From Candidatus Accumulibacter sp. ACC003 (GTDB lineage: Bacteria; Pseudomonadota; Gammaproteobacteria; Burkholderiales; Rhodocyclaceae), in NCBI RefSeq assembly GCF_907163085.1, contig NZ_CAJQTX010000004.1, positions 452,956 through 516,955 of the forward strand: DNA of 64,000 nt, in the 5' to 3' direction. Each line of letters begins with the position of its first letter. Position 1 is the first letter of the stretch. Of the stretch, positions 1 through 64,000 are shown piece by piece. The notes under the pieces are model-generated. The model did not search any database. It worked only from the letters and a program-made list of their open reading frames with translations, and was not told the origin of the DNA. Made by a program: the position numbers and the translations under genes.

Positions 1-32
1 TCACACCGCGCGCACGCCGGCAGCTGAGCGTT

Positions 33-221
33 TTGGCGGAACCGCCCGTCTCCTTTCCAGCGGCCGAGGGTGTTGGGATCTTTGTTGGCATCGTTGCTTG
101 GGACGTTCTCAGCGTCGGCGAGACGGAGCTGCTCAAGGCGCTGCTGATCGCCGCCGCCAGCACGCTGGTTTGGTACGGCGCGCGTCACTGGCGGACGGCC
201 AATCGCCGCAAGCGTGACTGA
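33..221 (+). CDS. small hypothetical membrane protein, possibly the tail of a longer gene
   Basis: The 62-codon reading frame starts with TTG and the frame stays open to the left edge of the window, so this may be the C-terminal end of a larger protein. The translation has two hydrophobic stretches (around residues 14-27 and 33-47) and ends in a basic tail (RHWRTANRRKRD), which looks like a membrane protein with a cytoplasmic positive end. I do not recognise a family. The function is unknown. Confidence 0.35.
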   Translation: MAEPPVSFPAAEGVGIFVGIVAWDVLSVGETELLKALLIAAASTLVWYGARHWRTANRRKRD

Positions 222-231
222 TGGGCCGGTG

Positions 232-486
232 ATGGCGAAGCTGGAATCGCGCGCAGGCGCTGCTGCTGTTTTTTTGCCGTCAATGACGTCGCGCTTGGTG
301 GTGGATGGTGGCCGGAACCTGGTACTTCTACCCGGCACGCCGTGAACCGTATCCGGATCCGCAGCCGCCGCCGCTGGTCGTGATTCCCGGGCAGGGCGCG
401 CCAGCGCAGTACTGGTACTACTGCCAAAATCCCGCCGCCTACTATATTCCTACCTTGCTGGCTGTCTCCCTGCCGGGATCTACATC
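232..486 (+). pseudogene. remnant of a small proline/tyrosine-rich YWYYC-type protein
   Basis: From 305 the frame reads PYPDPQPPPLVVIPGQG followed by YWYYCQNPAAYY. This resembles small exported beta- and gammaproteobacterial proteins whose C-terminus has a YWYYC...YYPY...C..GW pattern. After AAYY the frame is wrong: shifting by one base restores PYLAGCLPAG. The upstream frame is also closed by a stop at 284-286. The gene is cut at 486 by an ISAs1-type element, and the last 65 bases reappear on its other side at 1771. The family match is from memory of the motif only. Confidence 0.4.
422..486. repeat. 65-bp direct repeat, left copy
   Basis: This stretch is repeated at 1771-1835 with a single difference (T at 459, C at 1808). 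The two copies directly abut the two terminal inverted repeats of the insertion sequence between them. It is far longer than the 8-10 bp target duplication expected for this IS family. Confidence 0.9.
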
Positions 487-1770
487 CAGTGCCTCCGCAC
501 TCGGATAGCATAGTGCTTGTTGTCATACTCGATCAGCGGAAAATCGTTAACATTCATGGGCTTATGACAACCACTTGTAAACCCTGTTGAAATCAGGTCT
601 ACTCTCGTCTTTTGGACAACCGAAATGACTGTGACGACGGGAGTGAGCCTGATGTGCTGCTTGAGGGAAGTGGACGACCCGCGCAGACCCAGCAACGGGA
701 CGCTGCATGACTTCCAGGAGATTTTGGTGATTGCCATGGCAGGGGCACTCTCGGATTGTGACACCATCGAAGACATCGCCTACTGGGGGCGCCGGAAAGA
801 AAAATGGCTGCGTGAATTCCTGGTGCTCAAGAACGGGGTTCCCTCCACGGAGACGTTTCTGCGGGTGTTCCGAGCGCTTGACCCGAAGCAATTTGAGGTC
901 GCGTTTCGCCGCTGGGTGGCCGGGGTGGTCGGCGCCTTGCGAGGCAGCGTCGCGTTCGATGGCAAGACGGTGCGAGGTTCCGGCAGTGGTGGCGAAACCG
1001 CGATTCACATGGTCAGCGCCTTCGCTACGGAATTGGGTATTGTCCTCGGTCAGGAAAAGGTCGCCAGCAAGAGTAATGAGATCACCGCCATCCCGGAACT
1101 GCTCAAGGCACTGTATATCAATGGGTTGCTGGTCACCATCGACGCCATGGGCTGCCAGAAAACTATCGCCCGGCAGATCACGGATCAAGGCGGCGACTAC
1201 CTGCTGGCGGTCAAAGGCAACCAGCCGACGTTGCTGGAAGCCATCGAGACCGAGTTCATCGACCAGTATCAATCCGAGGCCGTTGATCGCCACCGTCAGG
1301 CCCGCAAGTCCCATGGTCGAATCGTCGGACAGATCGCCTCGGTCTTGCCTGCGCAAGGACTCGTTGATCTGGCCGATTGGCCGAAGTGCCAGACGATCGG
1401 CCTGGTCGACTCCCTGCGCAAGGTTGGCGACAAGGAATCGAACTTCGAGCGACGCTACTACATCAGTTCTCGTGCCTTGACCGCCGAAGAGCTGGCGGCC
1501 GCGGTGCGAGGCCATTGGGGCGTAGAAAACCGCCTTCACTGGGTGCTCGACGTCAGCTTTCGTGAAGATGCCAGCACTGTACGCAAGGATAACGCCCCAC
1601 AGAACCTCTCCCTCTTGAAGAAAATCGTTCTCAACCTGATTCGTCTGGATACGACCGACAAGACTAAAGCCAGCTTACGCTTGAAGCGCAAAGGAGCTGC
1701 TTGGGATGACGATGTCCGGATGACGATGCTGGGCCTCACACCGCTATGACAGCCGAGTGCGGAGGCCCTG
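487..1770 (+). mobile_element. complete ISAs1-type insertion sequence
   Basis: The 1284-bp element is bounded by imperfect terminal inverted repeats. The left end is CAGTGCCTCCGCACTCGG at 487-504. The reverse complement of the right end (1753-1770) is CAGGGCCTCCGCACTCGG, so 17 of 18 bases match. It carries one transposase gene at 625-1749. Both ends are directly flanked by 65-bp direct repeats. Confidence 0.85.
625..1749 (+). CDS. ISAs1 family (H-repeat-type) DDE transposase
   Basis: The 374-residue protein is the usual length for this family. It starts with the N-terminal DDE_Tnp_1-associated region (LREVDDPRRPSNGTLHDFQEIL). The catalytic core shows FDGKTVRGS (first Asp, about residue 113), TIDAMGCQKTIA (second Asp) and HWGVENRLHWVLDVSF (Glu). 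No frameshift is visible, so the enzyme should be active. It occupies nearly all of the element between the inverted repeats and is presumably transcribed from a promoter in the 138 bp before the start. Confidence 0.9.
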   Translation: MTVTTGVSLMCCLREVDDPRRPSNGTLHDFQEILVIAMAGALSDCDTIEDIAYWGRRKEKWLREFLVLKNGVPSTETFLRVFRALDPKQFEVAFRRWVAGVVGALRGSVAFDGKTVRGSGSGGETAIHMVSAFATELGIVLGQEKVASKSNEITAIPELLKALYINGLLVTIDAMGCQKTIARQITDQGGDYLLAVKGNQPTLLEAIETEFIDQYQSEAVDRHRQARKSHGRIVGQIASVLPAQGLVDLADWPKCQTIGLVDSLRKVGDKESNFERRYYISSRALTAEELAAAVRGHWGVENRLHWVLDVSFREDASTVRKDNAPQNLSLLKKIVLNLIRLDTTDKTKASLRLKRKGAAWDDDVRMTMLGLTPL

Positions 1771-1835
1771 TGCCAAAATCCCGCCGCCTACTATATTCCT
1801 ACCTTGCCGGCTGTCTCCCTGCCGGGATCTACATC
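1771..1835. repeat. 65-bp direct repeat, right copy
   Basis: This is the second copy of 422-486, with one mismatch. It begins immediately after the right terminal inverted repeat of the ISAs1-type element. It continues into unrelated-looking sequence (1836-1860) before the tail of the broken mscS-like gene. Confidence 0.9.
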
Positions 1836-1860
1836 TTCCTGCTCCATGCCGGGCCTTGGC

Positions 1861-2073
1861 CTAGCGCAGACCACCCTGTTGCAGGCCGCGCGTCAGCGCT
1901 GTGCAGTGTTCAGCTTTCAGATGAATATCGCGCTGCGGGAAGGGAATCACGATATTGTTTTCCTTGAATAATTCCCAGATATGGTAATAAATGGCACTCT
2001 TGACAGTGGAAATTCCTTCTTGCGGATCGTTGATCCACAAACGTATTTCGTGATCCACCGAACTCTCTCCAAA
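1861..2073 (-). pseudogene. C-terminal fragment of an MscS-like mechanosensitive channel
   Basis: Read on the minus strand from the IS boundary, the frame gives FGESSVDHEIRLWINDPQ and then IWELFKENNIVIPFPQRDIH. These are the hallmark C-terminal motifs of the MscS cytoplasmic domain. The frame is open right up to the end of the IS4-type element at 2074. The N-terminal part of the same kind of protein lies on the far side of that element (3572-4023). The pore helix and beta domain are in neither piece, so the gene is dead. Confidence 0.75.
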
Positions 2074-3571
2074 CCCATCCCGTTATACACAACTCACATG
2101 ACATGACGGAGCTCGCGCATATGCTCTACGCCGGAGACGAAATCACGCAAGCGCTGGATGCCGAGCCAGAGGGATTTGACGCCGGGTTCGCCGTCGCCCT
2201 TGCGGGCGAGGAATCCGCCGAGCTGCGCGATCAAACGGATGACCTCGCGAATGCTCGGCACCTTCTTCGGTGGTTTCTTCTTGTTGAGGATAAAGGCGCC
2301 GGCCCATTCCGTTTCGGAGAAGAGCAGATCGGCAGGCCACTGCGGGTGGATGCGTCCCAGGCGGATCAGGCGGGCAAGGCGCCAGGAAACAACCAGATAG
2401 ACCGCCAGAGCCAGTTCCAGCTTGCTCTGGCTGCCCAGTTGCAAGGCCTCGACCCGGCAGCCGTTCTTGAGCACATGGAACAAGGTTTCGATCTCCCAGC
2501 GGCAGCGATACCAGTCGATCAATTCGACGGCCGCCTCAAGATCGGCAACTTTACGATTGGTCAGCAAGCGCCATTCGACCGGCTTGCAGCCGGCGGGCGC
2601 CCCGATTTCCGTGGCGATCAGGCAGGTCACTCTGATGTGGCGGCCGTCCGTGTCACGAGCCGGGAGGTCGACCGCATGGCTTCGCAACTGCTGGCGCACG
2701 ATCCGTTTTGGCTGCCCGTGCCGCGATGCCAGAGTGAATTCGATCTCGCCGAGGGGCGCTTCGGCAAGAGTTGCCGCCCACAGTTTGCCGCCTTGCGGCA
2801 AACAGCGGTTGTGTTTGGCGCGAATCAGCCAGTCGGCCGGCGTTCCCAACGCCTGGGCGCGCTGCATCAGGCCGACGATGTCCGCTTCGCGGTCGGCCAC
2901 ATAGACCAATCGCGTTTGTGGCATCCCCGCCGCGGTTTCGGCGACCCGCTCGTAGCCTTCAATCCAGCGCGTGCTCTCGCTGATGCCCGGCCGGCTTCCG
3001 TCGGCCGCTTTCGCTTCTCTCGCCCACATCCAGGCGTCGATCACCCCGAGCGGTTCACGTTCCGGGGTCACCGCATAGGTCGGGTGCAGATACATGCCGC
3101 GCTGGGCTTCGTACGAGAGCGGCCCGAGTCCTTCGATCTCCTGACCGTTGAAGTCCAGTTCGGTGGTGTCCTGAAGGCACAACACCACCGGGTGTTGTGC
3201 CATGCGCCTTTGGCTGCAATCCATGTGCGGTTGCAGGATCGATTGCCAGTTCAACCCGCGCTTGCCAGCGTGGGCCTGATCGAAGAAACGGTACGCCGCC
3301 ACAGTCTCCGCCCAATCCCCACAGGCGCCTGGTATGCTCGCCGTCGGCTGCTCTGCAAAGCGTGTCGCCAGTTTGATTAGCCTCCGTCTCAGACGTCCGT
3401 CCCCCAGTTCAGCCCCGCCAAATTCGTCTCCCGCCCAGTTTGCCATCGCCCGATCCTTATGAAAATGGGAAAGGGAAAGCAAGGGGTATACCAGACAAAA
3501 TCAGTCAACTATTTGTCAGGGCACATCGGGCGGCCACGTTATGCTGAGTGAGTTGTGTATAACGAGATGGG
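2074..3571 (-). mobile_element. IS4-type insertion sequence inside an mscS-like gene
   Basis: The element is about 1.5 kb. It is bounded by 23-bp inverted repeats, CCCATC[C/T]CGTTATACACAACTCA at 2074-2096 and its reverse complement at 3549-3571, which differ at one base. It encodes one transposase. The flanking bases (AACTCTCTCCAAA on the left, TCAAGCCAGTCGA on the right) show no target duplication. That fits insertion followed by deletion of adjacent DNA. Confidence 0.8.
2094..3446 (-). CDS. IS4 family (Tn5-like) transposase
   Basis: A protein of about 450 residues starts at MANWAGDEFGGAELGDGR. An in-frame ATG 12 codons upstream is possible. The N-terminus is the Tn5-type transposase DNA-binding domain. 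DDE residues are visible in LQDTTELDF, in YVADREADIVGL and in the YREK-type signature YRCRWEIETLFHVLK. It is intact over its whole length. The stop codon lies inside the left inverted repeat region, as is common for compact IS4 elements. Confidence 0.9.
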   Translation of the reverse strand: MANWAGDEFGGAELGDGRLRRRLIKLATRFAEQPTASIPGACGDWAETVAAYRFFDQAHAGKRGLNWQSILQPHMDCSQRRMAQHPVVLCLQDTTELDFNGQEIEGLGPLSYEAQRGMYLHPTYAVTPEREPLGVIDAWMWAREAKAADGSRPGISESTRWIEGYERVAETAAGMPQTRLVYVADREADIVGLMQRAQALGTPADWLIRAKHNRCLPQGGKLWAATLAEAPLGEIEFTLASRHGQPKRIVRQQLRSHAVDLPARDTDGRHIRVTCLIATEIGAPAGCKPVEWRLLTNRKVADLEAAVELIDWYRCRWEIETLFHVLKNGCRVEALQLGSQSKLELALAVYLVVSWRLARLIRLGRIHPQWPADLLFSETEWAGAFILNKKKPPKKVPSIREVIRLIAQLGGFLARKGDGEPGVKSLWLGIQRLRDFVSGVEHMRELRHVM

Positions 3572-4023
3572 TCAAGCCAGTCGATAATGTTGAGCGCTGC
3601 CAGCGTCCACAGCGTGCCGGCAAGCAGTTGCGACCAGAAGGGGTTCTGAATGGTGCTGGACGAAAATCGGATGATTCCCCAGGCAACGGCCAGGCTCAAG
3701 AACATCCGCAAGATTTGATGCGGTTGCGCCGCGGCTCTCGCGCCAGTCAGCGCCAGCCAGATGAACAAGATAACGAAAAGGACGAAAAACAATTCATGGC
3801 TCGATACATGGAGCCTGATAATGCTCTTCCTGCCGCTTCTCTTGAAGGCGCCTTCAAACCAATCCGCACTTCGGCGTGCAACAATCCTGGCGACAAGCAA
3901 TAGTGTCAGGACGATACTAAGCTGTTCGACTGTACTCCACACAAGAATATCCTGCTCAAGCCAGTGAAGGAGGCGAGCGAATTCGCTGGAAAGCCATGCT
4001 TCCGACTGCGCAATGTCATGCAT
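3572..4023 (-). pseudogene. N-terminal fragment of an MscS-like mechanosensitive channel
   Basis: The fragment starts at MHDIAQSEAWLSS and encodes about 150 residues of a membrane domain. Hydrophobic helices include LSIVLTLLLVARIVA, LFFVLFVILFIWLAL and FWSQLLAGTLWTLAALNII. It stops at the IS4-type element, after which the frame runs into IS sequence and ends at 3505. With the C-terminal scrap at 1861-2073 it makes one broken gene from which the pore and beta domains have been lost. Confidence 0.7.
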
Positions 4024-4191
4024 TCTCTATTCTTCCATTAACCAGCAGCAAAGCTTTTACTTGGGGGCGGTGCAGGCTGGGCCGTTATCCGCGGGAAGAG
4101 TCTCGCATAGGCATGCTCGGCGAGATCGCGCAGATGCCAATCGTAACCCGGAAAACCGTCGGCAGCTCAAGCGCTGGCGGTGTCGCGCCAG

Positions 4192-6000
4192 CTATGGATA
4201 CAACCCGGGCAATATCGCTTCCGAGGCTTTTGCGGCCGCCAGCGGCCGTGGCGTAGGCAGGATTGTGGCGAGAAGTTTGCCCTCCCATTCACCGCCCGCG
4301 TAACAGCATCGATCGAGTTGTTGCAGCGCGTCGCCGATCGCGGGGTCCTTGAGCAGCAGCGCCAGCGCCTTGAGCCCCTGCGGCGGCTGCTGCGGTCGAG
4401 CGCCTGCGGCCCAGTTCAGCAAGGCTGCGCGTGCCGCTTGCGGATCGTTTTCCTGGCACGCTTTCCGAAAAGCCTTGAACGCGTGTGCGGCGGGAATCGT
4501 CGAGCTACTGACCGCCTTCGTGGTTTCGCGCGGCGACGGGCGAGGCTGACGGTGACGCGAGTACCACCAGGCGAGCAATGTCGCCAACCAGAGCAGACCG
4601 ACGACAAGGCTGATCCACGGCCAGGGAGAGTGGGCGGCGAACTCGAGATTCGCGGCGACTGCGCCAGGCTGCAGATCGAACGGCGCCGGCATCGGTGCTG
4701 GCGATGGCGTGCTCGTCTTGGTCAATGGCTTCGCCAGCTCGACGCTGTCGGCAGGCGCCGGCAAGACCTCCAGCGTTCGCTCCGGCAGCGCGACCTCACG
4801 TTGCGTGCCATGTTCGGTGTCCCACCAGGCCAGCCGCAGGGCGGGCAGTGTATAGCGGCCGGGGCGACTGGCGATCAGCGCGATATCCTGGTCGCGGCTA
4901 CCGAGTACGGAATTGCCCTGGGGTTGATCGTCGAGCGTGCCCTGGTCCGGGTAGGCCCTGATGCCGTCCACTACGGGCATAATCGCTGCAAGGTCCGGTA
5001 GCTGGGCTGCTGTCAGGCCGCTGGCAGCGAGATGAAGATGCCGGGTGAGCGGTTCCCCGACATGGATAGCCGGGTTGTCGGGTCGCCAACTCTCGGTCAG
5101 GCGCACGGCCTGGGCCGGCAGCCAGTGAGCGGCAGTTGCCGCCGCCGGACGCGCGAGCACCGTCAACTCGACGGCGTCGGCATGCACGCGCAATGGGCGC
5201 GTCGGCTGTCGCATCCCGGCTAGAGGCAAACGCCCGAATGCGCCGCCGAACAAGGTATCGCCGCCAAAGTTGTCCGCGCTGCGATCGGCAATCTGAGCGT
5301 CGAGCACTACGCCATCGACCTTGAGCTGGCCGCTACGCTGTGGGAAAAGCAGGTACTTACGTTCGACGACGACGTAACTGCGGCCATTTCGTGATTCGCT
5401 CGTTTGCACGTCCTTGCCGAGTTGCCGGACGAGAAAATCCTTGCTGGCGGGCAGATCGAGGCTGGCCTCATAGAGCGCTTCAGCGCTCGCCAGCCGCACG
5501 GTCAGCACGGCGACGGCCTGCACCCACGTCTGCTTGCGGTCCAGCGTCGCGCCAAGCAGAACAGGCGATGACGCCGCCTGCGTTTGATCCGGCGCCGCTC
5601 CCCCCAATCCCTGCGAAGCGTTCGCCTTGCCGTTGCCGTCGACGGTCACGGCAAGCGCTGGCGATTGCTCGCCATCCCATTGCAGCGGCGGTATGCGTAG
5701 CGTTCCTGCATGTTTCGGGGCGAGAAGCAGGTTGACCTGGGTGCGCGAGCTGAGGTGGCCGTTGATGATCTGGACGCTCGTCCCCGTGCTCCTCGCAAGC
5801 ACGTCGAAGTCGTCGCTGAGAACGCTGATGTCCGGCTGGGTGTTGCTGCGCTCATCGCGTTGAACGAGCAGACGCACGCTTTCACCTGGCGCGATATGGT
5901 CACGATCCAGCGAGGCCGTCACGGCGGCGAATGCCGAAAGGCTCGTAGCGATAGCGAGCAGCGCGAGCACGGCGAAAAGAAGGCGGTGGACGTTTTTCAT
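4192..6000 (-). CDS. batD: BatD-like oxygen-tolerance / MoxR-operon protein
   Basis: This is the last gene of the MoxR-Bat operon. The 602-residue product starts at MKNVHRLLFAVLALLAIATSLSAFA, a clear signal peptide. A BatD-type region of beta domains follows (for example AVTASLDRDHIAPGESVRLLV), and then one membrane helix near residue 450 (WPWISLVVGLLWLATLLAW) before a cytoplasmic tail. The start is fixed because its ATG overlaps the TGA of the preceding gene. Bat proteins are periplasmic or membrane partners of MoxR ATPases and von Willebrand proteins. The exact role is unproven, and stress tolerance or metalloenzyme maturation have been proposed. Confidence 0.85.
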   Translation of the reverse strand: MKNVHRLLFAVLALLAIATSLSAFAAVTASLDRDHIAPGESVRLLVQRDERSNTQPDISVLSDDFDVLARSTGTSVQIINGHLSSRTQVNLLLAPKHAGTLRIPPLQWDGEQSPALAVTVDGNGKANASQGLGGAAPDQTQAASSPVLLGATLDRKQTWVQAVAVLTVRLASAEALYEASLDLPASKDFLVRQLGKDVQTSESRNGRSYVVVERKYLLFPQRSGQLKVDGVVLDAQIADRSADNFGGDTLFGGAFGRLPLAGMRQPTRPLRVHADAVELTVLARPAAATAAHWLPAQAVRLTESWRPDNPAIHVGEPLTRHLHLAASGLTAAQLPDLAAIMPVVDGIRAYPDQGTLDDQPQGNSVLGSRDQDIALIASRPGRYTLPALRLAWWDTEHGTQREVALPERTLEVLPAPADSVELAKPLTKTSTPSPAPMPAPFDLQPGAVAANLEFAAHSPWPWISLVVGLLWLATLLAWWYSRHRQPRPSPRETTKAVSSSTIPAAHAFKAFRKACQENDPQAARAALLNWAAGARPQQPPQGLKALALLLKDPAIGDALQQLDRCCYAGGEWEGKLLATILPTPRPLAAAKASEAILPGLYP

Positions 6001-7079
6001 GGTTGTGACTTCTGTTGTCTCTGCAGGTGTTCGACGAGAAACTTGCGCCGCAGCAGTCCGCCCGGATCGTCGGGGATGCTGCGCAACCATTGCTCCTGCG
6101 CAAGCTGCTGCTCACTGGGGCGAGCCTTGGCTGCTGGCACTTCGCGGCGAGCTTCAAGATCCTTGCCGCTAGCCACTGCGCTGGCCTGGCCTGCGGGCGG
6201 CTGTGCCAGGCCGGCCGCAGCGTCGTGGCGGGCCTGCTCGGCATCGTCGGCTTTTTGCGCCTGCACTCGCGCGCCTTGTTGTGTTTGCCCTTGCTTTTCG
6301 CCAACGCCGCCAGGCGCTTGCTTGTCCTTTGCGGACCGATCGCTAGCCGCCTGCTCGTCCGCAGCAGAGCGTGGTTTGCTTTTCCCCCCCATTTCCGATG
6401 GCGTGGCGTTGGTCGCAGGCGACGAAGCGGACGGCTTCTCGGGCTGCTTCGCGGACGATTGTTCGTTACCCGGCTGAACCGAGTCCCGCGCTGATGGCTG
6501 CTCCGAGTTCTCGCCCTTGTCGTTTGGGTTCTTCCCGGGCGGCGCGTCTGCTTTGCCTTTCTGGCCCGGCGCGGGCGAAGAGTCACCCTGGCCACTTCCC
6601 TGCTTATCGGGACTCTTTGCGTCCTGAGGATTCTTCTGGCCAGCGCCGGCACCCTGTTGTTCAGGCGGTTTCTGCTCGAGCGCCTTGGCGACCAGGTCGC
6701 GGTTATGGCGCGCGTCCTGGTTCTTCGGTTCACGTTTCAGCGCCAGGTCGTATGCTTGCAGCGCGTCCTGCAGTCTGCCCGCGTGCGCCAATGCGTTGCC
6801 ACGATTGTAGTGCGCGTCGCCGTCATCGAAGGCGCGCAGCTCCTGTGCCGCGTGCTGGTAGTCGCCGGCAAGCAATTTTGCATAGGCCTTGCGCTGCGGA
6901 TCGGTGAACGTCCGGGCCGCGGCGGCGGCGTCGCCCTCTTGCAGCAGCTTCTCGCCGCGCTGCTCGGCGTTGAGCCACCAGCTCGTCCAGCCGCCAGCTT
7001 CAGCCGCCTCGACGGGGGGCGCGGTGAGCGCCGAGCAGAGCAGCACGATGACGAACACGACAAATCCCTTGTGCTTCAT
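5997..7079 (-). CDS. batC: BatC-like TPR protein
   Basis: The product has 360 residues with an N-terminal signal or anchor (MKHKGFVVFVIVLLCSALTAP). A TPR unit lies at about residues 88-121 (HYNRGNALAHAGRLQDALQAY). It is followed by about 200 residues rich in Pro, Gly, Ser, Lys and Gln that look disordered. This architecture is typical of the TPR member of aerotolerance operons. Start and stop overlap the neighbouring genes by 4 bases each. It probably acts as a periplasmic scaffold together with the VWA proteins encoded upstream. The low-complexity tail is the fastest-evolving part and has no known function. Confidence 0.85.
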   Translation of the reverse strand: MKHKGFVVFVIVLLCSALTAPPVEAAEAGGWTSWWLNAEQRGEKLLQEGDAAAAARTFTDPQRKAYAKLLAGDYQHAAQELRAFDDGDAHYNRGNALAHAGRLQDALQAYDLALKREPKNQDARHNRDLVAKALEQKPPEQQGAGAGQKNPQDAKSPDKQGSGQGDSSPAPGQKGKADAPPGKNPNDKGENSEQPSARDSVQPGNEQSSAKQPEKPSASSPATNATPSEMGGKSKPRSAADEQAASDRSAKDKQAPGGVGEKQGQTQQGARVQAQKADDAEQARHDAAAGLAQPPAGQASAVASGKDLEARREVPAAKARPSEQQLAQEQWLRSIPDDPGGLLRRKFLVEHLQRQQKSQP

Positions 7080-8092
7080 AGCCAGCCCCTGCGTGCCAGA
7101 AAAGCCGCCACGAGAAGTAGCACGGGCAGGAGCCAGACGCCCCCGTCATGCCAATCGGCAATTTCGACGCCGTCGGTCGAACTTTCACCGTGCACGCGCT
7201 GGGTCGATTTCTGCAGCGCGGCCGTCAGTTCGGGGAGTTGAGCCAGGTCGGCGTAGTGGCCGCCGCCGATGGCGGCAAGCTGTCGCAGGCGCTCGACATC
7301 GAGGCGTGTCACTTGCGCGTGTCCTTGCGCATCGTGGCTGAAGTGCCCGTCCACATCAGGCAGAGGCGCGCCGCCTGGGGTACCGACACCGACGACACTG
7401 AGTGTGATGCCGTGCGCCCTGATCCTTGCGGCGGCGGCCATGGCTGCGGCAGGGTCAGCGAAGCCGTCACTGACAAGCACGATTCGACGATCTGTCAAAC
7501 CGGGCTGATCGAGCAGTTTTTCCGCCTCGTCGAGTGCCGGGGCGAGATGGTCGCCGACGCTGGGCAGGATCTCCGGCTGCAGCGGTGGCAGAAGCGCTCT
7601 TACCGTCGTCACGTCGTTGGTCAGCGGCGTCACGGCGTAGGCTTCGTCGCTGAAAACGACCAGAGCGACGCGCGCGTCGTGTGCCGAAGCGAGAATGTCC
7701 TCCAGCGCGTAGCGTGCGCGCGTGATGCGGTTCGGCGCGAGGTCGGAAGCCGTCATCGATGGCGACAGGTCGAGCACCATCACCCACGCCGCCGGCGCGT
7801 CATAGGCACGGGTTTGCAGGCGCTGCCAGCTGGGGCCCGACAGGGCGATAGCCGCCAGTGTCCACCCCAGAGCAAGCCACGGCCAGGGCGACCGTGCAGC
7901 GCGACCGGCGGTCGCCAGGCGCAGCTTCGGCAAGAGTTGCGGATCGATCAGCCCGGCCCAGTCCCGAAGCTGCTGCTGTCGCCGCGCCAGCCAGAGCACC
8001 ATGCCCCACAGCAGCGGCAAAGCCAGCAGCCATTGCGGGCGTAGGAAATGCAAGGCGTGCACAAAGTCGCTGATCGTTTCGCCGCCCGTCAT
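7076..8092 (-). CDS. batB: BatB-like von Willebrand factor A membrane protein
   Basis: The 338-residue product starts at MTGGETISDFVHALHFLRPQ, with the ATG overlapping the stop of batA. An N-terminal helix (WLLALPLLWGMVLWLA) and a second near residue 75 anchor it. The VWA domain starts near residue 103 with the MIDAS-type motif DLSPS (D108, S110, S112). A C-terminal helix (VWLLPVLLLVAAFLA) ends the protein. The paralogous BatA is immediately upstream. VWA proteins of this operon type are thought to form a metal-dependent protein-interaction complex activated by the MoxR AAA+ ATPase. Confidence 0.88.
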   Translation of the reverse strand: MTGGETISDFVHALHFLRPQWLLALPLLWGMVLWLARRQQQLRDWAGLIDPQLLPKLRLATAGRAARSPWPWLALGWTLAAIALSGPSWQRLQTRAYDAPAAWVMVLDLSPSMTASDLAPNRITRARYALEDILASAHDARVALVVFSDEAYAVTPLTNDVTTVRALLPPLQPEILPSVGDHLAPALDEAEKLLDQPGLTDRRIVLVSDGFADPAAAMAAAARIRAHGITLSVVGVGTPGGAPLPDVDGHFSHDAQGHAQVTRLDVERLRQLAAIGGGHYADLAQLPELTAALQKSTQRVHGESSTDGVEIADWHDGGVWLLPVLLLVAAFLARRGWL

Positions 8093-9093
8093 GGCCGCTC
8101 CCGAATAAAAACGGCGGGCAGGCTGAAGAGCAGGGCAAACGCCAGCGGCCAGGGAAACAGGTCGCGCTGCGGGCGAAGCCACTGTTCGCGTCCGGCGCTT
8201 GGCTCGAGCTGGTCGATGCGCGCGTAGACCTTCGCCAGGGCGTCGGCGTCGGTGGCGCGGAAATACTCGCCGTGCGTGATCTCGGCAATCGACTTGAGCG
8301 TGTCTTCGTCCAGGTCGTTGTTGCCTCTCGCGCCAAAGAACCCGGCCTGCGCAGCGGCGCCAACACCAATGGTATAGATGCGCAGAGCGGCATCGGCCGC
8401 CATTCTCGCCGCCGCGATCGGATCCATCAGGCCGGCGTTGTTGGCGCCGTCGGTCAACAGGATGAGCACGGTTTCGCCGTGTTCTGACGAGTTCTTTTCG
8501 GAATTCGCGGCGTTGCTGGATTCTGTCGCCGCCGCCGCGCTGGTGTGCAGGCGCTTGATCGCCAGCCCGATGGCGTCGCCAATGGCGGTCTCGGTGCCGG
8601 CGATGCCGACGACCGCTTGCTGCAGGAACTCGTCGACCGTGCGCAGGTCGGCAGTGATCGGCGCTTGCAGGTAGGGGCGTGTACCAAACAGGATCAGGCC
8701 AAGCTGGTCGCCATGGCGACGGCCGATGAACTCGCCGGCAACCGCCTGCACGACATCAAGGCGGGACGCCTTGCCGGCCATGTCGGGGGTCGCCATCGAC
8801 CCGGAAACATCGACCGCCAACAGCAGGCGCCGGCCGCTGCTTGGCACCGGCAAGGGATCGCCCAGCCACTGTGGACGCACGGCTGCCGCAACCAGCAATA
8901 GCCAGAGCAGCGCAAAGAGCAACTGGCGAGCGCGCGGACGAGCCGCCAGGTGCGGCGCGCCTGCCGCCGTGACACTGGCCGCGAAGGGCAGAAACAGCGC
9001 ATCGCCGCGCGCTTCGACCGCCGGCAGAAGGCGTGCGAGCAGCCATGGCAGGGGCAGGGCGAGGAACATCCACGGCCAGGCAAGGTGAATCAT
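8089..9093 (-). CDS. batA: BatA-like von Willebrand factor A membrane protein
   Basis: The 334-residue product starts at MIHLAWPWMFLALPLPWLLA, and the ATG overlaps the stop of the DUF4381 gene. Two N-terminal helices are followed by a VWA domain with a complete MIDAS start, LLLAVDVSGSM (D95, S97, S99), and a later LLTDGANNAG. The C-terminal helix is WPLAFALLFSLPAVFI. This is the canonical aerotolerance BatA layout. Its position between the MoxR/DUF58/DUF4381 block and batB fits co-assembly at the membrane. Confidence 0.9.
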   Translation of the reverse strand: MIHLAWPWMFLALPLPWLLARLLPAVEARGDALFLPFAASVTAAGAPHLAARPRARQLLFALLWLLLVAAAVRPQWLGDPLPVPSSGRRLLLAVDVSGSMATPDMAGKASRLDVVQAVAGEFIGRRHGDQLGLILFGTRPYLQAPITADLRTVDEFLQQAVVGIAGTETAIGDAIGLAIKRLHTSAAAATESSNAANSEKNSSEHGETVLILLTDGANNAGLMDPIAAARMAADAALRIYTIGVGAAAQAGFFGARGNNDLDEDTLKSIAEITHGEYFRATDADALAKVYARIDQLEPSAGREQWLRPQRDLFPWPLAFALLFSLPAVFIRERP

Positions 9094-9551
9094 TTGCGTG
9101 CCCTCAGAAAGCCGCGCGCACCGCTCAGCCAGGCGCTGCGATCGGCCTCGACCGGGCCGCCCCAGGCGGCACGAAGGAGAAGGCTGCCGGCGCCTCCAGC
9201 CCAGGCCCGGCCGCCGTGCGCAACGACAAAGCTGATCCAGCCCTCGCCGCTGAGGCCGGCGACGGCGGTGCGTCCAAAGCGCGCCAGCGCGTAGCGCCGC
9301 AACAGGCTTTCGATGCCGTTCGCCAGGGCCTGATCGTCGCTCGCCAGGGCTGCGAGCCGCTGTAGTTCGCGCAGCGCCAGACGGCGCCGGCGAACGGGTG
9401 GACGGGTTTGCCAGTAGGCGATTGCGGCGATGCTGATCAGTGTCAAGAAGGCCACGCCCCACCAGCCGGGTGCCAGAGGCCACCAGCCGGCGGCAGGTGG
9501 CGCATGCGCGGGCGCCAGTTGCGCGAGCCAGTCGGCCTTGGCGTCACTCAT
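9090..9551 (-). CDS. DUF4381 membrane protein of the MoxR-Bat operon
   Basis: The 153-residue product starts at MSDAKADWLAQLAPAH. A single membrane helix (GVAFLTLISIAAIAYW) near residues 32-47 is followed by a basic segment (RPPVRRRRLALREL) and a helical cytoplasmic domain. Size, topology and place between the DUF58 and batA genes match the DUF4381 family. The function is unknown. Both ends overlap neighbouring genes by 4 bases, so translation is likely coupled. Confidence 0.8.
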   Translation of the reverse strand: MSDAKADWLAQLAPAHAPPAAGWWPLAPGWWGVAFLTLISIAAIAYWQTRPPVRRRRLALRELQRLAALASDDQALANGIESLLRRYALARFGRTAVAGLSGEGWISFVVAHGGRAWAGGAGSLLLRAAWGGPVEADRSAWLSGARGFLRARK

Positions 9552-10444
9552 GACGCTTCCCGCAACAGGGGGACCAGGGTTTCGAGCACATCAGCGTGCG
9601 TCAGCAGGCGATTGAGCGGCAGATGCAGGCGCGTGCAGACGTTCGTCAAGTGTTCGTCACGGGCCCGCCAGACGTCTTGCCACGCGCGGCGACAGCGTTC
9701 GCCGTCCAACCACCACAAGCGCCCGGGCAGACCGACGCGATAGTTGCCGGCGGGCAGCCCGTCCCTTTCCAGCGAATCGATGATCCACAGCAGGCGAATG
9801 TCGTTGTGCGCGCTGGTGGCGGCCAGGAGATCGTTGGTGGTCGCGTCGAGTGTTGCGAAATCGCTCAACAGCAGGATCAAACTGCCCGGCTTGAGCAGCG
9901 GGCAAAGTGTCGAGAGCGCCGCGCGCAAGCCCTCGCCGGCCGGCGATCCGGGCGCGCGCGGTTGCGCCTCTACCAGCGCTTCGAGGATCGGCAAGACGCC
10001 GGCTTCGCGCGCACGTGCTGGCAAAATTCTCGGCGCCGCCGCGTCGGCCTTTGCGATAACCGCGCCAACGCGGTCACCGCCCAGCGCCGCCACCCAGCCG
10101 AGCAAGGCGGCGGCGCGCAGCAGCAATGCCGACTTGAGTTGCCGCTGGCTGCCGAAGAAGAGACCGGCATGCAGATCGGCGACCAGCCACACCGGACGTT
10201 CGCGTTCCTCGCCGAACAACTTGGTGTGCAGTCGCCCACGGCGTGCGCTCACGCGCCAGTCGATGGCGCGTGCGTCGTCACCCGGCGCGTAGAGACGGAC
10301 CTCTTCGAATTCCAGGCCGCGGCCGCGCTGCGCGCTGCGATGTCCGCCTCGCAACTGCGCCAGCGCCGGTCGGCGAGCGTGCAAACTGAGGCCCCGTGCG
10401 GCGCCGCGCAGGGCAGCCAGTTCCGCGAGATCGGGGATGATCAT
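9548..10444 (-). CDS. DUF58 domain protein
   Basis: The 298-residue soluble protein carries the DUF58 signature YAPGDDARAIDWRVSARRG at residues 52-70. A degenerate VWA-like fold follows (VWLVADLHAGLFFG, ILLLSDFATLDATTNDLL). DUF58 proteins are almost always encoded next to MoxR ATPases and are thought to be their partners or substrates. Here the start codon overlaps the stop of the moxR gene. No membrane segment is seen, unlike longer DUF58 proteins with two N-terminal helices. Confidence 0.88.
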   Translation of the reverse strand: MIIPDLAELAALRGAARGLSLHARRPALAQLRGGHRSAQRGRGLEFEEVRLYAPGDDARAIDWRVSARRGRLHTKLFGEERERPVWLVADLHAGLFFGSQRQLKSALLLRAAALLGWVAALGGDRVGAVIAKADAAAPRILPARAREAGVLPILEALVEAQPRAPGSPAGEGLRAALSTLCPLLKPGSLILLLSDFATLDATTNDLLAATSAHNDIRLLWIIDSLERDGLPAGNYRVGLPGRLWWLDGERCRRAWQDVWRARDEHLTNVCTRLHLPLNRLLTHADVLETLVPLLREAS

Positions 10445-11442
10445 GGCGCCGGCACCTGACGCAGCAGTTCGTCAATGCAATCCTGCGCGGTGACACCGCG
10501 CGCCTGTGCCGTGTAGTCGAGCAGCAGGCGGTGGCGCAGAGCATCGGGAGCGATCGTCAGGACGTCTTCAGGGCTGACGTAGTCGCGACCATCGAGCCAG
10601 GCGAGCGCGCGCGAGCCGCGTTCGATGGCCATTGCCGCGCGCGGACTGGCTCCCCAGCGCAGCCAGCCGGCCAGTTTGTCGCTGTAGGGCTGAGGCCTGC
10701 GGGTGGCATCGACGAGCGCCGCAATGTACTCGGCGACCGACGCGGCGAGGGTCAGATTCAAGGCTTCGCGACGTGCCGTGAAGACGGCATCAAGAGGCAG
10801 CGAATGCGCTGGCGGGGGTAGCTCGCGGCCCGCGAGCGCTTCGCGGCGCGCCAATTCCATGATGCGCAGGGTATTGGCGCGATCCGGATAGTCGACCAGG
10901 GTGTGCAGCATGAAGCGGTCGAGCTGAGCTTCCGGCAAGGGATAGGTACCTTCATGCTCGATCGGGTTTTGCGTGGCCATCACCAGGAACAGGCCGGGTA
11001 GCGAATAGGTCGCCGCGCCGACGCTGATCTGGCGCTCGGCCATGGCTTCGAGAAGCGCCGACTGCACCTTGGCCGGCGCGCGATTTATTTCGTCGGCCAG
11101 AATCAGGTTGTGGAACAGTGGCCCGCGTTGAAATTCGAAACGTCCCTCTTCGGGCCGATAGATGTCTGATCCGGTAAGGTCGGCGGGTAACATGTCGGGG
11201 GTGAACTGCACGCGCTGAAAGTCGCACTCCAGGCCGTGCGCAAGAGCCTTGACGGCACGCGTCTTGGCCAGCCCGGGAGGCCCCTCGACGAGCAGGTGGC
11301 CGTCCGCCAGCAAGGCGATGAGTAGACTCTCGACGAGTCGCTCCTGGCCGATGATCTGAGCATCGAGATAGCGGCGCAGTTCGTCGAAAACGGTCAGCGC
11401 ACGGCTGCTGGTGTGGCTCAATTCGAGGGCAGGGCTGTTCAT
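10441..11442 (-). CDS. moxR: MoxR family AAA+ ATPase
   Basis: The 333-residue product has Walker A GPPGLAKT (54-61), Walker B LILADEIN (D117, E118) and sensor-type sequence MATQNPIEHEGTYPLPEAQLDRF, all typical of MoxR ATPases. It is the first gene of a seven-gene minus-strand operon running to 4192. MoxR proteins act as chaperone-like ATPases that work with the VWA proteins made from the same operon. The promoter must lie in the 759 bp shared with the divergent glgB gene. I saw no clear promoter. Confidence 0.93.
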   Translation of the reverse strand: MNSPALELSHTSSRALTVFDELRRYLDAQIIGQERLVESLLIALLADGHLLVEGPPGLAKTRAVKALAHGLECDFQRVQFTPDMLPADLTGSDIYRPEEGRFEFQRGPLFHNLILADEINRAPAKVQSALLEAMAERQISVGAATYSLPGLFLVMATQNPIEHEGTYPLPEAQLDRFMLHTLVDYPDRANTLRIMELARREALAGRELPPPAHSLPLDAVFTARREALNLTLAASVAEYIAALVDATRRPQPYSDKLAGWLRWGASPRAAMAIERGSRALAWLDGRDYVSPEDVLTIAPDALRHRLLLDYTAQARGVTAQDCIDELLRQVPAP

Positions 11443-12201
11443 GTCATGGTCCGTGCTGATGGTCAGAAATTGGCGTGATTGCTCATCTTTGTCGGCAGCC
11501 GCGCCGGCGGGATGACGGCAGCCGGATGGCTGGTTGCGCTTGCTGGCGAGCCGCCAGGAATTGCCCTGTCATTCCCGGGTCGCCATCGATGGCGATTCTG
11601 GCGGGCAATCCAGGCCAGGGGAAAAGAGCTCTGCGACGCACTGAGGCGATCCGAGCGCAAGAGTTCCGCGGCTGCCAGGGTTGGTAACTCCGGTGCTGGT
11701 CGTCGGCAGCAGCACCCTTCCGACAAGCCGGAGCATGCGCCGGGGACGCTTAAAGACAACTTAAGGAGACTTTTGACCATCCTGCTGCAAAGGAAAAGCA
11801 CTGGCCAGTGCGCTTTGGCAGCCTTTGCTGCGCTACGTCGGTGCATAGTGTTTTGCGCGGATGGCGGCAATTGCACGGCCTCGCCGGCTGGCGCAGTTAG
11901 CTGGAAAACGGCCAGTCGGCACGCCCAGGCGTCGATTCTTCGCTCGTCGGCGTACGCCGAGCGGTTCGCGATCGGCGTCATCACCGAAGAGTGAGCGGCC
12001 GCGTTGGCGCTTTGTCCATACCGTGCTTGTGGTCGTAATGACCACGCAGTAGACTGTTTGCCGAGCCGTGTGGGGTGCGCGAGGGAAGGCGCATGCGCCG
12101 TGCGCCGCCGCAGTCTGGCGTGCGCAGAAGACGATCCCCACCATTTTCTGGCCGCGGTCCGCATGCGTGCCGTGGCGTCAACACAAAAATAGAGAAGGCA
12201 T
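11443..12201. other. non-coding gap between divergent moxR and glgB
   Basis: I find no convincing gene in these 759 bp, only compositionally driven frames with unlikely amino-acid content. The gap holds a perfect 16-bp palindrome, TCGCCATCGATGGCGA at 11580-11595. It lies within TGTCATTCCCG...GCGGGCAATCCAGG (11567-11614), which resembles the dispersed CATTCCCGC/GCGGGAATCC repeats of many proteobacteria. Promoters for moxR and glgB must also be here. Confidence 0.5.
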
Positions 12202-14391
12202 ATGAAACAGGCAGAACGCAGCACGGCACCGACGCTCAATGACAGCCAAATCAAGATCATCGAGGCCAGACATCACGATCCGTTCGAGGTGCTCGGCAAA
12301 CATCCGAACGAAGACGGCGTAGAGGTCTGCGTCTATATTCCGCATGCCGTGGAAGTATCCATCCTGGAAGGAAATCGGCCGCTGGAACGTGTCGGTGAAA
12401 GCGATTTCTTCAAGTGGCGCGGCGCGGCAAGCGACGTTCCGGAGCACTATCGGCTGATCTGGCTCGACGATGCACGTCGCCAGCATATTGCCCACGATCC
12501 CTATTCGTACGCACCGCAGATCGGTGACCTCGACCTGCACTTGCTGAGCGCCGGCAATCACCGCCACGCCTACAAGGTTCTCGGCGCCAATTGCCGCGAA
12601 GTGGACGGCGTCGCCGGCGTCTTGTTCGCCGTCTGGGCGCCGAACGCCGAGCGCGTCAGCGTCGTCGGCGACTTCAATCGCTGGGACGGTCGTCGCCACC
12701 AGATGCGTGTGCGTCCAGGCAGCGGCGTCTGGGAGATCTTCATTCCCGATCTTGCACCGGGGGCGTTCTATCGCTTCGAGATCAGGAATCGGCAAAGCGG
12801 CGAGGTGCTGCTGAAGTCCGATCCCTACGGGCAGCAGTTCGAGGCCCGCCCGAAGACCTCGTCAATCGTCGTCGGTGAAAGCGAGCACGTCTGGCAGGAC
12901 GGCGTGTGGATGGCGAGCCGCGCCGAGTGGGACTGGCAGCATTCGCCGATGTCGGTCTACGAGGTGCATCTGGGCTCGTGGCAGCGCGGGCCCGAGGGCG
13001 AATTTCTGAACTACCGCGAACTGGCGGTCAGACTCGTCGACTACGTTTTACGCATGGGCTTCACGCACGTCGAGTTGCTGCCGGTCACCGAGCACCCCTT
13101 CGACCTCTCGTGGGGCTATCAGGCGACGGGCTATTTCGCGCCGACCAGCCGTTTTGGCACGCCGGACGATTTTCGCTTCTTCGTCGACCACCTGCATGCG
13201 CACGGCATCGGCGTGATTCTCGACTGGGTACCGGCGCACTTCCCGAAGGACGCTTTCGCCCTGGCACGTTTCGACGGCACCGCGCTGTACGAGCACGAGG
13301 ATCCGCGCAAGGGCGAGCACCTCGATTGGTCGACGCTGATCTTCAACTTCGGCCGCAACGAAGTCAGAAACTTCCTCGTCGCCAGCGCGCTGTACTGGTT
13401 GCGCGAGATGCACCTCGACGGCTTGCGCGTCGATGCCGTGGCGTCGATGCTGTACCTGGACTATTCGCGTGAGGACTGGATCCCGAATATCTACGGCGGC
13501 CGCGAGAACCTCGAGGCGATCGGCTTTCTGCGCGAGCTCAACAGCGTCACGCACGTCGAATGTCCGGGTGCCTTGATCATCGCCGAGGAATCGACCTCGT
13601 GGCCACAGGTGACGCGGCCGGTCTATCTCGGCGGCCTCGGCTTCGACATCAAGTGGAACATGGGCTGGATGAACGACACGCTGCGCTATATCGCGCAGGA
13701 ACCGATCTATCGACAGTATCACCACAACCTGTTGACTTTCAGCATGCTCTACTCGTTCACCGAGAACTTCATGCTGCCGTTCTCGCACGACGAGGTGGTG
13801 CACGGCAAAGGCTCGATGCTGAACAAGATGCCGGGCGACGAATGGCAACGCTTCGCCAACCTGCGCACGCTCTACAGCTATATGTTCACGCACCCCGGCA
13901 AGAAGCTGCTGTTCATGGGAACCGAGTTCGGCCAGGGGCTGGAATGGAACAGCGCCGGCGTCCTCGACTGGTACGTCCTGGAATACCCGCTGCACGCCGG
14001 CATGCAACTGCTGGTGAGCGATCTCAACCATCTTTATCGCAACAGCGCGCCCCTGTACGCCCACGAGTTCGAGTGGACGGGCTTTGACTGGATCGACTGT
14101 AGCGATTCCGCGCAGTCAGTACTCAGCTTCGTGCGCCGGGCGGGATCCGAGTTCTTGATCGTCGTTGTCAACCTGACGCCAGTGCCGCGCCGCTGCTACC
14201 GCATCGGCGTTCCCGAGGAGGGTGCGTATAGCGAGATCTTCAACTCCGATTCGCATTTCTACGGCGGCAGCAACATCGGCAATGGGCAGGATGTGCTGTT
14301 TGCCGAATCGATCCCGTGGATGAATCGTGCGCACTCGCTGGAGATCACCGTGCCGCCGCTGGCGACGATCGTTCTGGCGCCGCTTCGCTAG
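12202..14391 (+). CDS. glgB: 1,4-alpha-glucan branching enzyme
   Basis: The 729-residue enzyme transfers alpha-1,4-glucan segments to alpha-1,6 branch points in glycogen synthesis. An N-terminal glycogen-branching/CBM48 region ([12 protein letters not shown], then [19 protein letters not shown]) precedes the GH13 barrel. Catalytic residues are visible: the nucleophile in DGLRVDAV (D411), the acid in IAEESTSWP (E462) and [12 protein letters not shown] for the transition-state Asp. The start at 12202 follows an AGAGAAGG sequence. It stands alone on the plus strand, convergent with the kinase-phosphatase gene. malQ lies 22 kb away on the minus strand. Confidence 0.97.
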
Positions 14392-14415
14392 CGCCGCCGA
14401 CCCGTTCCGGGGCCA

Positions 14416-14435
14416 GCGCTCGCCATGGCGAGCGC
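14416..14435. terminator. possible bidirectional terminator between glgB and the kinase gene
   Basis: A perfect 20-bp palindrome, GCGCTCGCCATGGCGAGCGC, lies 25 bp after the glgB stop and 64 bp beyond the stop of the convergent phosphatase-kinase gene. It has no T-run, so intrinsic termination is only possible, not certain. Confidence 0.4.
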
Positions 14436-14499
14436 CGGTTGGGCCGCCGCCGATCGTCGGCGGTGGCTCGCCGGAGCATCGAGACGCGTGTTGACGCGC

Positions 14500-16236
14500 C
14501 TATTTCACGAGCGTGTTCGTGCTGAGCAAGAACAGGACGATCATCGCCAGCAAGAGCGACAGGCCCTGCCAGAAGCGCAGCGGGTAGCGTTCGATCAGCG
14601 GTGGAGGGCGTCCTTCCAGCAGCGCCTGGTTGGGGTGCCTGAGGTCATGGGTGAATTCGGAGAGTTCCTGGTAGCGCTGGTTGGGGTCCGGGTGGACCGC
14701 TTTGGCGAGCGTCGCGTCGACCCAGGCCGGGATCTCGCGCTGTTCGTCGAGTACCGATCGGTAGCGCAGTTTTCTCTGCGCCGCCCGGGTTCTTGATTTT
14801 GCCACCTCGGCGCCGTACGGCAGTCGTCCCGAGAGCATCTGGTAGGCAATGACGCCAAGCGAGAAGAGGTCGGAGCACGGCCGGCCGGCCTCGCCGAGGA
14901 AGTACTCGGGCGCGGTATATTGAACGGTCCCGAGAATGTGCGGCTGCACGTTTGCGCTGCCCGCTTCGGCGAGTCCGGACACGCGCGCGGCGCCGAAATC
15001 GATGATCTTTACGGTGCCGGATGCGTCGATCATGACGTTGTTCGGCCGCAGATCCTGGTGCAGCATTTCCATCCGATGGAAGGCGAGCAGGCCTCTGGCG
15101 ATTTGTTCGACGATGCGCCGCACCGTTTCAAGTTCGGGAGCGGGATTGTCGACTAGCCACTGCGCCAGCGTCTGGCCTTCGACGTACTCGGTGACGACGT
15201 AGAGGTAGTTGCGTTTGCGCGCCGGCGGGCAGGGTTTCAGCACGTGCGCGCTGTTGATGCGGCGGGCGATCCACTCTTCCAGCATGAACCGTTCCAGATA
15301 CGCGGGGTCGCCGCGCAGGTCAATCGACGGGATTTTGATGATCACCGGTAGGCCGCTGTCGCTGTCCTCGGCCAGATAAATATGGCTGCGGCTGCTGCCG
15401 TGGACCTCGCGTACGATCCGGTAGCCGTCGAAGGACATCCTGGCTTCGAGGATGGGCGGCGGCGGCAGCTCGGCCCACTGCTGGTAGAGTTCGTTGGCCG
15501 CCGGCTGGGGCAGCGTTTCGATGCCGATGATCTGGATCGTCAGATTGTCCTGGCTGCCCTGCGCGTAGGCTTCATCGGCGATTAATTTGGCGGCGCTGTC
15601 GAGATCGGCCCGGCACCGGCCAATGGTCGCGACGATGAATCGTGCTGCGGCAAATTCGTAGATGCCGTCGGTCGCCAGGACGAACAGATCGCCTTCCTCG
15701 ATCTGCAGCGCCTGATAGTCGATTTCGAGTTGTTCGCTGACGCCGAGGGCCCGGCTGAGATAACTCTTGTCCGCTGAAACAAGCAGGCGGTGGTCGTTGG
15801 TCAACTGCTCGAGGGTGTCGTCGCGCAGGCGATAAACACGGCTGTCGCCGACGTGGAAAACGTGCGCGGTGGTGGACTTGATGATCAGCGCGCTGAGCGT
15901 GCTCACGTAACCGCGGTTCATGTCGTAGCGGTACTGGCTTTGTCGGCTCTGCGAGTACAGCCAGGAGTTCGTTGCCATCAACACCCGCTGCGCCGACGAC
16001 TTGACCGACCAGGCTTCCGAGGTGCAGTAGTAGTCGTCGAGGAAGCTCTTGACGGCTGACTCGCTGGCGATGTGGCCGACGTCGCTGCTGCTGATGCCAT
16101 CGGCGATGGCAATGGCGATTCCTTTTGAACCGAGTTGCGGTTCTTCAGGGATGCACAGGCCATGAAAATCCTGATTGATTTCCTTGCGGCCGCGGTCGGA
16201 GTACTGACCAACGGAGAGAGTGAGTTTACCGGACAT
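14500..16236 (-). CDS. PP2C phosphatase / Ser-Thr kinase fusion
   Basis: The 578-residue bifunctional signalling protein has a PP2C phosphatase domain at about residues 1-245 with all metal-binding motifs (INQDF, IADGISS, HVGDSRVYRL, ATDGIYEF, GSQDNLT). A eukaryotic-type kinase domain follows at about 265-545: a lysine in VIIKIPS, the catalytic loop LHQDLRPNNV (D395) and the DFGAA motif. A C-terminal membrane helix (LSLLLAMIVLFLLS) ends it. The glycine-rich loop is poorly conserved. Genes of this architecture are known beside nitrate/nitrite transporters. Here the formate/nitrite channel gene is immediately upstream, separated by a strong hairpin. The target proteins are unknown. Confidence 0.92.
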   Translation of the reverse strand: MSGKLTLSVGQYSDRGRKEINQDFHGLCIPEEPQLGSKGIAIAIADGISSSDVGHIASESAVKSFLDDYYCTSEAWSVKSSAQRVLMATNSWLYSQSRQSQYRYDMNRGYVSTLSALIIKSTTAHVFHVGDSRVYRLRDDTLEQLTNDHRLLVSADKSYLSRALGVSEQLEIDYQALQIEEGDLFVLATDGIYEFAAARFIVATIGRCRADLDSAAKLIADEAYAQGSQDNLTIQIIGIETLPQPAANELYQQWAELPPPPILEARMSFDGYRIVREVHGSSRSHIYLAEDSDSGLPVIIKIPSIDLRGDPAYLERFMLEEWIARRINSAHVLKPCPPARKRNYLYVVTEYVEGQTLAQWLVDNPAPELETVRRIVEQIARGLLAFHRMEMLHQDLRPNNVMIDASGTVKIIDFGAARVSGLAEAGSANVQPHILGTVQYTAPEYFLGEAGRPCSDLFSLGVIAYQMLSGRLPYGAEVAKSRTRAAQRKLRYRSVLDEQREIPAWVDATLAKAVHPDPNQRYQELSEFTHDLRHPNQALLEGRPPPLIERYPLRFWQGLSLLLAMIVLFLLSTNTLVK

Positions 16237-16255
16237 GGCGCATGGCTGATGGTTT

Positions 16256-16287
16256 GAGCGTCGCGCCGCGCCGGCGGCGCGACGCTC
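16256..16287 (-). terminator. intercistronic hairpin between channel and kinase genes
   Basis: This is a perfect 14-bp stem (GAGCGTCGCGCCGC at 16256-16269 and its complement at 16274-16287) with a 4-base loop. It lies in the 65-bp gap between the channel stop and the kinase start. There is no U-run after it on the minus strand, so partial termination or 3'-end protection of the channel mRNA are both possible. Confidence 0.6.
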
Positions 16288-16301
16288 GTGCCGAGTACTG
16301 C

Positions 16302-17156
16302 TCAGGCGGCGTTGCGCTTGGCGGCGCTGCGCAGCTGCGTCGCGTAGTCGGCGTTGCGCTTTGGCGCCGTGCGCACGTGCGTCGAGTACAGCGTCAGGCC
16401 GACAAAGGCCAGGCCACCGACCAGGTTGCCGAGCACCGTCGGGATCTCGTTCCAGACCATGTAGTCATAGATCGAGAAGTTGCCACCGAGCATCAGGCCC
16501 GACGGAAACAGGTACATGTTCACGATCGAGTGTTCGAAGCCCATGTAGAAGAAGAGCATGATCGGCATCCACATCGCCAGGACCTTGCCCGACACGTTGG
16601 TCGACACCATCGCGCCGACGACGCCCGTGGAAACCATCCAGTTACACAGCACGCCGCGGACGAACAGCGTCAGCATGCCCGCTGCACCGTGCGCGGCGTA
16701 GCCGACCGTACGGCTTTCGCCGATGACGCCGATTTTCTGTCCGACGATGTTGGGTTCGGTGGTGAAGCCGTAGGTGAAGATGATCGCCATCATCACCGCG
16801 ACGGTCAGCGCGCCGGCGAAGTTGCCGACAAAGACCAGGCCCCAGTTACGCAGAACGCCGCCCACGGTCACCCCTGGTCGCTTGTCGATCAAGGCCAGTG
16901 GGCACAGCGTGAACACCCCGGTCAACAGGTCGAAGCCGAGCAGGTACAGGATGCAGAAGCCGACCGGGAAAAGAATCGCGCCGGCGAGTGGCTGGCCGGT
17001 CTGGACGTTGATGGTTATGGCAAAAGCCGCGGCAAGCGCGAGGATGGCGCCGGCCATGTAGGCCCGAACGAGCGTGTCACGAGTGGACATGAAGACCTTG
17101 GCTTCGCCGGCGTCGACCATTTTGGTGACGAACTCTGTAGGTGCTAGGTAGGACAT
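16302..17156 (-). CDS. formate/nitrite transporter family channel
   Basis: The 284-residue FNT-family membrane protein belongs to a family that forms pentameric channels for small monovalent anions (formate, nitrite, hydrosulfide). About six hydrophobic helices are visible, with family signatures such as GFDLLTGVFTLCPLAL, NWGLVFVGNFAGAL and CNWMVSTGV, and a late GFEHSIVNMY. Neighbours are a divergent cyanase and a downstream kinase-phosphatase, so nitrite or cyanate uptake for nitrogen assimilation is the likeliest role. Substrate choice cannot be read from sequence. A sigma-54-like promoter and a folded leader precede it. Confidence 0.92.
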   Translation of the reverse strand: MSYLAPTEFVTKMVDAGEAKVFMSTRDTLVRAYMAGAILALAAAFAITINVQTGQPLAGAILFPVGFCILYLLGFDLLTGVFTLCPLALIDKRPGVTVGGVLRNWGLVFVGNFAGALTVAVMMAIIFTYGFTTEPNIVGQKIGVIGESRTVGYAAHGAAGMLTLFVRGVLCNWMVSTGVVGAMVSTNVSGKVLAMWMPIMLFFYMGFEHSIVNMYLFPSGLMLGGNFSIYDYMVWNEIPTVLGNLVGGLAFVGLTLYSTHVRTAPKRNADYATQLRSAAKRNAA

Positions 17157-17192
17157 GATGTTTCCCCTGGGTGAGTGATGGGTCGCGTTGGC

Positions 17193-17248
17193 GATAAAGG
17201 CGTCCCCCGCCAGCTCGCACCGCTGGCGCGGTACGAGACGCCTTTATC
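17193..17248 (-). promoter_or_regulatory. nested hairpin in the channel-gene leader
   Basis: The outer arms GATAAAGGCGTC (17193-17204) and GACGCCTTTATC (17237-17248) pair perfectly over 12 bp. Inside them CGCCAGC (17208-17214) pairs with GCTGGCG (17222-17228). The structure lies 37-92 bases before the FNT start codon and downstream of the sigma-54-like promoter, so it would be in the mRNA leader. A regulatory RNA role is inference. Confidence 0.55.
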
Positions 17249-17323
17249 CATTCGCACGCCCGTGCAGACGCATCGTTGCTGCACTGGCGTCAAGCCGCTA
17301 TCGGCTTGGCTTGAACAAGGCAA

Positions 17324-17339
17324 AGCACGTATCGTGCCA
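17324..17339 (-). promoter_or_regulatory. sigma-54-like promoter for the FNT channel gene
   Basis: On the minus strand the sequence is TGGCACGATACGTGCT. This matches the TGGCACG-N4-TTGCW consensus at every position except the first T of the -12 element, with exact GG-to-GC spacing. Transcription would start near 17312, giving a leader of about 155 nt to the ATG at 17156. Confidence 0.6.
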
Positions 17340-17500
17340 GCCACATCAAGACCTGCCGACAATGCTCCGCGTCGCCCGGGCGACCCGCGCAAGCCGATTC
17401 CTGCCCTCTCGTGGGGCGTGCCTGACGCGATTGCGCTTTCATTTGGTGCGGCGCAGCAGGCTGCCGAGAATTCGCCCGTCGCCGGCGATCGCGGCCGGCA

Positions 17501-17516
17501 TGGCACGAATGCTGCT
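17501..17516 (+). promoter_or_regulatory. sigma-54-like promoter for cyanase
   Basis: On the plus strand the sequence is TGGCACGAATGCTGCT. It has the same single deviation from the RpoN consensus as the divergent site at 17324-17339. The -12 box ends 68 bp before the cynS start codon. The 160 bp between the two promoters would hold activator sites. I see only partial NtrC-like half sites and a GTCGCCCGGGCGAC palindrome at 17371-17384. Confidence 0.6.
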
Positions 17517-17584
17517 TAAACTATGAACGCGAGGGGCTCAAGCCGCAGTCCTTCTCGCCAACCGAGCAAACCAGGAGCCAGACC

Positions 17585-18028
17585 ATGAATCGCATCGAAG
17601 TGACCGAAATGATCGTCGCCGCAAAAATCCAGAGAGGAATCAAGTGGGCCGATGTGGCGAAGGAGCTTGCTCTGTCGAAGGAATGGGTCACCGCCGCGTG
17701 CCTTGGCCAGATGAGCTTTGACGACGAGCAGGCAGCAACTGTCGGCCGCATCTTCGGCCTTCCTGCCGAGGCCGTTGCCCTGCTGCAGGTCGTTCCGTAC
17801 AAGGGCTCGCTGCCGACCGCGGTACCGAGCGACCCGCTGATCTACCGCTTCTACGAGTTGATCAATGTGTACGGCACGACGTTCAAGGAGCTGATTCACG
17901 AAGAATTCGGCGACGGCATCATGTCGGCGATCGACTTCAATATGAAGCTCGAACGCGAGCCGAGCGCGGCCGGTGACCGCGTCCATATCGTTATGTCGGG
18001 AAAGTTTCTGCCGTACAAGAAGTATTGA
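17585..18028 (+). CDS. cynS: cyanase (cyanate hydratase)
   Basis: The 147-residue protein matches cyanase over its full length, including a helix-turn-helix-like N-terminus. The catalytic C-terminal domain contains PLIYRFYELINVYG and FGDGIMSAIDF, which carry the Arg, Glu and Ser of the active site. The enzyme converts cyanate and bicarbonate to ammonia and CO2. An AGGAG box 8 bases upstream of the ATG at 17585 supports the start. It is divergent from the FNT channel and has its own sigma-54-like promoter, so control by nitrogen status is plausible. No cynT carbonic anhydrase or cynR gene is adjacent. Confidence 0.96.
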   Translation: MNRIEVTEMIVAAKIQRGIKWADVAKELALSKEWVTAACLGQMSFDDEQAATVGRIFGLPAEAVALLQVVPYKGSLPTAVPSDPLIYRFYELINVYGTTFKELIHEEFGDGIMSAIDFNMKLEREPSAAGDRVHIVMSGKFLPYKKY

Positions 18029-18132
18029 TCGCGCCACCTCTTGATCGGTGCTCGATCGGCGCCGTTGACGAGCTTGGTCGGAGCCGGGGTGCTGCCTGTC
18101 GATCATTCGACGCAGGCCGTTAGCAGGCTCGC

Positions 18133-19677
18133 CTACCGGTCGTGGTGATTGCCTGGAGCGCGTAGGGGCTGGCGGCTGCTGGTGCCAGCGCCGCCGCCTC
18201 GCTGGCGTTCGAGTCGGCGTTCGATCAGGTCGCACAAGCGGTCGGCGGCGGCTTCGATGCTTGCGGCGTCGGCGGCGGCGAAGCCGAGAACCATCCCCGA
18301 GCGGCTGCGGCCCGGGTCGGCGTAATACATCGACAGCGGTCGCAAGACCATGCCGGCGTCGAGCATCTCCCTGGATAGTGCCTGGTCATCGAAAGCTTCG
18401 TTGAAAAAATAGGGCAGGTGTAGGCCGGCCATGCCGCCGGTGGTCGTCACCAGCCCGCCTAGCCGTGATTCGATCGCCCGGCGCAGGACGTTGCGGCGTT
18501 CCTGATAGATGTTGCGCACGTGCCGAAGATGCGTGCTCAGGTGGCCCTCGTCGATGAAGTCGGCGAGCGTCGCCTGTTCGATCAGGCGTCCTTCCCGGTA
18601 TAGTTCGGCGTTGCCGATGGCAAAGGCGTCGGCCAGGTGTTCAGGGACCACCATGTAGGCCAGACGCAAGCCCGGGAACATGGTCTTGCTGAAGGTTCCC
18701 AGATGAATGACTCGCGCTGACCGCGACTGCCCGAACAGCGAGCCGATGGCATACGGGTGGAAGCGGATCTCGTTGTCGTAGTCGTCCTCGATGATCAGCG
18801 CATCGTGCGCGTCGGCGAGTTCGAGAAGCTGCATTCGCCGGCTCAGCGACATCACCACGCCGGTCGGGTACTGGCTCGAGGGGGTGACAAATATCAGCCG
18901 TGGTGGCGACGCCGGGTCGGGTGGCGGGACGGTGATCCCCTGGTCATCGACCGGAATGGCGTCGATGTGCAGGCCGTTGGCGCGCAGCACATTGCTCGCG
19001 CCCCAGTAACCCGGGTCCTCCATCCACACCCGATCACCGACATCGCAGAGCATTCTTGCACACAAATCAATCGCTTGATGCGAGCCATTGAGGATCAGGA
19101 TCTGCCGCGGCGAACACGACATCATGCGCGCCCCACGCAGGTAGTCGGCGAGCACCGCCTTCAATGGCCCATAGCCGCCGTGGCTGTAGCGCGCGAGGTG
19201 ACGCTGTTCGAAGCGATTGTGTTTGCACAACAGGCGCCGCCAGGTCTTGAACGGAAACAGGCCGACGTCGGGCATGCCGGGCACGAACGCGCCGCCCTGC
19301 AGCGGGCTGCTGCTGGCGTGCCGGGAAATCTCGACACCGCGTCGCGATAAGCCGGAACCCGCTCGCGGCGGGCTAAGGCGCGGCGTGTGGCTGGGCGCGG
19401 CGATCGGCAAGTCTTCCGAGACCAGCGTGCCGGAGCCGCCGCGACTTTGCAGATAGCCCTCGACCAGGAGCTGCTCGTAGACGCGGACCAGCGTACTGCG
19501 GCTCAGACCGAGCGCGGCGGTCAATTGGCGTGTCGGCGGCAGCGGACTGCCCGGTGGCAATTGGCCGTCAAAAATCAGGCGCCGGAGCGTCAGGTACAAG
19601 GCCGTCTGTCTTCGGGAAGCGCTCGGCTCGCTGTCGAAGTGATGCCGAATGAGTTCCATGCAAAGCGACTTGTCCAT
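18133..19677 (-). CDS. MocR/GabR-type regulator (GntR HTH plus aminotransferase domain)
   Basis: In this 514-residue protein residues 20-90 form a GntR winged helix (LPPTRQLTAALGLSRSTLVRVYEQL). The rest is a fold-type I aminotransferase domain with the PLP lysine in GTFSKTMFPGLRL (K331) and the Asp/Tyr-type IIEDDYDNEIRF. MocR proteins sense PLP adducts of amines or amino acids and often activate a divergent aminotransferase gene, exactly the layout here. Paired AATTGGTNT repeats lie 15-47 bp upstream of its start codon. The same repeats occur before the TRAP receptor gene 12 kb away, suggesting a wider regulon. The effector is unknown. Confidence 0.92.
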   Translation of the reverse strand: MDKSLCMELIRHHFDSEPSASRRQTALYLTLRRLIFDGQLPPGSPLPPTRQLTAALGLSRSTLVRVYEQLLVEGYLQSRGGSGTLVSEDLPIAAPSHTPRLSPPRAGSGLSRRGVEISRHASSSPLQGGAFVPGMPDVGLFPFKTWRRLLCKHNRFEQRHLARYSHGGYGPLKAVLADYLRGARMMSCSPRQILILNGSHQAIDLCARMLCDVGDRVWMEDPGYWGASNVLRANGLHIDAIPVDDQGITVPPPDPASPPRLIFVTPSSQYPTGVVMSLSRRMQLLELADAHDALIIEDDYDNEIRFHPYAIGSLFGQSRSARVIHLGTFSKTMFPGLRLAYMVVPEHLADAFAIGNAELYREGRLIEQATLADFIDEGHLSTHLRHVRNIYQERRNVLRRAIESRLGGLVTTTGGMAGLHLPYFFNEAFDDQALSREMLDAGMVLRPLSMYYADPGRSRSGMVLGFAAADAASIEAAADRLCDLIERRLERQRGGGAGTSSRQPLRAPGNHHDR

Positions 19678-19691
19678 CGCGAAGCCGTCCG

Positions 19692-19753
19692 AATTGGTAT
19701 CAGGAGTCTTGCAATAATTGGTCTGATTGTCCGCCGCTCTTCAGCGTACAGTC
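19692..19753 (+). promoter_or_regulatory. predicted MocR-controlled promoter of the aminotransferase operon
   Basis: Direct repeats AATTGGTAT (19692-19700) and AATTGGTCT (19716-19724) are followed after 21 bp by GTACAGTC (19746-19753). TACAGT in it would serve as a -10 box. The same second repeat, 21-bp spacing and GTACAGTC occur at 32015-32052. Transcription would begin about 225 nt before the aminotransferase ATG. The repeats also sit just upstream of the regulator's own start codon, allowing autoregulation. Confidence 0.6.
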
Positions 19754-19983
19754 AACCCACTTTGGTGCATGCCGTCGAAATCTGTTGTCTGTTTGGCGGT
19801 GCCTCAAGTCAACTGGAACTTTGCGGCGCCAGGACCAGCGCCGGGCAGCGAATGCCATCACCTGGGTCGCAGGCTGCGGCGCGCGTGCCGCAGCCCGTGT
19901 CGGGCCCCGAAGTCTCTCGAAGTCGAGCATGGTCGTCGCGGTGGCAGCCACCGACCCGGTCGGCAAACACACAGGAGAAAGCC

Positions 19984-21288
19984 ATGAACGTAGGCAATGA
20001 GATGAGCACGGAAACCAACGCCAGTTTGCTGGCCAGGCGCCAGGCGGCCTTGCCGAGGGGCGTTGGCCAGGCGCACCCGCTGTTTGCCGCGCGCGCCGAA
20101 AACGCCGAAGTGTGGGACGTCGAGGGCCGGCGCTGGATCGACTTTTGCGCCGGCATCGCGGTCGTCAATACCGGCCATTGCCATCCTCGAGTGGTGGCCG
20201 CGGCCAGCGCACAACTGGCGGCGTTTACGCATACCTGCTTCCAGGTCGTCGCCTACGAGTCGTACGTCGAACTGTGCGAGCGCCTCAATGCCGCCGCACC
20301 TGGCGCCACGCCGAAGAAGTCCTTTCTGGTCAATACCGGCGCCGAAGCCGTCGAGAACGCCGTCAAGATCGCCCGCGCGGCGACCGGCCGGAGCGGCCTG
20401 ATCGCCTTCGGCGGTGGCTTCCACGGGCGGACCATGTTCGGTCTGGCGCTGACCGGCAAGGTGGCTCCTTATAAGGTCAAGTTCGGGCCGTATCCGGGCG
20501 GCATATTTCATGTGCCGTTCCCGAATGCGCTGCACGGTGTCTCGGAAGACGACTCCATGGCGGCGATCGAACGACTGTTTGCTTACAGCATCGAAGCGTC
20601 GCAGGTCGGCGCCATCGTCATCGAACCGGTACAGGGCGAGGGCGGCTACCTGCCGGCGCCATTCACTTTCCTGCGCCGCCTGCGGACGCTGTGCGACCAG
20701 CACGGGATCTTGCTGGTTGCCGACGAAGTGCAGAGCGGCATGGCCCGTTGCGGCAAGCTGTTTGCGACCGAGCACTACGACGTCGAGCCCGACATCATCA
20801 CCCTGGCCAAGGGTCTTGGCGGTGGTCTGCCGGTTGCCGCGATCGTCGGTAAGGCGGCGATCATGGACGCCGCCGAAGTCGGTGGTCTCGGTTCCACCTA
20901 CGCCGGCAGCCCGGTGGCTGTCGCCGGCGCGCTGGCGGTCCTCGACGTGATTGAGGAGGAGCAGCTGTGCAGCCGCTCGATGGCGCTCGGCGAGCGCATG
21001 CGTAGCCGCTTCGGCGCAATGCAGAAAAAGTATTCGAGCATCGTCGAAGTACGCGGCCTCGGGGCGATGACGGCGGTGGAGTTCTGCCGCAATGGTGATC
21101 CGCGGCAAGCGGCGGCCGATATGGCCCTGGCCCTGAAGAACGAAGCGGCGCGACGCGGCTTGCTGTTGCTGTTGTGTGGATCAAACGGTAATGTCTTGCG
21201 CGTCATGGTGCCGCTGACCATCCCGGAGGTGCTCCTCGACGAAGGTCTGGAGATTATCGACGCGTCGCTGCAGGCGATCGGCGCCTGA
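19984..21288 (+). CDS. gabT: class III aminotransferase, 4-aminobutyrate aminotransferase-like
   Basis: The 434-residue PLP enzyme starts at MNVGNEMSTETNASLLARRQ after AGGAGAAAGCC. Family motifs are NTGAEAVENAVKIAR, GGGFHGRTMFGLALTGK, the PLP-phosphate and ring contacts LLVADEVQSG, and the lysine in ITLAKGLGGGLP (K276). It resembles GabT, which moves the amino group of GABA or another omega-amino acid to 2-oxoglutarate. No succinate-semialdehyde dehydrogenase gene follows, so the natural substrate may be another omega-amine. The divergent MocR gene is the probable activator. Confidence 0.9.
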   Translation: MNVGNEMSTETNASLLARRQAALPRGVGQAHPLFAARAENAEVWDVEGRRWIDFCAGIAVVNTGHCHPRVVAAASAQLAAFTHTCFQVVAYESYVELCERLNAAAPGATPKKSFLVNTGAEAVENAVKIARAATGRSGLIAFGGGFHGRTMFGLALTGKVAPYKVKFGPYPGGIFHVPFPNALHGVSEDDSMAAIERLFAYSIEASQVGAIVIEPVQGEGGYLPAPFTFLRRLRTLCDQHGILLVADEVQSGMARCGKLFATEHYDVEPDIITLAKGLGGGLPVAAIVGKAAIMDAAEVGGLGSTYAGSPVAVAGALAVLDVIEEEQLCSRSMALGERMRSRFGAMQKKYSSIVEVRGLGAMTAVEFCRNGDPRQAAADMALALKNEAARRGLLLLLCGSNGNVLRVMVPLTIPEVLLDEGLEIIDASLQAIGA

Positions 21289-21651
21289 ACGCCGCGCGGC
21301 GGCGACGGCCTGATCGGCCAAGCGCTGTTGGCACTAGCCCAACAGTATCGCCCCTTGGTACGCCTTGCCGTGGTGCTCGCCGCGACGACGCGGCAATTCC
21401 GGGAATGGCCGAGAAGCAGACGGCGTCGCCGAATTGTCGTCGCGCGATTACTGTGATGTAGTCGTTTGGCGTGCACAGGGCGCCCGCCTTGAAGAGTCCC
21501 GGGCGGGCGGGTCCGTTGCAGCAGTCGAGTTCGCGGCGTCTCGACACGTCACGAGCGTTGACGTAATCTGCTCAGGTTCGCGGCGTCGGAACTTGAGGGC
21601 AATTCCAATAATCACCGTACGCTCACTAGCAGCGGCAGGAGAAATCACTTC
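21289..21651. other. non-coding gap before the amidase gene
   Basis: I see no gene in these 363 bp. A weak hairpin (CTGTTGG at 21325-21331, CCAACAG at 21339-21345) follows the aminotransferase stop and may be an attenuator. The end of the gap supplies the AGGAG box for the amidase. The paired AATTGGT repeats seen at the other two promoters are absent here. Confidence 0.5.
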
Positions 21652-22653
21652 ATGGTTCCGTTTTCAATTGCTGGCCTTCAGATGAATATCTCGATGGAGC
21701 ACGAGAACATCACCGCGATGGGGCACAAGCTGGACGTCCTCATGGCCCGTTTTCCATGGGTGCAGATGGTCGTCTTCAGCGAGCTGGCGCCTTTCGGACC
21801 GGCGCCGTATCACGCGCAGCCGACCGGCGGGCCAGCCGAGCAGATTTTTTGCCAGATGGCCGCCAAGCATGGCCTGTGGTTGCTGCCGGGGTCGATGTTC
21901 GAACGCATTGGCGATGATATTTTCAATACGACGCCGGTGATCGATCCGAACGGCAAGGTGATCGCCCGTTACCGCAAGATGTTCCCTTTCCTGCCCTATG
22001 AAATGGGTATCAAGCCCGGCACCGAGTTCTGTGTGTTTGACGTCCCCCACATCGGCCGTTTCGGGGTTTCCATTTGCTACGACATGTGGTTTCCCGAAAC
22101 TACCCGGACGCTGGTCTCGATGGGCGCGGAATGCATTCTCCATCCGACGATGACCGACACCATCGACCGCGATGTCGAGCTGCCGATAGCCCGCGCCAAC
22201 GCGACCATCAATCAGTGCTATTTTTTCGATGTGAATGGCGTCGGCGACTGCGGCACAGGCCGCTCGGTGATCGTCGGTCCTTCCGGCTACGTCATCCATG
22301 AAGCGGGCGGTGGCGAAGAAATCATGCCGGTGGAAATCGATCTGTCGCGCGTTCGTCGCGAGCGCGAGGTGGGAATCCGTGGCCTGGGGCAAACGCTCAA
22401 GAGTTTCCGTGACCGCCCGATCGAGTTTCCGGTTTATCAGAAACACCTGGGTCATGAGGGCGACTATCTGAATAGTCTCGGGCCCTTGGTCAAGCCGACG
22501 CGCGGATCGCGTTCCGAGCCAGTTGCGCTGCCTGCTGGCGTCGTCGCCGGACCGGACGGTTCGACCGTCTACCTCACCGATCTGCAAGCGGACACCGGTT
22601 TCTCTGGTGAATCGCTGGAGAGTGTTGCACCGTACTACCATCATCGCTCGTGA
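21652..22653 (+). CDS. nitrilase superfamily (carbon-nitrogen) hydrolase
   Basis: The 333-residue protein has the Glu-Lys-Cys triad of the nitrilase superfamily: E44 in FSELAPFGP, K109 in RYRKMFPFLPYE and C142 in ISICYDMWFPE. The family cleaves amides, carbamoyl groups or nitriles, or transfers acyl groups. It lacks an obvious secretion signal. The last about 50 residues are a family-specific extension. The stop overlaps a possible GTG start of the next gene, so this gene and the ATP-grasp gene are almost certainly co-transcribed. The substrate is unknown; an amide or N-carbamoyl compound is the likely class. Confidence 0.88.
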   Translation: MVPFSIAGLQMNISMEHENITAMGHKLDVLMARFPWVQMVVFSELAPFGPAPYHAQPTGGPAEQIFCQMAAKHGLWLLPGSMFERIGDDIFNTTPVIDPNGKVIARYRKMFPFLPYEMGIKPGTEFCVFDVPHIGRFGVSICYDMWFPETTRTLVSMGAECILHPTMTDTIDRDVELPIARANATINQCYFFDVNGVGDCGTGRSVIVGPSGYVIHEAGGGEEIMPVEIDLSRVRREREVGIRGLGQTLKSFRDRPIEFPVYQKHLGHEGDYLNSLGPLVKPTRGSRSEPVALPAGVVAGPDGSTVYLTDLQADTGFSGESLESVAPYYHHRS

Positions 22654-22814
22654 GTGAGCCGATCTCCGGAAGTCAGGCGGGTGACAGGATGAATGCCGCG
22701 CTGCTCGCCGGTTCAGCTTTGCTGGCCGTCTTCGGGATCGCTATTTTCGCGATCCAGCGAGGCCGCAAGAGGATGCAAGCCCAAGAAGAAACAAACCCAC
22801 AGAGGAGACAGGAA

Positions 22815-24290
22815 ATGGAAATGACCCAGCCGCCGTTGTCCACGATCACCAGCATGTCCGACTTGCGCTTGTTCTTCCATCGCAACAAGCGTCCGATCTA
22901 CTTCATCAGCGCTACCAACTTCAATCTGGCGGGCATGGACGAAAGGGTGCCGCACTTCAAGCACATCAACTACATCGACTGCTACGACGGCCGCCATCCG
23001 AATGTCTTCGTTCCCAAGGAGCAGCCGCATGAGGAGTTCGAGGGTATCGAGGACATCAACAACTATCTGTTGCAGAACAAGGAAGTCATCGACTACATCA
23101 AGGGACGCGGCGGCGATCCGGTCGCCGTGTTCCTGATGTTCGACGAGAAGACCGAGGAGTTGTGCAAGGAACTGGGCATCGAGCTGTGGTTCCCGCCAGC
23201 ATCCTTGCGCACGCGTTGCGACAACAAGATGGAAACGGTACGCATCGGCAACAAGGCCAACGTGCCATCGGTGCCGAACGTCTTGGCCAAGGTCGAAAGC
23301 TACGAGCAACTGATCAAGCTGACCGAGGAAAATGGTCTTGGCAGCGACCTGGTGATTCAGTCGGCTTTCGGCGACTCGGGTCACACGACTTTCTTTATCT
23401 CGAATGACGAAGAGTGGAAGAAGTACGCTGACGAGATCGTCAAGGATCCCGAGGTCAAGGTGATGAAGCGGATTAACTGCCGCGGCGGCACGCTGGAAGC
23501 CTGCGTCACGCATTGCGGGACGGTGGTTGGCCCCTTGCTGACCGAAATCGTCGGCGCCAAGGAACTGACGCCATACAAGGGCGGCTGGTGCGGCAACGAG
23601 GTCTTCCCCGGAGCTTTTCCGGAAAAGGCGCGGATTACCGCGCGCGACTACGCCTATGCCTTCGGCAACCAATTGCTCGAGGAGGGTTATCGCGGTTACT
23701 TCGACCTCGACTTTCTGGTCGACGAGGACAGCGAAGAGGTTTATCTGGGCGAACTCAACCCGCGCGTCTGCGGTGCCAGCCCGATGACCAACCACGCGGC
23801 TTTCGCCTATGCCGACGCGCCGCTGTTCTTCTTCCACCTGCTGGAGTTCAGCGGTGCGGACTTCAAGCTCGACGTAGCCGCAATGAACGAACGCTGGAAA
23901 AATCCGAAGTACATCGACACCTGGAGCCAACTGGTGATGAAGTACACCGACGAAGAGGTGGATATCGTCGAGGAGGCGCCGCAATCGGGGATCTACCGCA
24001 TGGACGACGCCGGCAACGTCAGCTATCACCGCTTTGATTATCACCGCCTGGCGGTCGAAGGCGAGAACGAGGCGTTCTGGTTGCGCATCACGGGCCCCGG
24101 TGATTACCGCTATGAAGGCGCCGATCTGGGGATTTTGATCACCCGCGGCCGCTCGATGACCGAGGAGTTCAAGCTCAACCCGCGGGCCTTTAACTGGATC
24201 AAGGGCATTCAAAGCTTCTACAAGGGCCGACCGCTGGATACCGGCATTCAGCAACCGGCGCCGTCGGCCGGCGCGTTCAAGATCCTCTGA
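22815..24290 (+). CDS. ATP-grasp ligase, biotin-carboxylase-like
   Basis: A 491-residue protein starts at MEMTQPPLSTITSMSDL behind a strong GAGGAG box. The ATP-grasp core includes SAFGDSGHTTFFIS, MKRINCRGGTLEACVT and the metal-binding end VYLGELNPRVCGASPMTNH. Such enzymes join a carboxylate, as an acyl phosphate, to an amine or other nucleophile. Database labels of the biotin carboxylase type are common for this family, but no biotin carrier gene is nearby. The frame is open upstream to 22650. That extension encodes a membrane-anchor-like stretch (AALLAGSALLAVFGIAIFAI) from an ATG at 22689, so a longer anchored form is possible. Confidence 0.82.
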   Translation: MEMTQPPLSTITSMSDLRLFFHRNKRPIYFISATNFNLAGMDERVPHFKHINYIDCYDGRHPNVFVPKEQPHEEFEGIEDINNYLLQNKEVIDYIKGRGGDPVAVFLMFDEKTEELCKELGIELWFPPASLRTRCDNKMETVRIGNKANVPSVPNVLAKVESYEQLIKLTEENGLGSDLVIQSAFGDSGHTTFFISNDEEWKKYADEIVKDPEVKVMKRINCRGGTLEACVTHCGTVVGPLLTEIVGAKELTPYKGGWCGNEVFPGAFPEKARITARDYAYAFGNQLLEEGYRGYFDLDFLVDEDSEEVYLGELNPRVCGASPMTNHAAFAYADAPLFFFHLLEFSGADFKLDVAAMNERWKNPKYIDTWSQLVMKYTDEEVDIVEEAPQSGIYRMDDAGNVSYHRFDYHRLAVEGENEAFWLRITGPGDYRYEGADLGILITRGRSMTEEFKLNPRAFNWIKGIQSFYKGRPLDTGIQQPAPSAGAFKIL

Positions 24291-24306
24291 TCGTCGGCCG
24301 AGCCAG

Positions 24307-25311
24307 ATGGCGCTCATTCAGTCCCAGTCGCTGCTGTTCCGGGCGATCGAGGAAGAACGACCGGGCACCATCTGGCAAGCGCTGTTCGCCGAGTTCTGGC
24401 CGTCGTATCGCCGTTGGTACCTGCAAGGCGGCAATGCGGCGCGCCCCTACTACCTGCCTTGCGTACGGGCGCTGCGCAAGCACATGCCGGAGTTGCTGCC
24501 AACCTACGAAAAACTCGCCGAACTCGTTGGCGGCGGCGATCTGGAAGCCCGCTTTCTGTCGCTGTTCTGCCCGCCACCGTACGTCACCGCGTGTTCGCAG
24601 GTCGCCCTGACCGGAACTCGGCCGCTGCTGCTGCGCAACTACGACTATCCGCCGCAGTTATGTGAAGGCGTAATCCTGAAGACGGCATGGAACGGCCGCC
24701 AGGTGATCGGCGTCAGCGACTGCGTCTGGGGCCTACTCGACGGCATCAACGACGACGGCCTGGCAGTATCCTTGTCGTTCGGTGGCCGCCTGGATGTCGG
24801 CGAAGGCTTCGGCGTGCCGTTGCTCCTGCGCTACGTGCTGGAAACCTGCCGCCGAACGGCTGAGGCCAGTGCGGCTCTGGCGCGGGTGCCGGTGCACATG
24901 AGTTACAACGTGACGGTGCTCGATTGTCACGGCGACTTTGCGACGGTCTATCTGGCGCCGGGCAAGAAAGGCGATATCCAGCGCATCGCGGCGGCGACCA
25001 ACCACCAGCAGAAGGTCGAATGGCAGCAACACGCGCGTGCGACGTCGACGGTCGAGCGCCTGCGGCTGCTACGGCTGATGCTCGACGACAGCGCCATCAC
25101 CAGCGAGGCGCTGATCGCCGCCTTCCTGCAAGCACCGATCTACTCGAACGCGTTTGCCCGTGGTCTTGGCACGCTTTACTCGGCCGCCTACTGGCCGAGC
25201 GAAGGACGTGCCGATTTTCTCTGGCCAGGCCTTGCCTGGTCGCAGTCGTTTACCGATTTCACGGTTGGCTCGCGGCTGATCGAGTTTGGCAGTTCCCCCA
25301 CCACCGAATAA
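24307..25311 (+). CDS. C45 family Ntn hydrolase (acyl-coenzyme A:6-aminopenicillanate acyltransferase-like)
   Basis: In this 334-residue protein the probable self-cleavage site and nucleophile are Ala95-Cys96 in VTACSQVAL, followed by LLLRNYDYPP, which is the C45 signature. Family members are made as inactive precursors, cut themselves before the Cys and then transfer or hydrolyse acyl groups on amines. Later conserved pieces are MSYNVTVLDCHGDFATV and AATNHQQ. It sits 16 bp after the ATP-grasp gene in the same orientation. Paired with an amide-forming ATP-grasp enzyme, it could remove or exchange an acyl group on an amine intermediate. Confidence 0.85.
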   Translation: MALIQSQSLLFRAIEEERPGTIWQALFAEFWPSYRRWYLQGGNAARPYYLPCVRALRKHMPELLPTYEKLAELVGGGDLEARFLSLFCPPPYVTACSQVALTGTRPLLLRNYDYPPQLCEGVILKTAWNGRQVIGVSDCVWGLLDGINDDGLAVSLSFGGRLDVGEGFGVPLLLRYVLETCRRTAEASAALARVPVHMSYNVTVLDCHGDFATVYLAPGKKGDIQRIAAATNHQQKVEWQQHARATSTVERLRLLRLMLDDSAITSEALIAAFLQAPIYSNAFARGLGTLYSAAYWPSEGRADFLWPGLAWSQSFTDFTVGSRLIEFGSSPTTE

Positions 25312-25350
25312 CGATACGCCAGGCATTGACCTGCGTGAGGAGACAAGAAG

Positions 25351-28113
25351 ATGAAGGCAGACAAGAGCAAGAAATCGCTGGGTGAATATTACAGCGCGCT
25401 GCAGCTGCGGACCGATCGCTGGAGCGCGCTGAAAATCGCCAGCGAACAACTCGTCCAGAGCCAGACGGAACGCCGGCGAAGCGAGGCCGAGCGCAAGGTC
25501 GTCGAATTGATCGACGCCTTGCGTCCGATCGAACTCTACTGGGCGTTTCCGGGGCACGACACTTTCGGCCGGCTCGGCGACCTTGTAACGCAGGGTCGTT
25601 TTGACGTGCTGGCGATCACCGTGCGAAACATCTGTCACGCGCTGCTGAGCAACAGCTATCGACGCAACCCGCACCACCATGACGTCGAGGAATTGACCGA
25701 AGGCAGTCCGGACGACGAGTCCACCGAAAATGCGACCAAGGACCTGCTCTACTTCGAAGTGCTGTTCGTCGACAAGTTTTCGCCGATGCAGGAAGAGAAT
25801 CTGCGTCGCACCCTGCGTGCGCTGCGCCGCCCCGAGGATCCCTTTGTCTATGAACCGGTCTTCGTTCCCAGCCTTACCGATGCCCTGATCGGTGTGATGT
25901 TCAACCACAACCTGCAGGCGGTGGTGATTCGCAACGACCTGAAGCGCGAATCGGAACAGACGCTGGAGCTCCTGCATCGCTATCTTTCGCGCCTCGAAGA
26001 GGCCGTTCTGGAAGAGGTGGAGCCCAAGGAGTACGGTCCGGAACTGTGCCGGATGATCGCCAAGCTTCGTCCCGAGCTCGACGTGTACCTGTTCACCGAT
26101 CAGTCGGTCGAAGAAATTGCTGGTGCCAAGCTCGGTAACTGCCGGCGCGTCTTCTACAACCAGGAAGACCATCTGGACCTGCACCTGAACATCCTGCGCG
26201 GTGTCTCGGAGCGCTTCGAGGCGCCGTTCTTCAATGCCCTGACGCAGTACGCCCGCATCCCCACCGGCGTTTTTCACGCCATGCCGATCAGTCGTGGCAA
26301 GTCGATCACCGCCTCGCACTGGATCAAGGACATGGGCGACTTCTACGGGATGAACATTTTCCTGGCTGAAACTTCGGCCACCTCGGGCGGACTCGACAGC
26401 CTGCTCGAGCCGCATGGTCCGATCAAGAAGGCACAGGAGATGGCCGCCCGTGCCTTCGGCTCGAAGCAGACCTTCTTTGCCACCAACGGTACGTCGACCT
26501 GCAACAAGATCGTGGTGCAGGCGATTGTCCGCCCGGGCGACATCGTGCTGGTCGACCGCGACTGCCACAAGTCGCACCACTATGGCATGGTCCTGGCCGG
26601 CGCGCAGGTCGTTTATCTCGATAGCTACCCGCTCAACGATTACTCGATGTACGGCGCGGTGCCGATGAAAGAAATCAAGCACCGTCTGCTGCAATTGCGG
26701 GCGGCAGGCAAGCTGGACCGCGTGCGCATGCTGCTGCTGACCAACTGCACTTTCGATGGCGTGGTCTACAACGTCGAGCGGGTCATGGACGAGTGCCTGG
26801 CGATAAAACCGGACCTGGTCTTCCTCTGGGATGAGGCGTGGTTTGCCTTCGCCCGTTTTGGTCCGGCCTATCGGCGGCGCACCGCCATGTACTGCGCCGG
26901 CCAGCTGCGCGAGCGTTACCGTTCGCCCGAGTACCGCGCGGCTTATGCCGAGTACCGGGAAAAAATGGCTGATGCCGACGATGAGGTCCTGCTGAACACG
27001 CGCCTGATGGCGGACCCCGAGCATGTGCGGGTGCGGGCCTACGCGTGTCAATCGACGCACAAGACACTGACCGCTCTGCGCCAGGGTTCGATGATTCACG
27101 TACACGACCAGGATTTCAAGGACGAGGTCGAGCAGGCTTTTCACGAGGCCTACATGACGCACACTTCCACCTCGCCCAATTACCAGATCATTGCCTCGCT
27201 CGATATCGGCCGGCGGCAGGTCGAACTCGAGGGCTTCGAGTTCATCCAGCGCCAGGTCGAGCAGGCGATGTCGCTGCGCAAGGTGATCAATACCCACCCG
27301 CTGATCAGCAAGTATTTCCACGTTCTCACCGTCGCCGAGATGATTCCCGCCGAGTACCGCAAGTCGGGGATCAAGAGCTACTGGGATCCCGAGCACGGCT
27401 GGACCGACATCATGACCGCCTGGAGCGAGGACGAGTTCGTCCTCGATGCGACGCGCATCACGCTGTCGGTGGCGGGTTCGGGCTGGGACGGTGATACGTT
27501 CAAGAACGAAATCCTGATGAACAAGCACGGCATCCAGATCAACAAGACCTCGCGCAACACGGTGCTGTTCATGACCAACATCGGCACGACGCGCTCGTCG
27601 GTGGCGTATCTGATCGAGGTGCTGGTCAAGATCGCGCGCGATCTGGATGACCGCCTCGACGACGCCAGCAATGTCGAGCGCAAGATCTTCCAACGTCAGG
27701 TCAAGGCCTTGCGCGAGGACCTGCCGCCGCTTCCCGATTTCAGTTGCTTTCACGACTCGTTCCGGCTGAGTTCGGGTAATGGTACGCCGGAAGGCGACAT
27801 CCGCTCGGCGTTCTTCCTCGCTTACGACGAGAGCAAATGCGAATACGTGCCGATCGCCGGCCGGGCGATCGAGAAGGAAATCGCCGCCGGACGCCAGTTG
27901 GTGTCGACGACCTTCGTCATCCCCTACCCGCCGGGTTTTCCGATTCTCGTCCCGGGGCAGGTGATCAGTCAGGAAATCATTACCTTCATGCGCGCTCTTG
28001 ATGTCAAGGAGATTCACGGCTACCGGCCCGAACTTGGCCTGCGCGTCTTTACCGAGCATGCGCTGGCGGTGCTCGAGGTATCGCCGTCGTCGATTCAGGA
28101 GCTGCCGACCTGA
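25351..28113 (+). CDS. Orn/Lys/Arg-type PLP decarboxylase, long form
   Basis: The 920-residue fold-type I decarboxylase is longer than the usual 710-760 residues. The first about 300 residues include a long charged N-terminus and a region resembling the wing domain. The catalytic domain has ATNGTSTCNKIVVQAI, WDEAWFAFARFGPAY and the PLP lysine in CQSTHKTLTAL (K571). A typical C-terminal domain (PYPPGFPILVPGQ) completes it. Substrates of the family are ornithine, lysine and arginine, giving the diamines or agmatine. It lies 39 bp after the C45 gene behind a GGAG box. The product amine is a natural substrate for the aminotransferase and amide enzymes of the cluster. Confidence 0.9.
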   Translation: MKADKSKKSLGEYYSALQLRTDRWSALKIASEQLVQSQTERRRSEAERKVVELIDALRPIELYWAFPGHDTFGRLGDLVTQGRFDVLAITVRNICHALLSNSYRRNPHHHDVEELTEGSPDDESTENATKDLLYFEVLFVDKFSPMQEENLRRTLRALRRPEDPFVYEPVFVPSLTDALIGVMFNHNLQAVVIRNDLKRESEQTLELLHRYLSRLEEAVLEEVEPKEYGPELCRMIAKLRPELDVYLFTDQSVEEIAGAKLGNCRRVFYNQEDHLDLHLNILRGVSERFEAPFFNALTQYARIPTGVFHAMPISRGKSITASHWIKDMGDFYGMNIFLAETSATSGGLDSLLEPHGPIKKAQEMAARAFGSKQTFFATNGTSTCNKIVVQAIVRPGDIVLVDRDCHKSHHYGMVLAGAQVVYLDSYPLNDYSMYGAVPMKEIKHRLLQLRAAGKLDRVRMLLLTNCTFDGVVYNVERVMDECLAIKPDLVFLWDEAWFAFARFGPAYRRRTAMYCAGQLRERYRSPEYRAAYAEYREKMADADDEVLLNTRLMADPEHVRVRAYACQSTHKTLTALRQGSMIHVHDQDFKDEVEQAFHEAYMTHTSTSPNYQIIASLDIGRRQVELEGFEFIQRQVEQAMSLRKVINTHPLISKYFHVLTVAEMIPAEYRKSGIKSYWDPEHGWTDIMTAWSEDEFVLDATRITLSVAGSGWDGDTFKNEILMNKHGIQINKTSRNTVLFMTNIGTTRSSVAYLIEVLVKIARDLDDRLDDASNVERKIFQRQVKALREDLPPLPDFSCFHDSFRLSSGNGTPEGDIRSAFFLAYDESKCEYVPIAGRAIEKEIAAGRQLVSTTFVIPYPPGFPILVPGQVISQEIITFMRALDVKEIHGYRPELGLRVFTEHALAVLEVSPSSIQELPT

Positions 28114-28188
28114 CAACGATCGGCGCGGCTCGCTGCTTTTTGAGTTGCGCCGACGCGTGCACTTGCTGGCAGAAAAGGAGCACTATCG

Positions 28189-28971
28189 ATGCAGACCGAA
28201 ACGATCATTTATCGATCGGCCGAGGGGATTGCAGAAATCCGTTTGAACCGACCCGAGCGGCTCAACGCGGTAACCCAGCAGCTCTACGACGAAGTCAACG
28301 CCGCGCTGGACGTCGCTGAGGCCGACAGCGACGTGCGCGTCGTGCTGTTGACCGGCGAGGGCAGGGCCTTCTGCGTCGGCGCTGATCTCAAAGCCCACAA
28401 GGCCGGCCGAACGGCCTTCGCCAGACGCCAGTATCTGTGTGCCGAGCAGAGAGTCTGCAAACGATTGCTGTTGTTGTCGAAGCCGGTGGTGGCCGCGGTC
28501 AATGGCTTCGCGCTCGGCGCCGGTGCCGAAATGGCGATCGCTGCGGACTTCATCGTGATCGCCGAGAGCGCGCAGATCGGTCTGCCCGAGGTGAGCATCG
28601 GCACATTTCTTGGTGGTGGCGTGACCTATCTGCTGCCGCGCCTGGTCGGCTTGGCCAAGGCGCGCGAACTGGTCTTTCTCGGCGAGCGAATCAAGGGCGA
28701 AGAGGCGGTACGTATCGGGTTGGCCAATCGTCTGCTGCCCGACGAGGGTTTTCTCGACGCGGCGCGTGAATTCGCCGCACGGATTGCCGGCAAAGCGCCC
28801 CTGTCGATGCAGATGGCCAAGGAGCAGCTGAACATGGCTGCTGAACGTACTCTTGACGCGGCATTTGCTGCCGAACTCGAAGGAATGACCTTCGCCGCAA
28901 CGACGCAGGACTGGCAGGAGGGAATCGACGCCTTTGCCGAAAAACGCCTGCCGGTTTTCAAGGGCTGCTGA
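28189..28971 (+). CDS. enoyl-CoA hydratase/isomerase family protein
   Basis: This 260-residue crotonase-fold protein has oxyanion-hole regions GEGRAFCVGADLKA and ALGAGAEMAIAADFI, and the active-site segment LPEVSIGTFLGGGVTYLLPR. The start follows AAAAGGAGCACTATCG. The next gene begins one base after its stop. The family also includes isomerases, dehalogenases and thioester hydrolases, so hydration of an enoyl-CoA is only the default assumption. Its companions suggest it acts on a CoA thioester made by the adjacent acyl-CoA synthetase. Confidence 0.88.
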   Translation: MQTETIIYRSAEGIAEIRLNRPERLNAVTQQLYDEVNAALDVAEADSDVRVVLLTGEGRAFCVGADLKAHKAGRTAFARRQYLCAEQRVCKRLLLLSKPVVAAVNGFALGAGAEMAIAADFIVIAESAQIGLPEVSIGTFLGGGVTYLLPRLVGLAKARELVFLGERIKGEEAVRIGLANRLLPDEGFLDAAREFAARIAGKAPLSMQMAKEQLNMAAERTLDAAFAAELEGMTFAATTQDWQEGIDAFAEKRLPVFKGC

Positions 28972-28972
28972 G

Positions 28973-31162
28973 ATGAAAGTGCTGGCTAGCGCAACGCAGC
29001 GGAGTCCGCTGCACGATTTTCTCGCACCCGATTCGATTGCCATCGTCGGTGCTTCGGCCGACCCCAGCAAGCGTGGCTACAAGGCGATGGTCGGCCTGAT
29101 CAAGGACGGCTACGCGGGCAAAATCTACCCGATCAATCCCAAGGTGGACAGGGTTCTCGGCGTCAGGACGTACGCGTCGCTGGCCGACATTCCGGGCACC
29201 GCCGACCTGGCGCTGATCTGCACTCCCGCCGCCAGCGTGCCGGGCCTGCTCGTCGAGTGCGGCAAGAAAGGCGTCAAGGGCGCGGTGATCCTGGCCAGTG
29301 GCTTTCGCGAAACGGGTCGCCCGGAAGGCATCAAGCTGGAGCAGGAGATGCTGGCCGCTGCGCGCCAGAACGGCGTACGGGTCATTGGCCCGAACACCTC
29401 CGGGATGTTCAACCTGCACAAGAAAGTCAACTTGCTGGCGCTGAACAACGTCAAGGCCGGTGGCATCGGACTGATCTCGCAATCGGGCAACATGCTGCTG
29501 TCGCTGGTGCTCGAAGCGCAGCGCAACGGTCACGTCGGCTTCAGCACCTACGCCGGGCCGGGCAACCAGGCCGATATCGGCTTCAACGACTACCTGCGCT
29601 ACCTTGGCGAGGATCCGCACACGCGTGTTGCGACGCTGTACGTCGAAGGTTTTCGTGACGGCCGTCGCTTCCTCGACGCGGCGCGCGAGATCACCGCGTT
29701 GAAGCCGGTGGTGGTGTACAAGTCGGGTTCGACCGAGGCCGGTCAGAAAGCCGCCAGTTCGCACACCGGCGCGCTGGCCGGCAGCTACGCGATGACCCTT
29801 GACCTGTTGCGTCAGGTCGGCGTCAGTGTGGTGCAGAACTCAGACGAGATCCTGCCCGTCGCCGAGGGCCTGGCACTGCTGCAGAAGGCACGCGGCAAGC
29901 GTGTTGCCGTCGTCGCCGATGGCGGCGGTCAGGCGACGATCGCCTCCGACCGGCTGAGCGAAGCGGGGCTGGTGCTGGCCGAGTTGAGCGCCACGACGCG
30001 CCGGCGTCTGGGCGAAATCCTTTTTCCGCAGGCGTCGCTGGTCAATCCGGTAGACGTCGCCGGCAGCAGCGATGCCAACCCCGCGCTGCTCGCCGACTGC
30101 CTGGAAATCGTCGCCGATGACGACGGCGTCGACAGCATTTTCCTGGTCGGCATGTTTGGTGGCTATCACACGCGCTTTGCCGAAGACCTGCTCGGCGGCG
30201 AGATGCGCGGCGCCGAATCGATGATCGAACTGGCGCGTCGGACCGACAAGCCACTGGTGGTCTACAGCCTCTATGCGCCTGTCAATCCACCGGCCCTGCG
30301 TCGGCTGCACGAAGCCGGCCTGCCGGTCTACAGTTCGATCGAGCACGCGGTGCGCGTCCTGGCGGCGCTTGGCGAGCGCGGTAGCTATCTGGCGGGCCGC
30401 GCCGGCGAGCAGCCGGCGCTGGCGCTTGCGCCCGACGGCGATGCCGAGCGCGCGTTCGCCACGGCACAAGCCGAGGGACGCGACCTTTTCGAGTTCGAGG
30501 CCAAGGACTTGCTGCGCGCGCATGGCGTCGCCGTGCCGCTAGAGCGGCTGGCCGCCTCGGCCGGCGACTTGACGGCGATTGCCGAGCACTTCGGCGAGCA
30601 GCCGCTGGCGATGAAAGTGGTGTCCCGGCATATTCTCCACAAGTCCGATGCCGGTGGTGTCAAGCTCAATGTGCAAGGTGAAGCGCAAATGCGCGTCGCC
30701 TTCGACGAAATCCTCGACTCCTGCCGCGCTTACGACGCGCAGGCGCTGATCACCGGCGTTCTCGTCGCACCGATGGCGCGCAAAGGAACCGAGGTGATCA
30801 TCGGCGTCGTTCGTGATCCGATATTCGGACCGGTGCTGATGTTCGGGCTGGGCGGTATTTTTGTCGAGATCCTCGAGGACGTCGTCTTCCGTGCCATACC
30901 GCTGTCCTACGGCGACGCGTGCTCGATGCTCGACCAGATCAAGTCGCGCAAGATCCTGGGAGGCGTGCGTGGTGAGGCGGCAGTGGACCGGCAAGCGCTG
31001 ATCGATCTGCTGTTGAAAGTTTCGAGCATTGTCCAGGCCTACCCGTCACTTGCCGAGCTTGACCTCAACCCGGTCATTGCCTTGGCCGACGGCTACGCCG
31101 TCGTCGATGCCCGGATCATCGTCGAGCGGGTGGATGCTGACCGGCCGGAGGAAACACTATGA
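28973..31162 (+). CDS. NDP-forming acyl-CoA synthetase (ADP-forming type)
   Basis: The 729-residue single-chain enzyme starts at MKVLASATQRSPLHDF. The N-terminal CoA-binding Rossmann domain (IAIVGASADPSKRGYKAMVGL) is followed by succinyl-CoA-ligase-like domains (IGLISQSGNMLLSL, VVVYKSGSTEAGQKAASSHTGAL) and a C-terminal ATP-grasp domain (MKVVSRHILHKSDAGGV, LDLNPVI). Such enzymes interconvert an acid, CoA and ATP with acyl-CoA, ADP and phosphate. It lies between two crotonase genes with a 4-base overlap to the second one. The acid activated is not predictable from sequence. A branched or dicarboxylic acid from amine breakdown is possible. Confidence 0.9.
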   Translation: MKVLASATQRSPLHDFLAPDSIAIVGASADPSKRGYKAMVGLIKDGYAGKIYPINPKVDRVLGVRTYASLADIPGTADLALICTPAASVPGLLVECGKKGVKGAVILASGFRETGRPEGIKLEQEMLAAARQNGVRVIGPNTSGMFNLHKKVNLLALNNVKAGGIGLISQSGNMLLSLVLEAQRNGHVGFSTYAGPGNQADIGFNDYLRYLGEDPHTRVATLYVEGFRDGRRFLDAAREITALKPVVVYKSGSTEAGQKAASSHTGALAGSYAMTLDLLRQVGVSVVQNSDEILPVAEGLALLQKARGKRVAVVADGGGQATIASDRLSEAGLVLAELSATTRRRLGEILFPQASLVNPVDVAGSSDANPALLADCLEIVADDDGVDSIFLVGMFGGYHTRFAEDLLGGEMRGAESMIELARRTDKPLVVYSLYAPVNPPALRRLHEAGLPVYSSIEHAVRVLAALGERGSYLAGRAGEQPALALAPDGDAERAFATAQAEGRDLFEFEAKDLLRAHGVAVPLERLAASAGDLTAIAEHFGEQPLAMKVVSRHILHKSDAGGVKLNVQGEAQMRVAFDEILDSCRAYDAQALITGVLVAPMARKGTEVIIGVVRDPIFGPVLMFGLGGIFVEILEDVVFRAIPLSYGDACSMLDQIKSRKILGGVRGEAAVDRQALIDLLLKVSSIVQAYPSLAELDLNPVIALADGYAVVDARIIVERVDADRPEETL

Positions 31163-31947
31163 AGATGCCGACGCTTAGCGACGCACTGCTGGAGGTGGAC
31201 CAGCGGGTGGCGATGCTGACGCTCAATCGCGACGATGTGCGCAACGCGCTGACCGGTACGCGCCTGATCGACGACATCGTCGCTGTCGCCGAGTGGGTCA
31301 ATAGCTGTGACGAGGTTTCGGTACTGTTGATCACCGGCGCTGGCGCGGCATTCTCGGCGGGTGGCAACGTCAAGGACATGGCCAAGCGCAGCGGTGATTT
31401 TGCCGGCGACGTCGCCGAGGTCGCCGAGCGTTATCGGCGCGGCATTCAGCGCATCCCGCTGGCGCTGAACGCCGTCGAAGTTCCGGTGATCGCCGCGGTC
31501 AACGGCGCGGCCATTGGTGCGGGCTTCGACCTCGCCAACATGGCCGATATCCGTCTCGCCTCAAGCCGCGCGAAGTTCGGTGAAACCTTCCTCAACCTGG
31601 GGATCATCCCCGGCGATGGCGGCGCCTGGTTCATGCAGCGCTTGATCGGTTACCAGCAGGCCTTCGAGTTGACGCTGACCGGACGCATCGTCACCGCCGA
31701 CGAGGCGAAAGCCCTGGGTATCGTGCTCGAGGTGCTCGAACCCGAGAATTTGTTGCCAAGAGCGCGCGAACTCGCTGCGCGGATTGCCGCCCAACCCGCG
31801 AAGGCGCTGCGCTTGACCAAGCGCCTGATGAAAATGGCGCAACGCATGGAGTTAAAGGATTTTCTCGACCTGAGCGCGGCGTTTCAGGGCATGTGTCACA
31901 ACGAAACGGAGCACCTGGCGGCGGTTCGGGCGATGCTGAAGGCATAA
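31159..31947 (+). CDS. enoyl-CoA hydratase/isomerase family protein
   Basis: The 262-residue crotonase-fold protein has GAGAAFSAGGNVKDMA, AIGAGFDLANMADIRLA and GETFLNLGIIPGDGGAWFM, with the Glu and Asp positions expected of a hydratase. Its ATG overlaps the stop of the acyl-CoA synthetase, so translation is coupled. It differs clearly from the other crotonase gene at 28189, so the two probably do successive or different steps. The operon seems to end here, as a 341-bp gap with a new promoter follows. Confidence 0.9.
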   Translation: MKMPTLSDALLEVDQRVAMLTLNRDDVRNALTGTRLIDDIVAVAEWVNSCDEVSVLLITGAGAAFSAGGNVKDMAKRSGDFAGDVAEVAERYRRGIQRIPLALNAVEVPVIAAVNGAAIGAGFDLANMADIRLASSRAKFGETFLNLGIIPGDGGAWFMQRLIGYQQAFELTLTGRIVTADEAKALGIVLEVLEPENLLPRARELAARIAAQPAKALRLTKRLMKMAQRMELKDFLDLSAAFQGMCHNETEHLAAVRAMLKA

Positions 31948-31991
31948 TCTGCCGGCGGCCATCTGCGGAAAACCGAGGGGAGAGCGCCTGA

Positions 31992-32052
31992 AATTGGTCT
32001 TTGCCATTTTTTTGAATTGGTCTTCGTGTGCGCCGATTTTGTGTGTACAGTC
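31992..32052 (+). promoter_or_regulatory. predicted MocR-controlled promoter of the TRAP operon
   Basis: Direct repeats AATTGGTCT at 31992-32000 and 32015-32023 are followed after 21 bp by GTACAGTC (32045-32052). The second repeat, spacing, GTACAGTC and several bases between them (TGTNCGCCG) match the aminotransferase promoter at 19716-19753. The predicted leader to the receptor ATG is about 230 nt. The rest of the gap 31948-32288 shows no gene. Confidence 0.6.
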
Positions 32053-32288
32053 CATCATGTTGGCATTTTGTCGGCGGCAGTTGGTGAAAGCCTCCTGCGA
32101 GTTGGTGTTGGCCAATGGCGCAGATAGCGCTGTAACGGGCTGTTGCAAACCTACCCGGGCAGTATTGGACATCGATGGGAAATGCCTGCGCAGACCTTTC
32201 GCACACCTTCCGACGATGAGCTTGGTACCCCCAGGTAGTAGCCGCATAGTTCGTTCTCATTGATAGATCACAAGGAAGGAGACTCAAC

Positions 32289-33254
32289 ATGAAAAAACTC
32301 ACAACTCTGGCCGCCGCTCTGGCGGTCTGCGCCGGCCTCGGTAGCCCGGCGGCTTTTGCGCAGCAGAAATTCGTCACCATCGGTACCGGTGGCGTGACCG
32401 GCGTGTACTACGCGGCGGGTGGCGCGATCTGTCGCTTGATGAACAAGGAAAAGAAAACGCACGGTATTCGCTGTTCGGTCGAAAGTACGGGTGGCTCGGT
32501 TTACAACGTCAATACCATCAAGGCCGGCGAGCTTGACTTCGGCGTGGCCCAGTCCGACGTGGCGTACAACGCGCTGAAGGGAGAAAACCAGTTCAAGGGT
32601 GCCGCTTTCAGCGAATTGCGTTCGGTCTTTTCGATTCATCCCGAGCCGCTGGTCGTGCTCGCCCGCGAGGACGCCAAGGTTACGTCGCTGCTCGACTTCA
32701 AGGGCAAGCGCTTCAACATCGGCAATCCGGGTTCCGGGCAACGCGCGACGATGGATATCCTGCTTCCTGCCATGGGCATGAAGACCAGTGATTTCTCGCT
32801 GGTTTCGGAAATGAAGGCCGACGAACACGGCGCCGCGCTGTGCGACAACAAGATCGACGGCTTCGCCTACGTTGTCGGTAACCCTTCGGCGAACATCCAG
32901 GACCCGACCACGACGTGCCACGCGCAACTGGTCAATATCATCGGCCCGGCGGTCGATAAACTGGTCAAGATGTATCCGTACTACGCCGCGGTGACGATCC
33001 CCGGCGGCATGTACGCGCACAACCCGAACCCGACCAACACCTTCGGCGTCGTTGCCGCCTTCGTCTCGTCGTCGAAGGTCTCGAACGACGTCGTCTATGC
33101 GATGGTGAAAGCGGTCTTCGACAACCTGGATGACTTCAAGAAGCTGCACCCGGCTTTTGCGCACCTCGATCCGAAAGAGATGATCAAGAACGGCCTGTCG
33201 GCACCACTGCATGACGGCGCCGTCAAGTACTACAAAGAGAAGGGCTGGATGTAA
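32289..33254 (+). CDS. TAXI family TRAP transporter solute receptor
   Basis: The 321-residue periplasmic binding protein has a signal peptide ([24 protein letters not shown]). The mature start is TAXI-like ([21 protein letters not shown]), and the family pattern [33 protein letters not shown] is present across several segments. TAXI receptors are reported to bind amino acids, C4-dicarboxylates or similar small acids. The start is preceded by AAGGAAGGAG. A 22-bp palindrome separates it from the membrane component, which would allow more receptor than permease to be made. Confidence 0.94.
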
Positions 33255-33311
33255 GTCGGTCGAAAGAACTCCGGGATCGGCGTGCTACCAGCCTTTCCCG
33301 GCGGACCTGCT

Positions 33312-33333
33312 GACGGCCCCGATCGGGGCCGTC
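33312..33333 (+). terminator. intercistronic palindrome between TRAP receptor and permease
   Basis: This is a perfect 22-bp inverted repeat, with arms GACGGCCCCGA and TCGGGGCCGTC back to back, 29 bp before the permease start. It is followed by TGTCCTTG rather than a long T-run. It is most likely a partial terminator or mRNA-stabilising hairpin that sets the receptor-to-permease ratio. Confidence 0.6.
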
Positions 33334-33361
33334 TGTCCTTGAAGTCTGTGGAGGTACGCAT

Positions 33362-35941
33362 ATGGCTGAAAAAGAAACGGCTCCCGTCCTGACCGACGAG
33401 CAGCTCAAACAACTCGTTGCCGAAGCCGACACCGGTGGTCGCAAGCCGACCGGTGCGGTCGCCAAGCTGATCCTGTATACGGCATTGGCCTGGTCGCTGT
33501 TTCAACTATGGATCGCCTCGCCGCTGCCGTATTCGTTCGGCATCCTGGTGCTCAATGACACCGAATCGCGTTCGGTCCACCTCGCCTTCGCGATGTTCCT
33601 CGCCTTTCTCGCCTACCCGGCGTTCAAACATTCGCCGCGTGATCACGTGCCGATCCTGGACTGGGTGCTGGCCCTGGTCGGCGTCTTCTGCGCGTCGTAT
33701 CTGTTCGTCTTCTACTCGGAGTTGTCCACGCGGCCGGGGCAACCGACGACGCTAGACCTGGTCGCCTCGGTGGGGGGGATCATCCTGCTGCTCGAAGCGG
33801 CACGGCGTGCGCTCGGCCTGCCGATGGTCATTCTGGCGACGATCTTCATCGGTTATATCTTCCTTGGCCCCTACATGCCGGACATGATCGCCCACAAGGG
33901 CGCTTCGCTCGGCAAGGGCATGTCGCACCTGTGGCTGAGCACCGAGGGCGTGTTCGGCGTCGCGCTCGGCGTCTCGTCGGGTTTCATCTTCCTCTTCGTT
34001 CTTTTTGGTTCGCTGCTCGAAACGGCCGGCGCCGGCAACTACTTCATCAAGTCGGCGATCTCGCTGCTCGGCCACCTGCGTGGTGGCCCGGCCAAGGCCG
34101 CGGTGGTCGCGTCGGCGTGTACCGGCCTGATCTCCGGGTCGTCGATCGCCAACGTGGTGACCACCGGAACGTTCACCATTCCGCTGATGAAGCGCGTCGG
34201 CTATCGTGCCGACAAAGCGGCTGCGGTCGAGGTCGCCGCGTCGGTCGACGGGCAGATCATGCCGCCGGTGATGGGCGCCGCGGCCTTCCTGATGGTCGAA
34301 TACGTCGGCATTCCGTACACGCAGGTGCTCAAGCACGCGATCCTGCCGGCGTTGATTTCGTACATCGCGCTGTTCTACATCGTGCACCTCGAGGCGATGA
34401 AGGCCGATATCCGCGGTATCCCGCACGTCCATGAAGCCTCGTTCCGTGACCGCGCGCTGTCTTTCCTGATGACCGTTTCCGGAATCATCATCCTCGCCGG
34501 CATCGTCTACTACGGCTTCGGCTGGCTCAAGGACGTCTTTGGTGACGCGTCGATATACATCGTCGGCGTCGTCATGCTCGCCACCTACGTCGGCCTGCTG
34601 AAGTTCGGTACGCGTTTTCCAGAGTTGCACATGGACGATCCGAACAAGCCGTTCGAGCACCTGCCGGATGCCGGTCCGACACTGAAATCGGGCCTGCACT
34701 TCCTGCTGCCGGTGGTGGTGCTGATCTGGAACCTGATGGTCGAGGAACTTTCGCCGGCGCTATCGGCGTTCTGGGCGACGGTTTTCCTGATGCTCATCCT
34801 AGTCACGCAAAGGCCAATCATCGCCCACTTCCGCCAGCAGGGCGACCCTGGCGCGGCCGTTCGCCGGGGCTTCCATGATCTGTTTGAGGGGCTGGTGACC
34901 GGTGCGCGCAACATGATCGGTATCGGTATCGCGACCGCGGCGGCGGGCATCATCGTCGGGACAGTGACGCTGACGGGTATCGGCCTGGTGATGAGCGAAC
35001 TGGTCGAACTGATCTCGGGTGGTAACCTGATGGTCATGCTCGTGATGGTGGCCGTGATTTGCCTGATCCTCGGTATGGGCCTGCCGACGACGGCCAATTA
35101 CATCGTGGTATCGACGCTGATGGCGCCGGTGGTCGTCGAACTCGGTGCGCAGAGCGGGCTGCTGGTGCCGCTGATCGCCGTGCATCTGTTCGTCTTCTAC
35201 TTCGGGCTGATGGCCGACGTCACGCCACCGGTCGGCCTGGCGTCGTACGCGGCGGCCGGCATCGCGCGCGTCGATCCGATCAAGGTCGGCGTCACGGCTT
35301 TCGGCTACAGCATCCGTACGGCGATCCTGCCGTTCATGTTCATCTTCAACACGCAGCTGCTGCTGATCGGTATCGACAGTATCTGGCACCTGGTGCTGAC
35401 GATATTCACTGCGATCGTCGCCAACCTTGTCTTTGCCGCCGCGACGCAGGGCTGGTTCATGGCCCGCAACCGCTGGTGGGAGGCTGTGGTCCTGCTACTC
35501 GTGACCTTGACGCTGTTTCGTCCGGGCTTCTGGATGGACATGATCCATCCCCCTTACGACAAGATATCAGCCGACCAGATCATGGAGGTCGTCGAGCGGG
35601 CGCCCGCCGACGATCGGCTACGGATCTGGATCGAGGGCGAGGACATCAACGGCAAGGAGGTCCACAAGGGCGTGTTGTTGCCGCTGGGCGAACCCGCGCC
35701 AGCGCTCAAGCGCCTCAACGCGGCCGGTCTGAGCCTGATGGCGAGCGGAGACAGCGTCGACATCATGGGCGTCAAGTTTGGCAGCCGAGCAGCGAAACTG
35801 GGGATCGAGCAGGGCTTCAAGATCACCTCGATCGAAGTGCTTGCTGACCGGCCGGCCAAGGAATGGTTCTTCATTCCCGCTCTCGGTCTGCTTGGCCTGA
35901 TTATCGTCATCCAGCGGCGGCGCGCCGGCGTCGCCACCTAA
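33362..35941 (+). CDS. TRAP transporter fused 4TM/12TM permease (DctQM) with DUF3394 tail
   Basis: The 859-residue membrane protein fuses the small (DctQ) and large (DctM) TRAP subunits, the usual arrangement with TAXI receptors. Helices begin near residue 30 (LILYTALAWSLFQLWIA). DctM signatures such as SGSSIANVVTTGTFTIPLMK, VDGQIMPPVMGAAAFLMVEY and LGMGLPTTANYIV are evident. The last about 180 residues (from FRPGFWMDMIHPPYDK) form a DUF3394-type, PDZ-like domain ending in a membrane helix. It drives sodium-coupled uptake of the receptor's ligand. A strong terminator follows. Confidence 0.94.
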   Translation: MAEKETAPVLTDEQLKQLVAEADTGGRKPTGAVAKLILYTALAWSLFQLWIASPLPYSFGILVLNDTESRSVHLAFAMFLAFLAYPAFKHSPRDHVPILDWVLALVGVFCASYLFVFYSELSTRPGQPTTLDLVASVGGIILLLEAARRALGLPMVILATIFIGYIFLGPYMPDMIAHKGASLGKGMSHLWLSTEGVFGVALGVSSGFIFLFVLFGSLLETAGAGNYFIKSAISLLGHLRGGPAKAAVVASACTGLISGSSIANVVTTGTFTIPLMKRVGYRADKAAAVEVAASVDGQIMPPVMGAAAFLMVEYVGIPYTQVLKHAILPALISYIALFYIVHLEAMKADIRGIPHVHEASFRDRALSFLMTVSGIIILAGIVYYGFGWLKDVFGDASIYIVGVVMLATYVGLLKFGTRFPELHMDDPNKPFEHLPDAGPTLKSGLHFLLPVVVLIWNLMVEELSPALSAFWATVFLMLILVTQRPIIAHFRQQGDPGAAVRRGFHDLFEGLVTGARNMIGIGIATAAAGIIVGTVTLTGIGLVMSELVELISGGNLMVMLVMVAVICLILGMGLPTTANYIVVSTLMAPVVVELGAQSGLLVPLIAVHLFVFYFGLMADVTPPVGLASYAAAGIARVDPIKVGVTAFGYSIRTAILPFMFIFNTQLLLIGIDSIWHLVLTIFTAIVANLVFAAATQGWFMARNRWWEAVVLLLVTLTLFRPGFWMDMIHPPYDKISADQIMEVVERAPADDRLRIWIEGEDINGKEVHKGVLLPLGEPAPALKRLNAAGLSLMASGDSVDIMGVKFGSRAAKLGIEQGFKITSIEVLADRPAKEWFFIPALGLLGLIIVIQRRRAGVAT

Positions 35942-35957
35942 GCCACTGTAGTCGGCT

Positions 35958-35993
35958 ACGACGCGCTTGCCGGAAGCTCGGCAAGCGCGTCGT
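35958..35993 (+). terminator. terminator of the TRAP operon
   Basis: The stem is a perfect 15-bp inverted repeat (ACGACGCGCTTGCCG at 35958-35972, complement at 35979-35993) with a 6-base loop. It starts 16 bp after the permease stop and is followed by TTGCGTT. The T-run is short, but stem strength and position fit an intrinsic terminator. Confidence 0.75.
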
Positions 35994-36112
35994 TTGCGTT
36001 GGCGCCGCCCGTCGTTGTTTGGCGCTGGCCGCGGGCGATAATTTCCGCTTAGTCGAACGGCAAGGCGTCGCGAATGATCATCGACGAGTTCTTTTCATGC
36101 CGAGACGCCTGC

Positions 36113-36895
36113 TCACGCCAGGTTGGCGGGCGTTTTCCGCGTTCTCGCGTAGTAGCTCATCAGCTCGGCGGCGGCCAGCGGCGGCGAGAAGTAGAAACCC
36201 TGTGCCAATTGCACGCCGGCGGCGCTCAGCGCCTGAACCTGGGTGTTGGTCTCGATGCCTTCGGCAACGACAGTCAGATCGGTCGTCTGCAGGAGTCCGG
36301 CGAGGCCGCGCAGCCAGTCCGGCTGCGGACAGTCCGGCTGGATCTGGTCGGTCAGCAGGCGATCGATCTTGATGATCTTGAAGTCGCAGCGCGAAATGAG
36401 CGCCAGATTGGTGCCGCTCATCGTCACGTCGTCGAGCGCCAGACTGATGCCGCTCTGGTGCATGCTGTTCAGGGCCATCAAGCCGAGTTGGTCGGGAATC
36501 CCGCGCTCGGTCACCTCAAGGATCAGTTGCGAGCGCAAAGCGCTCAAGCCGGACTTGACGGCCGCGTATTCCAAACCGCCGCGACCGAGAATTTCGGGTG
36601 GAACATTGATGCTCAGACGCGCTTCGGGGTTGGCGTGCAGCCAGCCGCCGACTTCGACGGTTACCGTGTCGACCAACCAGTAGGTGATCAGACCCGATAG
36701 CGGCGTGTTTTCGAGCAGCGGGATGAACTCGCCCGGCTGAATGACTTCCCCGCCGGGCCGCCGCCAGCGGATGAGCGCCTCGGCGCCCAGGCAGGTCTGG
36801 TCGCCGAGGGAAATAATCGGCAGGTACTCGACAAAGAAGTCCCCTGCCTTCAGGCCTTCGTGAATCGCGTTCAGCTCGGGCGAGGGTAAGGTCAT
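36113..36895 (-). CDS. EAL domain protein, c-di-GMP phosphodiesterase-like
   Basis: The 260-residue protein consists almost only of an EAL domain: GAEALIRWRRPGGEVIQPGEFIPLLE (EAL motif intact), SINVPPEIL, LEVTERG, LALDDVTMSG (in place of the usual DDFG), FKIIKIDRLL and VVAEGIETNTQ. The DDFG-to-DDVT change removes a conserved position of loop 6, so activity may be altered, although the metal-binding Asp pair is present. No sensory or GGDEF domain is attached. The start at 36895 (MTLPSPELNAIHEG) was chosen because upstream sequence lies within malQ's end. Downstream of malQ, 52 bp apart. Confidence 0.88.
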   Translation of the reverse strand: MTLPSPELNAIHEGLKAGDFFVEYLPIISLGDQTCLGAEALIRWRRPGGEVIQPGEFIPLLENTPLSGLITYWLVDTVTVEVGGWLHANPEARLSINVPPEILGRGGLEYAAVKSGLSALRSQLILEVTERGIPDQLGLMALNSMHQSGISLALDDVTMSGTNLALISRCDFKIIKIDRLLTDQIQPDCPQPDWLRGLAGLLQTTDLTVVAEGIETNTQVQALSAAGVQLAQGFYFSPPLAAAELMSYYARTRKTPANLA

Positions 36896-36947
36896 CGGCT
36901 TGCTGCCCTGGTTGCACAGATTTTCCGGCGGCGGCCTGGTGCGTCGC

Positions 36948-38516
36948 TCAAGCTTCGGGCTCGTCGTCGGCGCGGTTGCTGTCGCGGTCGCGGCCGTACA
37001 GCCGAGTGAGGTCAGCGAGGCGCTCGGCGTGCCAGGGCTCGACCTGTTCCCAGCGGTAGCGCCACTCCCACGATCCGGAGCCAATTCCCGGCTGGTTCAT
37101 ACGGTGCGCGGTATCAAGCGAGAGCGCGTCCTGCATCGGGATGACGCAGCGCTGAGCGACCGACGAGAAGGCGAGGCGGATCAGATACCAGCAGAGTTCG
37201 TCGGGACTGTCGCTGCCCACGCCCAGGTAGGCGTGTACCCGCTCCTGCTCTTCCTTTTCGAGCGACTGCCACCAGCCGCAGGTGGTGTCGTTGTCGTGGG
37301 TGCCGGTATAGACCACCGAATTGGCGTCGTAATTGTGCGGCAGATAGGGATTCCTGGCATCGTCGCCGAAAGCGAATTGCAGGATGCGCATGCCTGGCAG
37401 GCCAACGTCCTGACGCAGCTTCTTGACCGCCGGGGTAATGATCCCCAGGTCTTCGGCGATGATCTTCAGTTGCCCGTTTTCGTCGACCAGATCGTCGCTG
37501 AGCTCGCGGCGCATGGCGGCGAACACCGCTTCGCCTGGCCCCGGTTGCCATAGTCCGTCGATGGCCGTCTCGGCGGCGCCGGGAATTTCCCAGTACGCTT
37601 CGAAACCACGGAAATGATCGATACGAATGGTGTTGCAAAGCTTCATCGTCTGCCGCATTCGCTCGACCCACCAACGATAATCCTCGGCGGCGTGTGCCGA
37701 CCACAGATAGAGCGGGTTGCCCCAGCGCTGGCCGGTTTCACTGAAGTAGTCCGGCGGGACGCCGGCGACCACGCGCGGCCGGCCGTGCTCGTCGAGGTCG
37801 AAAAGACCCGGATTGGCCCAGACGTCGGCGCTGTGCCCGGCAACGAAGATCGGCAGGTCGCCGATGATCTCGACGTGCTGCGAATTGGCGTAGTCCTTGA
37901 GCGCCGTCCATTGGTCGAAGAAGCACCACTGGCAGAACTTCCAGAAGTCTATTTCATCGGCGTGCTGGCGTATCGCTGCGCGCAGCGCGTCGGCTTCGCG
38001 GTGAGCCAGCGCGGCCGGCCAGTCCTGCCACGTCGTGCCGTCGCCACCGTAGGCGATGTCGAGCGCCATGAAAAGCGAGTAGTCGTCGAGCCACGCGCCA
38101 GCGTCGGCACAGAAGGCGGCAAATGCCGTGTGCCTGGGTGATTTCTGGTCGGCAAAGAAGCGTCCGGCGGCGCGCCGCAATTGCTCCATGCGGAAGGGTC
38201 TAACGGTCGCGTAATCGATGCGTTGTTCGGGAAAAGACGGCGCCTCCGCGAGGTCGGCGTCGCTCAGCCAGCCGGCCTGCTGCAGTTGGCCCAGGTCGAT
38301 CAGCAGTTCGCTGCCGGCGAAGGCCGATGGACTGGAGTACGGCGAGTTCCCGGGTCCGACTCCGGTCAGCGGCAACAACTGCCACAGCGATTGGCCAGCG
38401 CCCGCCAGCCAGTCGACGAAGTGGCGTGCAGCCGGGCCGAGGTCGCCCGATCCGTGCGGGCCGGGTAATGAAGTCGGGTGAAGAAGAATGCCGCTCTGGC
38501 GCGGAATGGAGGTCAT
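36948..38516 (-). CDS. malQ: 4-alpha-glucanotransferase (amylomaltase)
   Basis: The 522-residue GH77 enzyme starts with MTSIPRQSGILLHPTSLPGPHG and has ALTGVGPGNSPYSS-type substrate-loop sequence. Catalytic motifs are TIRIDHFRGFEAYW (nucleophile Asp), IAEDLGIITP (acid Glu) and TGTHDNDTTCGWW (third Asp). It rearranges maltodextrins and complements glgB in storage-glucan turnover. A 9-bp hairpin lies in the leader 24 bp before the start. The EAL gene follows on the same strand and may be co-transcribed. Confidence 0.96.
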   Translation of the reverse strand: MTSIPRQSGILLHPTSLPGPHGSGDLGPAARHFVDWLAGAGQSLWQLLPLTGVGPGNSPYSSPSAFAGSELLIDLGQLQQAGWLSDADLAEAPSFPEQRIDYATVRPFRMEQLRRAAGRFFADQKSPRHTAFAAFCADAGAWLDDYSLFMALDIAYGGDGTTWQDWPAALAHREADALRAAIRQHADEIDFWKFCQWCFFDQWTALKDYANSQHVEIIGDLPIFVAGHSADVWANPGLFDLDEHGRPRVVAGVPPDYFSETGQRWGNPLYLWSAHAAEDYRWWVERMRQTMKLCNTIRIDHFRGFEAYWEIPGAAETAIDGLWQPGPGEAVFAAMRRELSDDLVDENGQLKIIAEDLGIITPAVKKLRQDVGLPGMRILQFAFGDDARNPYLPHNYDANSVVYTGTHDNDTTCGWWQSLEKEEQERVHAYLGVGSDSPDELCWYLIRLAFSSVAQRCVIPMQDALSLDTAHRMNQPGIGSGSWEWRYRWEQVEPWHAERLADLTRLYGRDRDSNRADDEPEA

Positions 38517-39053
38517 GCTGATCCTTTTTCTGGGTTAGGGCCATCGCCTGCTGGTGGGCGATGGCAGCGCGCCCAGGTCGATGTCTGGGCACGATAGTCG
38601 CTGAGCGCCGCCGGAGTCGAAGCCAGCGTCGCGGGCCATGGAAGTTGCTGGGGGAGGGTGAGTCGGGTGATGTGAATTGCACAAAGCGGCCAGTATCGGG
38701 TGCCTGCGCCCGCAGTGCAAGTCGAGTTCAGCGCTTGGCGCCAGGAGCTGGCGCCGGTGAAGCGAGGTCGAGGAGCCGGGGCCCCGGCCAGGGCCCCAGG
38801 CCGCGCCAGCAAGCGTTGATCCGCTAGCGGCGTAGGCCGATCGCTTTCGCCGCTCGGCCGGCGATCGGGTCGGCCAGCGCGTGCTTTCCCAAGGTGAATC
38901 GGAAACTCGCTGACGCCTGCGGCAAGGTCGTCGTCGCCGCAGAAAATGGTGTTCGCTAGGCGGCCAACGAGCCGCGCCGGCTTCGGCGCGGCGCGAACGC
39001 GGCGTGCCCTCGCCATCTATCGGTCGTCAGGTCGTGCACGGTCGGCGGCTTGA
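38517..39053. other. non-coding gap with a leader hairpin upstream of malQ
   Basis: I find no supportable gene in these 537 bp. GCCATCGCC (38540-38548) and GGCGATGGC (38557-38565) form a 9-bp hairpin just before the malQ start on the minus strand, close to where its ribosome site lies. The remainder has stop-interrupted frames in all directions, apart from compositionally driven short ones. Confidence 0.5.
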
Positions 39054-39623
39054 TCAGTCGGCGAGTCTCGTAATCTTGTTGCCTTGCAGGCCGACACCGG
39101 CCATCAGGCCCGTCTGGCCGAAGACGATGGCGTAGACGTCGTCGTTCGCAGTGGTCGAGGTCAGCGACTTGGCCATGCCCTGATCGACGACGACAATCGA
39201 CGGGCCAACGCCGACTTCGAAGCCTTCAGCCTGGTTCAGGGTCTGCAGTGCTTTTTCGTTCATGAAGAACATCGCATAACCATATTGCTGCGCGCCGGCC
39301 TGCAGGCCGTACGAGGCGCCCGCGGTGTTGTAATAGCCTGCTGCCTTGCCGTTCTTGAAGAGCACGCCGTCGCCGTACTGGCCACCGACGACGAGGCCGG
39401 CCTTGATGATCTTCGGAAAGACCAGCACGGCGACGGCATCGGCGGACAGGGACTTCGCCACCGGCAGCTTGGCGAGCAGCTTGTGATAGGCCTTGCGCGC
39501 GTCTCTTTCGAGCGCTGCATGGTCTGCGGCGATGGCCGCAGCCGGGGCCAGCACAAGCGCGATTGCGGCCACCAACAGCCATCTGGAAAGTTGAGAAAAG
39601 TGAGAGAGATATTTCTTGTTCAT
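39054..39623 (-). CDS. SYLF (Ysc84) domain exported protein
   Basis: The 189-residue protein starts at MNKKYLSHFSQLSRW and has a signal peptide ending near APAAAIAADHA. The SYLF/Ysc84 domain follows: AVAVLVFPKIIKAGLVVGGQYGDGVL, GYYNTAGASYGLQAGAQ and GPSIVVVDQG. SYLF domains bind phosphoinositides in eukaryotes. Bacterial members are exported proteins of unknown role, sometimes linked to envelope stress. A longer frame upstream to 39947 has no secretion-compatible start, so the signal-peptide start was preferred. A second SYLF protein is encoded at 43265. Confidence 0.88.
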   Translation of the reverse strand: MNKKYLSHFSQLSRWLLVAAIALVLAPAAAIAADHAALERDARKAYHKLLAKLPVAKSLSADAVAVLVFPKIIKAGLVVGGQYGDGVLFKNGKAAGYYNTAGASYGLQAGAQQYGYAMFFMNEKALQTLNQAEGFEVGVGPSIVVVDQGMAKSLTSTTANDDVYAIVFGQTGLMAGVGLQGNKITRLAD

Positions 39624-39956
39624 GTCGCCACTCCATACAGAAAGAAACGTTGTTGGGAAGCGCCCGTCTGATCGCCTCGTCGAGGCATCATGATAAGCGA
39701 AAGTTGCCTCAGTGCTTGTTTCGGCAAGCGGGATACATACCAATGTCAGGTTCCGGGATGGTCGTGCCTGGCGTCGACACGGCCAGCGCACGCCCTGGCT
39801 GGTCCTGCCATTCGCGCTTTCGGCGCGATACGCTAGAATGGACATTCCGGCCGGCCAGCAAGGCGTCAGGCACCGGCCGGAGTCGCCGGTGCACGACGGG
39901 TAGCGAGCAGGGGGGCTTGCCGGCGAGACGCCAAAATCATTATCCACGACGAGTAC

Positions 39957-41372
39957 ATGATGACCACAGACACCCTTGAGAACCGTTGTTTCGACGAGAT
40001 CAGCATTGGCGATACGGCGAGCGTTCGCCGCACGCTGAGCGTGCGCGACGTGCAGCTCTTCGCGACCGTTTCAGGCGACGTCAATCCCACCCACCTCGAC
40101 CTCGAACTGGTGAAGCAACTCGGCGTCAACGAGTTGAGCGCGCATGGCATGTGGCTGGGCGCGCAGATCTCCGGATTGCTCGGCAACGAACTGCCGGGTC
40201 CGGGAACGCTGTATGTCGGCCAGGATCTGGAGTTCCACGCGCCGCTGGCGATCGGCGACGAGGTGACGATCAGCATCACCGCGCGCGAGAAGTTCCCGGA
40301 AACGCGCCGGGTCAGCTTCGACTGCCTCGGCGTCAACGGCCGCGGCGAGAAGATCGTCAGCGGTGTCGCCAGGGTCATCGCTCCGGATACCCGAATCATC
40401 ATGGACCGTCCGGATGCGGCGCAGGTGTCGATCCAGAGCCACGACCGCTTTGACAGTTTTGTCGAACGCTGCGCGAAGCTGCCGCCGGTGGCCGTGGCGG
40501 TGGTGCATCCCTGTGACGAATCGTCGCTGGGCGCTGCTCTCGAAGCCGCCCGCGAAAGTCTGATCGAACCGATTCTGGTCGGCCCCCTGGAGCGGCTGCT
40601 GGCGCTCGCCGAGCAGTATGGCTTCGACCTCACCGGGGTACGTGTCGAGGACGTGCCGCACAGCCACGCCGCCGCCTTTCGCGCCGTCGAGCTGGTACGT
40701 CTGGGAGAAGCTGCGGCGCTGATGAAAGGGAGTCTGCACACCGACGAGCTGATGGCCGAGGTCGTCAATCGACAGACGGGCTTACGTACCGAGCGGCGCA
40801 TCACCCATGCCTTCATGATGGACGTGCCGACTTACCACAAGCCGCTGATCGTGACCGATGCGGCGATCAACATCGCGCCGGACCTCGATTGCAAACGCGA
40901 CATTTGCCAGAACGCGATCGATCTGGCGCACGTGCTTGGCGTCGTGCGGCCGAAGGTGGCGATCATCTGCGCCGTCGAAGGCATCAACTCGCGGATGGTG
41001 TGTACCACCGACGCCGCTTCGCTGTGCAAGATGGCCGACCGCGGCCAGATCACCGGCGCCATTCTCGATGGCCCGCTGGCGCTCGATAACGCGATCAGCA
41101 AGGAAGCCGCGCGCATCAAGAAAATCGATTCGGTCGTCGCCGGCGATCCCGACATTCTGGTCGTTCCCGACCTCGCTGCCGGCAACATTCTCGCCAAGCA
41201 ACTGACCTTCATGAGCCAGGCCGATGGCGCGGGTATCGTGCTTGGTGCGCGCGTGCCGATAATCCTCACCAGCCGTGCCGACAACCGGCGCGCCAAGCTG
41301 GCCTCGTGTGCGGTGGCCTGCCTGATGGCCAGCGCCGCGCTGGCGCACGACGTGACCAGGGCGGGAGGCTAA
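39957..41372 (+). CDS. MaoC hydratase / phosphate acyltransferase fusion
   Basis: This 471-residue bifunctional protein has a MaoC-like hot-dog hydratase domain at residues 1-145 (FATVSGDVNPTHLDLELVKQ, SAHGMWLGAQISGLLG). Residues 160-465 are a phosphate acetyl/butyryltransferase domain (PVAVAVVHPCDESSLGAALEA, GQITGAILDGPLALDNAIS, DILVVPDLAAGNILAKQL). It would hydrate an enoyl-CoA and convert an acyl-CoA to an acyl phosphate. The acetate kinase gene begins one base after its stop, so the pair can make ATP and a free acid, or run in reverse. An ATG one codon later (39960) is an alternative start. Confidence 0.92.
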   Translation: MMTTDTLENRCFDEISIGDTASVRRTLSVRDVQLFATVSGDVNPTHLDLELVKQLGVNELSAHGMWLGAQISGLLGNELPGPGTLYVGQDLEFHAPLAIGDEVTISITAREKFPETRRVSFDCLGVNGRGEKIVSGVARVIAPDTRIIMDRPDAAQVSIQSHDRFDSFVERCAKLPPVAVAVVHPCDESSLGAALEAARESLIEPILVGPLERLLALAEQYGFDLTGVRVEDVPHSHAAAFRAVELVRLGEAAALMKGSLHTDELMAEVVNRQTGLRTERRITHAFMMDVPTYHKPLIVTDAAINIAPDLDCKRDICQNAIDLAHVLGVVRPKVAIICAVEGINSRMVCTTDAASLCKMADRGQITGAILDGPLALDNAISKEAARIKKIDSVVAGDPDILVVPDLAAGNILAKQLTFMSQADGAGIVLGARVPIILTSRADNRRAKLASCAVACLMASAALAHDVTRAGG

Positions 41373-41373
41373 A

Positions 41374-42558
41374 ATGGGCAAGGCAATTCTGGTCCTCAAT
41401 GCCGGCTCATCGAGTCTGAAGTTCTCGGTTTTCGACGTCGGCGCTGCGACTGCTCTGCGCGCCATGGCCGTCGGCCAGGTCGAAGGCCTGGGAACGGCGC
41501 CACGACTCAGGGCGAAGGGCGCAGACGGTAGGGTCATTGCCGATGAATCGTGGACGACGAGCGAAGTCGCCAATCACGCGCAGGCCTTGCAGCAGATCGC
41601 GATGCTGCTGCGTTCGCGTTTCGCGGGACAGGATCTGGCGGGCGTCGGCCATCGCGTCGTGCATGGTGGCGCCGATTACTCGGCGCCGCTGCTGCTCACG
41701 CCGCCGGCGATGGATACGCTTGATACCTTTGTGCCGCTGGCGCCGCTGCACCAGCCGCACAACCTCGCCGCCATCCGCGCGGTGGCCGAGGCGCAGCCCG
41801 AACTGCCGCAGGTCGCGTGCTTCGATACCGCTTTCCACCGCAGCCAGGAAAAGGTGGCGCAGCTCTATGGCCTGCCCTACGAGTACTTCGAACGCGGTAT
41901 CCGGCGCTACGGCTTCCATGGCCTGTCGTACGAGTACATCGCCGCGACGCTGCCGGAGGTCGCACCCGAGATTGCAGACGGGCGGGTCGTCGTCGCGCAC
42001 CTCGGCAGCGGTGCCAGCATGTGCGCGATGCACAAGGGCCGCAGCGTTGGCAGTTCGATGGGCTTCACCGCGCTCGATGGACTGATGATGGGTACGCGGC
42101 CAGGCAACCTGGACCCCGGCATCATCCTCTACCTGCTGCAACAGGAAGGCATGAGCGCCAAGGACATCGAGAACATGCTTTACAAGCGCTCCGGCCTGCT
42201 CGGCGTGTCGGGAATCGGTAACGACATGCGTGTCCTGCAGGAGAGCGACTCGCCGCGCGCGCGGCTGGCGATCGATCATTTCGTCTATCGCATCAGCCGC
42301 GAACTCGGCGGGCTGGCGGCGGTGCTCGGCGGCATCGACGCCTTCGTGTTCACCGCCGGCATCGGCGAAAACAGCGCCCACATTCGCCGTCTGGTCTGCG
42401 AGCAGGCGAAATGGCTGGGCATCGACCTCGACGCGGCGGCCAACGAGCAGGGCGGTCCGCGCATCAGCAGCGCCGGCAGCAAAGTTTCGGCGTGGGTCGT
42501 GCCGACCAACGAGGAACTGATGATCGCGAGGCATACCTGCCAGCTGCTCGGGCTGTGA
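41374..42558 (+). CDS. ackA: acetate kinase
   Basis: The 394-residue ASKHA-fold kinase has ILVLNAGSSSLKFSVFD at the N-terminus (phosphate-binding loop). Further motifs are GHRVVHGGADYSAPLL, FHGLSYEYIA, HLGSGASMCAMHKGRSVGSSMGFTALDGLMMGTR and FTAGIGENSAHIR, all acetate/propionate kinase signatures. It interconverts acetyl phosphate plus ADP with acetate plus ATP. It is co-transcribed with the MaoC-phosphotransacylase fusion. Some acetate kinases also accept propionate, and the sequence alone does not settle this. Confidence 0.96.
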   Translation: MGKAILVLNAGSSSLKFSVFDVGAATALRAMAVGQVEGLGTAPRLRAKGADGRVIADESWTTSEVANHAQALQQIAMLLRSRFAGQDLAGVGHRVVHGGADYSAPLLLTPPAMDTLDTFVPLAPLHQPHNLAAIRAVAEAQPELPQVACFDTAFHRSQEKVAQLYGLPYEYFERGIRRYGFHGLSYEYIAATLPEVAPEIADGRVVVAHLGSGASMCAMHKGRSVGSSMGFTALDGLMMGTRPGNLDPGIILYLLQQEGMSAKDIENMLYKRSGLLGVSGIGNDMRVLQESDSPRARLAIDHFVYRISRELGGLAAVLGGIDAFVFTAGIGENSAHIRRLVCEQAKWLGIDLDAAANEQGGPRISSAGSKVSAWVVPTNEELMIARHTCQLLGL

Positions 42559-42596
42559 GCACGGCTGCAAGGTAGCGCTCAGCTACTGCCGGCAGC

Positions 42597-42610
42597 GAAG
42601 CGCGCGCTTC
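42597..42610. terminator. weak bidirectional terminator candidate
   Basis: A 14-bp palindrome, GAAGCGCGCGCTTC, lies between the convergent ackA and GNAT genes, 39 bp after the ackA stop and followed by AGGATTCTT. The effective stem is only 5 bp once a loop is allowed, so this is a weak call. Confidence 0.25.
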
Positions 42611-42632
42611 AGGATTCTTCGACGGGCGGAGC

Positions 42633-43205
42633 TCAGCCCGCGCTTGGTGCTGGTCGGGAAAAGGGCAAGGTGGTTGACGGGCTGTCGAGTTGCAGGCGGC
42701 AGATGGCGACCGATGGATCGTCAGGGTCGGGCGCGACGGTGAAGCCGAGGCGGGAGGCGAGTCGCAGCATCGGTGCGTTGACCCGCAGCACGAAACCTTC
42801 CATCTCAACCAGTCCGCGCGCCCTCGCCGCAGCGATCAGTGCGCTCATCAGGGCGTGGCCAAGGCCGGTCCCTCCGTAGTCGGCCGCAACGGTGATCGCG
42901 AACTCGCAGTTCGCCCGGTCGTTAGCGAGCATCAGGTAGGTGAAGCCAACGATGTCGATGCCGTCGGCAGCCGGGACGGTGGCGGCGAGGCCGATGCCGC
43001 TCTCGGGAAACGAAGCGAGAAGCTTGCGCAAGCGGTCGACATTGGGCTCGCGGACCACCCGCATGAAGCGCATGTAGAGGGCTTCCGGGTCAAGGCGCGC
43101 GAATCCTTGCAGGAGTTCGTCCTCGTCTGTGCTGCTGATCTCGCGGATGTGTACGGCTCGCCCGTCGCGCAGGCTGAGGTCAATGTCTGAAAAGGGAGGC
43201 GTCAT
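42633..43205 (-). CDS. GNAT family N-acetyltransferase
   Basis: The 190-residue protein starts at MTPPFSDIDLSLRDGRAVHIRE. GNAT motif A is visible as ADYGGTGLGHALMSALIAAA, the acetyl-CoA pyrophosphate loop. A C-terminal GFTVAPDPDDPSVAICRLQLD is typical of the stand-alone version of the C-terminal domain of Pat-type protein acetyltransferases. The target may be a protein lysine, for example an acyl-CoA synthetase, or a small molecule. The gene is convergent with ackA and 59 bp upstream of the SYLF lipoprotein gene's stop. Confidence 0.82.
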   Translation of the reverse strand: MTPPFSDIDLSLRDGRAVHIREISSTDEDELLQGFARLDPEALYMRFMRVVREPNVDRLRKLLASFPESGIGLAATVPAADGIDIVGFTYLMLANDRANCEFAITVAADYGGTGLGHALMSALIAAARARGLVEMEGFVLRVNAPMLRLASRLGFTVAPDPDDPSVAICRLQLDSPSTTLPFSRPAPSAG

Positions 43206-43264
43206 TGTTTCCCCTTTTCTCCTGATCCGCCGGGCAGGAGGCGTCAAGCCTCGCGCGGCCCGCG

Positions 43265-43864
43265 TCAGTTCAGGTCCGGATCGACGTAATAGGCGGCGGC
43301 GCCCCAGTTGGCCTGCAGAGCGAAGCCCTTCTCGGTCAGCTGGTAGACGTCGATGTAGGGATTGAAGGATATCGTCTTGCCGGTTGAGCCAGCGGTCGCC
43401 GATGCGCCGACATCGCCGCCCGCCTTGCCACCGACCTTGAACTGATCGAGTGCTGCCTTCGACTTGAAGACGAAGATCTGGTAGAGCGTCTGGTAGCCCA
43501 GGCCCGGGCCGGTGCCGGCGCGAATCGCCTGCATGTACGTTGGCTTGCCCGTCGCGTTGTTGAAAATCACGCCGGGGCCGCGTGCGCCGACAACGACCAG
43601 CGCATTGACCGTGGTGATGTCGAAGACGCCATAACCGGCGGCGCCTTCAACCACCGCACGAGCAGCGGGCTCCTTGGCGTAGAGTTTGTCGAGCGCTTTC
43701 TTGGCCATGGTCAGCACCTGCTCGCGCTCCTGCTTGACCTGCGCCGAGTCGAGATTGCGCGACTCGGGTTTCTCCTCCACGGACGAGCACGCGCTCAGTG
43801 CTCCGAGTGAAGCAGCGAGAAGAAGGGTGACGAGGTTTTGCTTGAGTCGGGCTGGTTTGTTCAT
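43265..43864 (-). CDS. SYLF (Ysc84-like) domain lipoprotein
   Basis: The 199-residue protein has a lipoprotein signal (LVTLLLAASLGALSACSS, lipid-modified Cys near residue 26). The mature part shows AAGYGVFDITTVNALVVVGARGPGVI and GPGLGYQTLYQIFVFKSK, a divergent SYLF/Ysc84 pattern. It is probably anchored in the outer membrane and has no assigned function. It is the second protein of this type within 5 kb, but the two are not close copies. The GNAT gene lies downstream on the same strand. Confidence 0.82.
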   Translation of the reverse strand: MNKPARLKQNLVTLLLAASLGALSACSSVEEKPESRNLDSAQVKQEREQVLTMAKKALDKLYAKEPAARAVVEGAAGYGVFDITTVNALVVVGARGPGVIFNNATGKPTYMQAIRAGTGPGLGYQTLYQIFVFKSKAALDQFKVGGKAGGDVGASATAGSTGKTISFNPYIDVYQLTEKGFALQANWGAAAYYVDPDLN

Positions 43865-44121
43865 GTCGTTTCCTGGAGAGGGGGTCTGGGCGGCACGAGG
43901 GGTCGCCGGAAGCTGTGTCGATTATACCCGGTAGCCGCCATCAGACGACGACGGGAGACCGCGCGGCGGCTGGATCTCGATCGGGATACGCTTCCTTACG
44001 TGCCTGCGTGTGCGCACTTGGCGAACTCGAGCGGAGACAATTTGCGTTGTCGTAGAGCCAGAAGAAGTAGCCGTGCCGCGCCGTTTGCGCCTTGTCCGGC
44101 ACGACTCTAGGGGGGTGTCAT
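43865..44121. other. non-coding gap between SYLF lipoprotein and antiporter genes
   Basis: 257 bp with no supportable gene or clear signal. It must contain the promoter of the minus-strand lipoprotein gene and the 3' end of the antiporter transcript. Confidence 0.4.
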
Positions 44122-45369
44122 CTATTTGGCGGCAGGCCCGTCGACGGCGGCGTTCTCCGGGGCGTCCGCTGGCAGTGCTTCGCAACTCCGGGCGTAGCGC
44201 GCTATGCCGGGCTTGGCGCTCAGTCCATGCGCGACGACGCTGAGCAGCACCGTCGCCATCACCGCCAGACGAATCGTCTCCTCGCCCGGGAGCTTCGTTT
44301 GCTGCTCCAGATAGACCAGCCCGAGGACGATCGATGCCAGGCCACGCGGGCCGAACCAGCCGATGAAGAGAACCGTCGCCCGACTGAGTCCGATGCCGGC
44401 AACGGCCAGCGCGACGGGCAGCATGCGCACGACTGTCAGGCTGAGAACCGCGTAGAGCAGGATCGCCGGAGTAAACGCATGCCAGTTGCCCGCGCAGAGC
44501 AGCCCGAACAGGAAGAAGACGAAGAAGTTGAACAGCTGTCCCCAGCCTTCGGTGAACTCGACGCTGTGCCGTCCGACCTTTGGGAAGCCGACCTGCGCCG
44601 CCAGGCCGGCGACGAAGGCGGCGATGAACATGCTCGCGCCGGACTCCTCTGCGGCCAGTATGCACAGCAAGGGCATCGCCACCACGGCGAGCTGGCCAAG
44701 TTCGGCCGACATCCACTGCCGACGCTGCGCCAGCCCCATTAGCAGACCGCCGCCCAGCCCGATCGCCAGCCCGATTACGCTTCCGTAGCCAATCTGTTCA
44801 AGGAGAAAACGCGCCAGCACGCCACGCGCACCAACACCGTCGTCGATCGCTGCCGCGAGGGCAATGAAGAGCATCAGGAACGGTACTGCCAGCCCGTCGT
44901 TGAGGCCGGCCTCGACGTTCAGCGCCTGTCGTATGCGCGCCGGCACGCGCGGGCTGTTGACGATGACCTGTCCGAGGCCGGCGTCGGTCGGTGCGAGGAT
45001 CGCGGCGAGGATTCCAGCCTCCCACCACGACAGCCCGGCGAAGCACAGCATCGCCGCCGCCGCTCCCAGGAAAATCGTCAGCAGCATGCCGACGCTGAGC
45101 AGACGCACCGGCAACTTGTGGTTGTCCTGCAGGGAGCGCCGGCCGATGTGCGAAGCGTCGGTGAACAAGGTCATCACCAGCCCCACTTCGGCGATCAGCA
45201 GGAGGCCCTTGCGGTCGAGGAACAGTTCGCTGGACGCATCGGGGAAGAGCAGCATCAGCGCCCCCGCGGCAGTAAACAGAATCGGTGCGGTAATGAGCGT
45301 ACGCTCCAGCTGGCGCGACACGAGGCTGTAGGCAAAGACCAGGAGGGTGAAGGCAGCCGCGATCAACAT
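44122..45369 (-). CDS. CPA1-type cation:proton antiporter
   Basis: The 415-residue membrane protein has about 12 hydrophobic helices. The NhaP/CPA1 signature is GILAAILAPTDAGLGQVIV, followed by LNVEAGLNDGLAVPFLMLFIALA, which contain the Asp and Asn-Asp residues that bind the cation. The late segment SRATVLFIGWFGPRGLASIVLGL is also diagnostic. It exchanges Na+ or K+ for protons across the inner membrane. There is no TrkA-type regulatory domain at the C-terminus. It is a single gene with its own promoter. Confidence 0.93.
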   Translation of the reverse strand: MLIAAAFTLLVFAYSLVSRQLERTLITAPILFTAAGALMLLFPDASSELFLDRKGLLLIAEVGLVMTLFTDASHIGRRSLQDNHKLPVRLLSVGMLLTIFLGAAAAMLCFAGLSWWEAGILAAILAPTDAGLGQVIVNSPRVPARIRQALNVEAGLNDGLAVPFLMLFIALAAAIDDGVGARGVLARFLLEQIGYGSVIGLAIGLGGGLLMGLAQRRQWMSAELGQLAVVAMPLLCILAAEESGASMFIAAFVAGLAAQVGFPKVGRHSVEFTEGWGQLFNFFVFFLFGLLCAGNWHAFTPAILLYAVLSLTVVRMLPVALAVAGIGLSRATVLFIGWFGPRGLASIVLGLVYLEQQTKLPGEETIRLAVMATVLLSVVAHGLSAKPGIARYARSCEALPADAPENAAVDGPAAK

Positions 45370-45483
45370 GCAGGTTCCAAAGTTAGAGCTCGGTCGAGCG
45401 GGCGATGATGCCCAGGATGCGAATTGAGGATAACGGCCGCCAAGCGTTGGCCTCGTCGCCGACTGCCGACTGTTCTCATCGGG

Positions 45484-46503
45484 TCAGCCTGGCGGCCGCT
45501 GTGGTAGGCCGTCGCGAATGGCTTTGGAGAAGCCTTCGAGGTTGCCGGCAGAACGGGCGCGGGCGGTGATGTTGCTGCGGCGCTTCAGTTCGTCGAGTCC
45601 GATGCTGGTGTTGACCGAATCGCGCTCGAAGGCCAGGTCGACGAGGTAGCCGTTGGCGAGCAGGCGCCAGTCGAACGTTGGGCCCGAGCCGACGGCCCTG
45701 GTGTGCTGCCAGATGGTCGTCGTGCAATTATGGGTCAGGGCGTTGTACCAGCGCGGCTGCTCGGCGATGGCGTTGATTTCCTTTACATAGTCGAGCAGCA
45801 GGGCGCGGCCCTTGTCTGCCGCAGCACGGATGCGGTAGAGCTGCACCGCCTCGCCAAGCTGGTTCGTCCGCAGCCCGACGACATCGCGCTCGTCGGCGAC
45901 GACATAGTAGAGCTCGTACTGACGGAAGAAGCCTCGCAGCGCCGAGTACTCCTCGCCTTTCTCTTTGCGCGTTTCGATGGATACGGCGAGATGGCGGCCG
46001 TCGGCGAACTCCCAGCTGGTGATCGTGTGACCGTAGAGCGTCGGCCCCCAGAACGAGATCAACAGATCGACGCCGACCAGGGTGTCGAGGTCATAGTTGC
46101 GTGTCTCCCAGCGCTCGCTGAAATCCTGATCGCTGCGATACGTGAAGTTGCGGACGTTGTTGATCGTCAGCAGCGAGCCGTCGATGGTCGCCGTCGGTAG
46201 CCGTGCGACATCCGGCCGCCAATGACGCTGGTTGCTCGGTGCGAGACTCAACCACCAGGCGAGAGCGATGGCGAAGGGCGCCAAAACGGCGACCATGGCT
46301 CGCCACCAGGGGCGGACCACCAGCGCCATCAAGGCGGCGATCAGGACCAGGCCGCCGGCAAGTGCGCCGGCAAGCACGCGCGATTCGGGACCATCGACCC
46401 ACAGCGCCGCGCTCGCCCAGAGTATGGCGATCGCCAGAGCCAGCGAGGCGACGAGGCGCAGGAGCAGGCGACCCAGGCGGATCGCGCCCAATGCCCCCTT
46501 CAT
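45484..46503 (-). CDS. DUF4105 membrane protein
   Basis: The 339-residue protein has three N-terminal hydrophobic segments (LLLRLVASLALAIAILWASAALW, LAGGLVLIAALMALVV, MVAVLAPFAIALAWWLSLA). A periplasmic-type domain follows with NFTYRSDQDFSERWETRNYDL, FWGPTLYGHTITSWEFADG and NALTHNCTTTIW. The Cys/His-containing NCTTT element is typical of DUF4105. The function is unknown, and the domain resembles papain-like folds. It is separated from the DUF900 hydrolase gene upstream by 39 bp on the same strand and could be its operon partner. Confidence 0.82.
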   Translation of the reverse strand: MKGALGAIRLGRLLLRLVASLALAIAILWASAALWVDGPESRVLAGALAGGLVLIAALMALVVRPWWRAMVAVLAPFAIALAWWLSLAPSNQRHWRPDVARLPTATIDGSLLTINNVRNFTYRSDQDFSERWETRNYDLDTLVGVDLLISFWGPTLYGHTITSWEFADGRHLAVSIETRKEKGEEYSALRGFFRQYELYYVVADERDVVGLRTNQLGEAVQLYRIRAAADKGRALLLDYVKEINAIAEQPRWYNALTHNCTTTIWQHTRAVGSGPTFDWRLLANGYLVDLAFERDSVNTSIGLDELKRRSNITARARSAGNLEGFSKAIRDGLPQRPPG

Positions 46504-46542
46504 CGTTGTGAACCCCCGGCTGGTAGAACAGTCACGTGTTGC

Positions 46543-47901
46543 CTATCGTCGATTCTGCCCGTCGACCGGGAACATCCAGGTCACCCGTCCCGTCTTGATC
46601 AGCTCCCGTCCTGGTTCTCCCAACTGTTTCCGGAAGCGGATCAACTCGACGAGATCGGAGCTGACCTCCGGGTTGGTGGTGAAGTAGGAATGCCCAAACA
46701 GGTCGGTGCGCTTTCCCTCGTACGAGATCAGGTCGAAGCGTCCGGCGAACTCGAAGACGCGTTGGATAGGCTCGGGGATGTCCTCGGGGCGCAGTTGGCC
46801 GACTCTGTGACGGCTGCGGAAGAGAATCTGGGAGACACGCAGCGCCCGGTCCTCGGGCGACGCATAGATCGTCAGGCGGCCATTGAGGACACGCGGCAGC
46901 CGCCCCTCGGGCCATGCCGTGAGCAGCTCCGGGTCCGAGAGATAGCTGGTGACCTCCTGTCCGGCAATGTCCACGTCGATGTCCGGCGAAAGCAGGACCA
47001 GGTTGTCGATCTTGTACAGATCCGCCGGTTCTTTGCCGGCGGCGATGGCCTCGTTCGCCAACTCGCGAACGGCTGCCAGGGTCAAGGCCGTGCCGCGGCT
47101 ATGCGCAAGAATCTGCAGACCCTTCAGCCCGGGCGTTGTTGCCAGCGCGCGGATGGTCTTCTTGAGGTGTGCGACGGAGTACTCGGCGGACTCGGTGGTG
47201 GTGGTGTAGGAAGTCAGGAAGTTGCCGCTGGACGAGGCCGGCCAGGTGAAGAAGGCGCAGACCTGCTCGCGGCCGAGGAAGTGGCACAGCTCGGCGGCGG
47301 TATAGGCGGCGGTGGCGAAGGTCTCGTTGAAGCCGTGCACATAGAGCAGGATCTCGTGCTTGGGCGCGACAGCGAAACGGCGCTGGACCTCTTGCTGCAG
47401 CCCGGCCTTGGCCTCGAAGTGGCGCGCGAGTTCGCTGCGGTCGCGCAGGATCTTGCCGTCCGGGCCCTTGGTGATCTGGTAGGGCTCGCGGGGAAAGGAA
47501 TCCAGCTCGCGCACCTCGCCGAGCTCGAGATTGACCGCACGCGTACGCTCGGCGAGCTGGCTCTGCTCGCGCAGGGTCTGCCAGTCCAGCTCCGGCACCA
47601 TCCGAACCAGAGCCGAGCCGTAGGCGATGCCGCGGGCGCGTTCCTCGCCGTAGGGCAGGGGAGCCTGGTCTTTGCCTTGCCCGGCAAGCTCGGCAGCGGT
47701 CAGCGGGGCTCGGTCGGTGATGAACAGCAGGTCCAGGTCGGGGCTCTGCTGGACGTCCTTGGCGAGATCGAATACCGGCTGGCCGTCCGGAAGCTGGTAC
47801 AGGGTCGGTGTCGGCATCAACTGGCGCGCGCTGGCGGCGCAGCCAGCGAGCAGGAGGGCGGCCAGGACGGTGACAGTCGTTCTGATGAGTAGCGCTTGCA
47901 T
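46543..47901 (-). CDS. DUF900 alpha/beta hydrolase lipoprotein
   Basis: The 452-residue protein starts at MQALLIRTTVTVLAALLLAGCAAS, a lipoprotein signal with the Cys at about residue 21. The alpha/beta-hydrolase (DUF900) domain contains LLYVHGFNETFATAAYTAAEL (oxyanion region), the nucleophile elbow ILAHSRGTAL and DNLVLLSPDIDVDI (acid Asp). It is probably an envelope esterase or lipase-like enzyme of unknown substrate. A longer in-frame start upstream would destroy the signal peptide. DUF4105 follows closely downstream. Confidence 0.85.
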   Translation of the reverse strand: MQALLIRTTVTVLAALLLAGCAASARQLMPTPTLYQLPDGQPVFDLAKDVQQSPDLDLLFITDRAPLTAAELAGQGKDQAPLPYGEERARGIAYGSALVRMVPELDWQTLREQSQLAERTRAVNLELGEVRELDSFPREPYQITKGPDGKILRDRSELARHFEAKAGLQQEVQRRFAVAPKHEILLYVHGFNETFATAAYTAAELCHFLGREQVCAFFTWPASSSGNFLTSYTTTTESAEYSVAHLKKTIRALATTPGLKGLQILAHSRGTALTLAAVRELANEAIAAGKEPADLYKIDNLVLLSPDIDVDIAGQEVTSYLSDPELLTAWPEGRLPRVLNGRLTIYASPEDRALRVSQILFRSRHRVGQLRPEDIPEPIQRVFEFAGRFDLISYEGKRTDLFGHSYFTTNPEVSSDLVELIRFRKQLGEPGRELIKTGRVTWMFPVDGQNRR

Positions 47902-48318
47902 GCTGTCGGAACCTGAAATCTGGGCGAGGGTGAAGCCGCATGTTACCGCAAGCCGTTGCGCATGGGTTTGCCGGTGGCTGGCCAGCGCTGTTCTTCCCGA
48001 GCGGCAGCACATCTTTTCCCAGCAGGCGCACCATCGCCGCAGCCCCTGCCGCGACGGCTGCAAGCTGGCGGCGTTGCTCCAGCCCTGACGCATGACCTCC
48101 CCGAATCGACAGCACTTGCCGGTTACGCCCACTTTCGCCGCCGAGGCGGCCAGATGGGGGTTGGCTAGCGGCAAGGGAGCGCTTGCGGCGCGGGGGTTTG
48201 GTGTTCAGTCAGTGGGACAGGAGAGGTCGAGGGAGCTCCGTTACGATCGCCAGGCGAGCCTTTCCCGGCGCGGGGTGCGCCGCGCTTGGGAAGATGTGTT
48301 GGGCAGGCCTGGGCAAGG
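47902..48318. other. non-coding gap at the left flank of the DUF4338-transposase pair
   Basis: 417 bp with no supportable gene. It includes the promoter of the DUF900 gene on one side and presumably the end of the transposon-like unit on the other. I could not find convincing terminal inverted repeats. The only shared piece with the other flank is GGGCAGGC (near 48301 here, and inverted near 50839). Confidence 0.4.
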
Positions 48319-49839
48319 TTATTCGAGTTGCAGCAGGAACGGTTCGGCGAGAAGCAGACGCAGGCGTGCTGGGTCAAGCCAGGGCGCAGCACAGGAATTA
48401 CGGATGAAGGCGATGGCGCCGCGCACACCGAGTTCTTGATAGAGGTTGCGTAACTGCCGGGTGAAACGTGCCAGGGTATTGAACACATGCGCCAGGCGCA
48501 TGAGGAGGTGATAGCCTTTCATGGCATTCCAGTCGAGGGCAAAGGCATGCTCGTAGTGGTAGCCCTGATGTTTTTCGACGAGGAAGCCCGCTTCGATGCC
48601 CCAACGGTGGCGGGCACCGAGGTTGCAGCGCTCATGGACATTGTCTTGTCTGAGCGGTTGGCTGGAGAGCCAGGCGTGGCGCGATGTTTCGGTGACGGTC
48701 CTGGCCTGTTCATCGATCTTTTCCCAGCTTTCCTCACAGACCACCAGGTTCAGCTTGAGACGCTGACGCCCGTTGGCCGCGAAGGCGTAGTCGATGTCGT
48801 TGACCCAGCTGAAGTGTTGTCGGCGCCTTCCCCAAGCGCGCTGCACGGCTTGTGGCTTCAGGGCGTGGAGTGCGCGGAACTCCTGCCAGACCGTGGACAA
48901 ATCCTTGTCCTTAAGCACGATCATGAACTGCCAGTGGGCGCGCAAGCAGCGCTGCATCACCGGCCCGTTGGCGTAAAGGCCGTCGAGCAGGAGCAGGATC
49001 GGCAGGCGGGGGAACAGCGTCTTGAGCCGGTCGCTCAAGCGCACAAAGCCGCGCAGCTCGCAGTCCTGCTTTTGCGCTTCGGTATCGCCCAGCGCGTGTT
49101 CGAGGAACTCGCTGAGCAGTGGGACGACCAGGCCGTTGTGGAAAGCCAGGCTGGCCTCGAGGACGTAGACGAAGTACTGGGTGTGGCGGGTTTCCTCCTT
49201 GCCGACGGTGCGCTGGAGGAGTTCCTCCGCCCAGAGGGTGTCGCCGGCGACCTTCTGCGAGCCGTCGATGGCGATGGGGTAGCAGTGGTTGATCAGATAG
49301 CGGCGGAAGCTCTTGCCGCGGATCAGCCGCTTCACCAGATCGACGTGGGCCTGCTCAAGGTGGTCAAGGTCGATGTCGCGCAGCAGCCGAAACAGGGTGT
49401 CGGCGTGTGGCAGGGTCTCGATCTCCGGGAACAGCAGGTGGAGGTTGGCCATGAACTGGGGACGGGATATTTCGCGGTTGGTCTCGCGCCGAGAGGAGAA
49501 CTGAAAGACGAACATCAGCAGACCGTAAAGCAGCAGCGCGGTCAGCTTGTGGCGGCGCTTCCTGGGGTCTCTCGGGTCGGGAATTTGTTCCAGTTGCTCG
49601 AGCAAGGCGGGTAGCTCTTTGCGCAGGAGACGCGTCTTTTTGCTCACGGCGTCCTCGCGGGCCTCCCTTTCCTCGCCGACGGTCGCGAAGGCTGAGCATC
49701 GGTTGGGCAGAGAAGTGGGGGAGTGGAGGACTTGTCCACTCGCGCGCCGTTTCGCGTTCAGTGCCTTTTCCTGCCGTTTCTTCTCTGAGCGCAGCTCCTT
49801 GAGGGCAGCGCGTGTCGGGCGACGGCAGGGTTTGCTCAT
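48319..49839 (-). CDS. DDE transposase paired with a DUF4338 protein
   Basis: The 506-residue protein starts at MSKPCRRPTRAALKELRSEK, where its ATG overlaps the stop of the DUF4338 gene by 4 bases. After a basic N-terminus the DDE core shows IAIDGSQKVAGD (Asp), ILLLLDGLYANGPVM (Asp) and RHRWGIEAGFLVEKHQGYHYEH (Glu). The C-terminal helical part reads RLAHVFNTLARFTRQL. It is intact. I cannot assign the IS family with certainty. The tight coupling to DUF4338 suggests the two proteins act together in one element. Confidence 0.82.
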   Translation of the reverse strand: MSKPCRRPTRAALKELRSEKKRQEKALNAKRRASGQVLHSPTSLPNRCSAFATVGEEREAREDAVSKKTRLLRKELPALLEQLEQIPDPRDPRKRRHKLTALLLYGLLMFVFQFSSRRETNREISRPQFMANLHLLFPEIETLPHADTLFRLLRDIDLDHLEQAHVDLVKRLIRGKSFRRYLINHCYPIAIDGSQKVAGDTLWAEELLQRTVGKEETRHTQYFVYVLEASLAFHNGLVVPLLSEFLEHALGDTEAQKQDCELRGFVRLSDRLKTLFPRLPILLLLDGLYANGPVMQRCLRAHWQFMIVLKDKDLSTVWQEFRALHALKPQAVQRAWGRRRQHFSWVNDIDYAFAANGRQRLKLNLVVCEESWEKIDEQARTVTETSRHAWLSSQPLRQDNVHERCNLGARHRWGIEAGFLVEKHQGYHYEHAFALDWNAMKGYHLLMRLAHVFNTLARFTRQLRNLYQELGVRGAIAFIRNSCAAPWLDPARLRLLLAEPFLLQLE

Positions 49840-50771
49840 GGCCGGGAGCTCCCAGGGGCGGCACACAGCCGGTCGCGACAATCGGCGCTCAGCGGTTTGA
49901 GCCACACCTGGCGGGGCGTGCTGCGATACGACTGGCCGGGGCGGGCCAGCCCGCGCCCGCTGGTTGCCCCGAGCAACTGCCAACCGGCCGCGCGGTAACA
50001 GGTGCCGGTATAGTGACGAGGATCGACGAAAGTCTCCAGCAACAGGGGCTCGAAGCCCCAGTGATCGAGCCAGTCCGCGCGTGCGCGGCGCGCGAGTTGT
50101 CCGAGCACATGACTGGCCAGATGCGGCACCCGGACGTGGGGAAAGATCAGGAAGCGGCTGTTGTTCACCACCCGCGCCAGGTTCTCGCGGCGGGCCTGGG
50201 CCGTCCAGCCGATCCAGCGGTCGCGCACGGCGACCGCGCGGGCAGCGCCGGCCAGCAGGACGCTGCCGAGCCGCCGGTCGCCCGCCGTGATGAAGTAGCG
50301 CAGGCGGTAGCCGAAGGCCCCCTGGAAACCCAGTGGGTGCCAGCGCGCCACCAGCGCATCCCACTGCGCCACCAACGCCGCGTCGCGAACGACTTCCAGG
50401 CAGACCGGTGCGAGTGCCGACAGGGCGCAGTGCACGGGAAGCTCCCCGGTGACCGTATCTACGGGTGCCGCGGGCGGCGCGCAACGGCGTGCTGACGACG
50501 GCCTTATCGCCGGCAGTGTCAGCAGCCCGGCCGCCTGCAAACGCTCCAGAAACTCCAGGCAGGCGCTGATCTTCGCCGTCCCTGTCAGAGTGGTCCACCC
50601 CAGGTGCTCGCAGACCGTCGCCGCCAACTCCTTGCGCGCCAATCCCGGCAGCCACGCCACCGTCCCGCACACCTCGGCGATCTCCGCGGCGCTGAATACG
50701 CGACCGCAGTGCACCCACTCCCCTTCGCTCGTTGCAACCACCACGATACCTCCGGCTGAAACGTGGACCAA
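49836..50771 (-). CDS. DUF4338 (DruA-like) protein
   Basis: The 311-residue protein contains the DUF4338 core: RDRWIGW, ARVVNNSRFLIFP, LASHVLGQLARR and EPLLLETFVDPRHYTGTCYRAAGWQLLG. The family is best known from DruA of the Druantia anti-phage system, but many members sit next to or inside transposase genes, as here. The N-terminal about 90 residues form a separate domain (WLPGLARKELAATVCEHLGWT) that looks like a helix-turn-helix. The stop overlaps the transposase start. The same core occurs fused to an ISAs1-type transposase at the right edge of this window. Confidence 0.85.
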   Translation of the reverse strand: MVHVSAGGIVVVATSEGEWVHCGRVFSAAEIAEVCGTVAWLPGLARKELAATVCEHLGWTTLTGTAKISACLEFLERLQAAGLLTLPAIRPSSARRCAPPAAPVDTVTGELPVHCALSALAPVCLEVVRDAALVAQWDALVARWHPLGFQGAFGYRLRYFITAGDRRLGSVLLAGAARAVAVRDRWIGWTAQARRENLARVVNNSRFLIFPHVRVPHLASHVLGQLARRARADWLDHWGFEPLLLETFVDPRHYTGTCYRAAGWQLLGATSGRGLARPGQSYRSTPRQVWLKPLSADCRDRLCAAPGSSRP

Positions 50772-51096
50772 TGACCCTCCACCTATCCTGCCAGAAGTCC
50801 CCCCGGCTGTCTAGCTCCCTTGTGCGAAACCTTTTTTGCCTGCCCACCGCAACGCCTTGCCAGTACTGGGCTGGCGCAGTCATGCTTCAGCGCTGGCGTT
50901 GCTCACCGCCGCCATCGTTCTGTGCCAATAGCATGTAGAATGACGGAGTTTGCTCGCGCTTGGCTGCTGCCGATGGCAAGTGCCGTTGGCCGCCCAGGCA
51001 CATGCAAGCCGCATCGCGGTGAACCAGACGAGAACTGTTTCGGAACTCTGGCGAGCGCGCGCAAGCGGCGAGGGCACCGCGAATGGAAGACTGGCG
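50772..51096. other. non-coding gap before the BASS transporter gene
   Basis: 325 bp between two divergently transcribed genes. I see no gene. The short hydrophilic frame running into the transporter from 50950 lacks a ribosome site and was not used. The promoters of both neighbours should lie here. Confidence 0.4.
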
Positions 51097-51972
51097 ATGA
51101 TCGAAACTCTCGAGAAAGTCGGCGAACTGGCCGTCGTCACTTATGTTGTCAGCAGCATGCTGGTGATGGGCATGAGCCAGCGACTGCCTGATGTCGTCGC
51201 GCCGCTGCAGGATCCGCGCACGGTGGTCGTCGCGCTGGTCGTGAATTTCATCGCCGCGCCGCTGCTGGCCCTGCTGTTGGCGCGCATCGTCCCGCTGCAG
51301 CCCGCGCACGCGATCGGCTTGCTGCTGCTCGGCGGTGCCGCCGGCGCACCGTTCATCCCGAAGCTGGCTGAAGTCGCCGGCGGAGACCTCGCGTATTCGG
51401 TGGCGATCATGGTCCTGCTGATGATCGGGAGCATCGCCTTCATTCCGGTGGTGTTGCCCTGGGTCGTCCCGGGACTGTCGGCTGACCCCTGGAGTATTGC
51501 CAGGCCGCTGCTGCTCATGATGCTGTTGCCCCTGGCGCTCGGCTTCGTGCTCGGTGGTTGGTGGGCGAGGGCCAGCGGACGTCTCCTGCCTTTCCTGCGC
51601 AAGCTGTCGAGCGTCGCCTTCATGGTGCTGCTGGTGCTGTTGGTGGGGCTGAACATCGGCGCCCTGGTCGATACGATCGGCAGTTTTGCGATCGGCACCT
51701 ACGGACTGTTCGTACTGGCCGTGGCGCTGCTGGGCTACGTCCTGGGTGGCGAGAATCCGCGCACGCGAAATGTCCTGGCGCTTGCCAGCGGCGAACGAAA
51801 CACGTCGGCGGCATTGGTGGTCGCCGTCGAGAGCCTCAATGACCCGGCGGTGGTGGTCATGGTGCTGATCGGGGCGGTTGTGGGCCTGGCGATAATGCTG
51901 GCAACGGCACGCCAGATGTGCCGCCGCCTGAAGAAGATGAATGAATCCCAAGGAGATCAAGGTGGAAGCTAA
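51097..51972 (+). CDS. BASS family (bile acid:sodium symporter-like) transporter
   Basis: The 291-residue membrane protein starts at MIETLEKVGELAVVTYVV. Nine or ten hydrophobic helices are evident, including MLVMGMSQRLPDVV, HAIGLLLLGGAAGAPFIPKL and LASGERNTSAALVVAVESL. The last matches the conserved ERNTS/ENxS region of Na+-coupled BASS carriers. It likely imports an organic anion. Its 3' end overlaps the next gene by about 30 bases, or by 11 if that gene starts at GTG 51962, indicating joint expression. Confidence 0.8.
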   Translation: MIETLEKVGELAVVTYVVSSMLVMGMSQRLPDVVAPLQDPRTVVVALVVNFIAAPLLALLLARIVPLQPAHAIGLLLLGGAAGAPFIPKLAEVAGGDLAYSVAIMVLLMIGSIAFIPVVLPWVVPGLSADPWSIARPLLLMMLLPLALGFVLGGWWARASGRLLPFLRKLSSVAFMVLLVLLVGLNIGALVDTIGSFAIGTYGLFVLAVALLGYVLGGENPRTRNVLALASGERNTSAALVVAVESLNDPAVVVMVLIGAVVGLAIMLATARQMCRRLKKMNESQGDQGGS

Positions 51973-53677
51973 AGACAAGAGTAGCAGGACGAAAGTCGTC
52001 ATCGTTGGCGGCGTCGCTGGCGGTGCATCGTGTGCAGCCCGGCTGCGGCGCTTGGACGAGAATGCGGAAATCATCATGGTCGAGCGCGGGCCCTACGTTT
52101 CCTACGCCAACTGCGGGCTGCCCTACCACGTCGGCGGCGTAATCGAGAAGGAAGCCAGTCTGATGGTCGCGGACGCGAACACTTTCCGCGCACATTTTGC
52201 CGTCGACGCGCGCACTGGTTGCGAGGCGATCAGCATTTCGCCCGACCAGAAGACCGTCGAATTGCGAGACGTGGCGAGCGGCGAAGTGACAGTCGAGTCC
52301 TACGACAAGCTGGTGCTATCGCCCGGCGCGCCGTCGGTGCGCCCGCCGCTGCCCGGAATCGATCTGCCGGGGATCTTCCAGGTGCGCACCGTTCCCGATG
52401 CGCGGGCGATCCGCGAGTGGATCGAACGCGGCTCGCTATTCCTTACCGGCATGGACAAGTATTCGGGCTTCCAGACGGTCAGACCGAAGACGCGCGCGGT
52501 GGTCATCGGCGGCGGCTTCATCGGACTCGAAACGGCCGAGAATCTGGTCCATCGCGGCTTCGACGTCACCCTGATCGAGATGCTCGATCAGGTCCTGGCG
52601 CCGCTCGATCAGGAAATGGCGCGCATCGTCGAGGGTTTCGTCGAGCATCACGGTATCCGCCTGGCGCTCAACGACGGTGTCGCCGGCTTCCAGCAGGCCG
52701 CCAACGGTTCGCTCGAGGTGCTCACCCAAGCGGGCAGGACGCATCCCGCCGACATCGTTATTCTGGCGCTTGGCGTGCGTCCGGACACGGCGTTGGCCAA
52801 GGGCGCCGGCCTCGAAATTGGCGAACGCGGCGGGATCCGCGTCGACGAACAGATGCGTACCAGCAAGCCGGATATCTTCGCCGTCGGCGACGCCGTCGAA
52901 GTTCGCGATTTCGTCACCGGCGAGTGGAGCCTCATCGCGCTCGCCGGGCCGGCAAACCGGCAGGGTCGCATCGCCGCCGACGTGATTGCCGGACGCGACT
53001 CGCGCTTCCGCGGCACGCAGGGCACGTCGATCATCGGTCTCTTCGGCGCGGCGGCGGCCTGGGTCGGCGCCAGCGAGAAGTCGCTCAAGCGGCTCGGCGA
53101 CAGTGATTACGAGAAGATCTACCTGTACCCGAATTCGCACGCCGGCTACTACCCGGGTGCGCGGCCGATCGCGATGAAAGTCCTCTTCCGGAAATCCGAC
53201 GGACGTTTCCTCGGCGCGCAGGCGGTCGGCGAGGATGGCGTGGACAAGCGGATCAGCGCGCTCGCGATGGCGCTGCAGATGGGCGCAACGATCTATGACC
53301 TCGAGGAAGCCGAGCTGTGCTACGCGCCGCAGTTCGGCAGCGCCAAGGACCCGGTGAACTTCGCCGGCATGGTCGCCGCCGACATCCTCCGCGGCGACAT
53401 GCCGCTGAGCCACTGGGATGCCGCCGAGGATGCCTTCCTGCTCGACGTCCGCGAGGCCGCCGAACTCGCCGTCGAGAACGTTCCCGGGGCGCACAACATC
53501 CCGATGGGGCAACTGCGGGCGCGTCTTGGCGAACTCCCGCGCGACCGCGAGATCCTGGTCATCTGCCGCTCCGGCCAGCGCGCTTACTACGCGACGCGAG
53601 TTCTTCTGCAAAATGGCTTCAAGGCGCGCAATGTCGCCGGCGGCATGCTGTCACGCGTGATCCTGGCGATGACTTGA
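51941..53677 (+). CDS. CoA-disulfide reductase-like FAD enzyme with C-terminal rhodanese domain
   Basis: The 578-residue pyridine nucleotide-disulfide oxidoreductase has an N-terminal FAD motif (VVIVGGVAGGASCAARLRRL) and the single redox Cys in SYANCGLPYHVGG (C58), as in CoA-disulfide reductases and Npsr. The NAD motif is AVVIGGGFIGLETAENLV. The rhodanese tail from about residue 485 has its own active-site Cys in ICRSGQRAYY (C542). This fusion is known from persulfide and polysulfide reductases. A GTG at 51962, preceded by AAGGAG, is an equally good start. Confidence 0.93.
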   Translation: MNPKEIKVEAKDKSSRTKVVIVGGVAGGASCAARLRRLDENAEIIMVERGPYVSYANCGLPYHVGGVIEKEASLMVADANTFRAHFAVDARTGCEAISISPDQKTVELRDVASGEVTVESYDKLVLSPGAPSVRPPLPGIDLPGIFQVRTVPDARAIREWIERGSLFLTGMDKYSGFQTVRPKTRAVVIGGGFIGLETAENLVHRGFDVTLIEMLDQVLAPLDQEMARIVEGFVEHHGIRLALNDGVAGFQQAANGSLEVLTQAGRTHPADIVILALGVRPDTALAKGAGLEIGERGGIRVDEQMRTSKPDIFAVGDAVEVRDFVTGEWSLIALAGPANRQGRIAADVIAGRDSRFRGTQGTSIIGLFGAAAAWVGASEKSLKRLGDSDYEKIYLYPNSHAGYYPGARPIAMKVLFRKSDGRFLGAQAVGEDGVDKRISALAMALQMGATIYDLEEAELCYAPQFGSAKDPVNFAGMVAADILRGDMPLSHWDAAEDAFLLDVREAAELAVENVPGAHNIPMGQLRARLGELPRDREILVICRSGQRAYYATRVLLQNGFKARNVAGGMLSRVILAMT

Positions 53678-54088
53678 GAAGCTTTGGCGGCAAGGGACGC
53701 GCGGCGTGGGCGGGGAATGGCTCGCGAGATCTATGCCGGGCCTGCCGAATCCTCAAGGCCCGCGGCCCGAACCTCGTAGCGTTGGCTGCAAACGAGCTTC
53801 CGGGGCGTCGACCAGGCCGCGGCCAAATGTCGAAGGGCGGCGCCAGCAGCCGCTGCTCGGCGCTTGGCGCGACGCCATTGCCGCTGTTGCAATTGCACGG
53901 CGAACGAGGCAACATTCGCCGCTCGTGCCAACGCTGATCGTGCCCCGGCGAAACGGTCATGACTTATCGAAACATCGCCCCGATCATGACAGTGATCACC
54001 GTCCCACGGCTTCGACGCCTCAGCCGAGCGAACACAGTGCGTTCGTGACGCGCGGACGCGACTTCCACGGTAGCCCCCAACCTTGCCC
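53678..54088. other. non-coding gap upstream of the metal ABC operon
   Basis: No supportable gene in these 411 bp. I looked for a Zur- or Mur-type palindrome and saw none. TCATGAC occurs twice 25 bp apart (53959 and 53984), but it matches no known metal regulator site. Confidence 0.4.
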
Positions 54089-54232
54089 ATGCCATCGCCT
54101 GCACGTCGGCGCTCGTCGCCCAGTGCCACCGTAGCCAACCCGGTTCTCTGCGTCAGCGCCGCGTCGCGCCTGTTCTGGGCGCTCGCTGCGCTGCTCATCC
54201 TGTGGACCAGCGTTCTCTGGGCGATCGTTTGA
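54089..54232 (+). CDS. 47-residue hydrophobic small protein
   Basis: The small frame begins MPSPARRRSSPSATVANPVL and ends in one clear membrane helix, RLFWALAALLILWTSVLWAI, immediately before the stop. It ends 14 bp before the start of the ABC ATPase gene, in the same orientation. Positive N-terminus and C-terminal helix suggest a tail-anchored inner-membrane microprotein. I know of no assigned function. Its position suggests a role with the metal transporter, but that is inference from neighbourhood only. Confidence 0.5.
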   Translation: MPSPARRRSSPSATVANPVLCVSAASRLFWALAALLILWTSVLWAIV

Positions 54233-54246
54233 ATTCGCGTCTATCG

Positions 54247-55023
54247 ATGAGCCCTTCGTCGTCAACGTCCCGGGCTATCGTGCGCTTCGCCAACCTGACG
54301 CTGGGCTACAACCGTCATCCGGCGGTACACCACTTGCACGGCGAAATTGCCGCCGGCAGCCTGCTGGCCATCGTGGGTCCCAATGGCGCCGGCAAATCGA
54401 CGCTGCTCAAGGGGATCAGCGGTGAATTGCGGCCGCTGCAAGGTAGCCTCGAGCTGCTCGGGGTGCAGCGTCGGCAAATCGCTTACCTGACGCAGCAATT
54501 GACGCTCGACAGCAGCTTCCCGATGGTCGTCCACGACTTCGTGGCGATGGGCTTGTGGCACGAGATCGGTGCCTTTGGCAGTGTGCACCGCGCGCTGCGT
54601 CGGCGCATCGACGCAGCCATCGATCTGGTCGGCTTGCATGGCCTCGAGAGCCGTCCGATCGGTGCGCTGTCGGGTGGCCAGTTGCAGCGCGCACACTTTG
54701 CCCGGGTGGTTTTGCAGGACGCGCCGCTGGTGCTGCTTGATGAGCCTTACGGGGCGATCGACGCGGCCAGCGTTCGCGACCTGGCTGCGCTGGTACGGCA
54801 TTGGCACGACGAAGGGCGGACGGTGATCGCCGTCCTGCACGATCTCGAGCACGTCCGGCAGGAGTACCCCGAGACGCTGCTGCTGGCCCGCGAGATCATC
54901 GCCCGTGGCGACTCGGCCAGCGTATTGAGCGACGAAAATCTGTTGCGCGCCCGGCAGATCGCCGAAGGGGGCGGCGACGAAGCGCACGCCGCGATCTGCC
55001 ACGCCAACCAGGAATCCGGATGA
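54247..55023 (+). CDS. znuC: zinc/manganese-type ABC transporter ATPase
   Basis: The 258-residue ABC ATPase starts at MSPSSSTSRAIVRFANL. Walker A is GPNGAGKSTLLKG, the Q-loop region LTQQLTLDSSFPM, the signature LSGGQLQRAHFARV and Walker B LVLLDEPYGAID. It energises the membrane protein encoded next, whose ATG overlaps its stop. Family assignment to the cluster 9 metal-uptake group rests on the three-gene set. Zinc versus manganese cannot be decided. Confidence 0.92.
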   Translation: MSPSSSTSRAIVRFANLTLGYNRHPAVHHLHGEIAAGSLLAIVGPNGAGKSTLLKGISGELRPLQGSLELLGVQRRQIAYLTQQLTLDSSFPMVVHDFVAMGLWHEIGAFGSVHRALRRRIDAAIDLVGLHGLESRPIGALSGGQLQRAHFARVVLQDAPLVLLDEPYGAIDAASVRDLAALVRHWHDEGRTVIAVLHDLEHVRQEYPETLLLAREIIARGDSASVLSDENLLRARQIAEGGGDEAHAAICHANQESG

Positions 55024-55901
55024 GCGAATTACTTGCCAATGTGCCGCTGCTGTCGCCGTTTGTCGAGTTCGGTTTCATGCGCCGGGCGCTGGCTGGCTGC
55101 CTGGCTTTGTCGCTCGGGGCGACGCCGGTCGGCGTCTTCCTGATGTTGCGCCGGATGAGCCTGGCCGGCGACGCGATGTCGCACGCGATCCTGCCGGGTG
55201 CTGCCGTCGGCTATCTGATCGCCGGGCTGTCACTGCCGGCGATGACGATCGGCGGGCTGGTGGCCGGGTTGAGTGTTGCCGTGCTGTCCGGCGGCGTGGC
55301 GCGCAATTCGGTGATCAAGGAAGACGCCAGCCTGGCCACCTTCTATCTGATTTCGCTCTCCGCCGGGGTGCTGATCATCTCCTTGCGGGGCAGCAGCGTA
55401 GACCTGCTGCACGTCCTGTTCGGCAGCGTGCTGGCGCTCGACGACGCGACGCTGTTGTTGCTCGCGGCGTTTACCTCGCTGTCGGTGGTGGCGCTCGCTC
55501 TCGGCTTGCGCCTGTTCGTCCTCGAAGGCTGCGATCCGGCTTTCCTGGCGCGTGTCAGCCGCCTCGGGCCACTAGCGCATTACGGCTTCATGGTCCTCCT
55601 GGTGCTCAATCTGGTCGCCGGTTTCCACGCCCTCGGCACGCTGATGGCGGTCGGCATCATGATCCTGCCCGCGGCCGCGGCGCGCCTGTGGGTGTGCAAC
55701 ATTGGCCCACTGCTGCTGATCGCCGTGTTGATTGCCATCGCTGGCTCCTTCGTCGGTCTGCTGCTGTCGTATTACATGAATCTGCCGGCCGGACCGGCGA
55801 TTGTCTTGACGCTCGGTGGCTTGTACGCCTTGTCGCTGGCGCTCGGCACGCTCGGGCCCTTGGCCAGCCGCTGGCGGTCGGGCTGGCATTTTGAACGTTG
55901 A
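55020..55901 (+). CDS. znuB: metal ABC transporter permease
   Basis: The 293-residue membrane protein of the ABC-3 family starts at MSELLANVPLLSPFVEFGF. Hydrophobic helices span the whole length, with the family patterns LRRMSLAGDAMSHAILPGAAVGYL and FHALGTLMAVGIMILPAAAARLW. It forms the channel for Zn2+ or Mn2+ with the ATPase and the binding protein on either side. The start overlaps the ATPase stop by 4 bases, and the binding-protein gene follows after 12 bp. Confidence 0.92.
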   Translation: MSELLANVPLLSPFVEFGFMRRALAGCLALSLGATPVGVFLMLRRMSLAGDAMSHAILPGAAVGYLIAGLSLPAMTIGGLVAGLSVAVLSGGVARNSVIKEDASLATFYLISLSAGVLIISLRGSSVDLLHVLFGSVLALDDATLLLLAAFTSLSVVALALGLRLFVLEGCDPAFLARVSRLGPLAHYGFMVLLVLNLVAGFHALGTLMAVGIMILPAAAARLWVCNIGPLLLIAVLIAIAGSFVGLLLSYYMNLPAGPAIVLTLGGLYALSLALGTLGPLASRWRSGWHFER

Positions 55902-55913
55902 GGGCACGAGGAA

Positions 55914-56870
55914 ATGAATAGGGAGACCTGGCGGGCGAGCGGCAAGGCCGTTGTGAGCGCGCTCTGCCGCGTGCTGGCGGGTGTGCTGTTGGGCATCGTC
56001 TGCCTCGGTCAGGCGGTGGCGGCCGAGCCACTGCCGGTGGTCGCCAGCTTCAGCATTCTTGCCGACCTGACGCGGCGTATCGGTGGCGAGTACGTGCAGG
56101 TTTACGCCCTCGTCGGCCCCGGCGGTGATGCGCACGTTTACCAACCGACGCCGGCCGACGTCAAGACCATCGCCCGCGCCAGTCTGGTGGTGGTCAACGG
56201 GCTGGGCTTCGAGGGCTGGATCGACCGCCTGATTCGGTCTTCGGGCTATCGCGGCCGGCTGGTGGTCGCCAGCGATGGCGTCAAGCCCTTGCGTCGGACG
56301 GCGAGCGATCTCGGCCCGCGTGCACGGGATGATCACGTCGCCGACGTCGATCCGCACGCCTGGCAGGATCTGGCCAACGCCCGCCATTATGTGAATAACA
56401 TCGCCGCGGCACTGGGCGCCGTCGATCCGGCGAACAAGGCGGCGTATCAGGCCAACGCCGCCAGGCTGCAAGCCGAGATCAACGCCCTCGACCGTGATTT
56501 GCGCGCGACCTTTGCTGCGCTTCCAGTCGAACGGCGCAAGGTCGTCAGTTCGCACGACGCGTTCGCCTACTTTGCTCGCGCCTACGGAATCGCTTTCATT
56601 GCCCCGGTCGGTGTCAGTACCGACGCCCAGCCTTCGGCGGCGGCGGTGGCCGCGACGATCCGGCAGATCCGCCAGGAAAAGATCAGGGCGATGTTCATTG
56701 AAAACGTCAGCGATCCCCGTCTACTCGAACGGATCCGGCAGGAATCGGGCGCGGTGATTGGCGGTACGCTGTATTCGGACTCGCTGTCCCCGCCTGGCAC
56801 AGCGGCGGACAGCTATCTCGGGATGATGCGGCAGAACGCCAAAACGCTCGCCGCAGCACTCGCCGACTGA
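55914..56870 (+). CDS. metal-binding periplasmic protein of the ABC transporter
   Basis: The 318-residue cluster 9 binding protein has a signal peptide (VLAGVLLGIVCLGQAVAAEP). Metal ligands are suggested by GGDAHVYQPTPAD (His), DVDPHAWQD (His), SSHDAFAYFARAYG (His) and YSDSLSPPG (Asp). There is no His/Asp-rich loop of the sort found in ZnuA, so manganese, iron or a low-abundance zinc role are all possible. It is last in the operon after the permease gene. Confidence 0.9.
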   Translation: MNRETWRASGKAVVSALCRVLAGVLLGIVCLGQAVAAEPLPVVASFSILADLTRRIGGEYVQVYALVGPGGDAHVYQPTPADVKTIARASLVVVNGLGFEGWIDRLIRSSGYRGRLVVASDGVKPLRRTASDLGPRARDDHVADVDPHAWQDLANARHYVNNIAAALGAVDPANKAAYQANAARLQAEINALDRDLRATFAALPVERRKVVSSHDAFAYFARAYGIAFIAPVGVSTDAQPSAAAVAATIRQIRQEKIRAMFIENVSDPRLLERIRQESGAVIGGTLYSDSLSPPGTAADSYLGMMRQNAKTLAAALAD

Positions 56871-57092
56871 CGCGTGTTGCGGTATCGACACCGCGCTCGG
56901 CGGCCAAACTAAGCCCTTCCTGGCTTGCTCGCCGACCGCGGCGGCGCGCGGCGCTGTCATCAATTCGTCACACAATCGACGCATCATTCGCCGGTCTTTG
57001 CCAAGGCATCCAGCAACCGAGACGCAGCGCCCGGCCCGATCGCGCGGCGTGACTTGCTGGCTGCTTTTCCGCATCTTGCCAGGGAGCCATGA

Positions 57093-57434
57093 ATGTTACT
57101 GCCAGCTACATCGTCCAGCGCCGAAGCGATTCTCGCCGCCGCCGAGCAACTCCGGCTTCGGAGGCTTGCCGCGACGGCCGCGGAGCCACCCGCCCGGAAG
57201 ACCAGGAAAGCGCGCAAGGCGGCGAAGACCGTTCGTCGCAGCGTCCGGATTCCGAAGAGCGAATACCGCCAGCTCGCGCAGCTCAAGAAGCGTCTGGCGA
57301 GCGCGGGTGTCGACATCGGCAAGGGGCAGCTCCTGCGCGCCGGCCTGATGCTGCTTTCCTGTCTCGACTTCGCCGAGCTGCAAGCGACGATTCGCGACGT
57401 GATCGCGCCGGCCGCAGCGCTTAAAAACCGCTAG
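57093..57434 (+). CDS. conserved small basic protein, ribbon-helix-helix-like
   Basis: The 113-residue protein has a helical N-terminus, a basic linker (KTRKARKAAKTVRR) and a C-terminal domain SVRIPKSEYRQLAQLKKRL then GVDIGKGQLLRAGLMLL. The pattern resembles a betaproteobacterial small-protein family with a strand-helix-helix DNA-binding look, though I cannot name it. It is 109 bp upstream of a BrnA-family gene, so the two may be linked. The preceding 222 bp (56871-57092) hold no gene. Confidence 0.6.
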   Translation: MLLPATSSSAEAILAAAEQLRLRRLAATAAEPPARKTRKARKAAKTVRRSVRIPKSEYRQLAQLKKRLASAGVDIGKGQLLRAGLMLLSCLDFAELQATIRDVIAPAAALKNR

Positions 57435-57542
57435 GCGAGATCTACCAGGGGGCAAGGGGTGCTGGCAAATCGCTACGCCGCACGCCCGAGCGGCTCGCTC
57501 GGCACGCCTTCGCTCACGGCCACTTCATTTACGGTGAAACGA

Positions 57543-57857
57543 ATGACAAGAGAAAGCACATCAATGCCTTTGGCGTCCCGCGAGGAGCGCTTGCCAGCGG
57601 CTGCTGCGGTGGTCGCCGAGCGCGCGCGCGCTGCCGAGTGCCGCTTCGACGCAAACGATCCAGCGGCGGTGTTTCGGGCCAAGGCCGAAGCTCGTCTGCC
57701 AGGTCGTCGCGGACCACAAAAGAGACCGACCAAGGTCGCGGTAACCTTGCGCTACAGTCGCGAGGTTCTGGAATACTTCAAGGCGACTGGCGAAGGCTGG
57801 CAAACGCGCATGGACGAAGCCTTGCGCGAGTACGTGGAACGGCACCGGACGGCGTAG
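57543..57857 (+). CDS. BrnA antitoxin family protein, no BrnT partner
   Basis: The 104-residue protein starts at MTRESTSMPLASREERL. An ATG at 57564 is an alternative, and the frame is open further upstream. The C-terminal segment VAVTLRYSREVLEYFKATGEGWQTRMDEALREYV is the BrnA signature, a ribbon-helix-helix-like antitoxin. In BrnTA modules the BrnT toxin gene lies directly upstream. Here the upstream gene is unrelated to BrnT, so this looks like an orphan antitoxin or stand-alone regulator. Confidence 0.78.
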   Translation: MTRESTSMPLASREERLPAAAAVVAERARAAECRFDANDPAAVFRAKAEARLPGRRGPQKRPTKVAVTLRYSREVLEYFKATGEGWQTRMDEALREYVERHRTA

Positions 57858-57989
57858 TAGCAGCTGCCGAATGCTTCCACGCAAGCGCCGGTCGGACGCT
57901 GCGCAGGGGCGATAATGGCGGCCTTCGCCAAGCCCTGGGAACGAAGCATGCCAATCGCCGACGAACCGACCAGCAACAACAGCACGAAC
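57858..57989. other. short gap before the phoX remnant
   Basis: No gene seen. The sequence leads into the truncated start of the phoX-like pseudogene. Confidence 0.3.
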
Positions 57990-58955
57990 ACGACAGCCGT
58001 TTCGACGTGGCGACTGTGCCCAACGAGCCCAATCGTTTTGGCTGGGTCGTCGAAATCGATCCGTGGCAGCCGACACAGGCACCCGTCAAGCGCACCACGC
58101 TGGGTCGTTTCAAGCACGAAGGTGTGACCGTCGCGTTGGCCAGTGATGGCCGCGTGGTGGTCTACATGAGTGACGACCAAGCCTTCGACTACATCTACAA
58201 GTTTGTCTCGCGCGATCGTTTGACGCCACGAATTCGGCCGCCAGAGGCGCGCTGCTCGACGTCGGGACGCTCTACGTGGCGAGCTTCGACGCCGACGGCG
58301 AGGGGCACTGGCTGGCACTGTGGTCCATGGTCAGAACGGTTTGAGCGCCAGCAGCGGCTTTGCCGATCAGGCCGACGTGCTGATTCGCACTCGGCAGGCC
58401 ACCGATGTCGTCGGCGCGACCAAAAAGGGACCGCCCGGAATGGATCGCCGTCGATCCGCGCAGTGGCGACGCCGCTGCCGGCCGCTTCGCCTGGGACGTG
58501 TCTTCGTACTCTGCGGCGACCCGCAGCAAGCAGACATGAACAAGCAGGGGACTATCAGGGGGGACGCGTTCGCTAGTCCGGACGGCCAGTGGTTCGATCG
58601 CGACGGGCGCTTGTGGATTCAGACCGACGTCTCGGGCAGCGCCCTGAACCGTGGCGACAACGCGAGATTCGGCAACAACCAGATGCTCGTCGGCGACGTG
58701 CGTAGCGGCGAAATCAGGCGTTTCCCGAGCGGGCCGAAGGGCTGTGAAATCACCGGCATCAGCGCCACGCCATACGCCCGCAAGCTGTTCGTCAATGTCC
58801 AGCATCCCGGTGAGGTCGCTGGCGGATCCGAGCCGGCGACACCCCTGGCCGGATCACGATGGCCAGCCAGCCAGTTTCCCGACGTCACCGGCGGGCGTCC
58901 GCGCTCGGCGACGCTGGTCATCAGGCGCCGCGACGGCGGCATCGTCGGCAGTTGA
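57990..58955 (+). pseudogene. frameshifted phoX-like (DUF839) alkaline phosphatase remnant
   Basis: Pieces of a PhoX-type phosphatase occur in order but in changing frames: FDVATVPNEPNRFGWVVEID and LGRFKHEGVTVALASDGRVV (to about 58220), then GALLDVGTLYVASFDADGEG (about 58235-58345), then GFADQADVLIRTRQATDVVG (from 58340), DRPEWIAVDPRSGDAAAGRF (about 58430), and finally DGRLWIQTDVSGS and KGCEITGISATPYARKLFVN to a natural C-terminus at 58955. At least four frame changes and a missing N-terminal half (signal peptide and first metal ligands) show that the gene is decayed. Confidence 0.85.
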
Positions 58956-59603
58956 TCAGCGGCGCTGGCCACTGCTGAACCATTGTTGATCGAGACACAC
59001 GCGCAGCGCCATGCGCGCACGGTGCAGCACCACCCAGCAATTGTTGCTGGTCATCGACAGTTCCTCGCAGATTTCGCTGGTCTCCAGGCCGAGCATTTCG
59101 CGCATCATGAAGACGCGGCCCGTGGCCGGCGGCAGGCGGTTCAGGCAGGCGTCAAAAACCGCCCAGAAATTCCGGTTTTCAAGACTCTTTTCCGGGTTTC
59201 CCCAGTCCGAAGGGCGCGCGTCGCTTTGCCAGTGACCGTTGCCTTTGAACAGTGAATCGAAATCGGCGTCGTCGATTTCGTCCTCGGGGTGCTCGTAGAT
59301 CGGCTCGCGAACGCGTCGGCGGATGATGTCGACAATCTTGTTGCGGAGAATCGAGAACACCCAGGTCTTGAGCTTCGCCCGTTCGGCAAAACGATCGGCA
59401 CCCTGGAGTGCGGCGAGCATCGCTTCCTGGACGGCGTCCTCGGCGCTCGCCTGGTCGCGTAATTGCAATACGGCGAAGCGCAGCATCTCGCGCCGAAAGC
59501 CCGCCAGATCGTCAGCGATTGTCGCCGCGGCTGCCGGCAGTCCGGGACTGGCGCCGGTTTCGGATGGCGAGCGGTCGCAGCGGCCTGAACCCCGAGCGAT
59601 CAT
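58956..59603 (-). CDS. ECF-type RNA polymerase sigma factor
   Basis: In this 215-residue protein region 2 shows RFAVLQLRDQASAEDAVQEAMLAALQGADRF and TWVFSILRNKIVDIIRR. Region 4 shows LPPATGRVFMMREMLGLETSEICEELSMTSNNCWVVLHRARMALR. Between them is a long acidic linker (HPEDEIDDADFDSLF). It directs RNA polymerase to a small stress or envelope regulon. No zinc-finger anti-sigma gene follows: directly downstream on its strand lies only the phoX remnant. Regulation is therefore unclear. Confidence 0.9.
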   Translation of the reverse strand: MIARGSGRCDRSPSETGASPGLPAAAATIADDLAGFRREMLRFAVLQLRDQASAEDAVQEAMLAALQGADRFAERAKLKTWVFSILRNKIVDIIRRRVREPIYEHPEDEIDDADFDSLFKGNGHWQSDARPSDWGNPEKSLENRNFWAVFDACLNRLPPATGRVFMMREMLGLETSEICEELSMTSNNCWVVLHRARMALRVCLDQQWFSSGQRR

Positions 59604-59910
59604 CTGGCGTTATCGTCGGCAATAATCATGGTGAAGTGGCAGGTGGGGCACGGTGGTGGTCTCGCCAGGAATGGTGCCGCGCGTGCGGCGGTCGTTTTGC
59701 CGCGGCTTCTTGAGGGCTGCGGCCGCGACGGCCGCGCAGCGGAGCGCTGGCGTGACTGGCAGTTTATACGCAAGCGAGCAGTGGCGATAGCGGCTTGGCC
59801 GAGCGCGTTGCCGGACGCGGACGGCGCGCAGCAAGGCGCGCGAAAGAAGCGCCTTGGATCCGGATTTGGCATAAGATTGGCGACCCCGAAACCACATTGA
59901 GGAGACAGCG
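59604..59910. other. gap between divergent sigma factor and alanine dehydrogenase genes
   Basis: 307 bp with no supportable gene. The promoters of both flanking genes must be here. GAGGAGAC just before 59911 is the ribosome site of the dehydrogenase. Confidence 0.4.
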
Positions 59911-61029
59911 ATGCACATTGGCGTACCCAAGGAAATCAAGAATCACGAATACCGTGTTGGTCTGACCCCATCGTCGGTTCGGGAGATGGTCGCGCACGGT
60001 CATCCGGTAACCGTCGAAACCGGGGCCGGCAGCGGCATCGGTGCCGCCGACGAAGTCTACGAAAAGGCTGGCGCGACGATCGCCGCAAGCGCCGCCGAGA
60101 TCTTTGCCAACGCCGAAATGATCATCAAGGTCAAGGAGCCGCAGGCCGGCGAGCGCGCGATGCTGCGCGAGGGGCAGATCCTCTATACCTACCTGCACCT
60201 GGCACCAGACCCCGCTCAATGCGCCGACCTGGTCAACAGCGGCGCGGTCTGTATCGCCTATGAAACAGTCACGCAGCCCGGCGGCGGCTTGCCGCTGCTG
60301 GCGCCGATGTCAGAAGTAGCCGGTCGTTTGTCGATCCAGGCCGGCGCCTATTGTCTCGAGAAAGCGCATGGCGGCATGGGCATCCTGCTCGGCGGCGTTG
60401 CCGGAGTTCCGTCGGCGAAGATCGTCATTCTCGGCGGTGGTGTGGTCGGCTCGAACGCTGCCCAGATCGCCGTTGGTACCGGCGCGCAGGTGGTGGTCAT
60501 CGACCGCAATCTCGACGTGCTGCGACGCATGGATCGACTGCTCGGCGCGCGCGTGATCACCGTTTTCTCGAACCGCGACAACGTCGAGCAGCACGTGCTG
60601 CGCGCTGACCTGGTGATCGGCGGCGTCCTTATTCCCGGTGCGGCAGCACCGAAGCTGATTACCCGGCAGTTGGTCGACGAGATGAAGCCCGGTTCGGTGA
60701 TCGTCGACGTCGCCATCGACCAGGGAGGTTGTTGCGAAACGGCCAGGGCGACGACGCACGCTGACCCGACCTACATGGTCGGCAACGTCGTTCACTATTG
60801 TGTCGCCAACATGCCGGGTGGCGTGCCACGGACCTCGACCTACGCGCTCAACAATGCGACGCTACCCTTCGCGTTGCAGATCGCCGACAAGGGCTGGCGG
60901 CAAGCGCTGCAGGATAACGAGCACCTGCGCAACGGCTTGAACGTCGCCTTCGGCAAGGTCACTTGCCGTGAGGTTGCCGAAGACCTCAAGTACGACTATC
61001 ACGATGCTCTGTCGGTGATTGCCGGCTGA
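59911..61029 (+). CDS. ald: alanine dehydrogenase
   Basis: The 372-residue NAD-dependent enzyme interconverts L-alanine with pyruvate and ammonia. The N-terminus [20 protein letters not shown] and [13 protein letters not shown] are typical. The catalytic region includes MIIKVKEPQ (Lys) and YTYLHLAPD (His). The NAD fold is [20 protein letters not shown], and [13 protein letters not shown] is a further signature. It has its own AGGAGAC box and stands alone, so it may serve ammonium assimilation or alanine use. It is complete. Confidence 0.96.
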
Positions 61030-61109
61030 CGAGGCGCCAGCACCGAATCGACTGAAGAGGGCTGCGGGGCACGACGGCGTGCCTCGTTGCCTGCTGCCTG
61101 CAGGAGTCG

Positions 61110-61270
61110 AGCCCGGCGTTCGGTGGTGCATTCGGATCGGGGCAGCCAGTACGCCAGCGACGCCCACCGCATCTTGCTCGCCCGGCACCATCTGCAGGCC
61201 AGTGTGGCCCGCCAGGCCAACTACTTGAACAAGGCCGTCATGGAGCGCTGCTTGCGTCGTCGGCCTCGAC
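61110..61270 (+). pseudogene. fragment of an IS3 family transposase (OrfB)
   Basis: A short frame gives VVHSDRGSQYASDAHRILLA and NYLNKAVMERCL. These match the catalytic-core HSDxGSQY and NAxxExF motifs of IS3-type OrfB. Nothing of the N-terminal half, OrfA or inverted repeats remains, so it is a dead scrap. Confidence 0.7.
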
Positions 61271-61372
61271 AACGGCGCCCGCCTGCACTCGAAACTCGGT
61301 TAACTGCCGCTGAATGTCCATGACCATCAAATGGCAGAAAAACGCCCTATCCCGGCGTCGTGGTGTTGGTGT

Positions 61373-62806
61373 TCAAAATGCCAGCTGCAGCCGTGCGCCG
61401 GCGACTGTGGAGTCTGGCAGCGAAAGACCCGGATTGAAGATGCGCTGGACCACTGGCTGCACGATCACGCCGCGGGCGAGCTGCGCCTGGTAGCTTATTT
61501 CGACAACGGTTTCAGCGGTCGACGACAGCGCTGAGCCAAGATCGGCGGTCAACAGTTCGCGGCCTTGCGGACCGACGTGCGCGCGCGTCGCGGCGATGCC
61601 GAACACGTCGTCTTCGCGGCCGGCGAACACCCCCTGCCAGGCAATACCGGCACTGACCGAATAATCGATGTTGTTGGTCTTGCCGTCCGTGATGCCGTAG
61701 CGAATGAAGCCGGTCAGGTTGCGCTTGGAACCGGGCACCCGATAGAGGGTCTGTTCGCCAAGAACATAGGCGCCCCAGTGCGTCGTCGTCTGCGCATCGC
61801 CGGCCGCATCGACGGCCACCAGTTCCGGGAACTGCGGGGCAAAACGCCAGGCACCAAGCGCCAGCTTGCTGGTGCTTTGAAAGTCATCCGCGGCATCGCC
61901 CACGGTGGTCGCCGGCGCTGTCTCGCCGAACACGCCGAGTTCTATCGGACGCAGACCGACTTCGCCGATGACCATGCTACCGATGCCCTGTTGCCAGCTG
62001 ATGTTAGGGCCAGCGGTCGCTGCGCGATCGCTCGGCAGCGCACGTGTGACGGCCAGCATCGCGTACCAGGCGGGGTCGGGATCAACGCGCAGGCGCGCCC
62101 CCCAGCTGCTGGTCGGATAGATCGACGGTCCGGCCAGGGTGCCGAAATCGCCCGCTTCGGCAGCCATCCCGAATGACGGATGGAGAAAGACGCCTGAGGA
62201 ATTGGTGACGTAGAACTCGGAGTCGATAGGGTAGAGGCCAAGCCGCAGCGAAGCCTTGTCGTCAAGGAAGGATTGCTGCAGCCAGGCCCGGAAAATGCCG
62301 CTGCGGTTGACCGGCGCTTCGATGTTGTCCACGCCCATCAGGCTGCCGACATAGTTCAGGTTAACGCGCTTGCCGCTGTTGCTGATCAGCTGCAGGTAGG
62401 CCGATCCGCCCTGCCAGCCGAGCAGCCTCTCGCCGTCAAGCTGCAGGATCACGTCGACGTGGCCCATGTAGCCGCCACCGCGTTTTAACCCACCGCTGTT
62501 GTTGCGCAGGTAGTCAGCCGTATAGAGGAGTTCGAGCTCAATGCCGGCGTCGTACAGGCGCTGACGTGCGCCGCCCCAATCGCCGCTGAGGGTGCTTTCC
62601 GACCAGTTTGGCGCGACGCGGTCTGCTCTCTCGGCGGCGGTGGCCTCGCGCGCTGGTCCGCCGTCGCCTTCCCGGGGTTCTTCTGTCCCCCCGAACACCG
62701 CCGGGTCATGCGCTGCGGCCGCTTGCGCTGCCGAAACTTGCGCGAAAAGAACAGCGATGAGCAACGCGCTGTGCGCGGCTCCGAATGTGTGCCTGGCAAT
62801 GTACAT
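61373..62806 (-). CDS. OprB-type carbohydrate-selective porin
   Basis: The 477-residue outer-membrane protein has a signal peptide (MYIARHTFGAAHSALLIAVL to SAAQAAAA). It begins like OprB with WSESTLSGDWGGARQRLYDAGIELELLYTADY and ends in phenylalanine (AGARLQLAF), as beta-barrels do. Amphipathic strands alternate through the body, for example GYMGHVDVILQLDG and SWGARLRVDPDPAWYAMLAV. It probably forms a 16-stranded pore for sugars or small organic solutes. It is a single gene with its promoter in the 134 bp before the right-edge mobile gene. Confidence 0.9.
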   Translation of the reverse strand: MYIARHTFGAAHSALLIAVLFAQVSAAQAAAAHDPAVFGGTEEPREGDGGPAREATAAERADRVAPNWSESTLSGDWGGARQRLYDAGIELELLYTADYLRNNSGGLKRGGGYMGHVDVILQLDGERLLGWQGGSAYLQLISNSGKRVNLNYVGSLMGVDNIEAPVNRSGIFRAWLQQSFLDDKASLRLGLYPIDSEFYVTNSSGVFLHPSFGMAAEAGDFGTLAGPSIYPTSSWGARLRVDPDPAWYAMLAVTRALPSDRAATAGPNISWQQGIGSMVIGEVGLRPIELGVFGETAPATTVGDAADDFQSTSKLALGAWRFAPQFPELVAVDAAGDAQTTTHWGAYVLGEQTLYRVPGSKRNLTGFIRYGITDGKTNNIDYSVSAGIAWQGVFAGREDDVFGIAATRAHVGPQGRELLTADLGSALSSTAETVVEISYQAQLARGVIVQPVVQRIFNPGLSLPDSTVAGARLQLAF

Positions 62807-62940
62807 GTTTCTTCCAAATAAAAGAATGAGCGCCAGTCTCGCGCAACAGGGTGGATTTGTCCTCTCAGGCAACGCACGGGCAATCAAGCAGTTAGTTCTT
62901 CCCCCTGGACATCTGCGCCGGAAGTCCGTATAAATGGCGC

Positions 62941-64000
62941 ATGGAAAGCGTTCTTGGTGCATTGCGTGTTCGCTTGGTGGGCAAGAGCGAAGAGGCTCGC
63001 TATCGGGAGTTGATGGCAGAGCATCACTACCTGGGCGACCTGGCGAAGATCGGGCACACGCTTTGGTACGTGGCCACCTACGGCGAAAAGTGGACGGCCC
63101 TGCTGAGTTTCTCTGCGGCGGCCTGGAAATGCGGCGTTCGTGACCGCTGGATCGGCTGGGACTATCGGCATCAGTACGATCGCTTGGGCCTGGTCGCCAA
63201 CAACAGTCGCTTTCTGATCCTTCCCGATTGGCATTACCCCAATCTCGGCTCCAAGGTGCTCTCGCTGTGCGAGCGACGGGTCGCCGAGGATTGGCAGGCG
63301 CATTTCGGGAAGCCGCTGTTACTGCTGGAGACCTTTGTGGACCCCTCGCGCTTCCAGGGGACCGTCTATCGCGCCGCGAACTGGACGCCTCTGGGGCTGA
63401 CGCAAGGCTTTCGCCGCACCCGAGAAGGCTACAGCGCCCACCCGACGTCGCCCAAAGTTGTCTTTGTTCGCCCCTTGCAGGCGGACGCTCGCGGCCAACT
63501 TTCCCGCTCGATACTCAACCCCCGCTATCGCACAGGAGCGCCCAGGATGATGCTCACCGCCGAACAGATGCGCACGCTTCCCGATTTCTTTGCCGGCATC
63601 GCCTACCCGCGGCGCGCGCAAGGAAGGCGTCACCCCCTTCCTGCCGTTCTGGCCATCGCCACGGCGGCGGTCTTGTGCGGAATGCGGGGCTACAAAGCCA
63701 TCGCCGGGTGGGCCAAAGACCTCACACCGAAAGCACGCGAGCGTTTCCGCTGTCGTCGCGAGAAGGGCGTTTACCGCGTACCCAGCGAGTTCATCATTCG
63801 TGACGTCCTGATCCGTGTCGATCCCATGGCGCTCGATCAAGCGTGTCAGCAGTGGAACAAGGCCTATGCTCAAGACGACCCCAGTCTGGCGGTCGACGGC
63901 AAGACCATGCGCAATGCCCATGACGAGCACGGTCAGCAAGCACACATCATGAGCGTGGTCGGGCATCAGACCGGCGTGTGTCACACCCAAAAAAAGTCGG
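62941..64000 (+). CDS. DUF4338 (DruA-like) domain fused to ISAs1-type transposase, cut by the window edge
   Basis: The frame is open from ATG 62941 to the end of the window (353 residues seen). Residues 1-200 are DUF4338: YRELMAEHHYLGDL, RDRWIGWDYRHQYDRLG, VANNSRFLILPDWHYP and PLLLLETFVDPSRFQGTVYRAANWTPLG. From about residue 205 an ISAs1/H-repeat transposase begins: PDFFAGIAYPRRAQGRRHPL, RGYKAIAGWAKDL and the first catalytic Asp in LAVDGKTMRNA. The remaining DDE residues lie beyond the window. It is probably an insertion sequence with one long gene. Confidence 0.85.
   Translation, partial: MESVLGALRVRLVGKSEEARYRELMAEHHYLGDLAKIGHTLWYVATYGEKWTALLSFSAAAWKCGVRDRWIGWDYRHQYDRLGLVANNSRFLILPDWHYPNLGSKVLSLCERRVAEDWQAHFGKPLLLLETFVDPSRFQGTVYRAANWTPLGLTQGFRRTREGYSAHPTSPKVVFVRPLQADARGQLSRSILNPRYRTGAPRMMLTAEQMRTLPDFFAGIAYPRRAQGRRHPLPAVLAIATAAVLCGMRGYKAIAGWAKDLTPKARERFRCRREKGVYRVPSEFIIRDVLIRVDPMALDQACQQWNKAYAQDDPSLAVDGKTMRNAHDEHGQQAHIMSVVGHQTGVCHTQKKS

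Follow-up and report, generated by a model that had tools for sequence, protein, structure and literature searches.

A conserved four-gene operon with gabT in Candidatus Accumulibacter that may mask and unmask an amine with an ATP-grasp ligase and a C45 hydrolase

Do the amine- and amide-related genes that lie together at 18133-35941 of the window (the whole stretch of 64,000 nucleotides analysed here, from Candidatus Accumulibacter sp. ACC003) serve a single pathway, and what might that pathway do? The original prediction, made from the sequence alone, described twelve collinear genes in one MocR-controlled route with its own TRAP importer, in which an amine is masked as an amide and the end product leaves as an acyl-CoA. 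All the families that it named are present, the TRAP permease being recognized from its translation and its position after the TAXI gene; however, the open reading frames (ORFs) number 11 and the MocR gene is divergent from the remaining ones, so that the set is not fully collinear. Family-model scans covered ten of the 11 ORFs, and the eleventh, that of the TRAP permease, was assigned from its translation. The features are the following.

18133..19677, minus strand: MocR-type regulator with GntR and aminotransferase-like domains (PF00392, PF00155)
19692..19722, plus strand: probable MocR operator, direct repeat AATTGGT, proposed from the conserved repeat
19984..21288, plus strand: gabT, class III aminotransferase of the GABA transaminase type (TIGR00700; start inferred, 20002 also possible)
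21652..22653, plus strand: nitrilase-superfamily amidase, Nit (PF00795)
22650..24290, plus strand: ATP-grasp protein, putative amide ligase (NF005096, filed as 'biotin carboxylase' PRK06524)
24307..25311, plus strand: C45 autoproteolytic Ntn hydrolase/acyltransferase (NF040521)
25351..28113, plus strand: long OKR-type PLP decarboxylase, 920 aa (PF01276)
28189..28971, plus strand: module 2 crotonase ECH1 (PF00378)
28970..31162, plus strand: module 2 NDP-forming acyl-CoA synthetase (PF13380, PF13607, PF13549; start inferred)
31159..31947, plus strand: module 2 crotonase ECH2 (PF00378)
32289..33254, plus strand: TAXI solute receptor (TIGR02122)
33362..35941, plus strand: fused TRAP permease (from translation; a homologue follows TAXI in other loci)

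These genes look like two modules rather than a single pathway. Module 1 is best read as gabT together with a tight operon of nitrilase, ATP-grasp ligase, C45 hydrolase and long OKR decarboxylase, while module 2 looks like the crotonase, acyl-CoA synthetase and crotonase trio, with the TAXI-TRAP system. Within the operon the nitrilase and ATP-grasp ORFs overlap by 4 bases, and 16 and 39 bases separate the ATP-grasp gene from the C45 gene and the latter from the decarboxylase gene; gabT precedes the nitrilase gene by 363 bases. The further gaps are 75 bases (decarboxylase to first crotonase), 341 bases (second crotonase to TAXI) and 107 bases (TAXI to TRAP). A terminator-like site after the decarboxylase gene (28121-28135) was discarded, since 13 such sites were found against 11.8 expected, and no RNA family reached its gathering score in 14000-40000.

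Neighbourhoods were counted in 106 loci and, for the figures that follow, in 80 named loci with a ligase gene. The C45 gene adjoins the ligase gene in 79 of these 80, and decarboxylase and nitrilase genes are found near it in 66 and 65, respectively. Within the genus, the presence or absence of the ligase is concordant with that of the long decarboxylase in 27 of 28 genomes, and a single genome collection yields 568 or more members of the ligase family. The core set is thus conserved far beyond the genus, which makes it more than a chance assembly. The original prediction hinged on the ATP-grasp, C45 and decarboxylase genes occurring together outside close relatives, and they do so well beyond them. 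It also held that no known pathway has this set; indeed, literature searches, with most subscription journals and all preprints outside their reach, returned no description of module 1.

The neighbours of the operon vary. An ectoine-degradation cluster encloses it in two genomes (L041, L042), agmatinase-like genes lie near the cassette in L095, L140 and L151, and PuuR-like regulator genes are near in 20/106 loci, although the one PuuR-like protein tested fell under the PuuR cut-off (136 vs 211 bits). In L034, L051, L053 and L077 an inverted, divergent decarboxylase-ligase-C45 block adjoins native MocR, gabT and nitrilase genes. Nine loci with good flanks are devoid of the decarboxylase gene, and three of them carry racemase, D-amino-acid dehydrogenase and ketoarginine decarboxylase genes in its place. 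In Shinella, Labrys and Thiofilum, ligase and C45 genes occur without the decarboxylase and are accompanied by genes for a racemase with an arginase-like domain, DadA, RidA, ketoarginine decarboxylase, ureohydrolase and aldehyde dehydrogenase.

The decarboxylase, the nitrilase and the C45 protein retain their putative catalytic residues. Lys571, His570, Asp494 and His406 of the decarboxylase are kept in 91/91 sequences, Glu44, Lys109, Glu117 and Cys142 of the nitrilase are invariant in 27/27, and Cys96 of the C45 protein, the putative nucleophile at the processing site, is present in 38/38; we take these residues, the PLP lysine, His and Asp among them, to have catalytic roles. The C45 protein exceeds the NF040521 cut-off (170 vs 85 bits), and its predicted structure (pLDDT 93.3) is closest among solved folds to isopenicillin N acyltransferase (TM 0.69-0.70 by query length), with a sequence identity of just 13-14%. 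The latter enzyme presumably removes an aminoadipyl amide. The gabT product lies above the NCBI cut-off for GABA transaminase (TIGR00700, 541 vs 507 bits). The best NCBIfam match of the nitrilase is AguB (N-carbamoylputrescine amidase), far under its cut-off (71 vs 410 bits), and on this score the AguB/agmatine-deiminase route was rejected. Over almost its full length the decarboxylase belongs to one family with Rv2531c (829 bits; solved as 9N0N, 9N0O and 9N0P), the activity of which is not known according to a review (PMC12910592).

We tentatively favour, at somewhat below an even chance, the reading of module 1 as a catabolic operon that works with GabT and degrades a basic diamino acid in the direction of GABA, the ligase and the C45 hydrolase putting an acyl mask on and off. 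The substrate would most likely be ornithine, perhaps derived from arginine, and in some relatives it may be the ectoine product 2,4-diaminobutyrate. The decarboxylase would take off the alpha-carboxyl, the ATP-grasp ligase would add the mask, perhaps a gamma-glutamyl group, to the distal amine and thereby keep an aldehyde intermediate from cyclising, and the C45 hydrolase would remove the mask. Ligase and hydrolase would thus do the job of PuuA and PuuD with unrelated folds. The nitrilase might, as a guess, cleave an amide intermediate or by-product. The omega-amino acid formed by the operon (GABA in the case of ornithine) would be converted to succinate by GabT and a semialdehyde dehydrogenase. 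The amine-masking logic of the original prediction is, in this respect, plausible. In favour of this reading count the conserved neighbourhood, the joint presence or absence of ligase and long decarboxylase in the genus, the inverted blocks beside native gabT, the loci with ketoarginine, ectoine or agmatinase-like genes, the direct repeat before gabT, the fold of the C45 protein and the loss of the presumed bicarbonate base from the ATP-grasp protein. What the computations show is the operon, its co-inheritance, its neighbours and the retained catalytic residues; the catabolic direction, the substrate, the mask, the order of steps and the nitrilase step are proposals. Several observations count against the masking reading. 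A GabT-like gene is near the ligase gene in only 25 of the 80 named loci, and some of these encode more remote class III aminotransferases (PRK07483 for the three that were tested). The operon contains no amine oxidase gene, and among the nine well-flanked loci that have no decarboxylase gene six also lack the ketoarginine set; four of these six are from Aquitalea, with only nitrilase, ligase and C45 genes, adjoining kdp genes. Where the ketoarginine variant occurs, there is no obvious need for a mask. Finally, Rv2531c is dispensable for growth of M. tuberculosis on arginine, according to PMC4569260.

The same module and end point could be reached without masking, if a basic amino acid were imported as an amide or peptide-like conjugate, which the C45 hydrolase and the nitrilase would open, with the ligase recycling or detoxifying the acid or amine released. 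In Rhizobium and Sinorhizobium, peptide-type ABC importer genes and an amidase-signature gene come after the C45 gene, as does a peptide-type ABC importer in Roseobacter ponti; nevertheless, an ATP-consuming ligase fits poorly in a purely hydrolytic route, the type of transporter differs between loci and many loci have none nearby, and we regard this possibility as unlikely. A biosynthetic unit, in which the decarboxylase would yield a diamine, the ligase would join an acid to it to give a stored solute or signal, and the C45 hydrolase and the nitrilase would serve turnover, is less probable again. It would suit L036, L037, L046 and L047, where decarboxylase, ligase and C45 genes were found with no nitrilase or gabT gene nearby, as well as a symbiosis plasmid of rhizobia on which the cassette lies close to nif genes, but the neighbours in many other loci are catabolic (gabT, ectoine and arginine genes, importers). 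The ATP-grasp enzyme could also be a PurK-like, bicarbonate-using N-carboxylase of an amine or guanidine. It exceeds the cut-off of the 'biotin carboxylase' model (763 vs 684 bits), and its predicted structure (pLDDT 81.9) has biotin carboxylases, PurK and PurD as the top folds among the matches listed. However, in a modest match (probability 60%) the segment EMNTRIQVE of E. coli AccC aligns with ELNPRVCGA, so that the glutamate that we take to be the bicarbonate base is replaced by alanine; the Gln-Val-Glu that follows ExNxR in the presumed bicarbonate site is Cys-Gly-Ala here, and across 44 sequences Gly316 does not vary while Ala317 reaches a conservation of at least 90%. Moreover, no carrier protein or carboxyltransferase partner was found among the ten scanned ORFs, and the eleventh reads as a TRAP permease. 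The AccC comparison demoted the biotin-carboxylase reading to a low rival, and N-carboxylation seems very improbable. The protein also carries an N-terminal hydrophobic segment.

A single pathway of all the genes, with an acyl-CoA end via the synthetase and the crotonases as in the original prediction, appears improbable. In its favour, the genes lie on one strand and the synthetase occurs in exactly 8 of 28 genus genomes, namely those with a type-A ligase. Yet the trio adjoins module 1 in only 6 of the 106 loci, all Accumulibacter, and two genomes from other genera of the family, G036 and G042, have the trio but no module 1, with TAXI-TRAP directly before it in G042; the acyl-CoA end is therefore not supported. 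One link between the modules that was considered would run from GABA through 4-hydroxybutyryl-CoA to crotonyl-CoA. A protein of the HpaB family, presumably the superfamily of 4-hydroxybutyryl-CoA dehydratase, is encoded elsewhere in five of the six genomes searched, but it matches HpaB-1 alone and far under the cut-off (133 vs 480 bits). ECH2 for its part is under the NF006699 cut-off (319 vs 354 bits).

The claim that the pathway has its own importer stands in part. With a TAXI gene within 10 kb of the ligase gene in 24/80 named loci, the importer is a frequent but non-constant partner. Judged by its sequence, the receptor of the window probably binds glutamate or a near analogue: it matches the glutamate-specific VcGluP (8S4J) with 357 bits and shares 10 of 13 ligand residues, the differences being S40G, D157Q and M201V. 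Tyr45 and Gln93, both critical in VcGluP, are retained under our deduced numbering offset and are invariant in 31/31 TAXI sequences of the loci. A closer solved receptor is 9OZ4 (475 bits). The TAXI receptor was rejected as proof of a single pathway: the receptor of G042, a genome without module 1, is 74% identical to that of the window and has the 13 pocket residues unchanged, while receptors that adjoin module 1 in organisms other than Accumulibacter share 49-57% identity with it where long enough to compare. One locus counts against this split: in Denitromonas (L063), gabT is followed at once, at the contig end, by a TAXI fragment with 75% identity across 67 residues.

The masking reading shares its proposed logic with the Puu pathway of gamma-glutamylated putrescine (E. 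coli puuADRCBE), where a ligase masks the amine, oxidation follows, an amidohydrolase unmasks it and GABA passes to a transaminase. The components are different: the Puu ligase is glutamine-synthetase-like and the hydrolase of the class I glutamine-amidotransferase type, as against ATP-grasp and C45 in module 1, which has no PuuB in the operon and a decarboxylase and a nitrilase in addition. Orthology to Puu was rejected, neither a PuuA-type glutamine-synthetase-like domain nor a PuuD-type domain being found in the ten scanned ORFs. Searching genomes with PuuD was of little use, because 32 of 44 have PuuD-like proteins (E 1e-15), with and without the ligase; the Accumulibacter matches are partial, at 31-39% identity. 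Several carriers of module 1 also have a PuuD-like protein (34-47% identity), and the module is consequently no simple stand-in for Puu. The arginine transamination or ketoarginine network (AruI, Sinorhizobium CATCH-N; PMC7268258) likewise converts arginine or ornithine into GABA and succinate, and it resembles the Shinella-type variant with its ketoarginine decarboxylase and ureohydrolase. In the accessible part of that paper, the network includes no ligase/C45 pair, and the majority of the present loci rely on a PLP decarboxylase.

It is possible, if doubtful, that these genes represent a widespread and undescribed amine-masking route, built on an ATP-grasp ligase and a C45 hydrolase rather than on the PuuA and PuuD types and incorporated into the degradation of ornithine/arginine, GABA and ectoine. 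Amine masking would then have been invented a second time, with non-homologous enzymes; the label 'biotin carboxylase' would be wrong for the whole ligase family, three poorly understood protein families would together gain a testable role, and the long OKR decarboxylases, with a solved member of no known activity, would gain a metabolic one. The groups concerned include nitrogen-fixing rhizobia, marine Rhodobacteraceae and the Accumulibacter of wastewater. Should the masking idea fail, four genes inherited as a unit would still offer biochemistry a clear target.

As for regulation, AATTGGT repeats 24 bases apart lie in the divergent MocR/gabT promoter. This direct repeat is the single match in 64 kb (0.01 expected), and its spacing is shared by 15 of 19 MocR-divergent regions, two of which are second copies from the same genome. 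The predicted MocR control is thus supported in part, by a conserved repeat at gabT, but the window holds no further such site for the other genes, and control beyond gabT is not established. A divergent MocR gene adjoining gabT with a direct-repeat operator is likewise found in MocR/GabR-type regulons, the description of which, in the available portion of PMC5320631, does not include the four-gene operon. The MocR protein differs from those regulators in that it matches none of the GABA-regulator models above cut-off: it is far under that of GabR (249 vs 600 bits) and also under that of the rhizopine MocR model (446 vs 650 bits), while exceeding that of PdxR (370 vs 320 bits). A second MocR copy, 54% identical, is encoded elsewhere in the genome.

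Between positions 18133 and 35941 lie 11 ORFs that represent every family of the original prediction, so that its gene list stands; the TRAP permease was assigned by reading the translation and the other ten ORFs by family scan. The MocR gene is divergently oriented. The nitrilase and ATP-grasp ligase genes share 4 bases; the C45 hydrolase gene starts 16 bases behind them and that of the long Orn/Lys/Arg (OKR) decarboxylase after a further gap of 39, the gaps elsewhere in the region being larger. Putative catalytic residues, whose roles we take as assumed, are kept in 91/91 decarboxylase and 27/27 nitrilase sequences, as is the one of C45 in 38/38.

At least 568 relatives of the ATP-grasp protein were confirmed in a scan that took a single genome from each species. 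The surroundings of the best 80 of these, a sample skewed to close homologues, were examined, neighbour matches below 33% identity being discarded. Among these best 80 of at least 568 loci, 79 have C45 within 1.5 kb of the ligase, 66 have the long decarboxylase within 4.5 kb, 65 the nitrilase within 6 kb and 24 TAXI within 10 kb; for the 59 of them flanked by 4.5 kb or more on each side, the respective counts are 59, 50, 54 and 23. The predicted co-occurrence of the ATP-grasp, C45 and decarboxylase genes is thus borne out in alpha-, beta- and gammaproteobacteria, to which the 80 carriers belong by record title, apart from one titled Oceanobacillus, and the four-gene core is a real unit. The cassette of this exception (L099, Oceanobacillus sp. 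HTM 045, Bacillota) closely resembles alphaproteobacterial ones, and the record is perhaps misassigned. The ligase gene is uncommon, occurring in 11/398 genomes of the phylum, 10/369 of the class and 9/337 of the class of genome G434 (centre genome counted each time). A literature search found no apparent description of the four-gene unit, in line with the original suggestion that the gene set is undescribed.

Within the genus, Accumulibacter, the ligase occurs in 14/28 genomes; the long decarboxylase is found in 13 of these 14 and in none of the 14 ligase-free ones. The exception, G003, has a completeness of 72%, and a contig end truncates its ligase gene. Distances of the four families are correlated (Mantel r 0.81–0.90; 46–70 non-redundant loci), a figure to which the shared ancestry of the organisms contributes. 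In loci L034, L051, L053 and L077, MocR, gabT and nitrilase are of the window kind (73–89% identity), beside a divergent block in reverse orientation (decarboxylase 56–57%, ligase 68–69%, C45 45–51%); on this sequence evidence the last three genes seem to travel as a unit. Accumulibacter has two such kinds of block, both of them in G014, G018 and G022. In Accumulibacter SBR_S the long decarboxylase appears as two overlapping matches (L058:12524-15369 and L048:4984-7747), perhaps through a frameshift. Loci L172 and L173, from Labrys and Bradyrhizobium (in the latter an additional copy), hold long OKR decarboxylases with no ligase or C45 found near them.

The original view of one pathway with an acyl-CoA end product is not supported. 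The NDP-forming acyl-CoA synthetase lies near the ligase in 6/106 loci, all six Accumulibacter, and is present in exactly those eight genus genomes that carry the type-A ligase, the window kind. The crotonase–synthetase–crotonase trio occurs without module 1 (gabT and the operon) in G036 and directly downstream of TAXI and TRAP in G042; searches of both genomes found no ligase. The better-supported, narrower unit, module 1, replaces the single pathway. The window TAXI receptor keeps 10/13 ligand residues of the glutamate-specific VcGluP, both critical ones included, so that its ligand is probably glutamate or a close analogue; its 13 pocket residues are the same in the G042 receptor. A more distant TAXI–TRAP pair adjoins module 1 in Rhodobacteraceae, and a close TAXI fragment follows gabT in Denitromonas. 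Genes for a 2-hydroxyacyl-CoA lyase (949 bits, cut-off 600) and for an AMP-forming acyl-CoA ligase follow the G036 trio after about 2 kb (L191:12155-15483) and may hint at what module 2, to which the trio belongs, does.

What might module 1 do? A family model classes the ATP-grasp protein as biotin carboxylase. However, ELNPRVCGA stands where AccC has EMNTRIQVE (alignment probability 60%), so that the AccC glutamate, presumably the bicarbonate base, is missing. By fold, the ATP-grasp protein can be placed no closer than in the broad superfamily (12–16% identity among the matches listed); the nearest fold to the C45 model is isopenicillin N acyltransferase. Since ligase and C45 are almost never separated, they would suit a pair that masks and unmasks an amine, as proposed analogues of PuuA and PuuD in E. 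coli putrescine breakdown. Other ATP-grasp enzymes, LysX/ArgX and butirosin BtrJ, provide precedents for amine masking. The masking mechanism as a whole is nevertheless tentative, and we would sooner doubt it than assume it. A broader role, breakdown of basic amino acids in the direction of GABA or a related omega-amino acid, is reasonably probable, and not more, because only 25 of the best 80 of at least 568 loci have a GabT-like gene less than 10 kb from the ligase. Module 1 as a simple stand-in for the Puu pathway was rejected, several carriers also having a PuuD-like protein.

That the substrates are basic diamino acids and GABA is suggested by three kinds of evidence: gabT and regulator neighbours, decarboxylase-free variants and an ectoine cluster. 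The neighbours occur in a minority of loci (MocR or PuuR-like gene within 10 kb in 30 of the best 80 of at least 568), and three of the more distant aminotransferases fall, when tested, into a different family (PRK07483). The long decarboxylase is missing from 9 of the 59 well-flanked loci. In Labrys (L080), Shinella (L082) and Thiofilum (L088), racemase, DadA, RidA, ketoarginine decarboxylase, ureohydrolase and aldehyde dehydrogenase surround ligase and C45. The same set occurs on Shinella plasmid L134, where the racemase reaches 393 bits against the ornithine racemase model (cut-off 480) and is part of a fusion:

L134:17788-19575 (Shinella): alanine/ornithine-racemase domain joined in one protein to an arginase-family domain

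The set is missing from six of the nine loci: four of Aquitalea, where nitrilase–ligase–C45 adjoin kdp genes, L059, and Cupriavidus L079, which has a different thiamine enzyme. Whole-genome searches of 14 genomes found no long decarboxylase in 11 (six with only ordinary OKR enzymes at 35–39%, five with nothing). The other three were two chosen as carriers and Labrys, whose copy lies elsewhere in the genome, with no ligase found in the surrounding 18 kb. For Sinorhizobium IlvB1, a homologue of AruI, the ketoarginine decarboxylase, PMC7268258 reports a sevenfold higher activity with 5-amino-2-oxopentanoate, the keto acid of ornithine; given this preference, the two variants could have ornithine in common. 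A result in PMC4569260 counts against arginine, on which M. tuberculosis growth was unaffected by deletion of the homologue Rv2531c.

The L042 cassette is flanked by genes for an Lrp-type regulator and a semialdehyde dehydrogenase, and the cluster around it includes doeA, doeB and eutB, which score above their NCBI cut-offs; this arrangement suggests a diaminobutyrate-related role there and in L041, of the same family, with identical gene order by similarity. Cassettes have an agmatinase-like gene nearby in L095, L140 and L151, and in L044 and L079 a gene of the histone-deacetylase family that may encode an acetylpolyamine amidohydrolase. In plasmids of Rhizobium and Sinorhizobium, genes for a peptide-type ABC importer and an amidase come after those of decarboxylase, ligase and C45. 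On a Rhizobium leguminosarum plasmid (L135:4036-14486), nifHDKEN on the opposite strand adjoins this three-gene set, suggesting a role in symbiosis.

MocR control, predicted for the whole pathway, is supported for gabT by a predicted operator; for the core, whose nitrilase gene starts 363 bases past gabT, it is no more than possible. The operator is a direct repeat of AATTGGT with 24-base spacing in the MocR–gabT interval (19692-19722), and no other such site occurs in the 64-kb window. An ATTGG core recurs at 24 bases in 15 of 19 MocR-divergent regions (same-genome pairs L050/L054 and L048/L058 included) and at 23 in two; it was not found in L057 and L065. A PuuR-like gene lies immediately upstream of the nitrilase in L055, L057, L060, L061 and L063.

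The window ATP-grasp protein has a hydrophobic N-terminal segment (22650-22830), from its sequence a possible membrane anchor, shared with the examined Accumulibacter type-A and Denitromonas/Zoogloeaceae loci and absent from L072 and L112. Read by eye, the ORF at 14500-16236 (minus strand) resembles a protein phosphatase fused to a Ser/Thr protein kinase, and beside it, at 16302-17156, lies a formate/nitrite-transporter-like ORF.
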